This document shows, in pieces, positions 1-43,552 of a stretch of DNA of 43,552 nt. Position 1 is the stretch's first letter, and each line of letters begins with the position of its first letter. Under the pieces are notes generated by a model. That model ran no database searches. It was given only the letters and a program-made list of their open reading frames with translations, and was not told the DNA's origin. Origin of the DNA: an uncultured Ruminococcus sp. (GTDB lineage Bacteria; Bacillota; Clostridia; Oscillospirales; Acutalibacteraceae); contig CACXMR010000029.1 in assembly GCA_902768825.1 (NCBI GenBank), forward strand, positions 1-43,552, in the 5' to 3' direction. The position numbers and the translations under genes were made by a program.

Positions 1-3000
1 TGGAACGACAGGGAGTTTAAGGACACTCTCAGACCCGAAGACCTTTCCAAGATCAAGGTAACGCTCAAGTGCAGGTACAAGAAGGCTGACGGCACCTACT
101 ATGATGACGAGGTGTCCAAGGATACCACAGCCGTAATAGGCATTGCAACTCATATCAACAAGGACCATATGGGATACTTCTATGCGCCGACACTTGTTGC
201 TACGAACTTCAGAGCAGTTGGCGAAAGTGCATACGAGTATGAGTACACCTTTGAGCACCTGCCGGTCTATATCAATGTTGACGGTACAGCTACGGCTCAG
301 GGCACAAGCTCCAATTGGACGGCTGTTACCTACTACGTCGAGGAGACCTTTGAGGTAAACGGACAGGTCTATAAGAGCGAATACTACTGCGAGGATGCCT
401 ATACCTCCACAAACGGAACGTTCACTATCCCCAAGGAGAAGGCACAGAGCGGACGGTTTTCACTGATAGTCAAGGATCTCGATGCACAGGACGGCTCCGG
501 ACATGAATATACATATCGTGTCAGCGACAGCACAGCTACAGTCACAAAGCGCCCCGCAAACAACAATAAGGTTGATCTGCTTTTCACAAGGGCGGCAGGG
601 GAGACTCCCGCAGACTTTACCTTCACCCTTGAGCGCACCTCTGACGGCACGACCTATGCACCAGTTAACGGCAAAGCCTATGAGTATATCTCTGAGACGG
701 CAAGTGCTGCTACAGGCACCAACCTTTTGTCAAAGCAGACAGTAAGCGGTCAGCCCAAGGACGTTCCCGATGACAAGACTGTATATGTCCTGAATACACC
801 AGTGACCCGTGATATCCTTGTGACTAAGGACTGGGACGACAATTACTACGGCAAGGCTACCTCAGGCACCGACCCCACATCAGAACTCAGTAAGCAGCTC
901 CACTACAAGACTGCGCTCACTCTTGCAAGCACAGGTCTTTCCACTGGAGATGAAAGCACATATTCAGAGACCAAGTACCTTGCAAGCGCTGACTCCGATG
1001 CCGGTAAGGGCGTTGTGTTCCACGACCTGCCCATCTATAACAAGGCCGGAAACATAATCGCATACACCCTCACGGAAGAAAAGGACAATGCGGACGATGC
1101 TACTCACGTTCCTGCTTCCGGCAGAGACCTTGCGACACCCGCAAGCATGGGGGACGATTATACCGGCAGTCTTACGACAGTGTCAGAGGGAGAGTTCACT
1201 CAGCGCACAGGACAGATAGGGGAGACCTCTGACTACTACAACAGCTACGGCTATGCCGGTACTGCAAAGAAGCTCAATAAGACGGCCACTGTCGGTACCG
1301 GAGATCATGCGGTGGAGTATTCATACCTTACCCGTTACAATGTAACTGATGAGCTGCCCCTTACAGCCGTTGAGGTGCAGAAGCATTGGCTGGACGATGA
1401 TGATGAATACAAACTCAGACCCACCGGCATTAACGACAAGAATAAGAACGAAACCTCAGCAGACAGTATTGACCTTACTCTTTCAAGAAAGATCGGAGAG
1501 GCAAGCTATAGTGCTATTGCTCCCACAGACAACACTAAGCCTACTGAGTGGTATGAGTCAGAAAAGACTATACCTGTAGATGCTGATACCAAACCAAACG
1601 ACTGGAGCTACACCTACTATAAGCTCCTGAAGTATGACGGCACCAACACTGCTTATTGCTTCAAGATCACAGAGGACAGGGTGACGGCTTACGAAGCACC
1701 AAAGTATCTTGTAGCGAGCGAATACGACTTGACCGAAGGATTTACCGTTAAGCAGGAGATCACAGGAGGCGATCTTGAAGCTCTCTCAGACACTACAGAT
1801 GGCGAGTGGGACGGTCTGACACCGCTTGAAGCTACAATGGACATCACCAACAAGCTCGATACCCGTGATATCAAGGTATACAAGCACTGGGACGACAGCA
1901 ACAATAAGTATGAAACCAGGTATGACGTGGACTTCACCCTCAGCAGTACCTATGCAGGTGGAGAAAAGACCAACGGTTCCTTTGAGTCTACTTCCTACTC
2001 AGATGTGATCACCGCAGCTCTGCCTGAGTACAGCTCAGATCAATACGCAGAGTTCATCGGCTTGCCAAAGTATGACAAGAACGGCAATGTGATCGTCTAC
2101 AATGTGCAGGAGGATGTAACAGGTACCACCTATCTCAACAACGGCATGTTTACTGTGCCCACAACAGGCATCAATACATTCAGTGCGACCTTCACTCTCA
2201 GAGAGCTTGACAAGAACAAGCGCTACAGGGTTGTGAACGTTGTGACAAACGCAACAGTGGCGGATATTTCCACAGTCGAAGGCACAGGCACCAGAGATGT
2301 AGAAGTTAATCTCACAAACTGCGACCAGAAGCCCCTCCTCAAGCTGCAGGTATCCTCTGACGGTACGACCTATTCCGATGTGACCGATGCAAAGGTCACA
2401 GTCACCAAGGACACCACAGGTCAGACCCTTGCAGCCACTTCACTTCCTTACTTTACCGAGGGCACAAGGAAATACGGCTACGCAGGCAGCGCAGTTTATT
2501 ATGCAGAGCAGCAGACCATAGGCTCAAATAATTACACCTATGTGACGGCTTACCATGTGACAAACGTCCTGCCCCGAACCTTCATCAAGGCCAAGAAGGA
2601 ATGGGCATCCATTGATCCTCTTCATAAGTATCAGGGCACTTACCTTGATGGAGAGGTGACCAAGAACTATCAGGATGTGTCTATGAAGCTCACAAGAGCC
2701 TCAAACGGCACCAGTGACGGTTCGTTCAGCAATGTGCAGGATATTCCATACACCGTTATTTACGGTGGTGAAACAACTGTAAACGCTTCTCCCGAAACAG
2801 TGTTTGAGAACCTTCCCGTCTATGACGACAGGAACTATGTCTATACTTACACAGTTGAGGAGGTTCCGCTAAGGGGCTATACCTCTACCGATGCCCAGAG
2901 CTTTATAGCAGCTGTGAAGGATGCAGCAGATGCGACTTCTACTGCCACCATCACAAACACACCTATCTACGGCAATGCTTCTGTCGTCAAGGTTGACCAG

Positions 3001-6000
3001 ACCCACTATGACGCATACAATGAGCATCTGTCAGGTGTATTTACTGATGTGACTATCGAAGGCGCAGAGTTCTATCTGACGTGTGTAGTGAATAATGTCG
3101 CTGTAAATGTCAATGTCATAAAGGATGGCGTAAGCGGTCATTATATCCTTGACCGGACAGATAATGAACCAAAGTCAAACATCGTGGTTTCCGGCTCCGA
3201 CGGAAAGATTTACTTTGACAATCTGCCGCTTAACACCTACACTCTTACAGAGAAGGGAAGAGTATCAGGCTTCCTTCAGAGGACCACTCCCTCAGTCTTT
3301 ACTGTGGACGTTAATCAGGCAGACTCAACTGAAGCCTCTGCAAGCTATGATTCAGGATTTATCTATGCCAGCGACATACACAACCGTATAGGCAACCTCC
3401 AGCACGTAGAGCAGACCCAGGTTTCCTTTGTCAAGTCTGACAAGGATGACAGGAGCAAGAAGCTTGCAAATGCTACCTATTACCTGCTGAAGATGGTGCC
3501 GTACCAAGGCCAGCCTGGCTTTGCGAACAAGCTGGACTATATAGCCGCAGCAGACAAGGCTATTATGGACTGCAACTTTGAGATACGCAAGGACGGTTCA
3601 ACAGAGCTGAAAGATGAAGTGAGTCAATTCTGGCACACCTCGGATATGGTCAATGGAGGACACATACCCTATATCTACGCCACCGACCAGAACGGCAGAC
3701 TCAAAGCACCTCTCCTGATGCTTGCAAAGCCTAACGGAGATGTTTCCATGGTCTATGCCATAGATAACGGCAGTTTCTCTATCCCAATAAACGACAGCGG
3801 CATCGACAGATTTACTATCAGCGGTCTGGAAGCTTCAAATGGCACACAGAACTATACCTTCCGGATAACCGATGTCACTGATGCGGCAGGAACGTCTATT
3901 GACCAGAATGATATCACCTTTACTCAGGGCAGCCCTGACGGGGGAAAGGTCACAGTGACTGTCGAGTGTGTAAATGCTTCCACCAGGGGACTGAAATTCA
4001 CTCTCCAGCGCACACCCACATCAGAGGGTGCAGACGATTATGAGAATGTTCCCGACTTCTACGAGTATGGCGACATAACCGGCCTCATGGACGGCAGATA
4101 CACCTTCATCGAGGTGCAGGCTCCTGAGGGCTACCAGCGCAGCTATTGCGATCCCTTTGCCTTCACTATCGAGGGAGAAAACAGGACCTATCATGTGGAG
4201 CACCAGGATGTACGCAAGAATGCATCCCTTGACATCTACAAGGAGAATGAATACGGCGATCCTCTTGAGGGTGCGGAGTTCGAGCTATATTACCAGCCCG
4301 ACACTGCAGCAGTTCCGCCTACCTACAGCATCAACAGCCCCGTGACCTCTCCTGTTCCCACCATTTCCCTTACACCGTATAGCATTGAAATACCCACGGC
4401 GGCTTTGGATGAAACCCAGACCACCAGTGTGCAAACTGCCTACATCCCACCGGAGACGGTTCCCAACAACGAGCCCGAGTCATGGGTTCTTCCCAGGACC
4501 GACAACGACTACATCTTCCTTGAGGATGTGCAGATGGGCTACTGGTTCTGGAAGGGTGGCACTATCATCAACGAAAGCTACGACGCCAATGGCCGCAAGC
4601 TCACCAAGGGTGACCTTGATAACGAGAGCAGTACCATTATGGCAAGGTTCTACGATAAAAACGGAAACTCCATGGGCGAGTTTGAGGTGTGGGAGAGGTT
4701 CGTACACTATGACCCCAATGGCAAAACCTATAACAATGATGGAAATGAAACAGGTACGGCGGCCACCAGCTACATCATCTGGAAGATACAGCCTCCTGAC
4801 GGTGCTAAGAAAGTTAAATTCTATCGTGCAGGAAATGAGGATGGAAACTCTACAGATGTATTTGAGTTCACAAAAGGCAAGCTCTACCGAAGAGGCAGAA
4901 ATACCGGAAATTCGGGTCATGTGGAGCTTTCTACCTGGAGCACAAACGGTGCCAACAAGAGCGATATCGCCTACGAGCCCATGGCTCAGAAGATCATCTT
5001 CCGCAGGAATCACGTCTACTGCTGGGACAACATCCACATAGAGTTCTTTGAGGATGCTGATGGATATATCCCTGTAGGGGCCAGCTTCCCCGGCTACATG
5101 ATGGAGCCCTATGCCTATGCTCAGTCAAACTACAGGATAAACTTCCCGGACAGCGTGGAGCATGACGGTGATCTTTGCTATGAGATAGCAATACCAAAGG
5201 GCGCAAAGTATTTCCGCATCAACAACGGCACAAATACGACCCATTCAAGCGGTAAGTATGCCGGCTTCGGAAAGTATATGACCAAGATCACGCCCATCGA
5301 CCTTAATTCTACCAACAAGAAGAACTATAACAACTATTGGAAGCTTTCTAACCCGTGGTCATCTCTTGATTCAAACGGCGTGCTCGAGTGCGATCTTATC
5401 AAGTGGGATGACAGCGAGATTACTCTCAGGAACGATACCATTTACGACAGCAACGGCACTGCCTTCGAGGTAGACTCCGACCATGACTTTATCTACTTTA
5501 CAAAGCCCTCCGGTTGGAGCAAGGTTTATGCTTACTTCTACGGCGGCGGCGATCTGAGAGCTAACAACTGGCAGAGAGCTTGCTGGTCGATATGGCCGGG
5601 CGTACTGCCTTTTAACTCCGAACTGAACAATGACCCCACAAACCAGAACGGGAACAATGTGTTCAATACGTCTATCGGAAATGTTATCCTACAGCCCGGA
5701 GCTACCTTTAAAAACAAGCACGGTCAGACGGTCTACAGGTTCAGGCGTCCGGTGGGCGACACCAAGGATTACTTTATGGTGATGTTCAATAACGGCATGG
5801 TGGGCTACGGCAGCGGCGCCGGCACAGGCGGCAGGGAAACCGTTTCCATCGAATATACCCTCGGAAAAGGCTACTATGCAAAGAATGAGAATGACCCAAA
5901 GACCGGCGTGAACGAGTGGACCCAGGAGCAGAGCAACAAGACTATTACCTACGCATTCCGTGACAGCGTCGCAAACGATAACAAGCCGGATTACATCTAC

Positions 6001-9000
6001 GTCAAGAATACCACCGGCAATACCTGGGACGATATCCACATCCAGTTCTACAACGGCAATTCCCGTATTCTTCAGCAGGCTTCAGGCTATGTGATGAAGT
6101 ACAGCGGCACAAAGGACGGCGTACAATGGTTCAAGGTGCCTGTTCCTCAAAATGCTACCCACTTTACCCTCTCAAACGGCTATGACAAGAGCGGCAGCTA
6201 TAACTACGAAAAGCACACCGACAAGAAGTATCCGATACTTGCCTATTCTTCAACAGAGCCTACCACATCCGGCTACACTACTACCGGCGACATGGTCTAT
6301 ACCATCAACGACGCTCATTCCGGCACCACCTATTCCCTGAAGCTTTCGTCACCGGTCGTTACAAGGATTGAGGTGACAAGCTCTGAGAGCGGGCAGCAGT
6401 TTAGCGATGCTGACTACACCGTCCGTGGCGACAAGCTTCATATTCTGGATGCCGCAAACAGCTGGTCACTTGCAAATCCGCCATCCATAAAGTTCTATGG
6501 TGCAGGTGATACTCAGATTGGCTCATCTTATCACGGTATCATGAGCAACGGGGATGCGGCAAACGACAACAAGCATTGGTGGAGTCTCGACATACCCGAT
6601 GGGGCAGAGTCCTTCACTATTGGCAATGGCACCACGAAGCATGCAATCTATCCGATTTCCTCCACACCTACGGGAGAAGCCGGAAGCACCTTCACAAACG
6701 GCGGAATGTATTACAAGACCACCAGCGCAACCACAGCGGATATTCTCTGGCCAAGCTTCATAAACGCCGCAGGACCTACAGGCGGAGACGACGGCAACTA
6801 TGATAAGCGTGGAGACTACCTGTATATGGTATGCAACAGTATTGACGTCAACGGCGGCTGGGACAATATGTATGTGACCTTCTATTCTGACAAGGAGGGT
6901 ACAACACCCATAAATAATGCGGTCGCTGTTCAGATGAAGTACACAGGCAATCTCACTGCCGCACCTGCAGGCACGATGGTCAGCGACGGCACGACTACTG
7001 ACATACCGGAGGCTGTCGGTCACTGGTACAAGGTTGCCATACCCTATGAAGCAAAGTCCTTCAAGGTGTTTAAGAACACAACCGAGGGCACCTCTTCAAG
7101 GGTGCTTGACAAGGCATATCCGATCTACACCAAGCGTTCGACACTTGCCCGTTACCGTCAGAACTACACTCTCGGCGGTATGCAGTATCGCATATCCAAT
7201 ACTGCCACCTCCGGCAAGTACACCCTCGGTCTTGCAGAGCCGACACCCGCCTACACCAACGGTCTGCCATTCTATCCGCAGTTCACTGAGAACGAAGTGA
7301 TAGAGTGGGAAGAGGGCGAGGGACTGCCCCAGACCCAGACCGACCCGATAGTGGTAGATTCCTCACTGACAGCGATGTATGCAGATGCAGGTGTCGTTCC
7401 TGCACCCGAAAGCGTGGCATCCGCCCCGTCAGACCTGCCGGTACTGTATCAGACAGCGAATGATGATGTGAGCTATACATGGACGGAGAGCAACGCATAT
7501 TGGTTCCTCAGATTTGTCAAGCCGGACGATTGGGGAGACAATGTATATGCACATTTCTATGTCTTTGGAACTTCAGGTACTCATTATGCTCAGTGGCCGG
7601 GTGTTCAGATGACAGCTACAAGTGGTACCTATCAAGGTGAAACGATTTACGCTGTCTTGATTCCGAAAGACGAACATGGCGATTATGTCTATAGCGGAGT
7701 CGTGTTTAATAATGGCTCTGATGCTAAAAAAACCGGCGATATTAACTTGCCTGATCGTAACGATACACCCGGTTTCACAGATTACGGATTTGGATACACA
7801 TATAACTACTCCGGAAGTACCGTTGGAGAGGTTGCTCCTGTGTCAACGACAGCTCCTGTTGCTACTTATGATAATAAGATTTATCTTACAAACGACAGAA
7901 GCTGGACAAACGTTACCGCTCAATTCTACAACAGCAGTGATTCACCTCTCGGTAGTCCTGTGAATATGGTCACTGATTCCGGCAATCTCCTTGTGTCACA
8001 AACCACAGTCCCGACAGGTGCGGCTAAAGTCATATTCTCCGGCTTGGATGGCACTGACAGCGTTTCCACCGAAAAAGCGGATGTTCCGTCAGACACGGCG
8101 ACAAAGAATTACAAGTATAGTATTGCTTATACTCCGGCGTGCGATTACATTAACAGGATCGTCTATTATGGAGAATATGATTCTGTAAATATGAAAATAT
8201 ATTTATGGAATGATAATAGTAACAGCGGATGGTCGGGAATGAATAACAGTTACTCAGGGCCATGGGGAAGTGACGGATGGAAGTATGATATTCCATCAGA
8301 TAAAAACTATACACACGCCATTATAGAAAATGATAGCACAAACAATACGTACCAATGGTGTATGCATATTGATTTGACAGCAAATAACGGTCGAGGAGAA
8401 GTATATACAAGAGGTAGTTGGATTACTGATACATGTCCAGATCATAGTGGATTTAAAAAGTTTAACCCAAGTCTTACCTCATATACTTATGATCCGACAG
8501 TAAGCGGAACCGATGGCACCTACTCAGCTTCATACTCTGAAATGGGTAATACACTTATTCCGACAACTACCACCCACTCCGTCACCTACCAGCCCGAGGA
8601 CCGTTATGGTCTGATAAGCAGCAACACAAACGGCGTGCGTGATGTCACTGATACGGGTAACTTCCTGACTGTTACTGACAATGCAAGCCTGACGGCGCCT
8701 TATATCAGGTTCTACAGTGATGCACAGGGTAACACCCTTATCGGCAGCGAACCCAATGGCATAAACCTGAAGGATGCAAAGCTGAACGGCACTACACCGA
8801 CGGATCGGGGAAGCGGCGGCTACCTTGTCCGACTGCCGAAGAACGCCAAGTCCGTAAGACTCTACGATGATACTACACCCGTTGGCTCGCTTGTTGTCCT
8901 CGACAATGACGGTGGGGCAATACTGACGGTCACTGGTACCACAGGAAACTACACCGTTACAAAGACCTCTACCGAGAAGCGGTCAACGGCAATACACAGA

Positions 9001-11976
9001 TATGAGCTGAGATCGGACTTCAACTATATCTACTTTACGGATACCAACTCATGGACAAGCACCTCAGATACCGGTATGCTTTACGCATACTATTACGGCG
9101 GTGCCGAGGGAGAATATGCGGCATGGCCAGGTGTACCTGCAGTCGGCAGCTATACCGACAATAACGGCAATACCGTCTATGAGTTTATTCCCCCCACAAC
9201 CGACGGCAGCAGAGCGAAGGTCTATCCCTATGCGATATTCAACAACGGCTCCGCTCAGGCCAGAAAAATCACTACGGCGATCAATTACACCATGGGTATG
9301 AACTATGTCCCGAACAGCTCACCTGCAGTGGATTACGGCACGATAACAAATGCATACAGTACCACTGGATACTTAAAGGCTCAGGGTCTGTCGTCTGATG
9401 AAAACACATCAAACGGCGACACTTCAACGGTTCCGCTTACCCTTGGCAACAAATACATCTTCTTCGTGAATAACGGTACGAAGGACCTCAGAACCTCTGC
9501 AAACTCCTACACCGAAGGGCGGTACAAGCTTGACGAGGTACATATTTCCTTCTATAATTCATCCAGGGCTGTCATTGGAAACAAGGCGGGCTATCTGATG
9601 GATCAGCTCATGGCGGATTACGAGGGAGACAGTGTCTATAGGATAAGCGTACCCGATGAGGCTGTTTACTTCTGCATTACAAACGGCACAGGCAAGGAAC
9701 AAGCCGACAATACCACCAACAACTACCGCACCTCGGAGCTTACCGAAATAACTCAGAACGGTCTTTACCGCTTTGTGCGCAAGGCCGACAGCAAGCTTGG
9801 CACAAGCTCACAGACCTATGCCAATGCCAACGGTCTTGATGAGGCCGATATTTCCACTATAACTCTCAGCCAGCCTCTCTATTATCTTGAACTGCTCAAC
9901 AAGCGTGAAGACATGGAGGATGAGGATGTGCCCATCATCTTCACAGGACAGGGCGATCCTGTATATCTTGCAACGGTGGAGACCGATAAGGACGGACTGA
10001 CAAAGCAGATACTCCGACTTAAGGAAAAGACCGAAGAGGGCAAGACATACAACAAGGATGATGACAGCACCTACATTGCAGGCACTGTCGATAATGAGTA
10101 TCTTGACCACGACCCTGAGGATATCGAGAATACTGATGTTCACGTTGTCAGGACAAAGAAATGGGGCAACTACTTCTGGAAGGAGGTCAAGGCTCCAACT
10201 GGCTATGAAGCAGATGCAGAGGAGCTGGAAACCTTCAGAATAGAAGCGTCAGAGGCTGACAGAGAGGTTTATATCGTGACCGCAACGGATTCACGCCATC
10301 ACGGCAAGGTAACTCTCACAAAGACCGCTGAGGAAAAGCTTGGTACTGTGGATATCGGCGAAACCCTCAAGGATGCGGAGTTCAGTCTGTACAGCAGCGA
10401 CGATCCCCACCATCCGGTGGAGCTGCTCAAACAAACGGGTTCAAGCAGCTATCTCGTGCCGAAGCTGATAGCCGAAAAGAGCGTACTCTCAGAGGATGGC
10501 AAGTATCTCATTGTTACTGACAGCACGATGCTCAGTGAGCTTGAGGGCTATGACCTGTATGACAGCGATCCGGGACATTTCAAGATTTATACAACAGTTA
10601 CAACTGACTCGCTGGGTACTCTTACTGTCGACAACCTTGACTGGGGACAGTATTACTTCATCGAGACAAAGGCTCCCACGGGATATGTCACTACGGACAC
10701 ATCAACAGGTGAGGCTAACAAGGTCAGGTTCAGTGTTGGCAGGAACAACTGTGAGATCGACCAGCAGCTTATCTGTACTGATGAGATAAAGAGCGCAAAG
10801 CTCAGGATTGACAAGCAGCTCGATCAATACCTGGAGGCATGGGGCACACCGACGTTCATCTTCAAGATAGAGAAGGTGGCTACCCCTGAGAGCAACACCT
10901 CCTACACGCGCTATATCTCAATGCAGGTGGACAATAAGACGGAAATGAAAGGTACCACCGGCTTCTTCGATATCGAGCCCGGTACGTATACTATCAGCGA
11001 GATCAACGTCTCCCGCTACTCACCCAAGAGAGTCAGTCTTTCGGATGAATCCTCAGAGGGCGTCACTGCTACAATCACAGAGGATGCTAAGTCCATTACC
11101 GTCAATGTTGATGCGGAAAAACAGGCAGTGGTGAAGTTTGAGAACACCATTTACTATTATGACAAGTTCTCACACACTGACCTGGAGGTTAACACTTTCA
11201 ACGGATACAAGACCATCAAGGTGGAGTATAACGATCTTGTACCGGTAATGAACAGCGATACCCACGAGCCTGCAGATAATGCCGAGATCGAAAAGAAGAG
11301 TCTCACTGCCTACTTTATTAAGAGCGACGGCACAGCTGTGGAGATGTCTCAGGGACAGAAGGAAAGCCTTACCTTCACCTATGTGAAGCAGGAAAAGGAC
11401 GATGAGGGCTTTGAGGATGACTTTACCGACGATGAGAGCGGAAAGAAGATAGTTATTGCTCATCCCGATAATTATGCGGACGGAGTATATCGTCTGAAGG
11501 CAAGCTACGGCGGCGGAATATCCGGCATCTTGGATATCAGTTTTGACGGAAGGACAGCGTATAAGAAGCTCTATGGCAAGACCGTTATCTTCCACGCTGA
11601 CGAGAATAACCTCTCCTACTATGCTGACAGCGTGACAGAGGGAGAAAGAACGACTCAATATGTCTTTGACTTTGATATCGGTAAGGACAAGGATAATAAC
11701 CCTGTGATTCTTGCGATCAGGCATAACGGTCAGCCGGTTACCATTGACGATGTAAAGGCTATCATCAATAACACTGCCCCCCAAGGCGAGAAAGCTCCTC
11801 TCAGGATCATTGAGACCCACAGAGAATACAGCTTCGGTAGCCAGTGGAGGTATGAAAACGGCGAGACAGTATCCACCATCTCAAGCAGTGCGCTTGTTGA
11901 TACCATAGAGGGTGTTGTCAAGACCGACGACAACAAGAAGGTCATTACCTACACGGCAGTGCTCACAAACGGTTGA
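1..11976 (+). CDS. Giant Cna-B surface protein with starch-binding-like modules (5' end outside window)
   Basis: The reading frame is open from base 1, so at least 3991 residues are present and the N-terminus with any signal peptide is missing. Nucleotides 1 to about 4300 encode serial Cna-B (collagen-binding B type) domains with motifs such as WDD, TRDI and YTVEE. These are followed from about 5000 to 9700 by roughly ten beta-sandwich modules. Three of them (about 5480-5880, 7489-7815, 9000-9306) resemble CBM26 starch-binding domains: a YxYFY strand, a WPG motif and a V/I-FNNG strand. About seven shorter relatives carry a DxIxxxFY strand and an NGT-type end. SpaA/Cna-B domains return at about 9850-11170. 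By family this is an extracellular adhesin or scaffold, and starch or glucan binding is inferred. The C-terminus ends in TAVLTNG with no LPXTG motif or membrane helix. A terminator follows. Confidence 0.85.
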   Translation, partial: WNDREFKDTLRPEDLSKIKVTLKCRYKKADGTYYDDEVSKDTTAVIGIATHINKDHMGYFYAPTLVATNFRAVGESAYEYEYTFEHLPVYINVDGTATAQGTSSNWTAVTYYVEETFEVNGQVYKSEYYCEDAYTSTNGTFTIPKEKAQSGRFSLIVKDLDAQDGSGHEYTYRVSDSTATVTKRPANNNKVDLLFTRAAGETPADFTFTLERTSDGTTYAPVNGKAYEYISETASAATGTNLLSKQTVSGQPKDVPDDKTVYVLNTPVTRDILVTKDWDDNYYGKATSGTDPTSELSKQLHYKTALTLASTGLSTGDESTYSETKYLASADSDAGKGVVFHDLPIYNKAGNIIAYTLTEEKDNADDATHVPASGRDLATPASMGDDYTGSLTTVSEGEFTQRTGQIGETSDYYNSYGYAGTAKKLNKTATVGTGDHAVEYSYLTRYNVTDELPLTAVEVQKHWLDDDDEYKLRPTGINDKNKNETSADSIDLTLSRKIGEASYSAIAPTDNTKPTEWYESEKTIPVDADTKPNDWSYTYYKLLKYDGTNTAYCFKITEDRVTAYEAPKYLVASEYDLTEGFTVKQEITGGDLEALSDTTDGEWDGLTPLEATMDITNKLDTRDIKVYKHWDDSNNKYETRYDVDFTLSSTYAGGEKTNGSFESTSYSDVITAALPEYSSDQYAEFIGLPKYDKNGNVIVYNVQEDVTGTTYLNNGMFTVPTTGINTFSATFTLRELDKNKRYRVVNVVTNATVADISTVEGTGTRDVEVNLTNCDQKPLLKLQVSSDGTTYSDVTDAKVTVTKDTTGQTLAATSLPYFTEGTRKYGYAGSAVYYAEQQTIGSNNYTYVTAYHVTNVLPRTFIKAKKEWASIDPLHKYQGTYLDGEVTKNYQDVSMKLTRASNGTSDGSFSNVQDIPYTVIYGGETTVNASPETVFENLPVYDDRNYVYTYTVEEVPLRGYTSTDAQSFIAAVKDAADATSTATITNTPIYGNASVVKVDQTHYDAYNEHLSGVFTDVTIEGAEFYLTCVVNNVAVNVNVIKDGVSGHYILDRTDNEPKSNIVVSGSDGKIYFDNLPLNTYTLTEKGRVSGFLQRTTPSVFTVDVNQADSTEASASYDSGFIYASDIHNRIGNLQHVEQTQVSFVKSDKDDRSKKLANATYYLLKMVPYQGQPGFANKLDYIAAADKAIMDCNFEIRKDGSTELKDEVSQFWHTSDMVNGGHIPYIYATDQNGRLKAPLLMLAKPNGDVSMVYAIDNGSFSIPINDSGIDRFTISGLEASNGTQNYTFRITDVTDAAGTSIDQNDITFTQGSPDGGKVTVTVECVNASTRGLKFTLQRTPTSEGADDYENVPDFYEYGDITGLMDGRYTFIEVQAPEGYQRSYCDPFAFTIEGENRTYHVEHQDVRKNASLDIYKENEYGDPLEGAEFELYYQPDTAAVPPTYSINSPVTSPVPTISLTPYSIEIPTAALDETQTTSVQTAYIPPETVPNNEPESWVLPRTDNDYIFLEDVQMGYWFWKGGTIINESYDANGRKLTKGDLDNESSTIMARFYDKNGNSMGEFEVWERFVHYDPNGKTYNNDGNETGTAATSYIIWKIQPPDGAKKVKFYRAGNEDGNSTDVFEFTKGKLYRRGRNTGNSGHVELSTWSTNGANKSDIAYEPMAQKIIFRRNHVYCWDNIHIEFFEDADGYIPVGASFPGYMMEPYAYAQSNYRINFPDSVEHDGDLCYEIAIPKGAKYFRINNGTNTTHSSGKYAGFGKYMTKITPIDLNSTNKKNYNNYWKLSNPWSSLDSNGVLECDLIKWDDSEITLRNDTIYDSNGTAFEVDSDHDFIYFTKPSGWSKVYAYFYGGGDLRANNWQRACWSIWPGVLPFNSELNNDPTNQNGNNVFNTSIGNVILQPGATFKNKHGQTVYRFRRPVGDTKDYFMVMFNNGMVGYGSGAGTGGRETVSIEYTLGKGYYAKNENDPKTGVNEWTQEQSNKTITYAFRDSVANDNKPDYIYVKNTTGNTWDDIHIQFYNGNSRILQQASGYVMKYSGTKDGVQWFKVPVPQNATHFTLSNGYDKSGSYNYEKHTDKKYPILAYSSTEPTTSGYTTTGDMVYTINDAHSGTTYSLKLSSPVVTRIEVTSSESGQQFSDADYTVRGDKLHILDAANSWSLANPPSIKFYGAGDTQIGSSYHGIMSNGDAANDNKHWWSLDIPDGAESFTIGNGTTKHAIYPISSTPTGEAGSTFTNGGMYYKTTSATTADILWPSFINAAGPTGGDDGNYDKRGDYLYMVCNSIDVNGGWDNMYVTFYSDKEGTTPINNAVAVQMKYTGNLTAAPAGTMVSDGTTTDIPEAVGHWYKVAIPYEAKSFKVFKNTTEGTSSRVLDKAYPIYTKRSTLARYRQNYTLGGMQYRISNTATSGKYTLGLAEPTPAYTNGLPFYPQFTENEVIEWEEGEGLPQTQTDPIVVDSSLTAMYADAGVVPAPESVASAPSDLPVLYQTANDDVSYTWTESNAYWFLRFVKPDDWGDNVYAHFYVFGTSGTHYAQWPGVQMTATSGTYQGETIYAVLIPKDEHGDYVYSGVVFNNGSDAKKTGDINLPDRNDTPGFTDYGFGYTYNYSGSTVGEVAPVSTTAPVATYDNKIYLTNDRSWTNVTAQFYNSSDSPLGSPVNMVTDSGNLLVSQTTVPTGAAKVIFSGLDGTDSVSTEKADVPSDTATKNYKYSIAYTPACDYINRIVYYGEYDSVNMKIYLWNDNSNSGWSGMNNSYSGPWGSDGWKYDIPSDKNYTHAIIENDSTNNTYQWCMHIDLTANNGRGEVYTRGSWITDTCPDHSGFKKFNPSLTSYTYDPTVSGTDGTYSASYSEMGNTLIPTTTTHSVTYQPEDRYGLISSNTNGVRDVTDTGNFLTVTDNASLTAPYIRFYSDAQGNTLIGSEPNGINLKDAKLNGTTPTDRGSGGYLVRLPKNAKSVRLYDDTTPVGSLVVLDNDGGAILTVTGTTGNYTVTKTSTEKRSTAIHRYELRSDFNYIYFTDTNSWTSTSDTGMLYAYYYGGAEGEYAAWPGVPAVGSYTDNNGNTVYEFIPPTTDGSRAKVYPYAIFNNGSAQARKITTAINYTMGMNYVPNSSPAVDYGTITNAYSTTGYLKAQGLSSDENTSNGDTSTVPLTLGNKYIFFVNNGTKDLRTSANSYTEGRYKLDEVHISFYNSSRAVIGNKAGYLMDQLMADYEGDSVYRISVPDEAVYFCITNGTGKEQADNTTNNYRTSELTEITQNGLYRFVRKADSKLGTSSQTYANANGLDEADISTITLSQPLYYLELLNKREDMEDEDVPIIFTGQGDPVYLATVETDKDGLTKQILRLKEKTEEGKTYNKDDDSTYIAGTVDNEYLDHDPEDIENTDVHVVRTKKWGNYFWKEVKAPTGYEADAEELETFRIEASEADREVYIVTATDSRHHGKVTLTKTAEEKLGTVDIGETLKDAEFSLYSSDDPHHPVELLKQTGSSSYLVPKLIAEKSVLSEDGKYLIVTDSTMLSELEGYDLYDSDPGHFKIYTTVTTDSLGTLTVDNLDWGQYYFIETKAPTGYVTTDTSTGEANKVRFSVGRNNCEIDQQLICTDEIKSAKLRIDKQLDQYLEAWGTPTFIFKIEKVATPESNTSYTRYISMQVDNKTEMKGTTGFFDIEPGTYTISEINVSRYSPKRVSLSDESSEGVTATITEDAKSITVNVDAEKQAVVKFENTIYYYDKFSHTDLEVNTFNGYKTIKVEYNDLVPVMNSDTHEPADNAEIEKKSLTAYFIKSDGTAVEMSQGQKESLTFTYVKQEKDDEGFEDDFTDDESGKKIVIAHPDNYADGVYRLKASYGGGISGILDISFDGRTAYKKLYGKTVIFHADENNLSYYADSVTEGERTTQYVFDFDIGKDKDNNPVILAIRHNGQPVTIDDVKAIINNTAPQGEKAPLRIIETHREYSFGSQWRYENGETVSTISSSALVDTIEGVVKTDDNKKVITYTAVLTNG
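7540..8560 (+). other. AT-rich segment inside the giant gene
   Basis: Within the giant reading frame this stretch has visibly more A+T and different codon choice from its surroundings. For example only 13 of 60 bases at 8161-8220 are G or C, against 27 of 60 at 10501-10560. It encodes part of a CBM26-like module, one short beta-sandwich unit, and a Trp/Asn/Tyr-rich stretch not seen elsewhere in the protein. The frame stays open across both borders. This fits module acquisition or domain shuffling, but the exact borders are approximate. Confidence 0.55.
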
Positions 11977-12080
11977 CGCAGTTAATACGCAGTTTCTTAT
12001 GGCATAATGCACTTTTGTCCGCAGGATAAGGGTGACAAACGCAAGGATTTGTTCTCCTTAAGCACAAAACAACAATGCTT

Positions 12081-12120
12081 GAAAGCAGTCACGAAGCAAT
12101 TCGGGGCTGCTTTCTTTTTC
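12081..12120 (+). terminator. Rho-independent terminator after the giant gene
   Basis: An 8-bp perfect stem (GAAAGCAG at 12081-12088 with CTGCTTTC at 12107-12114) runs into a T-rich tract. It lies about 105 bases after the giant gene's stop and directly before the next promoter. Confidence 0.8.
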
Positions 12121-12149
12121 TTGAAAAAAACCGTCTTTTGTGTTAAAAT
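12121..12149 (+). promoter_or_regulatory. Sigma-A promoter of unit A
   Basis: TTGAAA at 12121-12126, a 17-base spacer, and TAAAAT at 12144-12149. It starts just after the preceding terminator's T tract and lies about 35 bases upstream of the first start codon of the block. Confidence 0.8.
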
Positions 12150-12184
12150 ATTGCCATAGGACAACAGAAAAAGGAGATGAGAAA

Positions 12185-13090
12185 ATGATAACTTTTAAGT
12201 GCAGCTCCTGCGGCGGAGAAATGACCGTTTCAAGGTCCGGTGATCTTGTGTGCAGCTACTGCGGCAGCAGGTCAGTGTTTACTGATAAGGACCTCAGGGA
12301 CTATAAGGAATTCAGGATGCGGATGCTGACATATCTCAGCGAAATATCCGAAAGACCTGACCCTGATGAAACCGACAGGATCTGGAGACACGCCGAGAGA
12401 GAGAGCTTCATCATGTCTGACGGAAGACCACTTTCGGTTAACTACCTTTTCAGGGGCGAACAGAACGGAGTAAACGTGTTTACCACCAGGAAAAACGTGA
12501 TCTTTGTATTTCCGGCAGGGGAGACGAGAGCACCTGAGAGGTTTTCTCAGATGGCAGAAAAAATAGTATATCCTTCAGCGGATATCAAGGGCTTGGCGGA
12601 TTTTTTCCCCACGGTGAGCGGGGTATTCGAGCTTAAAGGCGGAAAAAGGGTGCTGTCTGTATCAAAGGATGAGGAAAGCTACCCGCTGTCGGCATTCGGC
12701 AGCCTGCCACCGGAGCATGCCGCATGGATCGTTTCAAGGCTCGAAAACCTGTGCTGCGTGCTTGAGTACAGCGATGTTTTTCACGGCGGGATAGACCTGG
12801 AATCGGTATTTATCAACGCACGGACTCATCAGGCTTATCTTCTTGGCGGATGGTGGAATTCGTCTGACTGTGAGGGCGGATCGGTCAATGACCTTATAGC
12901 CATAAGGGCGGCGGCAAAAAGGGTTACCGGAATGAGCTATGACAGTGCACCGGCGGAATTCAAGCGTTTTGTGGAAGGCGCCCCGGCTGAGGATGCCTAT
13001 GAGGATTTCAGACTGTGGGACAGAGTGATAGATGAGGGCTTCAAGGGCAGGAGGTTCAGGAAGCTTGACCTCAGTGCATTGAACCTTTGA
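12185..13090 (+). CDS. Zinc-ribbon protein with pseudokinase-like domain
   Basis: This 301-residue protein starts at ATG 12185, behind AAGGAG; an in-frame GTG at 12140 lies inside the -10 element and is rejected. Residues 1-30 form a zinc ribbon with Cys6, Cys9, Cys23 and Cys26. The remainder resembles a degenerate protein-kinase fold. The stretch HGGIDLESVFIN (from His200) sits where a kinase catalytic loop would be, and LGGWW sits where DFG would be. The catalytic-loop Asp and the DFG Asp are therefore both missing, so phosphotransfer is unlikely. It heads a unit with a vWA protein (65 bases downstream) and a PurA-like enzyme. A scaffold or sensor role is inferred. The zinc ribbon is clear; the kinase relationship is a weak call made by eye. 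Confidence 0.6.
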   Translation: MITFKCSSCGGEMTVSRSGDLVCSYCGSRSVFTDKDLRDYKEFRMRMLTYLSEISERPDPDETDRIWRHAERESFIMSDGRPLSVNYLFRGEQNGVNVFTTRKNVIFVFPAGETRAPERFSQMAEKIVYPSADIKGLADFFPTVSGVFELKGGKRVLSVSKDEESYPLSAFGSLPPEHAAWIVSRLENLCCVLEYSDVFHGGIDLESVFINARTHQAYLLGGWWNSSDCEGGSVNDLIAIRAAAKRVTGMSYDSAPAEFKRFVEGAPAEDAYEDFRLWDRVIDEGFKGRRFRKLDLSALNL

Positions 13091-13155
13091 CATGATAACG
13101 ATATACAGCGGGCATTGACTGCTGGAAATAAAACAAATCAAAAGGAGAGTTGACA

Positions 13156-14049
13156 ATGGGACATGGAAGCTATACAAGTGAAGACTGGTCGAGACTGAAA
13201 AGCAGCAAGAAGATCACGAAATCATCAGATGCAGGAAACCTGTTTGAAAAAAAGACGATGGATCCGAAGTTTGACCCCAAATACATAGCCTGCCGTGAGG
13301 CAAGGGACTCTGAAGATCATCCTGATTCAACGCCGATAATCATAGGCTTGGATGACACGGGTTCCATGGGCTATCTGGCTAAACAGATCGCAACCGAGAG
13401 CCTGCACGAAACAATGATGAAGCTTTTCTCCACAAAACCAATTAACGACCCTCAGCTGATGTTCTCGGCAGTGGGCGATGTGGTTGACCATGCTCCGCTG
13501 CAGGTTACGCAGTTTGAGTCGGATATCCGTATAGCGAAGCAGCTTCTTGATCTGTGGCTTGAGGGCGGCGGCGGTGACGGCCCGGAGGACTATCCGCTGC
13601 TGTGGTACTTTGCTGCAAAGCACACCTCTACAGACAGGTTTGAAAAGAGAGGCAAGAAGGGTTATCTTTTCACTATAGGAGACGCCGACTGCCACGCTAC
13701 GATTAGCGGAGATGATTTCAAAAAAATATTTAGTGATGATACAGGTGATCTTACCAGCCAACAGATAGCAGAGCTTGCAAAGGAGAAATACGAGGTTTTC
13801 CACATTCATATCACAAGCTCCCATGACAGTATACCGAAACAACTTAAAAAAGCTCTGCCTGGCAGGGTGATGCTAATAACCAAGAACACTGTCGATGCAC
13901 TGCCGGAGGTCATAGTCAGCACGCTGATGCTGTTTGAGGGCAAATCCATGAGTGAGGTACTGAATAGCTGGACCAATAATGTAAGGCCAATTGTGGAGAA
14001 CGCCCTCAAGACTCTGGTGATTAATACCGCTAAGGGTGTGGAATTTTGA
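13156..14049 (+). CDS. vWA-domain protein
   Basis: This is a 297-residue protein. ATG 13156 was chosen because AAGGAG ends 8 bases upstream; a TTG at 13150 is too close to that site. It has a von Willebrand factor A fold with a metal-binding MIDAS site of the DxTxS type (Asp66, Thr68, Ser70 in DDTGS) and a later GGGGDGPED motif that supplies another MIDAS acid. There is no signal peptide or membrane segment, so it should be cytoplasmic. Its opening MGHGSYTSEDW and the phrase ESTDH-like 'SEDHPDSTPII' are typical of a family that I recall from Firmicutes and phages. vWA proteins of this kind usually act as metal-dependent assembly or chaperone-like subunits. Its stop overlaps the start of the next gene, which implies translational coupling and probably a shared complex. 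Confidence 0.85.
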   Translation: MGHGSYTSEDWSRLKSSKKITKSSDAGNLFEKKTMDPKFDPKYIACREARDSEDHPDSTPIIIGLDDTGSMGYLAKQIATESLHETMMKLFSTKPINDPQLMFSAVGDVVDHAPLQVTQFESDIRIAKQLLDLWLEGGGGDGPEDYPLLWYFAAKHTSTDRFEKRGKKGYLFTIGDADCHATISGDDFKKIFSDDTGDLTSQQIAELAKEKYEVFHIHITSSHDSIPKQLKKALPGRVMLITKNTVDALPEVIVSTLMLFEGKSMSEVLNSWTNNVRPIVENALKTLVINTAKGVEF

Positions 14050-15224
14050 CGGACAAAAGGGTGATTGCCGTTATCGGAGCAAATTTCGGGGACGAAGGTA
14101 AGGGCCTTGCGGTGGACAGCTTCTGCGCTGGATCAGCCCAGGCACTTGTGGTGCGTCATAACGGCGGTGCACAGGCGGGTCATACTGTTGAAACCGAGGA
14201 CAAGCGCTTTGTTTTCCACCAGCTTTCCTCAGGTTCCTTCAGAGGAGCGGATACCTTACTTGCAAAGACCTTCCTTCCCGATCTCTACAAGCTGGAGGAG
14301 GAGATCCTGGCATTCAGGGATGTATCTGGCTTTTCACCGAGGGTGTATGCCGATCACAGAGCAAGGGTGACCGTGATAGACGATATCCTGCTGAACATGG
14401 CTCTTGAGACAAGCAGGGGCAGAAACCGTCACGGCAGCTGCGGCATGGGCATTAATGAGGCAGTGCTGAGAAACGAAGCGGGCTTCTGGCTGACAGTAGG
14501 CAAGGTTGCCGGCATGAGTGCCGGAGAGCTTGCTTCCGAGCTTTTTCGCATACGGCGGGAATACGTTATCCCCAGACTGTCTTCACTTGGCATCAATGAC
14601 GGTGGAGAATTTAGCGATCTGCTCAGCAGCGAAAACGTCATAGTCAATGCTTCCGAGGGGATGATGACCGGAATTGGTTATCTCACACCCGTAAATGGAC
14701 TGTCTGAAATGACAGATGGCAGGGAAAGGATCGTTTTTGAGGGAGCTCAGGGGCTTTTGCTGGATTCAGAGAATAAGCGTTTTGCGCCTCACCTTACATC
14801 CTCACGCACCGGCATTAAAAACCCGTTGGAGCTTTGCCGAGATGCAGGAATAAGTCTCAACATGGCGGTCTATGTAATGAGGAGTTATGTTACAAGACAT
14901 GGTGCCGGAGAGCTTCCCGGGGAGTGCGAGGCATCCGGACTGGGAGACATCGGGCCTGACCGCACTAACATAACCAACAGATGGCAGGGGAGCTTCCGCT
15001 ATGGGCGCTATCTTTCTCCGGAAGAGCTTGCAGCTGCGGTCTTGGAGGATTGTGATGGCTTTGACGGGGACGTGTGCCTGTTTGTCACCCATCTGAATGA
15101 GACAAGCGGCATGATACGATTCTGCACCGGCGACATTCCCGCAGCAGAGCTGCCAAAGCATCCGGCTTTTGCAGGAAGGATAGGCAAGGTTTGCTGTTCT
15201 TATTCCCGGTTTGGTCTCAGTTGA
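14046..15224 (+). CDS. Divergent adenylosuccinate synthetase-like enzyme
   Basis: This 392-residue protein probably starts at TTG 14046, which overlaps the vWA stop as TTGA, with AAGGG about 8 bases upstream; GTG 14061 is an alternative. PurA couples IMP, Asp and GTP to adenylosuccinate. Recognisable PurA motifs are the P-loop-like GDEGKG with Asp16 (E. coli Asp13 equivalent), GHT with His46 (His41 equivalent), FEGAQG and TRHGAGE (usual TRVGEGP). Other key regions differ. The first loop reads GANFGDEGKGL instead of GAQWGDEGKGK, and the usual arginine-rich TTGRPRR aspartate-binding loop is replaced by TNRWQGSFRYG. It is also shorter than ordinary PurA (about 430 residues). A paralogue with an altered substrate, rather than the housekeeping purA, is inferred. 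Phage PurZ is a further possibility but is not supported by a specific motif. Confidence 0.8.
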   Translation: MTDKRVIAVIGANFGDEGKGLAVDSFCAGSAQALVVRHNGGAQAGHTVETEDKRFVFHQLSSGSFRGADTLLAKTFLPDLYKLEEEILAFRDVSGFSPRVYADHRARVTVIDDILLNMALETSRGRNRHGSCGMGINEAVLRNEAGFWLTVGKVAGMSAGELASELFRIRREYVIPRLSSLGINDGGEFSDLLSSENVIVNASEGMMTGIGYLTPVNGLSEMTDGRERIVFEGAQGLLLDSENKRFAPHLTSSRTGIKNPLELCRDAGISLNMAVYVMRSYVTRHGAGELPGECEASGLGDIGPDRTNITNRWQGSFRYGRYLSPEELAAAVLEDCDGFDGDVCLFVTHLNETSGMIRFCTGDIPAAELPKHPAFAGRIGKVCCSYSRFGLS

Positions 15225-15290
15225 CCTGTCTGTAAAAACAAGCTTTTTAGCATAATGACAATATCTTTTTCGGGGGCTGGTCTAAAGCTG

Positions 15291-15319
15291 TTGATATTAC
15301 GGCTTTGACGTAGTATAAT
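15291..15319 (+). promoter_or_regulatory. Sigma-A promoter of the TIR gene
   Basis: TTGATA at 15291-15296, a 17-base spacer, and a perfect TATAAT at 15314-15319. The start codon follows 35 bases later. Confidence 0.85.
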
Positions 15320-15354
15320 CATAATGAGTAATCGTATGCATTGGAGGTCGTAAA

Positions 15355-18267
15355 ATGTCAGTTTTTAAGTGTAAAATGTGCGGCAATGACATTGATATAA
15401 CGGGCGGCACAACCGTCTGTGAGTGTGAGTATTGCGGCACTGAACAAACTGTCCCCGATGTCAGTGATAATAAAATAAGGTCTGTATTTATCCGGGCAAA
15501 TATTCTCCGCCTGAAGGGGTCCTTTGATAAGGCTGCACAGCTCTATACGAAGCTTCTTCCGGTTTGCCCAAAGGAACCGGAGGTAAGCTGGGGACTCCTG
15601 CTCTGCAAGTATGGTGTGGAATATGTGGAGGATCCCAGAACCTTTGACATCTCTCCCGTGTGCCGCAGACCCTCGGAGGAGAATGTCCTTGAGGACGAGC
15701 TGTATAAGAAGGTTATGCAGCTTGCTCACTCGGCTCAGCGTGAGATATATGAGGAAGAGGCTAAGAAGATCGAGAGTACCCGAAGGGCTGTTATCGACAG
15801 AGCCTCATCGGAGAAGTCCTCGGAGGTATTCATCAGCTGCCTTGACTCGGATAAAGCGGCTGTCAGTGCCGCCAGGGAAATATGTGCGGGACTTCGCCAA
15901 AAAGGAAAAACCGTGTTCTGCGCCGCTGTTGATTTAAAGGACAAGCCCCGGTCCGAAAGAGAACCTATGATTTATGCGGCTCTTAACAGTGCGGAGATAA
16001 TGCTTGTTCTTGGCAATGAAGCAGGAAGCTTCATTGATCCGGGAATCAGGAATGAATGGGTGCGCTTTTTGAGGCTTGCCGAACAGGACAACAGGAGAGT
16101 GCTTGTTCCCTGCTACGGTAACATGGATGTCTATGAGATGCCCGAGGAGCTTGCCCGGCTCAATTTCAGGAGAATGGACAAGCAGGGCTTTGTTGAAAGC
16201 GTGACAGGAGATGTTCTGTCCGGCAGCGTCAGAAATCCGGAGGCTTCAACATCCCAGGAAAGAGTTGTCCCTGAAGAGAAGCCTGCTGTACAGGTTAGCA
16301 AAGCAGAGGACGAAAGGGACGTTGTAGCGGGAGATATCGGCAATGGCTTTGTGCAGGACAAGCCAAAGGTACTGCACACTGAAGAAAGCAAGCAATCTGC
16401 CAAAGAAGAAAAGCCGGTAATTGAAGATAAGCCTGCCAAAGAGGAAAAGCCGGTAATTGAAGATAAGCCTGCCAAAGAAGAAAAACCCGTCATAGAGGAA
16501 AAGCCGATCATTGAAGAAAAGCCTGTCACCAAGGAAACAGCCCCTGTTACAAAGCTGACCATCCCTGATGCTGCGGCTGCCGCCGACCCGAATCCTGATT
16601 ATGCAGAGGCGATGAAGCTGTTAAGGACCTTCAACCCTGACAGCGACGACCTTGTGCAGGAAAAGGAACTGCTGACTAAGGTAAAGGACCGTTTGTCAGC
16701 AATACCGGATTATAAAAATTCACTCAGGTACATAATGGCCTGCAATGACAGGATAAAGGAGATTGACTATCAGAGAGCGGTTGCCTGCTATGGCATGGGA
16801 AACATGAACGAGGCATGGCTCATCAACAACAGAAATGCCTTTATTGCCCTGGGAGATTATAAGGAATCTGCCGAATACGCCAGGATGTGCGATGAGCGCA
16901 TAAGGATGATGCAATACGACGAGTCATACAAGCTCTATGATTTTGCGGAAAAGAACATAACGCTGAATAAGCACCTGACTGCGCCTATATTGAAGCAGTC
17001 GATAGATGATCTGGAAAAGGCAAAGGCATTATTTATCAAGTTAAAGGATTATAAGAAGTCCGAGGATTACCTCAAAAAGCTCAATGTGCTGCTCGAGGAT
17101 GCAAACGAGAGCTACACCGAGATGTGCAGGCAGGCGGTCTATGAAAAGAGCAAGGCTGCCAAGAAGCGCAAGCTTATTGCTATTATCGGCACTTCGATAG
17201 TGGCTGCGGCTATAGTTGTTTCGGGAGTGCTGACCACGGTGCTGTATATCATACCCGAATCAAAATACAACAATGCGTTGTCACTGATGGACGAGGGAAT
17301 GTATAATAAGGCCGCTGATGTGTTTGACGAGCTGGGGGATTACAAGGATTCCCATAAAAAGAAGATCTCCGCTCTTGCACTTAATGCCTTTACTGGATTG
17401 TCCGATAGCCAAAAGTCCGACATCAGGGCAAGGGGACGGATTATCTCTTCCGGACAGGTCTTTGCCGCAACACCGCTGATAATCGGCGTCAAGCCCGACG
17501 GGACTGTCGCCGCCGTTGGTGCGGACAATGAGGGCATGAAAGCGGTTAGCGGCTGGAACGGTATTACATCCCTGTCAGTAAGGAAGGGGCATATCGTCGG
17601 CCTGAAGACTGACGGCACTGTATTGGCTGCCGGCAATAACGAATATGGTCAGTGCGATGTTTCCGGCTGGACGGGTGTGGTGGAGATAGCCGCCGGCTCG
17701 TACCACACTGTGGGACTGATGGCAAACGGCACTGTGGCCGCTGTGGGAAGCACTACCTATGGACAGTGTAATGTATCCGGTTGGAAGAATATAAAGGCAA
17801 TAGCAGCCGGAGATGATTATACAGCGGGCCTGACAGGAAACGGCACGGTGCTTGTGACCAGGATAACGGTGCCTGATGACGCAATGCAGTATGACACCTC
17901 CTCATGGAGTGACGTTGTGGCTATATCAGCAGGTGACGACCATCTGGTGGGGCTCAAAGCTGACGGCACTGTCTGTGCTGTGGGTCTTAACGATTCAGGT
18001 CAGTGCGATGTTTCCGATTGGACAGGTATTGTTGCGATCTCAGCGGGCAGCGCCCACACGGTAGGACTCAGGGCGGATGGTACTGTGGTTGCTGTGGGAA
18101 ACAATTATTCCGGCAAGTGCAGTGTATCCGACTGGACTGATATTGTAGCGATCAATGCCGGATACGATCATACTCTCGGATTGAGAGCAGACGGTACGGT
18201 CCTGGCTACCGGCAACACCGGCACAGCCGAGGCGGTGTTGTCCTCCTGGCATCTCAAAAATTCATGA
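15355..18267 (+). CDS. Zinc-ribbon/TIR/transmembrane/RCC1-repeat protein
   Basis: A 970-residue protein starting at ATG 15355 behind GGAGG. Order of parts: zinc ribbon (Cys6, Cys9, Cys24, Cys27); a TPR-like helical region (about 35-150); a TIR domain (about 155-285) with VFISC, the EPMIYAALNSAEIM stretch and Glu234 in RNEWVRFL, matching the catalytic Glu of NADase TIR domains; a charged linker with 12-residue repeats; more helical GDYK[ED]S units; one membrane helix (about 606-633); a further TPR-like unit; then seven RCC1-like repeats. The KKRK just before the helix puts the N-terminus inside by the positive-inside rule, so the TIR domain is cytoplasmic and the propeller outside. NAD+ cleavage triggered by an external signal is inferred. 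It stands alone between its own promoter and a terminator. Confidence 0.85.
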   Translation: MSVFKCKMCGNDIDITGGTTVCECEYCGTEQTVPDVSDNKIRSVFIRANILRLKGSFDKAAQLYTKLLPVCPKEPEVSWGLLLCKYGVEYVEDPRTFDISPVCRRPSEENVLEDELYKKVMQLAHSAQREIYEEEAKKIESTRRAVIDRASSEKSSEVFISCLDSDKAAVSAAREICAGLRQKGKTVFCAAVDLKDKPRSEREPMIYAALNSAEIMLVLGNEAGSFIDPGIRNEWVRFLRLAEQDNRRVLVPCYGNMDVYEMPEELARLNFRRMDKQGFVESVTGDVLSGSVRNPEASTSQERVVPEEKPAVQVSKAEDERDVVAGDIGNGFVQDKPKVLHTEESKQSAKEEKPVIEDKPAKEEKPVIEDKPAKEEKPVIEEKPIIEEKPVTKETAPVTKLTIPDAAAAADPNPDYAEAMKLLRTFNPDSDDLVQEKELLTKVKDRLSAIPDYKNSLRYIMACNDRIKEIDYQRAVACYGMGNMNEAWLINNRNAFIALGDYKESAEYARMCDERIRMMQYDESYKLYDFAEKNITLNKHLTAPILKQSIDDLEKAKALFIKLKDYKKSEDYLKKLNVLLEDANESYTEMCRQAVYEKSKAAKKRKLIAIIGTSIVAAAIVVSGVLTTVLYIIPESKYNNALSLMDEGMYNKAADVFDELGDYKDSHKKKISALALNAFTGLSDSQKSDIRARGRIISSGQVFAATPLIIGVKPDGTVAAVGADNEGMKAVSGWNGITSLSVRKGHIVGLKTDGTVLAAGNNEYGQCDVSGWTGVVEIAAGSYHTVGLMANGTVAAVGSTTYGQCNVSGWKNIKAIAAGDDYTAGLTGNGTVLVTRITVPDDAMQYDTSSWSDVVAISAGDDHLVGLKADGTVCAVGLNDSGQCDVSDWTGIVAISAGSAHTVGLRADGTVVAVGNNYSGKCSVSDWTDIVAINAGYDHTLGLRADGTVLATGNTGTAEAVLSSWHLKNS
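16399..16542 (+). repeat. 36-base tandem repeat in the TIR linker
   Basis: Near-identical 36-base units start at 16399, 16435 and 16471, followed by a decayed copy. They encode AKEEKPVIEDKP-type Pro/Glu/Lys repeats, expected to form an extended charged spacer between the TIR domain and the helical part. Confidence 0.9.
17482..18246 (+). repeat. Seven RCC1-like repeats
   Basis: The (D/N)GT(V) signature recurs with codons starting at 17497, 17611, 17725, 17839, 17962, 18076 and 18190. The spacing is 114 bases (38 residues) except for one unit of 123. Each unit carries a HxVGL-type strand, DGTV, an AxGxNxxGQC-type turn and a W-based strand. Seven copies fit one closed seven-bladed propeller. 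Confidence 0.85.
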
Positions 18268-18276
18268 CAGGTCAGA

Positions 18277-18299
18277 GGGACTTTTTGGAAAAAGTCTCC
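18277..18299. other. Hairpin without T tract
   Basis: GACTTTTT (18279-18286) and AAAAAGTC (18289-18296) form an 8-bp perfect stem with a 2-base loop just after the TIR gene, but no T run follows. It may stabilise the 3' end of the mRNA. It resembles, in sequence, the terminator at 33060. Confidence 0.4.
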
Positions 18300-18359
18300 C
18301 CGAAAACGCTGTCCCCGGCTGATAGTTAATCCGGAACATCAACAATATATTTATCTAAT

Positions 18360-18392
18360 GTCCTGATTCCGTTAGGGGTCAGGACTTTTTTT
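18360..18392 (+). terminator. Rho-independent terminator after the TIR gene
   Basis: GTCCTGA (18360-18366) pairs with TCAGGAC (18379-18385), followed by seven T. It separates unit B from unit C. Confidence 0.9.
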
Positions 18393-18449
18393 ATGCTTAT
18401 GCCGGGCTTTCTGCGCTGTTTGTGTGATCGCTGCGGGGTGCCTGGGGTA

Positions 18450-18478
18450 TTGACATGATAGATATTTTAATCTATAAT
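18450..18478 (+). promoter_or_regulatory. Consensus sigma-A promoter of unit C
   Basis: TTGACA at 18450-18455, a 17-base spacer, and TATAAT at 18473-18478: a perfect match to both consensus hexamers. It lies 66 bases before the Hsp70-like gene and has no other promoter of this quality downstream until 27971. Confidence 0.9.
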
Positions 18479-18544
18479 TTACTAATAGGGTTAAAAAATT
18501 TAATCATAATATAACAAAAGTAAGTTAAAAAGGAGGGGGTCAGC

Positions 18545-20368
18545 TTGGCAGATGATATCGCCGGAAGAATGGTCAGGGTAATAGGAATTGACTTTGGTAC
18601 CTCATCGACCTATATGAGCGTGAAACGATATGACCCCGACAACCCTACAGAGGATAGCTTTAACTATATCCCGGTTTCCTTTGAGCACGGCGAATCCAAG
18701 GGCAGACTGATCTCGGTTATCAGAGAAAACAGTGATGGGACACTGGATTTCGGCAGGGTGGCAAACGAGGAAGCTGACGGGTCTGTTGTATACAGCAATT
18801 TCAAGATGAACCTGGAAAGCCCCGATGAAGCGCTGAGGGAAAAAAGCCGTTTCCTTGTGAGGGAACTGTTCAAGTATCTTCACAAGGTGTATGAGCAGCA
18901 GAAGAATCAGCTTGGAGAAAAAAGTGATATTATAGAAACAAATATCTCATATCCGGTCAAGTGGCAGAGAAGCACCGCAGACTTTATGATAAACGCAGCA
19001 AGGGATGCTGGGTTTATAAATGTCACAGGCATAGACGAGGCGACGGCGGCAGTTACGACAGTGCTGTCAAGGAGCTTTGATGATTTTGCGGTTGCCAACA
19101 TGATCTCACCTGAAAAGCCGGGTTATATCCTGCTTGTGGACATGGGTGCCGGAACTACTGATCTTGCACTGTGCAGATATTCCTTTGAGGCCGATGAAAA
19201 GGGAGATATCAAGGCAAACTCACTGAATGTGGAGATAATCACCTGCTGGCCGGTGGGTGAGGATGACCCGACCTTCGGCGGCAGGGAGATAGACCAGCTG
19301 CTTGGCAGGGAGATAGACCAACTGCTTGCTGGTTATATAGAGGATTTCCTGAAGAGGATCGTTGCGCCGGAGCTGAGGGGCTATGTGTCAAATCTCGTGA
19401 GCGTGGGAAACAACGTCAAGCTCTGGAAGGAAAACAATGTGTCCGCCAATCTGAATAAGGACAAGGCGGTGACCGTGTGCGGATTTATCAGGGCTTACCT
19501 CGGAACTGCCGGGGTGAAGTTTCCGCCCGTGACGAGAAAGGACTTTGAGACCCTTATCGAGGATAAGCTCAGGGATTATGTTTATCTTATCATGGGCTGC
19601 CTTGAAAAAGCAGGTACAATAGATAAGGACTTCAAGGACCGTGGGCTTGATCTGGTGATACTTGCAGGAGGACACAGCTCCTGGTATTTTGCAAAGGATA
19701 TCATCGACGGGACTATGGAGGGGCGGCTGGAACACGCCACCCTTGCGAGGATAAGGGAGGAGAAGGACAGGGTGTTCACTCTGCCAAACCCTCAGGCGAC
19801 AGTTGTGCTGGGTCTGATGTACCGCAGACTGCTGTCCTCCATTACCCTGAAGAAATCCGATATGATTGATGATTCCTGGGTGGAGCTGCTTAAAACTGCG
19901 GTTCCTGACCCGGAATTTTACTCCGAGCTTCAGGGCAGCGGAGAAAACATAGCTATTTACACAGCGGCAAAGAAATTTACTCTGAGTTATGATTTTCATG
20001 CACCTCAGGAGGCCTTTTACCATATTTCTGTTGGGGACTCAAATCAGAGAGTGTATGATATGTTTTATAACAAACACTTTTTCGCAGACAAGAATAAGGA
20101 GATCTGCTTCTGCGCTGAAAAGGATGACGGATCCATGTGCGGATTTGCGGTTACCTCCTATGGAATATACTATGAGACGTTTCTTAGCCTGAGGTGCATA
20201 CCCTGGGAGACGTTTATCTATTCTATGCTCAGCTATTCCGGCTGGAATTCGGATAAGATATCGGTGGGATCCATCGTCCTGCCTGTCCACAGCAGCAGCG
20301 TCCCGCTGTGTATGGATTATTTGCAGAGAATGCAGACCCACATTATGTCAAAGCTTATGGGCAGCTGA
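18545..20368 (+). CDS. Hsp70-like actin-fold ATPase
   Basis: A 607-residue protein with TTG start at 18545, chosen because GGAGG lies 8 bases upstream; ATG 18569 has a poor ribosome site. It contains the ASKHA nucleotide-binding fold: IGIDFGTSST near residue 15 (phosphate 1), VDMGAGTTDLA near 200 (phosphate 2), and ILAGGHSSW near 375 (adenosine). The last 140 or so residues match no Hsp70 substrate-binding domain that I recognise, so it is a divergent Hsp70-like ATPase and not dnaK. An 8-residue tandem duplication (GREIDQLL twice) sits in the helix after the FGG motif. It is the first gene of unit C. The C39-like gene starts 38 bases after it. An ATP-dependent chaperone or switch role within the system is inferred. 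Confidence 0.85.
   Translation: MADDIAGRMVRVIGIDFGTSSTYMSVKRYDPDNPTEDSFNYIPVSFEHGESKGRLISVIRENSDGTLDFGRVANEEADGSVVYSNFKMNLESPDEALREKSRFLVRELFKYLHKVYEQQKNQLGEKSDIIETNISYPVKWQRSTADFMINAARDAGFINVTGIDEATAAVTTVLSRSFDDFAVANMISPEKPGYILLVDMGAGTTDLALCRYSFEADEKGDIKANSLNVEIITCWPVGEDDPTFGGREIDQLLGREIDQLLAGYIEDFLKRIVAPELRGYVSNLVSVGNNVKLWKENNVSANLNKDKAVTVCGFIRAYLGTAGVKFPPVTRKDFETLIEDKLRDYVYLIMGCLEKAGTIDKDFKDRGLDLVILAGGHSSWYFAKDIIDGTMEGRLEHATLARIREEKDRVFTLPNPQATVVLGLMYRRLLSSITLKKSDMIDDSWVELLKTAVPDPEFYSELQGSGENIAIYTAAKKFTLSYDFHAPQEAFYHISVGDSNQRVYDMFYNKHFFADKNKEICFCAEKDDGSMCGFAVTSYGIYYETFLSLRCIPWETFIYSMLSYSGWNSDKISVGSIVLPVHSSSVPLCMDYLQRMQTHIMSKLMGS
19280..19327 (+). repeat. 24-base in-frame tandem duplication
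   Basis: Two copies of a 24-base unit (19280-19303 and 19304-19327) differ at one base and encode GREIDQLL twice. The near identity suggests a recent duplication. Confidence 0.95.
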
Positions 20369-20406
20369 TTACAGAGACAGATCACTATAACAAGGAGGCA
20401 AAAAAT

Positions 20407-22497
20407 ATGTATGAGGATTTTGAAGCGGAAGTCAGGGTTCCGGAGCAGCACACCGAAATGATGGACGTTCCACAGGTGACCCAGGACCAGCCATGCGATA
20501 CCGGTTCTGCTTTTGCTGAGTATGACAGCATCAGGAACGAGGTTATCGAGATCACCGAAAACCCCGCAGCGGTAGTCTATGGTCTTGAGGGCAATGATCT
20601 GCCTGAGGGAGTAAACGCCACAGCCTATGAGTATACAAAGGGTGACTATGACGTATTCAGGTCGAGGCTGATGGACCTTGACGGTGACGGTATCTATGAG
20701 ACAACGGAGATCACCCGCATAGGCGCTTTCGGTCCTAATGCCGTGATTTATAGAAGAGATCTGGACGGAGACGGCAGGACCGACAGGGAGGATGAGTTCC
20801 ATTTCAGCTCCTCAGTAAGCTATGACATTGCGTCTAACTCAATGAAGGAGACTGTCCACGTTGTTGACAGAGTAGTGCGTGTTGATTCCGACCGTGACGG
20901 AAGCTTTGACGTGATACAGCTCCAGATAAACGATAAGCCACTGAATCGTGAGGGCTTCAACAGCAGATACTTCCATGCTGAGGGTTCTATGGTCGTGGAC
21001 GAGAGCACCGGAGAATGGCGCAAGGTCATCGAAGCTCCCACCACTAAGGAACAGCTTGACCAAAGGGAAGCTGATATGGCAAGGGTTACGGAGGCTCTTA
21101 ATACTACCGGAGCTGCCGTCTATGATGATACAGATTTCACCGAGGATGATGACGTCGCTGAGGATGAGAGCACGGTCTATACAACCGAGCAATCAGAGCG
21201 TAACGACTTTATTGAGGACACCGAGCCTGAGGATGCTGACGAGGACGAGGATATCGAAGACAGCACAGAGGACACTGAAACCGATGATGCTGAGGATAAA
21301 CCCCCTGTCGTTACAACCGAGCAATCAGAGCGTAACGATTTTATAGAGGACACCGAGCCTGAGGATGCTGACGAGGACGAGGTTGTCGAAGACAGCACAG
21401 AGGACACTGAAACCGAAGATGCTGAGGATAAAACCCCTGTCGTTACAACCGAGCAATCAGAGCGTAACGACTTTATAGAGGACACCGAGCCTGAGGATGC
21501 TGACGATGACGAGGATATCGAAGACAGCACTGAGGATACGGAATCAACTGACGAGGCAGGGGATGACAAGGGCGACGAAGCTGATGACGCAGAGGGTATG
21601 TCCATATCCGGCGATACCGCCTATGGGGATGTGAATGTTTTAGTGAACGAAACTGCGGATACCAACGGCGATGGCTTTGAGGATTACGGCAAATTCAAGT
21701 ATAGCATGGACACAAACGGCGACGGTGTGGATGAGATCTATTACTGGGAGACCTATGACCTGGATGCAGACGGATATGTAGATACCGTTAATGTGCTTGC
21801 CGACCTTGACAGCGACGGACGCTATGAGAGCGCCGAGCAGTATTCCTTTGACGCATCAAGCCTCAACTATGAGCTTGTGCAGAGCATTGATCTGTCTGAC
21901 CCGGAGAGAGGCACCTATTCCTTTGAGCTTGACAGCTTTGATCCTTCGAGCGCTGATATGTCAAAGGTGGATGGCAACCCCGGCGATGTGATGGATCTCT
22001 GGGAGTATCAGGGTGATTCCTTCCGGTGCGCCATCTATTCACAGAAATTCATCATTGAAGAGTTTACCGGCGTGGAACTGGACATAGAGGATCTGGTCAG
22101 CTTTGCAAAGCAGGAGGGCTGGTTCAGCGATAACGGAGGAACCTCGCCTGAGGATCTTAACAAAATACTTGATGCCTACGGGATAGACAACGAAATGGGC
22201 TATAATTATGATATATCCGATATACAGACCGCTCTGCAGAAGGGCGACAAAGTGATCGTTGCACTTGACAGCGGAGAATACTGGATGGGTGAGAGCAATG
22301 ATATATATGCTCCTGTTGACGGTGCAGATCATGCTGTTGAGGTAATAGGCCTTGACTGGAGCGACCCGGAGAAGCCCATGGTCATACTTAACGATTCCGG
22401 CGCAATGACCGGAAAGGGCGAGATGGTACCGGTGGATACCTTCATGGCGGCATGGGGAGACAGCGAACACTTAGCCGTGATTGCCCACAGAAAATGA
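20407..22497 (+). CDS. C39-like papain-fold protein with calcium-type loops and acidic repeats
   Basis: This 696-residue protein starts at ATG 20407, behind AAGGAGG 8 bases upstream; the frame is open further upstream inside the Hsp70-like gene, but without a ribosome site. Residues 90-180 hold EF-hand or dockerin-type loops (DLDGDGIYETTE, DLDGDGRTDRED, DSDRDGSFD), and more lie at 415-480 (DTNGDGFED, DLDADGYVD, DLDSDGRYE). Between them are three 44-residue acidic repeats. The last 160 residues look like a C39-type cysteine peptidase: Gln535 and Cys541 in QGDSFRC, His642 in ADHAVEV, and Asn662/Asp663 in LNDSG. No signal peptide or membrane helix is visible, so it may act in the cytoplasm. Peptidase activity, possibly controlled by Ca2+, is inferred from these residues only. 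Confidence 0.75.
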   Translation: MYEDFEAEVRVPEQHTEMMDVPQVTQDQPCDTGSAFAEYDSIRNEVIEITENPAAVVYGLEGNDLPEGVNATAYEYTKGDYDVFRSRLMDLDGDGIYETTEITRIGAFGPNAVIYRRDLDGDGRTDREDEFHFSSSVSYDIASNSMKETVHVVDRVVRVDSDRDGSFDVIQLQINDKPLNREGFNSRYFHAEGSMVVDESTGEWRKVIEAPTTKEQLDQREADMARVTEALNTTGAAVYDDTDFTEDDDVAEDESTVYTTEQSERNDFIEDTEPEDADEDEDIEDSTEDTETDDAEDKPPVVTTEQSERNDFIEDTEPEDADEDEVVEDSTEDTETEDAEDKTPVVTTEQSERNDFIEDTEPEDADDDEDIEDSTEDTESTDEAGDDKGDEADDAEGMSISGDTAYGDVNVLVNETADTNGDGFEDYGKFKYSMDTNGDGVDEIYYWETYDLDADGYVDTVNVLADLDSDGRYESAEQYSFDASSLNYELVQSIDLSDPERGTYSFELDSFDPSSADMSKVDGNPGDVMDLWEYQGDSFRCAIYSQKFIIEEFTGVELDIEDLVSFAKQEGWFSDNGGTSPEDLNKILDAYGIDNEMGYNYDISDIQTALQKGDKVIVALDSGEYWMGESNDIYAPVDGADHAVEVIGLDWSDPEKPMVILNDSGAMTGKGEMVPVDTFMAAWGDSEHLAVIAHRK
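21181..21576 (+). repeat. 132-base tandem repeat, three copies
   Basis: Nearly identical units begin at 21181, 21313 and 21445 (period 132 bases, 44 residues). Each starts TTEQSERNDFIEDTEPEDAD and continues with mostly Asp and Glu. Such repeats can change in copy number by slippage or recombination and would form a long acidic spacer. Confidence 0.95.
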
Positions 22498-22544
22498 TCG
22501 TAAATAAAAGCATCAAAGTATAAGAGACGGACAGGAGGATCACT

Positions 22545-23075
22545 ATGTCTGAATATATAAAAATGAATGAAATACTTGCTCAGATAAGGACGAGCAAGCC
22601 TTTCCGCAGCCTGCCGCTGGGCTATGTCAGCGGTTATCCCGTTGTTACAGTAAAAAACGGCCGTGTGTGTGCGGTCGTTCCCTTCCTGAGGTACAGAATC
22701 ACAGGTGAAAAGGACAAGACTCAGGTTTTCCCCATATGTTACCTTTTTACCTATGCAGTAAAGGATCAGGTCATAGTATCGGTTGAGGACCTCAGAAAAA
22801 ACAAGGCATTTGAGGGAGTGGACTTTGCCCGCCCTATCGGGTATTTCCGCCACGAGGCGATACAGGATCTCACAAAGGAAGAGTACAGGGAGAAGCAGCA
22901 GGAACTGTATGCTCTCTATGACAGCTTTATTGCGGCTCTCATCGACGGGGAGAAATATCCTGTACAGTCACTGAAAAAAGCTCAGGAGCTTTTTGGTCTC
23001 CTGGTTGAGCCATGCCTGAAGCCCTTTTATGAGACCCTTTATCCTAATTTTTACAAAAACATTATCAAATCATAA
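22545..23075 (+). CDS. Hypothetical protein, 176 residues
   Basis: ATG 22545 follows a GGAGG site. I do not recognise the family. The protein is soluble and of mixed alpha/beta composition, with a strand-rich first half (YPVVTV, VCAVVPFLRYRI) and a helical, Tyr-rich second half (YREKQQELYALYDSFIAALI). No signal peptide, zinc site or membrane segment is present. It lies 47 bases after the C39-like gene and about 100 bases before the HerA-like ATPase in the same direction, so it is probably a dedicated partner of unit C. Confidence 0.8.
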   Translation: MSEYIKMNEILAQIRTSKPFRSLPLGYVSGYPVVTVKNGRVCAVVPFLRYRITGEKDKTQVFPICYLFTYAVKDQVIVSVEDLRKNKAFEGVDFARPIGYFRHEAIQDLTKEEYREKQQELYALYDSFIAALIDGEKYPVQSLKKAQELFGLLVEPCLKPFYETLYPNFYKNIIKS

Positions 23076-23176
23076 CCCTGTTAATTCTGGTTTTACAGGA
23101 ATAGTGTGGAGCCTTTTTGACTGTAAGGAAGCGCTCCCCCAGTAACAGACCCAAAGAAAAGGAGGTACAGATAGAT

Positions 23177-25822
23177 ATGGCAGTAAGAGATCTGTCATTC
23201 AGAGATGTACTGACGGGAATAAACAGCGACAATCTGAAAATTGACAACCCGATAAAGGTTCCGGACAACCAGTTCCATGAGCTGCTGGATATGGTTATTG
23301 AGAGAAGCTCGCTGGAGAGTATCGGACAGAGAGAAAAGTTTTATCTTGATGAGGAGAAGCCGATTCTCGATATAACATGGCTGAGAATAGTGAGGTTGCC
23401 CGTCAGCCCGTCGAATGTGACCGATTACAATATGTTTGACAGGTGGCAGGGAGTGCTTTCGTCAATGCACGAATGGGGCTACAGGTTCTATTTCCTGCTG
23501 CAGAGAAAGGACGGAGAGACTAAGATCTATCTGGGAGTGCGCTCACAGAATGAGTTCTTTGACGCAAACGACGCACTGGAACAGGTGGAAGAGGCTACGT
23601 CAGGCTCCATGCCGGGAATTGAGCTGAAAAAGCTTGACGAGAAGGAGAGGGCTATCCTCAAGGTAAACCTGGATCAGTGCAACTCTCTGGGAGCGGTGAC
23701 CGGACTGCCCTCGTTCTTTGAAGAGAATAAGCCGGGAGTGCTGCAGACCCTTGACCCCCTTGCATTTGGAATAAGAGGAAAGGACGGTGTTGAAAGGGAC
23801 TATAACCTTCTGATAATAGGGGACCCGATTTCTGACAGCGACACCACGGACATAATGAACCGTATGCGCACACTGGGCAGCGAGATTCATTCCTTCGTGC
23901 AGAGGTCGGTCAACGAGTCTAACACAAGACAGGAGAGCAAGCAGAAGGGCCTTGGAGCAGGTGCGGGCACTATAATGGCAGGCGTGGGATCAAATGTTTC
24001 CAACCTTGTGGCAGATATAGCAAAGCACACCATACCCATAGCAGGTCCGCTGATAGGCTTGGCGTTCTCCGCTGTTGGCGGAATCATGACAAGTGCCAGC
24101 AAGAGCATAAGCGAAAGTACATCACTGGCGGTGACCACCACATATCTTGACAAGTTTGCACAGTATGCGGAGCAGCTCACTGATATACACGTGGAGAGAA
24201 TGAAGGAAGGCAGAAATCTTGGCTTCTGGAACGTGGGCATTTATGTTCTGGGTAAGGACAGGAAGGATGTCAACACGGTAAATGGAATGCTGCGCTCGAT
24301 TTATTCCGGCAGGAACACCTATGTGGAGCCTATCAGGCTTCATGTGCTGAAAAGATCCTCCGGTGCCATGGAGATAGTCAAGGATTATTTCGATCTGATA
24401 CCAACTATGAATACAAGTGTCGAGGGTATGACGGAGGATACAGTCTGGCACATTTTTGGCAAGAACTATCAGTATCTGAGCACACCTATGAATACAAAGG
24501 AGCTGGCACTTGCAACTTCACTGCCAAGGAACGACGTGCCGGGACTGAGATTTGTGAGATCGGCAGTGCGCTTTGCCAACAACCCGCCGGTCATTTCAGG
24601 AGAATCCATCACACTTGGAAACATAGTCAATATGGGTGTTGAGCAGAACGCTCCCTATAAGATCAACCACAACGACTTGGTAAGACACGCTCTCGTGGTC
24701 GGCTCCACAGGCTCAGGCAAGTCCTGCTCCTGCAAGAGGATAATCACAGAGGTGCTGGGTCACGACATTCCCACGCTGATAATAGAGCCCGCAAAGGACG
24801 ACTGGGTCAGATGGGCGATCAAAATGAACGAGGTGCTTCCGGAGAAGAACCGGTTCCGCATCTATATGCCCGGGCATGATGAGTTTGAGGGAGTAAAGCT
24901 GGGACAGCTGAAGCTGTCACCCTTCCAGCCTGCGGGAGTGAGCGGCGCCAAGGTAGATATGGTGTCAAGGTGTGAGAATCTTATCTCGCTGATAAATGCC
25001 AGCCTTCCTTCTGAGGACGTTCTTCCGGTGCTGATCGATGAGACGATATACTCTCTCTACGCTGCGGCATATAAGGATAAGTTTACCAGCGGAGCAATGA
25101 TGGATCAGCAGAGTATATATCCTGTGCTGTCGTCTCTGTCGGCTATGAGCAACCGCATAATGCAGCAGAAGGGTTATGAAGAAAAGGTCAGGTCAAATCT
25201 TTCCACCTGCCTTGAGACACGCTTCCAATATCTGACAAGAGGCACCAGGGGCAAGCTGCTCAACGTGTCCAGATCCACAGATTATTCAGAGCTTTTTGAC
25301 CATCCTACGGTCATCAACATCAGCGGTATATCTGCGCCAAAGGACAAGGCGCTGATCATGTCAGTGCTGCTGCTCTCACTGTATGAATATAGAAAATCGA
25401 AGTATGCAAACGATCTGGAATACAGGAAGCTTGCACAGGAGAACAAGCTGTTGCACATGACTCTTATTGAGGAAGCCCATAATGTACTGCTGAAGCCTGA
25501 GGGCAGCTCCTCGTCAAATCCCCAGAAGGTAGTGGCGGATCTCTTCACCAATATGCTGTCTGAGATCAGAAGCTACGGTGAGGGTCTTATGATCGTGGAT
25601 CAGTATCCGACAAGACTTATTCCCGATGCCATCAAAAACACAAACTACAAGATAATCCATCGCCTTGCGTCTCCTGATGACGCAAAAGTCATGGCGGCAA
25701 GCGCTGCCCTGAGAGAGGAGCAGCAGGCTCTGATACCGTCACTGTTCCCCGGAAATGCGATAATATTCGGTGACAGAGACGATGCAGCGGCATGGATACA
25801 CATGAACAAAACCGATATTTAG
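23177..25822 (+). CDS. HerA/FtsK-type ATPase
   Basis: An 881-residue protein. ATG 23177 was chosen because AAGGAGG ends 11 bases upstream; a TTG at 23117 lacks such a site. The C-terminal half is a HerA/DUF87-type RecA-fold motor: Walker A GSTGSGKS at 509-516, a following LIIEPAKDDW strand, Walker B with Glu765 and Glu766 in TLIEEAH, and a later VDQYPTRL segment. The N-terminal half (about 1-480) is not recognised. It contains a Gly/Ala-rich hydrophobic stretch at about 256-315 that could enter or cross a membrane. HerA-type motors form hexamers and translocate DNA or other polymers. The following gene encodes a membrane-anchored protein 12 bases downstream, so a membrane-associated motor is possible. 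Confidence 0.85.
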   Translation: MAVRDLSFRDVLTGINSDNLKIDNPIKVPDNQFHELLDMVIERSSLESIGQREKFYLDEEKPILDITWLRIVRLPVSPSNVTDYNMFDRWQGVLSSMHEWGYRFYFLLQRKDGETKIYLGVRSQNEFFDANDALEQVEEATSGSMPGIELKKLDEKERAILKVNLDQCNSLGAVTGLPSFFEENKPGVLQTLDPLAFGIRGKDGVERDYNLLIIGDPISDSDTTDIMNRMRTLGSEIHSFVQRSVNESNTRQESKQKGLGAGAGTIMAGVGSNVSNLVADIAKHTIPIAGPLIGLAFSAVGGIMTSASKSISESTSLAVTTTYLDKFAQYAEQLTDIHVERMKEGRNLGFWNVGIYVLGKDRKDVNTVNGMLRSIYSGRNTYVEPIRLHVLKRSSGAMEIVKDYFDLIPTMNTSVEGMTEDTVWHIFGKNYQYLSTPMNTKELALATSLPRNDVPGLRFVRSAVRFANNPPVISGESITLGNIVNMGVEQNAPYKINHNDLVRHALVVGSTGSGKSCSCKRIITEVLGHDIPTLIIEPAKDDWVRWAIKMNEVLPEKNRFRIYMPGHDEFEGVKLGQLKLSPFQPAGVSGAKVDMVSRCENLISLINASLPSEDVLPVLIDETIYSLYAAAYKDKFTSGAMMDQQSIYPVLSSLSAMSNRIMQQKGYEEKVRSNLSTCLETRFQYLTRGTRGKLLNVSRSTDYSELFDHPTVINISGISAPKDKALIMSVLLLSLYEYRKSKYANDLEYRKLAQENKLLHMTLIEEAHNVLLKPEGSSSSNPQKVVADLFTNMLSEIRSYGEGLMIVDQYPTRLIPDAIKNTNYKIIHRLASPDDAKVMAASAALREEQQALIPSLFPGNAIIFGDRDDAAAWIHMNKTDI

Positions 25823-25834
25823 GAGGAATAGCAA

Positions 25835-26524
25835 ATGTCCCCTGTCGAGATCACAGTAGTTATCATTGCAGCCGTAATCGGTGTTATTGCCCTTGTCATG
25901 CTAATCATCGTTCTTGCTAAGCTGAAGGCTTTATCCCGCAATAATCCTAATAAGCCCCCCAAGCCCGCTAAGCCGGACTTCAGGGAGATGCCCGTAATGC
26001 CTCCTCAGCCACAGCCGGTAAATAATACTCCAGTACCTGCGACAGCACCGTCTCAGCCTGAAAACATTGTTCCTGCACCTGCGGCAGCACCTCAGGCTGA
26101 CGGTTTTTCCGCTATGCTTGCTGCCAATGCAAAGGACTTTGAGGGACTGTATGAGAGCCTTTATGTTTCCTGCTCTGATGTGGGTTCCTTTGATGCTGAC
26201 GCCTACCACGAGTGGTGCAGCAGGGCAGCCATGAGCAAGGACAGGAGCTTTGCCGAAGCCTTTGCAAGGAGCTTTACCGACAGCGAGGATACCGAGCATT
26301 GCAAAAACAGCTCTGTAAGGCTTCTTGGCTGCATTTCGGCAGCGGGAATAATCAGGGTAAGTCAGGCGGGCATAAAGCTTGGCCCCGGTCAGGTAGATCC
26401 TGAGCTTTTCACCTGTCTTAACGCCCAGAATATCCAGGGAAGAGGCTGCACTGTAGTAAAGCCTGCCTGGGTAGCCGGCAGCAAGGTGATCGAGCCGGGA
26501 GTCGTCATGGCGGACAATTCTTGA
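25835..26524 (+). CDS. Single-pass membrane protein with Pro/Ala linker
   Basis: A 229-residue protein starting at ATG 25835 behind AGGAGG. One hydrophobic helix covers residues 3-32 with no signal cleavage site, and is followed by a basic turn (KLKALSR). A Pro/Ala/Gln linker runs to about residue 88, then a Cys- and Ser-containing globular domain of about 140 residues (DFEGLYESLYVSC, EWCSRAAMSKDRSFAEAF, GQVDPELFTCLN). The positive charge after the helix suggests that the large domain is cytoplasmic. No family was recognised. Its gap of 12 bases to the HerA-like gene suggests that it anchors or recruits that ATPase. Confidence 0.8.
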   Translation: MSPVEITVVIIAAVIGVIALVMLIIVLAKLKALSRNNPNKPPKPAKPDFREMPVMPPQPQPVNNTPVPATAPSQPENIVPAPAAAPQADGFSAMLAANAKDFEGLYESLYVSCSDVGSFDADAYHEWCSRAAMSKDRSFAEAFARSFTDSEDTEHCKNSSVRLLGCISAAGIIRVSQAGIKLGPGQVDPELFTCLNAQNIQGRGCTVVKPAWVAGSKVIEPGVVMADNS

Positions 26525-26543
26525 AAAACGGAGCTATAAGACA

Positions 26544-27902
26544 ATGAAGTGTAATATTTGCGGAACCTATAACGGAGACGAACTTGCCTTTTGCAGCTTC
26601 TGCGGAGCAAGTCTGACACCTGCAGACAAGAGCGGTGGGGGCGAAAAATACTGCAGCTTCTGCAAAAAGACTTCACCGGCAAGCTCGCTTTTCTGCGGCT
26701 ATTGCGGAAGGAAGCTGACGGGCACAGCTGAGTCCCCAGATAACGAAGGTCCTGCCCCCATGTATGTGCTGAACATGGTTGATAAATATGTGGGTGACAT
26801 AATGATCGGCATTTCCCAGTCCGGAGGTATCCTGAAGATCTTTTCTGACAGGATAGAATACCATATCACCAGGAGCGGAAATATGGGAAGCATGGCAGGT
26901 GTGCCAGGACAAAACAGCAACAGCCCCTCCTCCGGGGGCAGCGGCACTGTGGAGACCTACAGGTATAATGAGATGGAGGGCTGCTATGTTTCCAACTACC
27001 TCAACAGTATGCCGGGGATGCTTTTTGTTCTCAAGGACGGAACACGCTTCAAGTTTGTTTGCGTTTTTGGTTCATACGACCCGAATACGATCATCTGTAC
27101 CATAAACGGTTTTATCGACAAAGCAAAGAGACAGGAGGAATACCAATATCAGGCGGCTTATCCATGGTACGGTCAGCAGATGTCTCAGCCGATCTATCAG
27201 CAGCCCGGACAATATCAGCAACCTATGCCTCCCCAGCCGGTATTTCCGCTGCCAACGGCGCAGGAACCACAACCTATGCCGCCCCAGCCGGTATTTCCGC
27301 TGCCAACGGCACAGGAACCACAGCCCATGCCTCCCCAGCCGGTGTACCCGCTGCCAACGGCGCAGGAACCACAACCTATGCCGCCCCAGCCGGTGTACCC
27401 GCTGCCAACAGCGCAGGAACCACAACCTATGCCTCCCCAGCCGGTGTATCCGCAATACGGACAGGGAGTGCCTCCTATGCCGCCGCAGCCAGTGTATCCC
27501 CAGTACGGACAGGGATTACCTCCCATGATGCCACAGCCGGTATATCCCCAGTACGGACAGAACGTCCCTCCAATGCAGCCTCCTGTACTTTCTCAGGGTG
27601 CCGCTCAGGACAAATATGGGAGATACAGCTTTGTCATGGAGATAAGCGGCTTTATCAGGGTGGATGAGCAGTATGTGGCTATCCTTGGAGCCGTCAGAAA
27701 GGGCAATGCCGAAAAAGGGACGGTGCTGAATGTTATCAGCAGTAACGGCCTGGACAAAGGTTCCTTTGAGGTCAAGAGCATTGCCGTCAACAAAGCTATA
27801 AGCGAAAACGCAGCTGCGGGAGACGAAGATACGGCATTCCTCTGCGTTTTCTCGCCTTCGCTTATCAAAGCAGGGGACATAGCCTGCGGTTTAATTGTAT
27901 AG
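26544..27902 (+). CDS. Double zinc-ribbon protein with Pro repeats and EF-Tu domain II-like barrel
   Basis: This 452-residue protein starts at ATG 26544 with a GGAG site; the gap to the previous gene is 19 bases. Two zinc ribbons come first (Cys3, Cys6, Cys17, Cys20, then Cys37, Cys40, Cys51, Cys54). Next is a beta-rich domain (about 72-205) with a GILKIFSDRIEY strand that could be PH-like. A Pro/Gln repeat follows (about 227-348). The last 95 residues look like the beta-barrel of translation-factor domain II: strands around YVAILGAVRKGNAEKGTVL, a central KSIAVNK turn, and SLIKAGDIACGLIV at the end. It closes unit C before a terminator. Binding to a translation-type partner is only a guess from the fold resemblance, and no GTPase domain is present. 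Confidence 0.75.
   Translation: MKCNICGTYNGDELAFCSFCGASLTPADKSGGGEKYCSFCKKTSPASSLFCGYCGRKLTGTAESPDNEGPAPMYVLNMVDKYVGDIMIGISQSGGILKIFSDRIEYHITRSGNMGSMAGVPGQNSNSPSSGGSGTVETYRYNEMEGCYVSNYLNSMPGMLFVLKDGTRFKFVCVFGSYDPNTIICTINGFIDKAKRQEEYQYQAAYPWYGQQMSQPIYQQPGQYQQPMPPQPVFPLPTAQEPQPMPPQPVFPLPTAQEPQPMPPQPVYPLPTAQEPQPMPPQPVYPLPTAQEPQPMPPQPVYPQYGQGVPPMPPQPVYPQYGQGLPPMMPQPVYPQYGQNVPPMQPPVLSQGAAQDKYGRYSFVMEISGFIRVDEQYVAILGAVRKGNAEKGTVLNVISSNGLDKGSFEVKSIAVNKAISENAAAGDEDTAFLCVFSPSLIKAGDIACGLIV
27222..27580 (+). repeat. Proline-rich tandem repeat, 51-base and shorter units
   Basis: Four 51-base units start at 27222 and encode PMPPQPV(F/Y)PLPTAQEPQ. Three or more 45-base-class units (PMPPQPVYPQYGQ type) follow. 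The lack of stop codons in other frames here is a by-product of the repeat. Confidence 0.9.
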
Positions 27903-27908
27903 GATATC

Positions 27909-27953
27909 CAGGCTCCCAAGCGTCCGTCACAGCGTCCGGGAGCCTGATTGCTT
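27909..27953 (+). terminator. Hairpin terminator closing unit C
   Basis: CAGGCTCCC (27909-27917) pairs perfectly over 9 bp with GGGAGCCTG (27938-27946), 6 bases after the last stop of unit C. The tail (ATTGCTTTAT) is only moderately T-rich, so termination may be partial. Confidence 0.65.
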
Positions 27954-27970
27954 TATGAAGGAGAAATGTT

Positions 27971-29035
27971 ATGAACCAGCATACAAGATTCAATCTGCCA
28001 ATATGTCTTGCAGTGGAGGAGGATGCGTTTTCTCATTCCGATGAAATAATCCGCCGCTACATTCCGGAGATAATGGGACAAAAGACAATAATCGTATCCG
28101 AGCAGTTCCTTATTGACATATACAAGGATAAAATATTGGACATCAGTCAGGATTTTGGTGACGCAGAGATCGTCGCCATGAACAGTGCAAGCTTTGATGA
28201 GGCTGTTTCTATCGCAAAGAAGGTTTGTATCGACGATGTGAAGGTAATAATCGGCATCGGCGGAGGCAGAGTGCTTGACACGGCAAAATATGCGGCGCAC
28301 ATAAGCAAGGCTGTCTATATCTGTATGCCCACATCCCTGAGCAATGATTCCCTTGCGTCACCTTTTTCGGTCCTTGAAACAGAGGCCAGTGCAAGAAAGA
28401 CCATTGCCTGCAAGATTCCCACCGCTATCATAGTCGATACCAATATGATAATAAACGCCCCCAAGGGTCAGACTCTGTCGGGAATAGGCGATACCATAGC
28501 AAAGCACACCGCTCTCTTTGATTGGAAGCTTTCCGCAGCCAAGACCCACACCAATGTTGAGGACTTTGCCTATGCTCTGGCAAGGATGAGCTATGATTCT
28601 GTCTATCATTGTGACGAGAAGGATATGACCAGCAGGGTGTTTATCCGTATTCTGTCCAGAGCACTTGTGATGGGCGGCCTTGCCATGGAGATAGCAGGCT
28701 CATCAAGACCCTGCAGCGGCAGTGAGCATCTTTTTGCCCATGCCATCGAGGAATACTACCCAGGAGTCAAGATCTCCCACGGTCTTGCGGTAGCTATGGG
28801 CAGCATACCCGCCTGTATCATGCAGGGACAGTCGCCCGAGGGACTTATGAGCTTTTTCAAAACCTACGGACTGGATTATAGCCCTGCATCCTATGGCATA
28901 ACCGAGGAAATGTTTGATGATATGTGGTATAAGGCAAGGTTTGTCAGAAAGGGCAGGATAACCATACTCAGCGAGATCAACCACGACAAGGGACAGCTTC
29001 ATGAGATATACAGCAGGATGGTGGAAGGCAAATGA
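27971..29035 (+). CDS. sn-Glycerol-1-phosphate dehydrogenase-like
   Basis: A 354-residue protein with ATG 27971; an earlier ATG at 27966 runs into a stop at once. It belongs to the iron-containing alcohol dehydrogenase/dehydroquinate synthase superfamily and most resembles EgsA/AraM glycerol-1-phosphate dehydrogenase, which reduces dihydroxyacetone phosphate with NAD(P)H. Visible motifs: GIGGGRVLDTAKYAA (NAD-binding turn), PTSLSNDSLASPFSVL, GIGDTIAKH with the first metal-ligand Asp, GSEHLFAHAIE with a metal-ligand His, and KISHGLAVAMG with a second His. The length fits the family (about 350-400). The 3' end overlaps the next gene, a HAD phosphatase, by ATGA, so both are probably made together. 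It is cytosolic. The substrate is predicted by family only. Confidence 0.85.
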   Translation: MNQHTRFNLPICLAVEEDAFSHSDEIIRRYIPEIMGQKTIIVSEQFLIDIYKDKILDISQDFGDAEIVAMNSASFDEAVSIAKKVCIDDVKVIIGIGGGRVLDTAKYAAHISKAVYICMPTSLSNDSLASPFSVLETEASARKTIACKIPTAIIVDTNMIINAPKGQTLSGIGDTIAKHTALFDWKLSAAKTHTNVEDFAYALARMSYDSVYHCDEKDMTSRVFIRILSRALVMGGLAMEIAGSSRPCSGSEHLFAHAIEEYYPGVKISHGLAVAMGSIPACIMQGQSPEGLMSFFKTYGLDYSPASYGITEEMFDDMWYKARFVRKGRITILSEINHDKGQLHEIYSRMVEGK

Positions 29036-29664
29036 AAACAGGCTTGATTTTTGATATGGACGGAACACTCTGGGATTCCTCAGAAAACGTCGCCGCATCG
29101 TGGACAGAAAAGCTCAGGGCGCTGGGCTATGATGAGCTGATAGTCACGAGACAGGACATAATGGGGGTTATGGGTCTGACGATGGACAGGATAGCGGAAA
29201 TAATATTTGCACGTCAGCCTGAAGAAAAGCGCATGGAGCTGCTTGACCAGTGCTGCGAGTATGAAAACGATTATCTCCGCAAGCACGGAGGTGTGCTTTA
29301 TCCCGATCTGGAGAAGACTCTCCTGCGTCTCAGAGAGAATTATTCACTCTATATAGTCAGCAACTGCCAGAAGGGTTACATCGAGGCTTTCCTGGAGCAT
29401 TTCGGTTTTGGGAAATATTTTGATGACATTGAGTGCTACGGCAACAACCTGCTGGAAAAGGGTGACAATATTGCCCTTCTCGCCGGGAGGAACGGTCTTG
29501 ACAGGGCGTTTTACATCGGAGACATTCAGGGAGACTATGACGCCACCATGAAAGCCGGGTATGAGTTTATCCATGCAGCCTACGGCTTCGGAAGGATAGA
29601 GCAGAGTGTGCCGGAGCTTGAAAGATTCAGAGATCTGCCTGAGCTGCTGGCAAAAATAATCTAA
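29032..29664 (+). CDS. HAD-family phosphatase
   Basis: A 210-residue haloacid-dehalogenase phosphatase of the phosphoglycolate phosphatase-like subgroup. Motif I is FDMDGTLWDS, with Asp8 as nucleophile and Asp10 as general acid. Motif II is IVSNCQ near residue 106. The motif III Lys is in LLEKGDN near 144, and motif IV is YIGDIQGDYD near 163. An alpha-helical cap lies between motifs I and II. The start overlaps the dehydrogenase stop (ATGA). That coupling suggests that it acts on the dehydrogenase product or on a lipid made from it, as in the Bacillus heptaprenylglyceryl phosphate route, but no prenyltransferase gene is seen nearby. Generic sugar or glycolate phosphate remains possible. Confidence 0.85.
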   Translation: MKTGLIFDMDGTLWDSSENVAASWTEKLRALGYDELIVTRQDIMGVMGLTMDRIAEIIFARQPEEKRMELLDQCCEYENDYLRKHGGVLYPDLEKTLLRLRENYSLYIVSNCQKGYIEAFLEHFGFGKYFDDIECYGNNLLEKGDNIALLAGRNGLDRAFYIGDIQGDYDATMKAGYEFIHAAYGFGRIEQSVPELERFRDLPELLAKII

Positions 29665-29757
29665 ACCGAAGGCAGCTTTTTCTCAGTCCCGAAAACGACG
29701 GCACAGCCTTGGAAAATTTTAGCCGAAGCTCACCAAGATAATAAAGGAGGATGACAA

Positions 29758-31248
29758 ATGCTGAAGGATTTTGAAACGAAAAAACGTGAGGAAAAAAGCT
29801 CTCTTAATGCGGAGATAAGTGAGCTGCAGTCAAAGCTGCTTGGTCAGCAGCAGCTTCTCATGAAGGCCAAGCTGCCGGTGATAGTGCTCATTGAGGGCTG
29901 GTCAGCTTCCGGTAAAGGATCACTGATAAAAGAGTTTATCAGCGAGCTTGACCCGAGATTCTATCATGTAGAGTCCCCCAAGGTGCTGCCGGAGTCGGAG
30001 GAGAGATTTCCCTTCCTTTATCAGTATGTAAAGTCAATACCTGTAAACGGGAAGGTGACCTTCCTTGATTCAGGCTGGATGGAAAACGTGGTGAGGAAGT
30101 ATCTGAGGCATGAGATAACCAAGGATGAGTATCGTCACAGGATAAGACAGGTTAACGAGCTTGAAAGACAGCTTCGTGACAGTGGATATGTGATATTGAA
30201 GATATTCCTCCACATAAATAAAGCGGTACAGTATGACAGACTCTTTGAGCTGGTGGAGAATCCCGCTACGGAATGGCGTGTGGACAAGGATGATCTGTGG
30301 CAGCATAAGGAGTATAAGCGCTTTATGGAGGCTTATGATGAGTTTATGGACAAAACCGGCGATATAGCCGGGTGGCACGTTCTTGATGGCAGCAGACACA
30401 AGACGGCCACAAGGGACGCTCTGAAGCTTCTTGTGCAGAGGATTGACCGTGCAGTACAGGAGGGGAGATATGAGGGCATTACCTCAGAGGAGGATTTCCC
30501 GCTCAAGGAAATGCCGAAGCTTGCCGAGGTGGATCTGTCCCAGTCTATGGATGACGAGGAATACAAGAAGGAGCTCAAGAAGCTGCAAAACAGGATAAAC
30601 GAGCTGCATAATATCATTTACCGCAAAAGGATACCGGTGATACTCTGCTATGAGGGCTGGGACGCCGCAGGCAAGGGCGGCAACATCCGCAGACTTACCT
30701 ACGCTCTCGATCCGAGAGGCTTTGACGTGCACCCTATCGCAGCACCTCAGCCAAGCGAAGCAGCAAGACATTATCTGTGGAGGTTCTGGACGAGACTGCC
30801 CAAGAGCGGTCACATCTGCATATTTGACAGGACGTGGTACGGCAGGGTCATGGTGGAAAGACTTGAGGGCTTCTGCTCAGAAAAGGAGTGGCGCAGGGCT
30901 TACCATGAGATCAATGAGTTTGAGCGGATGATGACGGAATGGGGGGCAGTGCTGCTGAAATTCTGGATACATATAGATCAGGACGTGCAGCTTGAACGCT
31001 TTACCGACCGTGAGAACACTCCGGAGAAGCAGTGGAAGATAACCGATGAGGACTGGCGCAACCGTGAAAAATGGGACGAGTATGAGGTGGTTGTTGACGA
31101 GATGCTCGAAAAGACCAGCACCAGGAATGCGCCTTGGTACATAATCGAATCCAACGATAAGAAGTATGCAAGGATAAAGACTCTCAGAATAATAGTAAAG
31201 GCTCTGGAGAAGGCCTGTGAGAAGCATTTCCGCAGGACAATGGAGTAA
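29758..31248 (+). CDS. Polyphosphate:AMP phosphotransferase (two-domain PPK2)
   Basis: A 496-residue protein starting at ATG 29758 behind AAGGAGG. It consists of two PPK2 domains in tandem, the architecture of polyphosphate:AMP phosphotransferases of about 500 residues, which make ADP from AMP and polyphosphate. Domain 1 has a Walker A at EGWSASGKGS (from Glu46), but its Walker B/lid region reads FLDSGWMENVV, lacking the usual DRxWYxR. Domain 2 has EGWDAAGKGG (from Glu299) and an intact FDRTWYGRVMVERLEGF. Domain 2 is therefore expected to be the active one and domain 1 structural, as reported for other two-domain PPK2 enzymes. It is cytosolic. An HTH regulator follows 26 bases downstream and is probably cotranscribed. 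Confidence 0.92.
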   Translation: MLKDFETKKREEKSSLNAEISELQSKLLGQQQLLMKAKLPVIVLIEGWSASGKGSLIKEFISELDPRFYHVESPKVLPESEERFPFLYQYVKSIPVNGKVTFLDSGWMENVVRKYLRHEITKDEYRHRIRQVNELERQLRDSGYVILKIFLHINKAVQYDRLFELVENPATEWRVDKDDLWQHKEYKRFMEAYDEFMDKTGDIAGWHVLDGSRHKTATRDALKLLVQRIDRAVQEGRYEGITSEEDFPLKEMPKLAEVDLSQSMDDEEYKKELKKLQNRINELHNIIYRKRIPVILCYEGWDAAGKGGNIRRLTYALDPRGFDVHPIAAPQPSEAARHYLWRFWTRLPKSGHICIFDRTWYGRVMVERLEGFCSEKEWRRAYHEINEFERMMTEWGAVLLKFWIHIDQDVQLERFTDRENTPEKQWKITDEDWRNREKWDEYEVVVDEMLEKTSTRNAPWYIIESNDKKYARIKTLRIIVKALEKACEKHFRRTME

Positions 31249-31274
31249 TAACGGGGATTTGCGGGGGATCAGAA

Positions 31275-32108
31275 ATGAGTGTTATTGGGCAGCAGATAAA
31301 AAAATACAGGACGTTGAGGGGCATTACCCAGGAGCAGCTGGGAAATACCATAGGAGTGACTACACAGGCGGTGTCAAAGTGGGAACGCGGAGGAACTCCG
31401 GATGCTGAGCTTATGCCCGCCCTTGCGGATGCTCTCGGAGTCAGCACTGACGCACTTTACGGCAGGGAGCAGCAGAGCCTTGCCCGTTCTATAGCAAGAC
31501 AGGTGTGTTGCCTGCCTGAAAAGGAGGCTTTCAAGCTTGTTTTTCGTATATGCTGGGCGATGGAATTTGGCCTGCAGCACAATCTTCCTATGCTTGAGGA
31601 CTTCTTCAGTAGCTATATAGAGCTTGATGAGGTTACGTTGGACAAGGCTGATTATGCCATCAAAATTGTGATGGACTCCGGCATCTCTACCACAAGGCTG
31701 TCTCCGGATCTGCACCACTTTTTTCTTATGGAGGAGCCTGAGGGCGGAATCAAAGACCAGCTTTCCGATATGGACGAGCTGTGGAGGGTCTTTAAGATAT
31801 TTGCTGACCGCAAATTGCTGAAGATCATGGCCTATATGCTCTCAAGGGAAAACACACCTATCGCTACATCCCTTATCAGCAAGAATACCGGAATGGATAA
31901 CGATGAGGTGGACAGGTGCATGGAGCTGTTGTGTAAGAACCGTCTTGCCGACTGCAGCCTCACAGCCACTGAAAACGGCACCATAAAGGCCTATACCTAC
32001 AGGCACGAAAGCTCTATCATCCCAATGTTATGCTTTGCTGACGAGATCGCAAGGGACGGCCTCAAAGACTTTCTGTGGGTGTTTAACAGAAAGAAGCCTC
32101 TTTTATAA
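31275..32108 (+). CDS. XRE-family HTH transcriptional regulator
   Basis: This 277-residue protein starts at ATG 31275. Residues 4-62 form a Cro/C1-type helix-turn-helix (IGQQIKKYRTLRGITQEQLG, TQAVSKWERGGTPDAELMPALADALGVSTDALYG). The remaining 210 residues are helical, and the 170-245 region (ENTPIATSLISKNTGMDNDEVDRCMELL) looks like a second winged-helix-type unit. Its position 26 bases after the PPK2 gene suggests cotranscription, but the target genes are unknown. Confidence 0.85.
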   Translation: MSVIGQQIKKYRTLRGITQEQLGNTIGVTTQAVSKWERGGTPDAELMPALADALGVSTDALYGREQQSLARSIARQVCCLPEKEAFKLVFRICWAMEFGLQHNLPMLEDFFSSYIELDEVTLDKADYAIKIVMDSGISTTRLSPDLHHFFLMEEPEGGIKDQLSDMDELWRVFKIFADRKLLKIMAYMLSRENTPIATSLISKNTGMDNDEVDRCMELLCKNRLADCSLTATENGTIKAYTYRHESSIIPMLCFADEIARDGLKDFLWVFNRKKPLL

Positions 32109-32160
32109 ACCTTTGGTTTAGTTAGTGTCGGAATGATTTACAATTGATGAATACGGTTTC

Positions 32161-32189
32161 TTGTTTTGTGGGTGAGAATAAAGTACAAT
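32161..32189 (+). promoter_or_regulatory. Probable sigma-A promoter of the esterase gene
   Basis: TTGTTT at 32161-32166, a 17-base spacer, and TACAAT at 32184-32189, about 70 bases upstream of the start. The leader contains GTTGACCCGTTAAC at about 32220, an imperfect palindrome that could be an operator. Confidence 0.6.
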
Positions 32190-32258
32190 AATCACAGGTA
32201 ATACAAAACGAAGAGAATAGTTGACCCGTTAACTGACAAGACAAAGGAGGCGCTGTCA

Positions 32259-33041
32259 ATGGTAAATGATATGCTGATAACTGTAAAGCTGCCCTATCCC
32301 ATGACAAACGGCAGAACGGTGAGGGTGTTTGTTCCCCGGCATGAGGAGGGCGAGACGTTTCCGGTGGTATATATGACTGACGGTCAGACCAGCTTTGAGA
32401 GATTGCCCGGAGAGCTGGGTTGCTGGAGCACACATGAGGCTGTCAAGGAAGAGATAAAAAGCTTTGGCAGAGGTGCCATAATCGTTGGCATACATAATGA
32501 CTTAGGACCTGCTCAGAGGGCAAGTGAGCTGACGCCTGCATGCATAGGAGAGCAGCAGGTGCCTGAGGAAATGAAGGGAAAGATACCATCCACTGGCGAG
32601 GTGTTTGAGGATTTCGTGCTCAACACTGTTATGCCCTATGTGGAGAAGCATTTTCCTGTGAGAAAGGGAAGGAGCAACACAGCCTTCTGCGGCAGCTCAT
32701 CGGGTGGCGTGGAATCTCTTTACCTTGCCATGAGCCGCAGTGATATTTTTGGCATGGCAGGAGTTTTTTCTCCGGCACTGATGATATATTCCCCGATGGA
32801 TCTGGAAAAATGGTTCATGGGCTGTTTAGGAGAAAACAAGCCGTATATCTATCTTTACTCCGGCGGCGAGCCTGGTCTGGAAGCAGCTATCTGTCAGTTC
32901 ACTGAGATGCTGGGTGCGATTCTTGAACGCAGCTATCCTTCTGATCTTTTCAAAAAGGTCATCATTAAAGAAAACCCGCACAACGAGACAGCCTGGGCTA
33001 AGGCTTTTAAGGACATGCTGCACATTTTCCTGGACAATTGA
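32259..33041 (+). CDS. Alpha/beta-hydrolase, enterochelin-esterase-like
   Basis: A 260-residue protein with ATG 32259 and GGAGG 8 bases upstream. It belongs to the putative-esterase family (esterase D/Fes-like). Strand signatures are FPVVYMTDGQ and IIVGIHND. The nucleophile elbow GSSSGG carries Ser147, the probable catalytic His is His241 in NPHNETAW, and the acid is probably within YLYSGGEPG. No signal peptide is present, so it is probably cytoplasmic. In this family, substrates range from siderophore esters to acylated sugars; feruloyl- or acetyl-ester cleavage from plant polymers is possible but cannot be told from sequence. It is a single-gene unit with its own promoter and terminator. 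Confidence 0.85.
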   Translation: MVNDMLITVKLPYPMTNGRTVRVFVPRHEEGETFPVVYMTDGQTSFERLPGELGCWSTHEAVKEEIKSFGRGAIIVGIHNDLGPAQRASELTPACIGEQQVPEEMKGKIPSTGEVFEDFVLNTVMPYVEKHFPVRKGRSNTAFCGSSSGGVESLYLAMSRSDIFGMAGVFSPALMIYSPMDLEKWFMGCLGENKPYIYLYSGGEPGLEAAICQFTEMLGAILERSYPSDLFKKVIIKENPHNETAWAKAFKDMLHIFLDN

Positions 33042-33059
33042 TCGCAGATCATCCGGTCA

Positions 33060-33090
33060 GGGGGACTTTTGCGAAGAAGTCCCCCTTTTT
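33060..33090 (+). terminator. Rho-independent terminator after the esterase
   Basis: GGGGGACTT (33060-33068) pairs with AAGTCCCCC (33077-33085) over 9 bp, followed by five T. Confidence 0.92.
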
Positions 33091-33169
33091 GTCACGTCTC
33101 TGAACCGGTTATCCTGCTTACGAAAGATAGCACAAATAATCCGGCGGCACAGAGCCTGCGCACCTGTGT

Positions 33170-33757
33170 TCACTGGGGCAGAGTATATGAGCTGTTAAGG
33201 GAGCAGCCTATCTCCTGCAGGGCATGATCCGAGGAAAGTGTCCTGCCGTGCTCCATAAGATATGAGACAATGACATTGCCTTCTATCCTGCGGGTAGAAT
33301 ACTCCATGGCAGTGTTTGTAAAGCAGCTCTTTACAGCACCCTGTGAGTAAACCGTGAGATAATAGTGATCGTCGGACAGATAGACGGAGCTTGATGTGAT
33401 CCTGCTGCTTAGGGGCAATAGAGCCTGTATGCAGCCGAGAAGCCTTTCCGCATCCTTCAGGACGAAGGTGAGCACATCGGTTGACTGCTTGACACGATAG
33501 ATACGGCGGTGCTTTTTTACTGTCAGAGTAAGCAGTAAGAGGCAGCCCTTGTCGTGCTTTATGGCTTCTATCAGGACGTGCTTGTTGCTGAGGTCAGTGT
33601 TAGTAGCTGCTGCTGCTTGTGAAAGAATATCTCTGAGGATACTTCCTGAGTGTTCGTCACTCAGACTCAGAGCGTCAAAGTCCAGGCAGAATAGCTCCAT
33701 GTCCTCGTCACAAAGGGAAATCAAAATTCGGTTGTGGTCAAGCTGTTGTATTTTCAT
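33170..33757 (-). CDS. mecA: MecA-like adaptor protein
   Basis: A 195-residue protein on the minus strand with ATG at 33757. Its opening (MKIQQLDHNRILISLCDEDM) and the phrase ...ALSLSDEHSGSILRDIL follow the N-terminal domain of MecA/YpbH proteins, and a C-terminal domain with a LGCIQALLP helix and YLSDDHYYLTVY strands follows. MecA adaptors deliver substrates such as ComK to the ClpC-ClpP protease. Length (about 200-220) and acidic character fit the family. It is convergent with the esterase gene and divergent from the metalloprotease-like gene. Identity rests on overall pattern, since MecA proteins have few invariant residues. Confidence 0.65.
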   Translation of the reverse strand: MKIQQLDHNRILISLCDEDMELFCLDFDALSLSDEHSGSILRDILSQAAAATNTDLSNKHVLIEAIKHDKGCLLLLTLTVKKHRRIYRVKQSTDVLTFVLKDAERLLGCIQALLPLSSRITSSSVYLSDDHYYLTVYSQGAVKSCFTNTAMEYSTRRIEGNVIVSYLMEHGRTLSSDHALQEIGCSLNSSYTLPQ

Positions 33758-33802
33758 AGGATCACTCCATTGCTCTATCGGTTTTTCGGTCTATACTATT
33801 AC

Positions 33803-33831
33803 ATAATATTAAAAAACGCCGTGTTTTGCAA
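33803..33831 (-). promoter_or_regulatory. Minus-strand promoter of the mecA-like gene
   Basis: Read on the minus strand: TTGCAA (33831-33826), a 17-base spacer, and TATTAT (33808-33803), about 45 bases upstream of the start codon. It overlaps the left arm of the hairpin at 33811-33864. Confidence 0.55.
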
Positions 33832-33864
33832 ATGATTATTTGAGGTAAAAACACGGCCTTTTTT
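33811..33864. terminator. Symmetric terminator-like hairpin between divergent genes
   Basis: GCCGTGTTTT (33818-33827) pairs with AAAACACGGC (33848-33857) over 10 bp. Six A precede it and, after one C, six T follow, so it has terminator form on both strands. It lies between two divergent genes, where a terminator is not expected. Confidence 0.7.
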
Positions 33865-33869
33865 ATCCA

Positions 33870-33898
33870 TTGAATAAATATGGTGAATGTGCTAAAAT
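33870..33898 (+). promoter_or_regulatory. Promoter of the DUF3810-like gene
   Basis: TTGAAT at 33870-33875, a 17-base spacer, and TAAAAT at 33893-33898. The expected transcript start (about 33905) rules out a TTG at 33870 as the translation start. Confidence 0.7.
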
Positions 33899-33920
33899 AG
33901 TTGTATACTTCATATCGGGA

Positions 33921-35159
33921 ATGATGACTGTGAAAGATATTAACGATAATGCAGATGAAAGAACCCTCACACTCAATCGTGAGCGGGAGGATACTCCTCC
34001 GGGTCAGGATAATTGCCAAAATGGCCAGGGAAGAAGCCGCTTCCGTATGATGACGGCACGGATAGTCAGGGGAGCGGTAAGGTCTGTGTGGTTCTGGCTG
34101 TTTTTGCTGATAGTGCCAGCGCTTGCACTGAGAGGGCTTGCGGCTAATGTCAGTGGTTTTGCAGACGGCTATTGCCATTATTTCTATCGCTATGTGTCCG
34201 TTTTCTGGAATAATATTTCGGGGATAGTTCCCTTTTCTGTGGGGGAGATACTGCTCTTGCTGCTGCCCTTGGCTGCTGTAGCTTACATAGCCTTTGTAAT
34301 AGTTTCAGTCGTGAGGTCAAAGGGTCAGAGGATAAAGAAGCTCCTGTTAGGATTTATAAGGCCGCTGTCATTGTGTATGCTCGTTATGTTTTTGTTTGTC
34401 ACCAACTGCGGCATTAACTATTACTGCTCGGATGTGGCTGCGATGAGCGGTCTTGAGCTGCGTGAGCCTTCGGCAGAGGATCTGTATGAGGTGTGCGTAT
34501 ACCTTGCGGATAGGGCTGCTGAGTGCAGGTCAAGGCTTTCGGAGGATGAAAACGGAGCTGTAAGTCTTGACAAGGCTGCGGCAAGTTATACTGCAAGGGA
34601 CGCAGTCAACGCTCTCCACCAGAGCTATGATTACATACCGGATGGCTACGGCATTCCAAAGGGAGTCATGCTGTCCAGAGGAATGTCATATCTGAATATC
34701 ACGGGAGTTTACTTCCCCTTTACCTTTGAGGCAAACGTAAATACAGATGCTCCCGATTATACTATACCCTTTACCATGTGCCATGAGCTTGCCCACGTCA
34801 GGGGCTTTATGCACGAGCAGGATGCAAATTTCATTGCTTATCTTTCATGTATATATTCGGATGATTACGGCTTTATGTATTCGGGCTATGCCCAGGCGAT
34901 AAGCTATGTGTCAAGGTATCTCCGGATGGCAGACAAGACCCTTTATGATGAGTTCCGCACCCATCTTACTGAGGGTATTCTCAGGGACTATGCCTTCAGC
35001 GCAGAGTACTGGAGGCAGTTTGAGACCCCTGTTGCCGAAGCTGCCTCGGCGGTCAACGACAGCTACCTGAAGCACAACGCACAGCCTGAGGGCATAAAAA
35101 GCTACGATCGCATTACCGACCTGATAATAGCTCACTACTTCCAGTTTATCAAATCATAA
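33921..35159 (+). CDS. DUF3810-like membrane protein with HExxH motif
   Basis: About 412 residues if started at ATG 33921; ATG 33924 and GTG 33930 are alternatives and no strong ribosome site decides among them. A charged N-terminal tail of about 55 residues is followed by three membrane helices (WFWLFLLIVPALAL, ILLLLLPLAAVAYIAFVIV, LSLCMLVMFLFV). The large remaining domain is predicted to lie outside the membrane. It carries CHELAHVRGF, a zincin-type HExxH site, followed by EQDANFIAYLSC, whose Glu may be the third ligand. This matches the DUF3810 family, probable membrane-bound metallopeptidases of unknown substrate. It is divergent from the mecA-like gene. Confidence 0.8.
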   Translation: MMTVKDINDNADERTLTLNREREDTPPGQDNCQNGQGRSRFRMMTARIVRGAVRSVWFWLFLLIVPALALRGLAANVSGFADGYCHYFYRYVSVFWNNISGIVPFSVGEILLLLLPLAAVAYIAFVIVSVVRSKGQRIKKLLLGFIRPLSLCMLVMFLFVTNCGINYYCSDVAAMSGLELREPSAEDLYEVCVYLADRAAECRSRLSEDENGAVSLDKAAASYTARDAVNALHQSYDYIPDGYGIPKGVMLSRGMSYLNITGVYFPFTFEANVNTDAPDYTIPFTMCHELAHVRGFMHEQDANFIAYLSCIYSDDYGFMYSGYAQAISYVSRYLRMADKTLYDEFRTHLTEGILRDYAFSAEYWRQFETPVAEAASAVNDSYLKHNAQPEGIKSYDRITDLIIAHYFQFIKS

Positions 35160-35210
35160 TGATTGTTTTCACATCAGTAGTTAAATATTTATATATTAGT
35201 GAAAAAATAC

Positions 35211-35239
35211 TGTACAAACTGCCTTGAATCGTGTATAAT
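35211..35239 (+). promoter_or_regulatory. Promoter of the HD-GYP gene
   Basis: TGTACA at 35211-35216, a 17-base spacer, and a perfect TATAAT at 35234-35239. The expected transcript start is close to 35246. Confidence 0.7.
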
Positions 35240-35246
35240 AAAAGCT

Positions 35247-35310
35247 GGGATGGTCTGCCAGTCGGACACATCCCTGTGATCGGATCTATCCGTGTAAAAC
35301 AGAATCACAG
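35247..35310 (+). promoter_or_regulatory. Structured 5' leader of the HD-GYP gene
   Basis: The leader of about 75 bases can fold into two stems. One is GGGATG (35247-35252) with CATCCC (35269-35274). The other is TGTGAT (35275-35280) with ATCACA (35304-35309), which encloses CGGAT/ATCCG (35281-35285/35288-35292). The second stem ends immediately before the AGGTGG ribosome site. It does not match the GEMM c-di-GMP riboswitch as I know it. Confidence 0.45.
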
Positions 35311-35321
35311 AGGTGGTAACT

Positions 35322-38300
35322 ATGCAAAAGATACTGATAGCCGACAGCTCAGAGATAAACACCCCTATACTTTATGAGATGTTTGCGGCTCAGTATGAGC
35401 TTATTACGGCTGATACCTGTGAGGAGACAGTCAAGTTCATGCTGGAGCATTACAGCGAGATATCCTTCGCCCTTATCGAAAAAAATATAGCAGTGCATAT
35501 CACTAAGGATGCCGTGCAGTCAATGGCAGCGGCAGGGGTCTTTGACGCTTTCCCCATAGTAATTATTCTTCCGGAGGGTGACAGCGGGATTAATCAGCAG
35601 AGGCTATTCCTTCCGTTCAGTGATGTTATTGATTCGCCTGTGAATCCCCTTATTATAAAACGCAGAGCATCTAACCTGATAGAATATTTCCATAACAAAA
35701 AGGAGCTGGAGCAGCTTGTAAATGACCAGAGCAAGAAAATACTCCAGCAAAACCGTGCGCTGCAGGAGCAGCAGAAAAAAATTAACACCATCAACAATGA
35801 CATGCTGGATACCCTCAGCATGGTGATCGAGTATAGGGATGTGGAGTCCGGCAGGCATATACACAGGATAAGGAAGTTTACTGAGGTGCTGCTGAGATGC
35901 ATTGCCCAGAAGTGTCCGAGATACAATCTGACAGAGGAAAAGATCGAGCTGATCGTATCCGCCTCATCCCTTCACGATATCGGCAAGATAGCCATTCCCG
36001 ATTCCATACTTCTCAGCCCCAGGAGACTCACCTTTGAGGAGTTCCGCATAATGAAGCAGCACACCATAAAAGGCTGCGAGATACTTGATCTGCTTGAATC
36101 GGTGGAGAAAAACGAGTATTTCAGATACTGCTATGATATATGCCGTTATCATCACGAAAAATGGGACGGCATGGGCTATCCGGAAGGACTTGTGGGAGAT
36201 CAGATACCTATATGGGCGCAGGTGGTGTCTCTGGCAGACTGCTATGACGCACTCACAAGCGAGCGTCCCTATAAGGCCGCTTACTCCCATGAGCAGGCTG
36301 TGGATATGATCAGAAACGGTGCCTGCGGAGCCTTCTCTGACGAAATGATGGAATGCTTTACCGAGGTTCTTGATAAATTTAAGCTTCTTGCAAAGCAGTA
36401 CGCTGACGTAAACAGTGCCGACAGGAGCGTTTCTGACAGAAGAAATCCCGAGCTGAAAAAGAATGACGATGACCCCCACAAAAAAGAGATATATATCCGG
36501 ATGGACAGAGCTGACCTGATCGAAACTATTGAGCATCAGAAATCAGTCATCATGGATATGCAGAAGCATGACAGAGAGGTTATCTATAAGATATCCGATA
36601 TGGTGCTGGAGTTTGACCTGAAAAGCGATATGCTCCATGAGAGAAAGGGCTCGATGAAGGATATCTGCGGTTATGTGCCCAAGAATTATGAGGAAACCGT
36701 TAATATCCTTGCTGAGTGCTGTACGGACGACTATCATCCGGTATTCCTGAGGTCCTTCGGGCTGAAAAGCATTATTGACAGCACTGTAAACGGTGATGAT
36801 CGGATAGAGCTTGAGTGCATGATCGATATAGGCAGAGGGGGCTTTTCGTCTGTCAGGTGCGTGGCTGTGCCTGTGCTTGAGGATGACAAGCTTGAAAAGA
36901 TCTATTTTGTCATGACTGTCCTCACTGAGTCAGTTCCCGACCACCATAACAGTCCCGACAGGGATATTGTGACCGGTCTGTGGAACTACACCGGCGTCAG
37001 GAGGGAGATCAACGAGTATCTTTCAGGCGACGGCAAGGATGGCAACCACGCCTTTGTAATGATAGACATTGATAATTTCAGGAATGTCAACCGTCAGGCA
37101 GGCTATCGCTTTGGCAATGATATCCTGTGTGACATAACCAACCTGCTGAAGTTCCAGATACCAGGCAGTAATATCCTGGGCAGGATCGAGGACGACAACT
37201 TCGTTATTCTGATCAAGGACTGTCCTGACCGTGAGGAACGTAATGTTATTATCGAGGATATCTTCAACTGCATACACAAGAATTACATCTTTGGGGAGGA
37301 GCGTTCGCCGGATATCTCGGCTTCCGTTGGCATAGCAATCTTCCCGGATGACGGTTTTGGATTTGAGCAGCTTTTTGAAAACGCTTCCAAGGCTGTAGAG
37401 CTTGCAAAGCTTAACGGCAAGGATATGTTCCTTTACTACAATGACAATATGCGCAAAAGCTGGGAGCTTAAAAAATATGACAGCTCTCTGCGCATCAAGG
37501 ATAAGAACGATCTTGATATCGTTGACTTTGAAGAATACTTCATTCCAGTGGCTGAGTCTGCTTCGGGGCTTATCAGCTCCTATGATATGCTGGGTCTGAG
37601 CGGCTCTTATATGTCCGACCTGAAGAGCATTGACTGCGTATTTGAGACACCGGTACACTCCGAAAGAATGACAGCTATGTCGCTCAATAATCTCAGGAGA
37701 CTCTTTGGGTCTATTGCCGAGCTTGAAAGCGGGATTAATTCGGTTCCGGAGCTTTCGGTCTTTACCATGTTTGACAGCAGGGATGCAGAGTCTGTCATAT
37801 CTGCTCTTGGTGAAATGCTGGAGCAGTACAGCTTTGACCGCCATAATGTAGACATCATGTTGTCCCATGATATGGTTGATCACATGAACACCCAGGAGCT
37901 TACTTCCTTTGTGGCAAGGCTGAGAGGCTTTGGCTTCAGGGTCGGAGTATATAATGCCGGTTCCCGCAGCATCAGTGTGAATTGCTTTATTGAGCATCTT
38001 TTTGACAGGATCGTTTTTGCAAGTGAGTTTATCAGGTCGGTGAACGACGATGTATTTAACAGATCGATCCTTACCTACCTGATCCGCTACTTCAACAAGC
38101 TGGGGGTTAAGACCGTGCTTCCCGCCGGAATCAGCGCAGACTTTATCACCTCACTCAGGGGCAATACAGACATAAGCTTTGCCTTCCATAAGGACGAGAT
38201 GATACCCATGGCGGATTTCAGGATGCAGCTTGATGCAGCCGCGGCTTCCTCATTTGTAAGGGATTATCCCGCCCTTGAGCACCAGCGCAGCGAATTGGTA

Positions 38301-39248
38301 CTCAACGAAAAAATGTACGATGAGATACTGGAGCAGACGAGATCGTTCATCATAGAGTGGTCCCCCAGGTTTGACAGTGCGAGAATATCCGGCTCTTTTG
38401 AAAGTATGTACGGCTATAAGCTTCCGGCTGATGCCTTTATCAATAACGTGGCGTCGGGCAGCTTCATACACAATGACGACAAAAAGAAGCTCATAGAGAA
38501 GCTTAACTCTACACGTTATGAGCAGAACGAATCAGAGATATTCATCCGTGTCTATGACAAGCGTTCGGAGGACCATCGATGGAACAGGGTGCGCTTTGTG
38601 GTGTTCAAGAATTCTTCGGATATCGTGACCCGTATCATGGCCGTTTTTACGGATATTTCAGACAGCAGGGGAGATATCATTGACGAAAGGCGCAAGGACA
38701 GGACTGACTTCATCACTAACCTTTATAACAAGCACGCCACAGAAAACAAGATCAAGAGCTATCTCTATGACGAAGGATCATCTGGCAACCATTCTTTCCT
38801 GATCGCCGAAATATGCGGCTTTGAGGTGATTGAGAGGGATCTGGGCACTGTATTTGCCAATGCTGTGCTAAAGGAGGCAGCTCAGAATGTTCGTGAGCTT
38901 TTCCGTGATTCCGACATCATAGGCCGCAGCAGCGGCAACCGGTTTACTGTATTCATCAAGGGCATGAATTCCAGGGCTAAGATCGAGGAAAAGGCAGATC
39001 AGATATGCAGGGTCATAAACAACAAATACCAGTCCGAGTCTGCCGAGATAAGCGTCACGGGAAAGATTGGCATAAGTCTTTTCCCAAACAACGGCAGCAC
39101 CTATGATGAGCTGTATTCTGCGGCGCTGAAGGCTCTTTATTACACAAAGCATAACGCCGGTTCATCTATCGCCTTTGCATCCGACATCAACGGCTCCACA
39201 AAGCTCCTTCCTGAGCAGCGTGACTCAGCACCGGATACGGAAAAATAA
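35322..39248 (+). CDS. HD-GYP protein with degenerate receiver, GGDEF and EAL-like domains
   Basis: A 1308-residue cytoplasmic protein. ATG 35322 was chosen because AGGTGG lies 5 bases upstream. Order of parts: a receiver-like domain (about 1-125) whose phospho-acceptor position reads ALIEKN, so Asp is replaced by Glu, and whose conserved Lys is lost (DSPVNP); a coiled segment; an intact HD-GYP domain with HDIGK (His218, Asp219), HHE (277-279), GYP (285-287) and a DCYDAL motif; a PAS-like region; a GGDEF-type domain with EDDNF at 623-627; an EAL-like domain without EAL; a second PAS; and a second GGDEF-type domain with SGNRF at 1204-1208. HD-GYP domains hydrolyse c-di-GMP. The other cyclic-nucleotide modules look non-catalytic and are more likely sensors. 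It is a single gene with its own promoter. Confidence 0.88.
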   Translation: MQKILIADSSEINTPILYEMFAAQYELITADTCEETVKFMLEHYSEISFALIEKNIAVHITKDAVQSMAAAGVFDAFPIVIILPEGDSGINQQRLFLPFSDVIDSPVNPLIIKRRASNLIEYFHNKKELEQLVNDQSKKILQQNRALQEQQKKINTINNDMLDTLSMVIEYRDVESGRHIHRIRKFTEVLLRCIAQKCPRYNLTEEKIELIVSASSLHDIGKIAIPDSILLSPRRLTFEEFRIMKQHTIKGCEILDLLESVEKNEYFRYCYDICRYHHEKWDGMGYPEGLVGDQIPIWAQVVSLADCYDALTSERPYKAAYSHEQAVDMIRNGACGAFSDEMMECFTEVLDKFKLLAKQYADVNSADRSVSDRRNPELKKNDDDPHKKEIYIRMDRADLIETIEHQKSVIMDMQKHDREVIYKISDMVLEFDLKSDMLHERKGSMKDICGYVPKNYEETVNILAECCTDDYHPVFLRSFGLKSIIDSTVNGDDRIELECMIDIGRGGFSSVRCVAVPVLEDDKLEKIYFVMTVLTESVPDHHNSPDRDIVTGLWNYTGVRREINEYLSGDGKDGNHAFVMIDIDNFRNVNRQAGYRFGNDILCDITNLLKFQIPGSNILGRIEDDNFVILIKDCPDREERNVIIEDIFNCIHKNYIFGEERSPDISASVGIAIFPDDGFGFEQLFENASKAVELAKLNGKDMFLYYNDNMRKSWELKKYDSSLRIKDKNDLDIVDFEEYFIPVAESASGLISSYDMLGLSGSYMSDLKSIDCVFETPVHSERMTAMSLNNLRRLFGSIAELESGINSVPELSVFTMFDSRDAESVISALGEMLEQYSFDRHNVDIMLSHDMVDHMNTQELTSFVARLRGFGFRVGVYNAGSRSISVNCFIEHLFDRIVFASEFIRSVNDDVFNRSILTYLIRYFNKLGVKTVLPAGISADFITSLRGNTDISFAFHKDEMIPMADFRMQLDAAAASSFVRDYPALEHQRSELVLNEKMYDEILEQTRSFIIEWSPRFDSARISGSFESMYGYKLPADAFINNVASGSFIHNDDKKKLIEKLNSTRYEQNESEIFIRVYDKRSEDHRWNRVRFVVFKNSSDIVTRIMAVFTDISDSRGDIIDERRKDRTDFITNLYNKHATENKIKSYLYDEGSSGNHSFLIAEICGFEVIERDLGTVFANAVLKEAAQNVRELFRDSDIIGRSSGNRFTVFIKGMNSRAKIEEKADQICRVINNKYQSESAEISVTGKIGISLFPNNGSTYDELYSAALKALYYTKHNAGSSIAFASDINGSTKLLPEQRDSAPDTEK

Positions 39249-39286
39249 AGGGGTCTGAGGGGATAGGATATCAGCAAATAGAAGAT

Positions 39287-39327
39287 AAAAAAATCAGGCA
39301 CGACGGTTTATTGTTCCGTCGTGCCTG
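39287..39327 (-). terminator. Terminator between convergent HD-GYP and thioredoxin genes
   Basis: A perfect 12-bp stem (39295-39306 with 39316-39327, 9-base loop) is followed on the minus strand by seven T (A run at 39287-39293). It terminates the thioredoxin transcript and may also slow plus-strand readthrough. Confidence 0.9.
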
Positions 39328-39343
39328 TAATAATTTGCAGGGA

Positions 39344-39655
39344 TCAGATTCCTAACATGGAGAGAATAGCCTCCTTGGACTTTACGCCTACAGATGCGGC
39401 GACATTCTTTCCGTTTTTGAATACTACGAGAGTGGGAATGCTCATGATGCCAAATTTCTGGGCAAGCTCCATCTGCTCGTCTACGTTGACCTTGCCAACC
39501 TTGATCTGGGGGTTTTCTTCGGCGATCTCGTCCACCACAGGGGAAAGCATACGGCATGGGCCGCACCAGACTGCCCAGAAATCCAGAAGAACAGTCTTGT
39601 CGGAATTTATTACCTCTGCCTGGAAATTCTGTGCCGTGATCTCTACTACTGACAT
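39344..39655 (-). CDS. trxA: Thioredoxin
   Basis: A 103-residue protein. ATG at 39655 was chosen because AAGGAG lies about 10 bases upstream; a GTG at 39667 abuts that site. It has a standard thioredoxin fold: FWAVWCGPCRML with the redox-active Cys-Gly-Pro-Cys, DEIAEENPQIKVGKVNVDE, and the cis-Pro in SIPTLVVFKNG. It is a cytoplasmic protein-disulfide reductase that gets electrons from thioredoxin reductase. It is last in a minus-strand run after the pyrophosphatase and a membrane protein; a 54-base gap without a clear promoter separates it from the latter. Confidence 0.95.
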   Translation of the reverse strand: MSVVEITAQNFQAEVINSDKTVLLDFWAVWCGPCRMLSPVVDEIAEENPQIKVGKVNVDEQMELAQKFGIMSIPTLVVFKNGKNVAASVGVKSKEAILSMLGI

Positions 39656-39709
39656 TTTATCAATCACTCCTTGATAGTATTATTCCAAATAATCGTACAG
39701 GAAATGCGG

Positions 39710-40906
39710 TTATTTTTTTGACTTTTTCTTTCTGGTATTTCGCTTTTTGGCATTTTTGGCAGCCTCACGCTCTTTGGCTTTGTAGTTGTAGGGGATTTCG
39801 TCACCGAAGCTCTTCTGGTTGATAAGCGCCTTTACGAAATGGGGATGCTTCTGAGTATACTCCGCTTCAAGCTCAGGATGCTTGACGATATACTTTTCCT
39901 GCTGTCTGGCATAAAATCCGCCCACGTTTATTGCACTTATAACGATGTAGAGTATGATTGACAGCACAGCGCCAATGCCCACAAAGGGATAGATCGTAAA
40001 GAACAGATCCACCAGCACAAGGATGGAACAAATCAGCACGATTATGTTTTTGACAATGCGCTTTTTGTCAAACACGCAGGCAAATATAGCTATCAGCGGC
40101 AAAACGCCCAGTGCAAAGGTGAGGAAGCCGCGCAGGATGGTGTTGCCGATTGAAACGGCGGAACCAAAAGCCTCACCCACTGAACCTCCGAGCATCATCT
40201 GAAGGCCGTTCTGAGAGATGAACACCGACGCACAGAGCACCTTCTGAGCCTTGAGGATGGCTAAGTTCAACTCGTTGACTGTTTCCTCGGTGTAGAGGTA
40301 TCTGTCCACCTTCTTGACTTCAACTATCAGGTCCGAAAGCTTTGAGGCATCCACATCGCTGCGGACATAATATGTCCAGTTGTAGTCAACCGTAGCAAGC
40401 TCTCTGACGCTGGATGAGCTTCCTTCGTCCTGATCAGCTGCGGCACTGCTCTGGGCAGCTTCCGTTTCGCTTTCGGCAGCAGCGCTGCTATCGGAATTGC
40501 TTTCATCCGTAGATGACTCCTCAGGCGGGCGCTCATCCAGTGAATCCAAAGCCTTTTGCAGATCCTTGGTCGCCTGATCTATCTCCTCCTGGGTCGCAAG
40601 CTTGCTGTATGCCTTTTCCTGATAGGGGGTTACGCCAAGATCCTCGGTTATGTAGAAGGTCACCTGCAGGAAAGGATAGGTCAGCAGGAACAGCTCTATA
40701 GCAAGCAGCCAGATAAGCGTTATCCTGATGATGTGGGATGGAGTGCGCAGACGCTTTTTCTTCTTCGGCACATTGATGACAACTACCTTGCGTTTTTCTT
40801 TCTTTCCGCTGGCCGGCTTGTCAATGTCTTTGTCATTCTCGCCGGCAGCAGGGGAGGAAGCGGGGCTGTCCTCAATAAAACCCTCGTTTTCAATTTTCTT
40901 TGCCAT
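39710..40906 (-). CDS. Multi-pass membrane protein with Ser/Glu-rich region
   Basis: A 398-residue protein of no recognised family. The cytoplasmic N-terminus (about 1-55) is very basic (KKEKRK, PKKKKRLR). One membrane helix follows (TLIWLLAIELFLLTYPFL), then about 150 residues that should be outside, including a Ser/Glu/Ala-rich disordered stretch. Then come at least three further helices (FLTFALGVLPLIAIFACVF, IIVLICSILVLVDLFFTIY, GAVLSIILYIVISAI). A basic cytoplasmic tail ends in KKKSKK. It lies 25 bases after the pyrophosphatase gene and is probably cotranscribed with it. Confidence 0.8.
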   Translation of the reverse strand: MAKKIENEGFIEDSPASSPAAGENDKDIDKPASGKKEKRKVVVINVPKKKKRLRTPSHIIRITLIWLLAIELFLLTYPFLQVTFYITEDLGVTPYQEKAYSKLATQEEIDQATKDLQKALDSLDERPPEESSTDESNSDSSAAAESETEAAQSSAAADQDEGSSSSVRELATVDYNWTYYVRSDVDASKLSDLIVEVKKVDRYLYTEETVNELNLAILKAQKVLCASVFISQNGLQMMLGGSVGEAFGSAVSIGNTILRGFLTFALGVLPLIAIFACVFDKKRIVKNIIVLICSILVLVDLFFTIYPFVGIGAVLSIILYIVISAINVGGFYARQQEKYIVKHPELEAEYTQKHPHFVKALINQKSFGDEIPYNYKAKEREAAKNAKKRNTRKKKSKK

Positions 40907-40931
40907 TTAAGATTATTTTCCTTTCAGGGTA

Positions 40932-41474
40932 TCATATCGAACCGTAGCCGTATTTTTCTTTGTAGTTCTCGATGGTGGTCTTGATGATCTTGATAGCTTC
41001 TTCCTTGCCCTTGACCTCGTCAACTACGGTCTCCTTGTTTTCAAGAGACTTGTAAACGCTGAAGAAATGAGTCATCTCCTCAAAGATGTGTGTGGGAAGC
41101 TCTGAGATGTCCTTATAGCCGTTGTAGGTGGGGTCGTTGAAGGGGATAGCGATGATCTTTTCGTCGTTCCTGCCGTTGTCGAGCATGGTAATAACGCCGA
41201 TGGGATAGCACTGCACCAGGGTCAGGGGAAAGATCTGCTCAGAGCAGAGCACGAGCACATCAAGAGGATCAAGGTCGTCAGCATAGGTGCGGGGAATAAA
41301 GCCGTAGTTTGCAGGATAGTGAGTAGAGGTGTGGAGGATCCTGTCAAGCTTAAGCTGACCGCTCTGCTTGTCAAGCTCATACTTTACCTTGCTGCCCTTG
41401 GGGATCTCGATAACTACCATAAAGTTTTCCGGTGAGATTCGTGATGAATCCATGTCATGCCATATATTCTGCAT
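40932..41474 (-). CDS. ppa: Inorganic pyrophosphatase (family I)
   Basis: A 180-residue protein. ATG at 41474 was chosen because AAAGGAG lies 8 bases upstream; an upstream TTG/ATG extension would begin inside the promoter. Soluble family I pyrophosphatase hydrolyses PPi to two phosphates with Mg2+. Visible motifs: VVIEIPKGSKVKYE, HYPANYGFIPRT, the metal-binding DLDPLDVLVL with its Asp cluster, and the later ND..DEKIIAIP stretch. Length and order fit bacterial enzymes of about 175-185 residues. It heads the minus-strand run and has its own promoter. Confidence 0.95.
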   Translation of the reverse strand: MQNIWHDMDSSRISPENFMVVIEIPKGSKVKYELDKQSGQLKLDRILHTSTHYPANYGFIPRTYADDLDPLDVLVLCSEQIFPLTLVQCYPIGVITMLDNGRNDEKIIAIPFNDPTYNGYKDISELPTHIFEEMTHFFSVYKSLENKETVVDEVKGKEEAIKIIKTTIENYKEKYGYGSI

Positions 41475-41506
41475 AAAAGTCAGCTCCTTTAAAAATTTAC
41501 ACATAC

Positions 41507-41535
41507 ATTATACCACACATTTCGATAATTCTCCA
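41507..41535 (-). promoter_or_regulatory. Promoter of the pyrophosphatase gene
   Basis: On the minus strand: TGGAGA (41535-41530), a 17-base spacer, and a perfect TATAAT (41512-41507), about 33 bases upstream of the start codon. Confidence 0.7.
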
Positions 41536-41576
41536 TAGTTTTTTAAAATTTTATCCCTCAATATTACGATAATTTG

Positions 41577-41605
41577 TTGAAAAAAAAGCCGCGTAGTGAT
41601 AAGAT
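41577..41605 (+). promoter_or_regulatory. Promoter of the PP2C gene
   Basis: TTGAAA at 41577-41582, a 17-base spacer, and TAAGAT at 41600-41605. It is divergent from the pyrophosphatase promoter, with about 40 bases between the two -35 elements. Confidence 0.65.
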
Positions 41606-41633
41606 TAGAAAAAACAGAAATGCAGTGATCTAT

Positions 41634-42431
41634 ATGAGAAGGTATAAGCTGATTGTCAGCGTGTTTAGCAGCAAGGGAAACACAAGAAAGATCAATCAGG
41701 ATAATTTTTTTGTAAACGGCAGACGCCTTGAGGATCCGCTTGGCGGGGACGTGAAATTTACAGAGGTCTGTAAAGGAGGGCTTTTTGCCGTGGCAGATGG
41801 CATGGGCGGCGAGCATGAGGGAGAGTTTGCTTCCCGCAAGGCAGTGGATACTTTTGGACAGCTCAGGACAAGTCACCCTACCATTAACGAGCTGAGTGAA
41901 TGCATCAGCATGGCAAACGACGAGATATGCAATGAGGCGGAGCGCACCGGCAGCCGTATTGGCAGCACCATCGCAGCTGCGGTAATTGATGGTGCAAAGC
42001 TGGATGTCTGTAACATAGGCGACAGCAGGGTGCTGATTTATTCCTCCGGCAGGCTTGATCAGATAACAAAGGATCACACGGTTGCAGCCCAGATGATCGA
42101 GGCCGGACTCATGACTGAGGAACAGGCTTCCCACGACAAAAGAAAGCACCAGCTTTTTCAGCATCTTGGCATATCATCCGAGGAGATGTCCCTTTCTTTA
42201 TTTAGCCGTGAAAACATAATGCTTTCGGAGGGTGATATAGTGATACTGTGTTCAGACGGTCTTTCCGACGGCATCGGATTTGATGATATTCTTGACCGCA
42301 TCATGTCAATGCCGGACACGATCGATCTGGCATCTGACCTTGCTCGTCTTGCGATGAAAAACGGCAGCACAGACAATGTTACGGTAATAACCATTGCAGT
42401 AAAAGAAAAACGCATTTTCGGATTGTTCTAA
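41634..42431 (+). CDS. PP2C-type Ser/Thr protein phosphatase
   Basis: This 265-residue protein starts at ATG 41634. An in-frame TTG at 41574 precedes the promoter's -35 element and is rejected, and no strong ribosome site is visible. All main PPM/PP2C motifs are present: NQDNFF near residue 20, VADGMGG near 55 (metal-binding Asp), IGDSRVLIY near 130, ILCSDGLSDG near 205, and STDNVTVI near 245. There is no membrane segment. Bacterial PP2C enzymes remove phosphate from Ser/Thr on proteins and usually pair with a Hanks-type kinase. No intact kinase lies in this window, only the pseudokinase-like gene at 12185. It is a single-gene unit ending at a terminator. Confidence 0.92.
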   Translation: MRRYKLIVSVFSSKGNTRKINQDNFFVNGRRLEDPLGGDVKFTEVCKGGLFAVADGMGGEHEGEFASRKAVDTFGQLRTSHPTINELSECISMANDEICNEAERTGSRIGSTIAAAVIDGAKLDVCNIGDSRVLIYSSGRLDQITKDHTVAAQMIEAGLMTEEQASHDKRKHQLFQHLGISSEEMSLSLFSRENIMLSEGDIVILCSDGLSDGIGFDDILDRIMSMPDTIDLASDLARLAMKNGSTDNVTVITIAVKEKRIFGLF

Positions 42432-42530
42432 CAATAGCGATCTCCGAATCTGACATCACTTCAAAGCAGACCACAGCTACCTGGCAGCTGATAAAACCTG
42501 TTTGCATTGCGCTTTATGCTAAAAAATTGA

Positions 42531-42578
42531 CCCGGCCTCCTTTACTCAGGTTATCTGAGATGGAGGTCGGGCTTTTTT
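42531..42578 (+). terminator. Terminator between convergent PP2C and zinc-ribbon genes
   Basis: CCCGGCCTCC (42531-42540) pairs with GGAGGTCGGG (42562-42571) with one G-T pair. An inner CTCAG/CTGAG stem and six T at 42573-42578 complete it. An A run before the stem suggests function on both strands. Confidence 0.85.
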
Positions 42579-42617
42579 GCGATTATTCTGCTATGAAATC
42601 AAAATCATCTGCTTTTA

Positions 42618-43552
42618 TCAGAACTCAAAGGGCTTTGTCTCACCGCAGCCGCAGGTTCCTACATAGTCAGGCATTACCTTGCCGCAGTTCGGGCAGGTCC
42701 AGGTGCCGCTGTTGGGGACATCCTTGCGGTTCTGAACAGCCTCCTGAGCTTTGCGGAAGGCTTCCTCCTCCTTTGCCTTCTTTCCAAAGGCGCGCTTCTT
42801 ATCATCCTTGGTTTTTTTGGAAGGATTAACAGAGGCAAAGTCGTCTACAGGAGGACGCTTATACTCCGGCGGCTTATAGGGCTTGGGATCATTATTGCCT
42901 CCGCCGAAATCGCTGAAACGCATCGGAGCGGCCGGGATATCATTGCTGAAATCGAAGGGGTCAATGGGATCATCAAGATTCTGATTGCCGCCTATGTTGT
43001 TGGTGGCTCCGTTGTTAAAACCGTTGTTTTTATTGTTGATATAGGAGAGATCAGGAGCCTTGTAATTGGGATCAGTTTTGCCGATTCTGTCATTCTGAAT
43101 GTAGGAATACTGATTGCCCTGAGCTGTCGGAATATCCTTATTCAGCTGAGGATTGTAGCTCTGGATGGATGGAGCGGTCTTGTTGATCTCGTTGACCTGC
43201 TCCGGGCTCATTTTGTTTTTGGGCGGCGTGGAAGGCATTATGTCAGGCAAAGCCTCCTCTTTGGCAGGTGCTGAGTCAAAGCCAAAGTCGAAAGGTTTAG
43301 TCTCGCCGCAACCACAAGTTCCAACATAGTTTGGCATTATTTTACCGCAATTCGGACAGGTCCATGTGTCTGAACGCTGATCGAGAGGTGTTACCTCAAC
43401 ATCAATCTTCTTCTTGCCGAATGCGTTAGTTTTTTCTACAACCTTGGAGTGTTCAGTAGAAACAGGATTAACCTGAGCATTTGCGGGAGTAGCTCTCGGT
43501 GTGGGTGCCGGTGCTGCTTTCGGAGCCGGTACTGCCTTAGGAACCGGAGCAG
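42618..43552 (-). CDS. Zinc-ribbon repeat protein (5' end outside window)
   Basis: The frame is open on the minus strand to the right edge, so at least 311 residues are present and the true start is missing. An ATG at 43337 lies inside a zinc ribbon and is not the start. Two near-identical ribbons occur, one just upstream of 43337 and one at the C-terminus, each of the pattern WTCPNCGK(I/V)MP(N/D)YVGTCGCGETKPF, with CxxC followed by CxC. Between them is a Pro/Asn/Asp-rich, low-complexity region, and a further Ala/Pro linker lies before the first ribbon. There is no membrane segment in the visible part. Function is not recognised; a modular scaffold or adaptor is inferred. Confidence 0.75.
   Translation of the reverse strand, partial: APVPKAVPAPKAAPAPTPRATPANAQVNPVSTEHSKVVEKTNAFGKKKIDVEVTPLDQRSDTWTCPNCGKIMPNYVGTCGCGETKPFDFGFDSAPAKEEALPDIMPSTPPKNKMSPEQVNEINKTAPSIQSYNPQLNKDIPTAQGNQYSYIQNDRIGKTDPNYKAPDLSYINNKNNGFNNGATNNIGGNQNLDDPIDPFDFSNDIPAAPMRFSDFGGGNNDPKPYKPPEYKRPPVDDFASVNPSKKTKDDKKRAFGKKAKEEEAFRKAQEAVQNRKDVPNSGTWTCPNCGKVMPDYVGTCGCGETKPFEF

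Follow-up and report, generated by a model that had tools for sequence, protein, structure and literature searches.

On the evidence of gene neighbourhoods, the block of genes g1–g10 in the window (the whole stretch of 43,552 nucleotides analysed) is two unrelated modules, g1–g4 and g5–g10, which are neighbours in the present genome. By sequence comparison, g5–g10 (unit 3) is a separate operon whose order is kept in four same-genus genomes. Tentatively, and with somewhat less than even confidence, we read the block as these two modules, with g5–g10 as a conserved Hsp70–HerA system in which a membrane Hsp70/GrpE-like switch would gate a motor and a peptidase, with a stress or anti-invader output. 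The initial annotation had taken the whole block for one immune or stress-sensing system, an interpretation that is partly supported: at least five families occur together in unit 3 alone, but not across the whole block.

Gene calls and signals

All ten genes lie on the plus strand in the ORF survey of the window (Table 1). Nine genes in one direction had been annotated; the direction was right, but g7 had been overlooked. As a description, the annotation was partly confirmed, the genes being real and some of the domain labels falling below cut-off. Judging from homologues, the starts of g1, g6 and g8 need correction and are probably at 12185, 20407 and 23177. Promoter-like sites with 17-bp spacers, annotated as one per unit, are present at 12121, 15291 and 18450. 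Those of units 3 and 2 are the top two in the ranked list, and that of unit 1 shares its score of 10/12 with three more. Overall, sites of this kind show no enrichment (24 versus 20.4 ± 5.3 in shuffles). An Rfam scan of positions 11900–29700 gave no match at gathering score.

Table 1. Genes and predicted signals of the block, in window coordinates
Feature	Position	Strand	Basis
Promoter-like site, unit 1	12121..12149	+	TTGAAA-17-TAAAAT, TG before second hexamer, 10/12
g1: N-terminal zinc ribbon (invariant C6, C9, C23, C26) and conserved domain, fold not assigned	12185..13090	+	Pfam, alignment
g2: vWA-like protein	13150..14049	+	Invariant D68, T70, S72, T120, D178
g3: PurA-superfamily enzyme, closest to phage PurA/PurZ-type proteins	14046..15224	+	35% identity over 93% of g3
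Promoter-like site, unit 2	15291..15319	+	17-bp spacer, 11/12
g4: N-terminal CxxC pairs, weak TPR, TIR (158–274), one TM near 607, RCC1 repeats	15355..18267	+	Pfam
Terminator-like hairpin after g4, upstream of third promoter-like site	18360..18385	+	11 pairs then T run; strong
Promoter-like site, unit 3	18450..18478	+	TTGACA-17-TATAAT, 12/12
g5: Hsp70/actin-like ATPase	18545..20368	+	GIDFGTSST and DMGAGTTD motifs; family in 72/80 loci
g6: Asp-rich repeats (EF-hand-like by eye), acidic linker, then C39-like cysteine peptidase	20407..22497	+	Family in 35/80 loci
g7: conserved 176-aa protein, fold not assigned	22545..23075	+	Family in 32/80 loci
g8: HerA/VirB4-like motor, Walker A GSTGSGKS, Walker B IEEAH	23177..25822	+	Pfam, profiles, fold
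g9: N-terminal TM segment and GrpE-like domain (predicted Hsp70 nucleotide-exchange factor)	25835..26524	+	Fold search, hydropathy
g10: double zinc ribbon (just under cut-off), Pro-rich linker, conserved C-terminal domain	26544..27902	+	Family in 17/80 loci

Neighbourhoods give no support for one joint system

The annotated single system would be an immune system with a TIR NADase as its sensor. The units are adjacent on the same strand, and some Hsp70-like proteins carry fused RCC1 repeats similar to those in g4 (RCC1_2 in 4/69), both of which agree with such a system. However, g1–g3 occur in none of 80 loci around g8 (six frames, both strands; 41 loci of at least 20 kb), and the same-genus genome G048 has unit 1 and g4 on one contig (C16) but unit 3 on another (C11); nothing therefore indicates that the three units form one system. 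The units also have their own promoter-like sites, and the terminator-like hairpin separates g4 from g5. Independence of the units, which would count against the annotation, was largely what we found, 18 unit-1 loci containing no labelled g5–g10 gene. The single-system reading is thus mostly refuted, and we hold it to be highly improbable. The NAD+/TIR idea pertains to g4 only, and g4 is not conserved with unit 3.

Unit 1 and the TIR protein

The PurA-like label of g3 was borne out (Pfam Adenylsucc_synt, 6.6e-34), and the protein is closer to phage proteins than to the PurA of its own genome. It has TRHGAG, TNxxNxWQ/FQG and TH.N-type motifs in common with phage PurA/PurZ-type enzymes, at the identity given in Table 1; unlike them, it is chromosomal and stands in a cassette with g1 and g2. 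The NCBIfam cut-offs were reached neither for PurZ (50.4 bits, 300 needed) nor for PurA (94.5 bits, 402 needed). Viral contigs scanned with g8 and g3 yielded no relative, and a viral origin was therefore rejected. For g2, neither Pfam nor PDB sequences gave a match to back the vWA label, which rests on the five invariant residues. Zinc ribbons, annotated as adaptors, can be placed in g1 and g10, although both score below the Pfam cut-off (g10, 27.0 versus 27.3 bits). A likeness of g1 to a pseudokinase, seen by eye, was dropped because neither Pfam nor PDB sequences gave a kinase match.

Roughly 17 of the 119 relatives, with the own genome counted, carry the g1–g2–g3 cassette; all are of the same genus, and by sequence the cassette appears confined, so far, to that genus. 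It differs from the TerY-P triad, in which a kinase and a PP2C stand beside vWA; g1–g3 gave no kinase or PP2C match. The TIR domain of g4 was confirmed (TIR_2, 29.0 bits; cut-off 28), its NADase role being putative. Its N-terminal CxxC pairs resemble a zinc ribbon by eye only, and Pfam finds six RCC1_2 stretches. As in the window, g4 adjoins unit 1 in 2 of the 18 unit-1 loci fetched.

Proteins of unit 3

The HerA-like motor proposed for g8 holds by sequence profile (Pfam DUF87/HerA, 1.9e-8) and by fold (HerA, E 1.6e-15). Walker A residues G512, G514 and K515 and the EEAH motif are invariant across 52 aligned relatives, and the DUF87 match begins only at residue 500, behind a long N-terminal part. 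The predicted model also resembles VirB4 structures (TMt 0.75–0.79), and in it long strands (242–257 and 309–324) flank a low-confidence stretch (251–315).

The Hsp70-like label of g5 draws support from its family: g5 itself is below the Pfam cut-off (E 0.051; 12.2 versus 20.6 bits), but 6 of 7 family proteins scanned pass it. Pfam HSP70 is matched unaided (E ≤ 0.001) by 52 of 69 family members and not by 17, that of locus L112 included; other Pfam matches among the 69 are MreB_Mbl (9), ParM_N (8) and RCC1_2 (4). In other loci, family proteins are fused to FHA, RCC1, TPR or GTPase modules. No Hsp70 chain came up when PDB sequences were searched with g5. At locus L078 the nearest family member may be DnaK, as the 69 proteins include one with an HSP70 match at 1.2e-253 (its assignment to this locus is a guess); the locus carries a second family member.

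For g9, matches 1–11 of 122 in a fold search against the PDB were all GrpE (E 1.4e-3 to 5.5e-2; hit 12, E 1.3), none of them at E < 0.001 and with TM-scores of 0.22–0.41. Pfam GrpE matched neither g9 nor two of its relatives, and a g9 profile compared with genuine GrpE was not significant (P 0.2). A second GrpE-like family, c2 (a Bacteroidota/cyanobacterial protein upstream of the Hsp70-like gene), was proposed by eye and dropped: hhalign against real GrpE gave P 0.15, and a reversed decoy 0.09. g9 (35 loci) and c2 (16 loci) never occur in one locus, which we note as a pattern only. The C39-like label of g6 is below the Pfam cut-off (0.0081), but its Cys, His and Asn columns are conserved in 27, 28 and 30 of 30 rows. 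Hydropathy gives g6 no TM segment.

Conservation of unit 3 and of motor neighbourhoods

The order g5-g6-g7-g8-g9-g10 is complete in G048 and the same in G043, G055 and G051 as far as their contigs reach. Close orthologues were found in the own genome and 4 of 118 other relatives; in a phylum sample, the own genome and 4 of 298 others match at E ≤ 1e-100. In G043 and G055, g11 and g12 come directly after the end of g10, which is also the arrangement in the window. These genomes therefore share the downstream site, and a shifting or mobile site of unit 3, suspected from g11 and g13 on other contigs, was dropped. G051 has no g10 within 1.5 kb before g11, and G048 no g11 match.

The wider survey around g8 covered the best 80 of 313 confirmed stretches, mostly from Bacillota, Bacteroidota and Chloroflexota; 41 of these loci span at least 20 kb, and four (L045, L046, L047 and L079) are the genus genomes G055, G043, G048 and G051 again. 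Phylum labels follow the record titles, except for a few (bacterium F082, Candidatus Egerieousia, Candidatus Colivivens) that were given the phylum we take to be right; one locus is without a label. By iterated profile, an Hsp70-like ATPase gene lies near g8 in 72 loci, and the remaining eight are cut upstream by a contig end. Comparison of the 80 closest loci shows a predicted Hsp70/actin-like ATPase gene accompanying the g8-type motor wherever the contig allows a view. According to the ORF-caller labels, a g5-family gene is on the g8 strand in 66 loci, within 300 bp in 40 and within 3 kb in 63. As a control, the g5 profile had no match in 220,569 bases of 18 other same-genus loci. Without iteration g5 finds only 32 Bacillota and 5 Bacteroidota loci; elsewhere, the family therefore depends on the iterated profile. 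Distances of g5 and g8 correlate (Mantel r 0.886, 0/2000 permutations, 67 loci; r 0.81–0.90 within three phyla). The test left out 13 loci, eight without an Hsp70-like gene and five too short, and shared descent would also yield such co-variation.

A peptidase was found in 61 of the 80 loci, C39-like in 35 and zincin-like in 26 with no overlap, and in none of the 13 Chloroflexota loci. By this comparison, most loci outside Chloroflexota pair the motor and Hsp70 with one of two unrelated kinds of predicted peptidase. Family c1, with LytTR regulators, lies inside 22 loci. More distant g8 relatives mostly go without the Hsp70 gene, which counts against the proposed system: among 17 such places (some cut), the g5 profile matched at 24 bits or more in 4, at 12–14 bits in 2 and not at all in 11. 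Two cyanobacterial plasmids carry relatives spanning 87% of g8.

Proposed working of unit 3 and alternatives

In the proposed mechanism, membrane-anchored g9 would be a GrpE-type exchange factor for g5, which would sense a client or signal and set the threshold. The ATP/ADP cycle of g5 would load or release the g8 hexamer, and the hexamer would pass protein (or DNA) substrates to the C39-like peptidase g6, or unleash it. The output would most likely be a membrane-located response to stress or invaders, and we infer a conflict, immunity or stress role for unit 3. Genomic islands offer little evidence for an immune reading: among 64 of 148 listed neighbour proteins, hand-picked and nearly all plus-strand, 25 of the 48 families include one integrase and no restriction enzyme. 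Apart from motors of the HerA type and mad8, all PADLOC matches of g1–g10 were weak (E ≥ 0.0024).

The same parts might serve secretion and peptide maturation, the VirB4/HerA-like ATPase driving export while Hsp70 and the GrpE-like protein hold the cargo in an unfolded state and leaders are cut by the C39 or zincin peptidase. C39 domains cleave leaders in bacteriocin export, and g6 has a C39-like domain; the motor matches include VirB4 structures, 3 of 5 cyanobacterial loci have a downstream DUF692 (RiPP-type) gene, and Chloroflexota loci encode multi-copy proteins, among them one with a weak match to Frankia_peptide (9.1e-6, 26 of 48 bits). Nevertheless, no further gene of type IV or VII secretion is encoded among the 18 window proteins scanned, g6 is without a TM segment, and no leader-peptide gene was seen among the window ORFs (listed from 80 aa upwards), which makes secretion doubtful. 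Resemblance to quality control, with an Hsp70/GrpE-like pair beside an unfoldase-like motor and a peptidase, and the LytTR-associated c1 family would suit a proteostasis or stress module linked to the membrane, which would remove membrane or secreted proteins once damaged and have no conflict role. We consider this unlikely in view of the patchy occurrence (4/118 and 4/298 besides the own genome), the plasmid-borne relatives and the variation of parts between lineages.

A DNA-handling device, with g5 as an actin-like filament and g8 as a DNA pump segregating or processing a mobile element, is very unlikely. HerA and VirB4 are DNA motors, and the MreB_Mbl (9/69) and ParM_N (8/69) matches of the g5 family and the cyanobacterial plasmid copies would fit; but the g9 fold matches and the peptidases suit a chaperone role better, and Pfam gave no nuclease match in unit 3.

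Comparison with known systems

Predicted conflict systems with NTPase thresholding include the membrane-linked GAP1-N2 DO-GTPase systems, in which HSP70 with its exchange factor GrpE is a theme and firmicutes are among the hosts, according to the available portions of Kaur et al. (2020; PMC7159879). Unit 3, if a chaperone-switched motor and peptidase, may share HSP70 with GrpE, the Hsp70 being assigned via relatives and GrpE by fold, not profile. The Anabaena relative of unit 3 has a GTPase fused to Hsp70 and matches DO-GTPase weakly (25.5 of 27 bits). In contrast, g1–g10 gave no DO-GTPase match at E ≤ 1 in Pfam, which includes these models, and no match to GAP1 or FNIII-repeat proteins in Pfam, which may hold no GAP1 models. 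In those portions of PMC7159879, HerA appears only within a reference title and C39 and DUF87 are absent. The motor and alternating peptidases are additions.

Extended Type III-A CoCoNuT operons encode an EccE3-HerA/VirB4-like ATPase and also Hsp70-like domains, as described in the available part of Bell et al. (2024; PMC11090510). The likeness to g8 lies in the motor part, with its HerA/VirB4 fold. Unlike these operons, g1–g10 gave no McrB, HEPN or PP2C match, and no McrB-like NxD GTPase core was matched in g1–g10 or in eight other window proteins scanned. GrpE, C39 and zincin occur 0 times in the main text of PMC11090510.

Anti-phage HerA complexes (SIR2-HerA/Nezha, DUF4297-HerA) and HerA-NurA resemble g8 in the HerA motor, by fold and profile; they differ in that g1–g10 gave no SIR2, DUF4297 or NurA match and that the DUF87 part of g8 starts only at 500. 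The best PADLOC match of g8 is mad8 of the MADS defence system (4.8e-16, profile 4–298 of 314), and no other MADS protein matched in g1–g10. Unlike VirB4 of type IV secretion, g8 has no further T4SS genes among the 18 window proteins. A literature search found no description of unit 3's set of Hsp70, HerA/VirB4-like motor, GrpE-like protein and peptidase.

Unit 3 could possibly belong to a class of membrane-bound machines that spans several phyla and has no published description, a proposal we hold less firmly than the reading of the block itself. In such machines, a private Hsp70/GrpE-type cycle would gate a HerA/VirB4-like hexamer, with a mutually exclusive C39 or zincin peptidase as output. 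HerA-type motors act in DNA repair and conjugation, and alongside nucleases or SIR2 in anti-phage complexes; to our knowledge, this would be the first HerA-family motor partnered by a chaperone switch and a protease, not by a nuclease or NAD-consuming enzyme. The conserved partnership of the motor with a dedicated Hsp70-like ATPase, a GrpE-like membrane protein and an exchangeable peptidase suggests that a chaperone cycle switches such motors, which may act on proteins, and the gene pairing and mutually exclusive peptidases make the idea directly testable. Relatives of unit 3 are spread over several phyla. Among named gut strains, relatives occur in Blautia sp. An249, Diplocloster modestus and [Clostridium] citroniae.

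Two separable modules in the g1–g10 region

The contig (C29, 43,552 bases) belongs to a 2.49-Mb draft genome. The initial annotation counted nine genes in the block, and we found ten (g1–g10); its account of three promoters and a single gene direction agrees with our data. As a class, the promoter-like sites were not more frequent than in shuffled sequence, which leaves the best matches as the only informative ones. GC content was even across the block (0.48–0.53).

Positions of features in the window and in loci holding relatives
Feature	Location	Positions	Remark
Giant 3954-aa protein	window	112-11976	probable surface adhesin containing SpaA, Cna_B and CBM26 domains
g1–g10	window	12121-27946	ten genes, all on the plus strand
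Promoter-like sites	window	12121, 15291, 18450	17-bp spacer in each
g3	window	14046-15224	PurA superfamily
Terminator-like hairpin	window	18360	strong; 3' of g4
g11, g12	window	27971-29664	Fe-ADH and HAD families; downstream of g10
1311-aa protein	window	35313-39248	HD, EAL and GGDEF domains; large cyclic-di-GMP regulator
Hsp70-like protein fused to RCC1 repeats	L066	9708-12080	Pfam; repeats similar to those of g4
Hsp70-like protein fused to RCC1 repeats	L089	6010-8550	Pfam; repeats similar to those of g4
g5-family protein	L112	8023-9984	Bacteroidota; C-terminal half matches PADLOC LeoA/LeoBC models (1.8e-9)
Extra C39-like copy	L048	13336-14121	Cys and His absent; intact copy also in locus
Extra C39-like copy	L086	2779-3435	Cys and His absent; intact copy also in locus

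The block had been read as one three-unit system, which the comparison did not support: in the same-genus genome G048, unit 3 (g5–g10) lies on contig C11, and unit 1 (g1–g3) plus the TIR gene g4 lies on contig C16; moreover, g1, g2 and g3 were found in 0 of 80 loci around relatives of the motor gene g8. Unit 3 and unit 1 with g4 are separable modules. Close orthologues of g8 (83–90%) were present in G048, G043, G055 and G051, all with the gene order g5-g6-g7-g8-g9-g10, complete in G048 and kept in the other three as far as their contigs extend. In G043 and G055, as in the window, g11 and g12 come next where g10 ends, which is not the case in G051 and G048; these two genes may be co-read with unit 3 in the three genomes that share the arrangement.

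Unit 1 is a cassette found in this genus

The zinc ribbon gene g1, the vWA-like g2 and the PurA-like g3 form a cassette. Relatives of each (for g3, at identities of at least 49%) were found in 17 of 119 related genomes, own genome counted, all of this genus. The complete set was present in 14 of the 18 fetched unit-1 loci, with g2 doubled in nine of these 14; three of the remaining loci were cut by contig ends, and one (L192) had no labelled gene. As in the window, g4 came next after unit 1 in two of the 18 loci (L175 and L176).

At E<=1e-50, the g3 profile matched this genome alone among 299 of the phylum, and the genome's own PurA, encoded elsewhere (contig C12), showed 33% over g3 residues 4–136. 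A phage collection yielded 226 matching records, the best-ranked at 35% over 93%; where annotated, these are PurA-like or 2-aminooxy adenylosuccinate synthetases, and the motif loops of g3 agree with those of two of the phage proteins. Both NCBIfam models, PurZ and PurA, scored g3 below cut-off. g3 is a chromosomal PurA-superfamily enzyme whose nearest relatives are of the phage PurA/PurZ type. PurZ/PurZ0 of phages is described as acting on dGMP en route to 2-amino-dA (PMC12783734).

An Hsp70-like partner accompanies the motor in its closer branch

A scan with the g8 alignment over 84,980 species, one genome per species, gave 378 pattern matches and 313 confirmed relatives, of which the best 80 loci were analyzed. 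Record titles assign 43 of these to Bacillota, 20 to Bacteroidota, 13 to Chloroflexota and 3 to Cyanobacteriota; one was left unassigned. Using an iterated profile on plus-strand frames, the family of the Hsp70-like g5 was detected in 72 of the 80; the misses (L045, L046, L050, L061, L079, L096, L098 and L115) were all cut by a contig end upstream. By ORF-caller labels, a same-strand member was present in 66 loci, upstream in 53 and downstream in 13, and within 300 bp of g8 in 40. The same profile had 0 matches in 220,569 bases from 18 other loci of the genus. The g5 and g8 distances were strongly correlated (r 0.886), in keeping with joint descent of the two genes.

The Pfam HSP70 model on its own matched 52 of 69 g5-family members (one per locus). 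Since 17 had no match and a non-iterated search reached only 32 Bacillota and 5 Bacteroidota loci, Hsp70/actin-like ATPase is the safe label for part of the Bacteroidota and Cyanobacteriota. Added domains were FHA (10 of the 69), RCC1_2 (4), Sel1 (3) and leucine-rich repeats (3). The g4 profile matched ten ORFs, spread over nine loci; their coordinates assign nine of them to the g5 family and the tenth to the g9 family. For the RCC1-fused Hsp70-like proteins of L066 and L089, a hydropathy scan listed no transmembrane segment. In the cyanobacterial loci L022, L023 and L091, a DUF692 (RiPP-type) gene lies downstream; L022, from Anabaena, also holds an Hsp70-GTPase fusion and a weak DO-GTPase match.

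Among 17 places with distant g8 relatives, mostly at 25–30% identity, the g5 profile reached at least 24 bits in four (L024, L031, L032 and L043) and 12–14 bits in two; 11, some of them contig-cut, had no match. The pairing is established in the closer g8 branch, to which the description of the Hsp70-motor system applies; judged from these profiles, it fades with distance.

g8 is a HerA-family motor and g9 a candidate GrpE-like protein

In 52 aligned relatives of g8, no variation was seen at the glycines and lysine of Walker A or at the Walker B EEAH. Structural matches of the g8 model (pLDDT 82) included HerA (1.6e-15), VirB4 (TMt 0.75–0.79) and the HerA complexes of anti-phage systems, and the g8 sequence profile retrieved nine PDB sequences named HerA, HerA-like, DUF87 or ATP-binding protein, establishing g8 as a motor. 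A low-confidence insert flanked by two long strands may resemble the beta insertion of variable length described for the EccE3-HerA ATPase that extended CoCoNuT operons encode (PMC11090510).

The end of g9 resembles the GrpE beta-domain by eye. In a PDB search with its AlphaFold2 model (pLDDT 88), the first 11 matches were all GrpE (E 1.4e-3 to 5.5e-2, none below 0.001) and the twelfth was unrelated (E 1.3); global TM-scores were low (0.22–0.41), which limits the agreement to local domains at most. Pfam GrpE did not match g9, and a g9 profile aligned the expected region of 14 GrpE sequences, though not significantly (P 0.2). Hydropathy placed an N-terminal transmembrane segment in g9 and 21 of 31 relatives. 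Because its partner gene is an Hsp70 relative, a GrpE-type role for g9 is considered likely.

Exchange of peptidases

The C39-like peptidase family of g6 was present in 35 of the 80 loci and zincin-like families in 26 (c0 in 22, c16 in 4); 61 had either one and none had both. Within the 43 Bacillota loci, 34 had C39, four had a zincin and none had both; a calculation that ignores relatedness puts the probability of such complete separation at 126/123,410 (about 0.001). One peptidase is swapped for the other. Catalytic residues were conserved in the C39 alignment (Cys in 27, His in 28 and Asn in 30 of 30 rows), and HExxH was found in 23 of 24 c0 proteins. All 13 Chloroflexota loci had neither C39 nor zincin. 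Several Chloroflexota loci, L095 and L106 among them, encode acidic proteins of low complexity (family c7) in multiple copies 3' of the motor gene; one had a weak Frankia_peptide match.

Proposed mechanism and role of unit 3

We propose that g5 would serve as a switch whose tail differs by lineage (FHA, RCC1, or GTPase in Anabaena), with g9 driving ADP release from it at the membrane; g8 would form a ring, and g6 would be the cutting enzyme. A conflict role is favoured by plasmid relatives, the swapping of parts and patchiness: g8 occurred in its own genome and 4 of 118 relatives, and, at E<=1e-100 in a phylum sample, in its own genome and 4 of 298. Against it, defence genes were not enriched among the neighbours scanned. 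The main rival is secretion or peptide maturation.

No description of either the Hsp70-HerA-peptidase set or the vWA-PurA cassette was found in searches of open PMC full text. We file unit 3 as a variant akin to NTPase/chaperone-gated modules with HerA-family motors, with a reasonable chance that it represents a separate class. Among named records, the closest g8 sequences come from rumen MAGs, for the most part Ruminococcus. On an Acinetobacter plasmid (L024), a distant g8 relative lies near WYL regulator, HEPN and dynamin genes, possibly a mobile defence locus; an integrase gene and genes for two large Lcl_C proteins are also present there.
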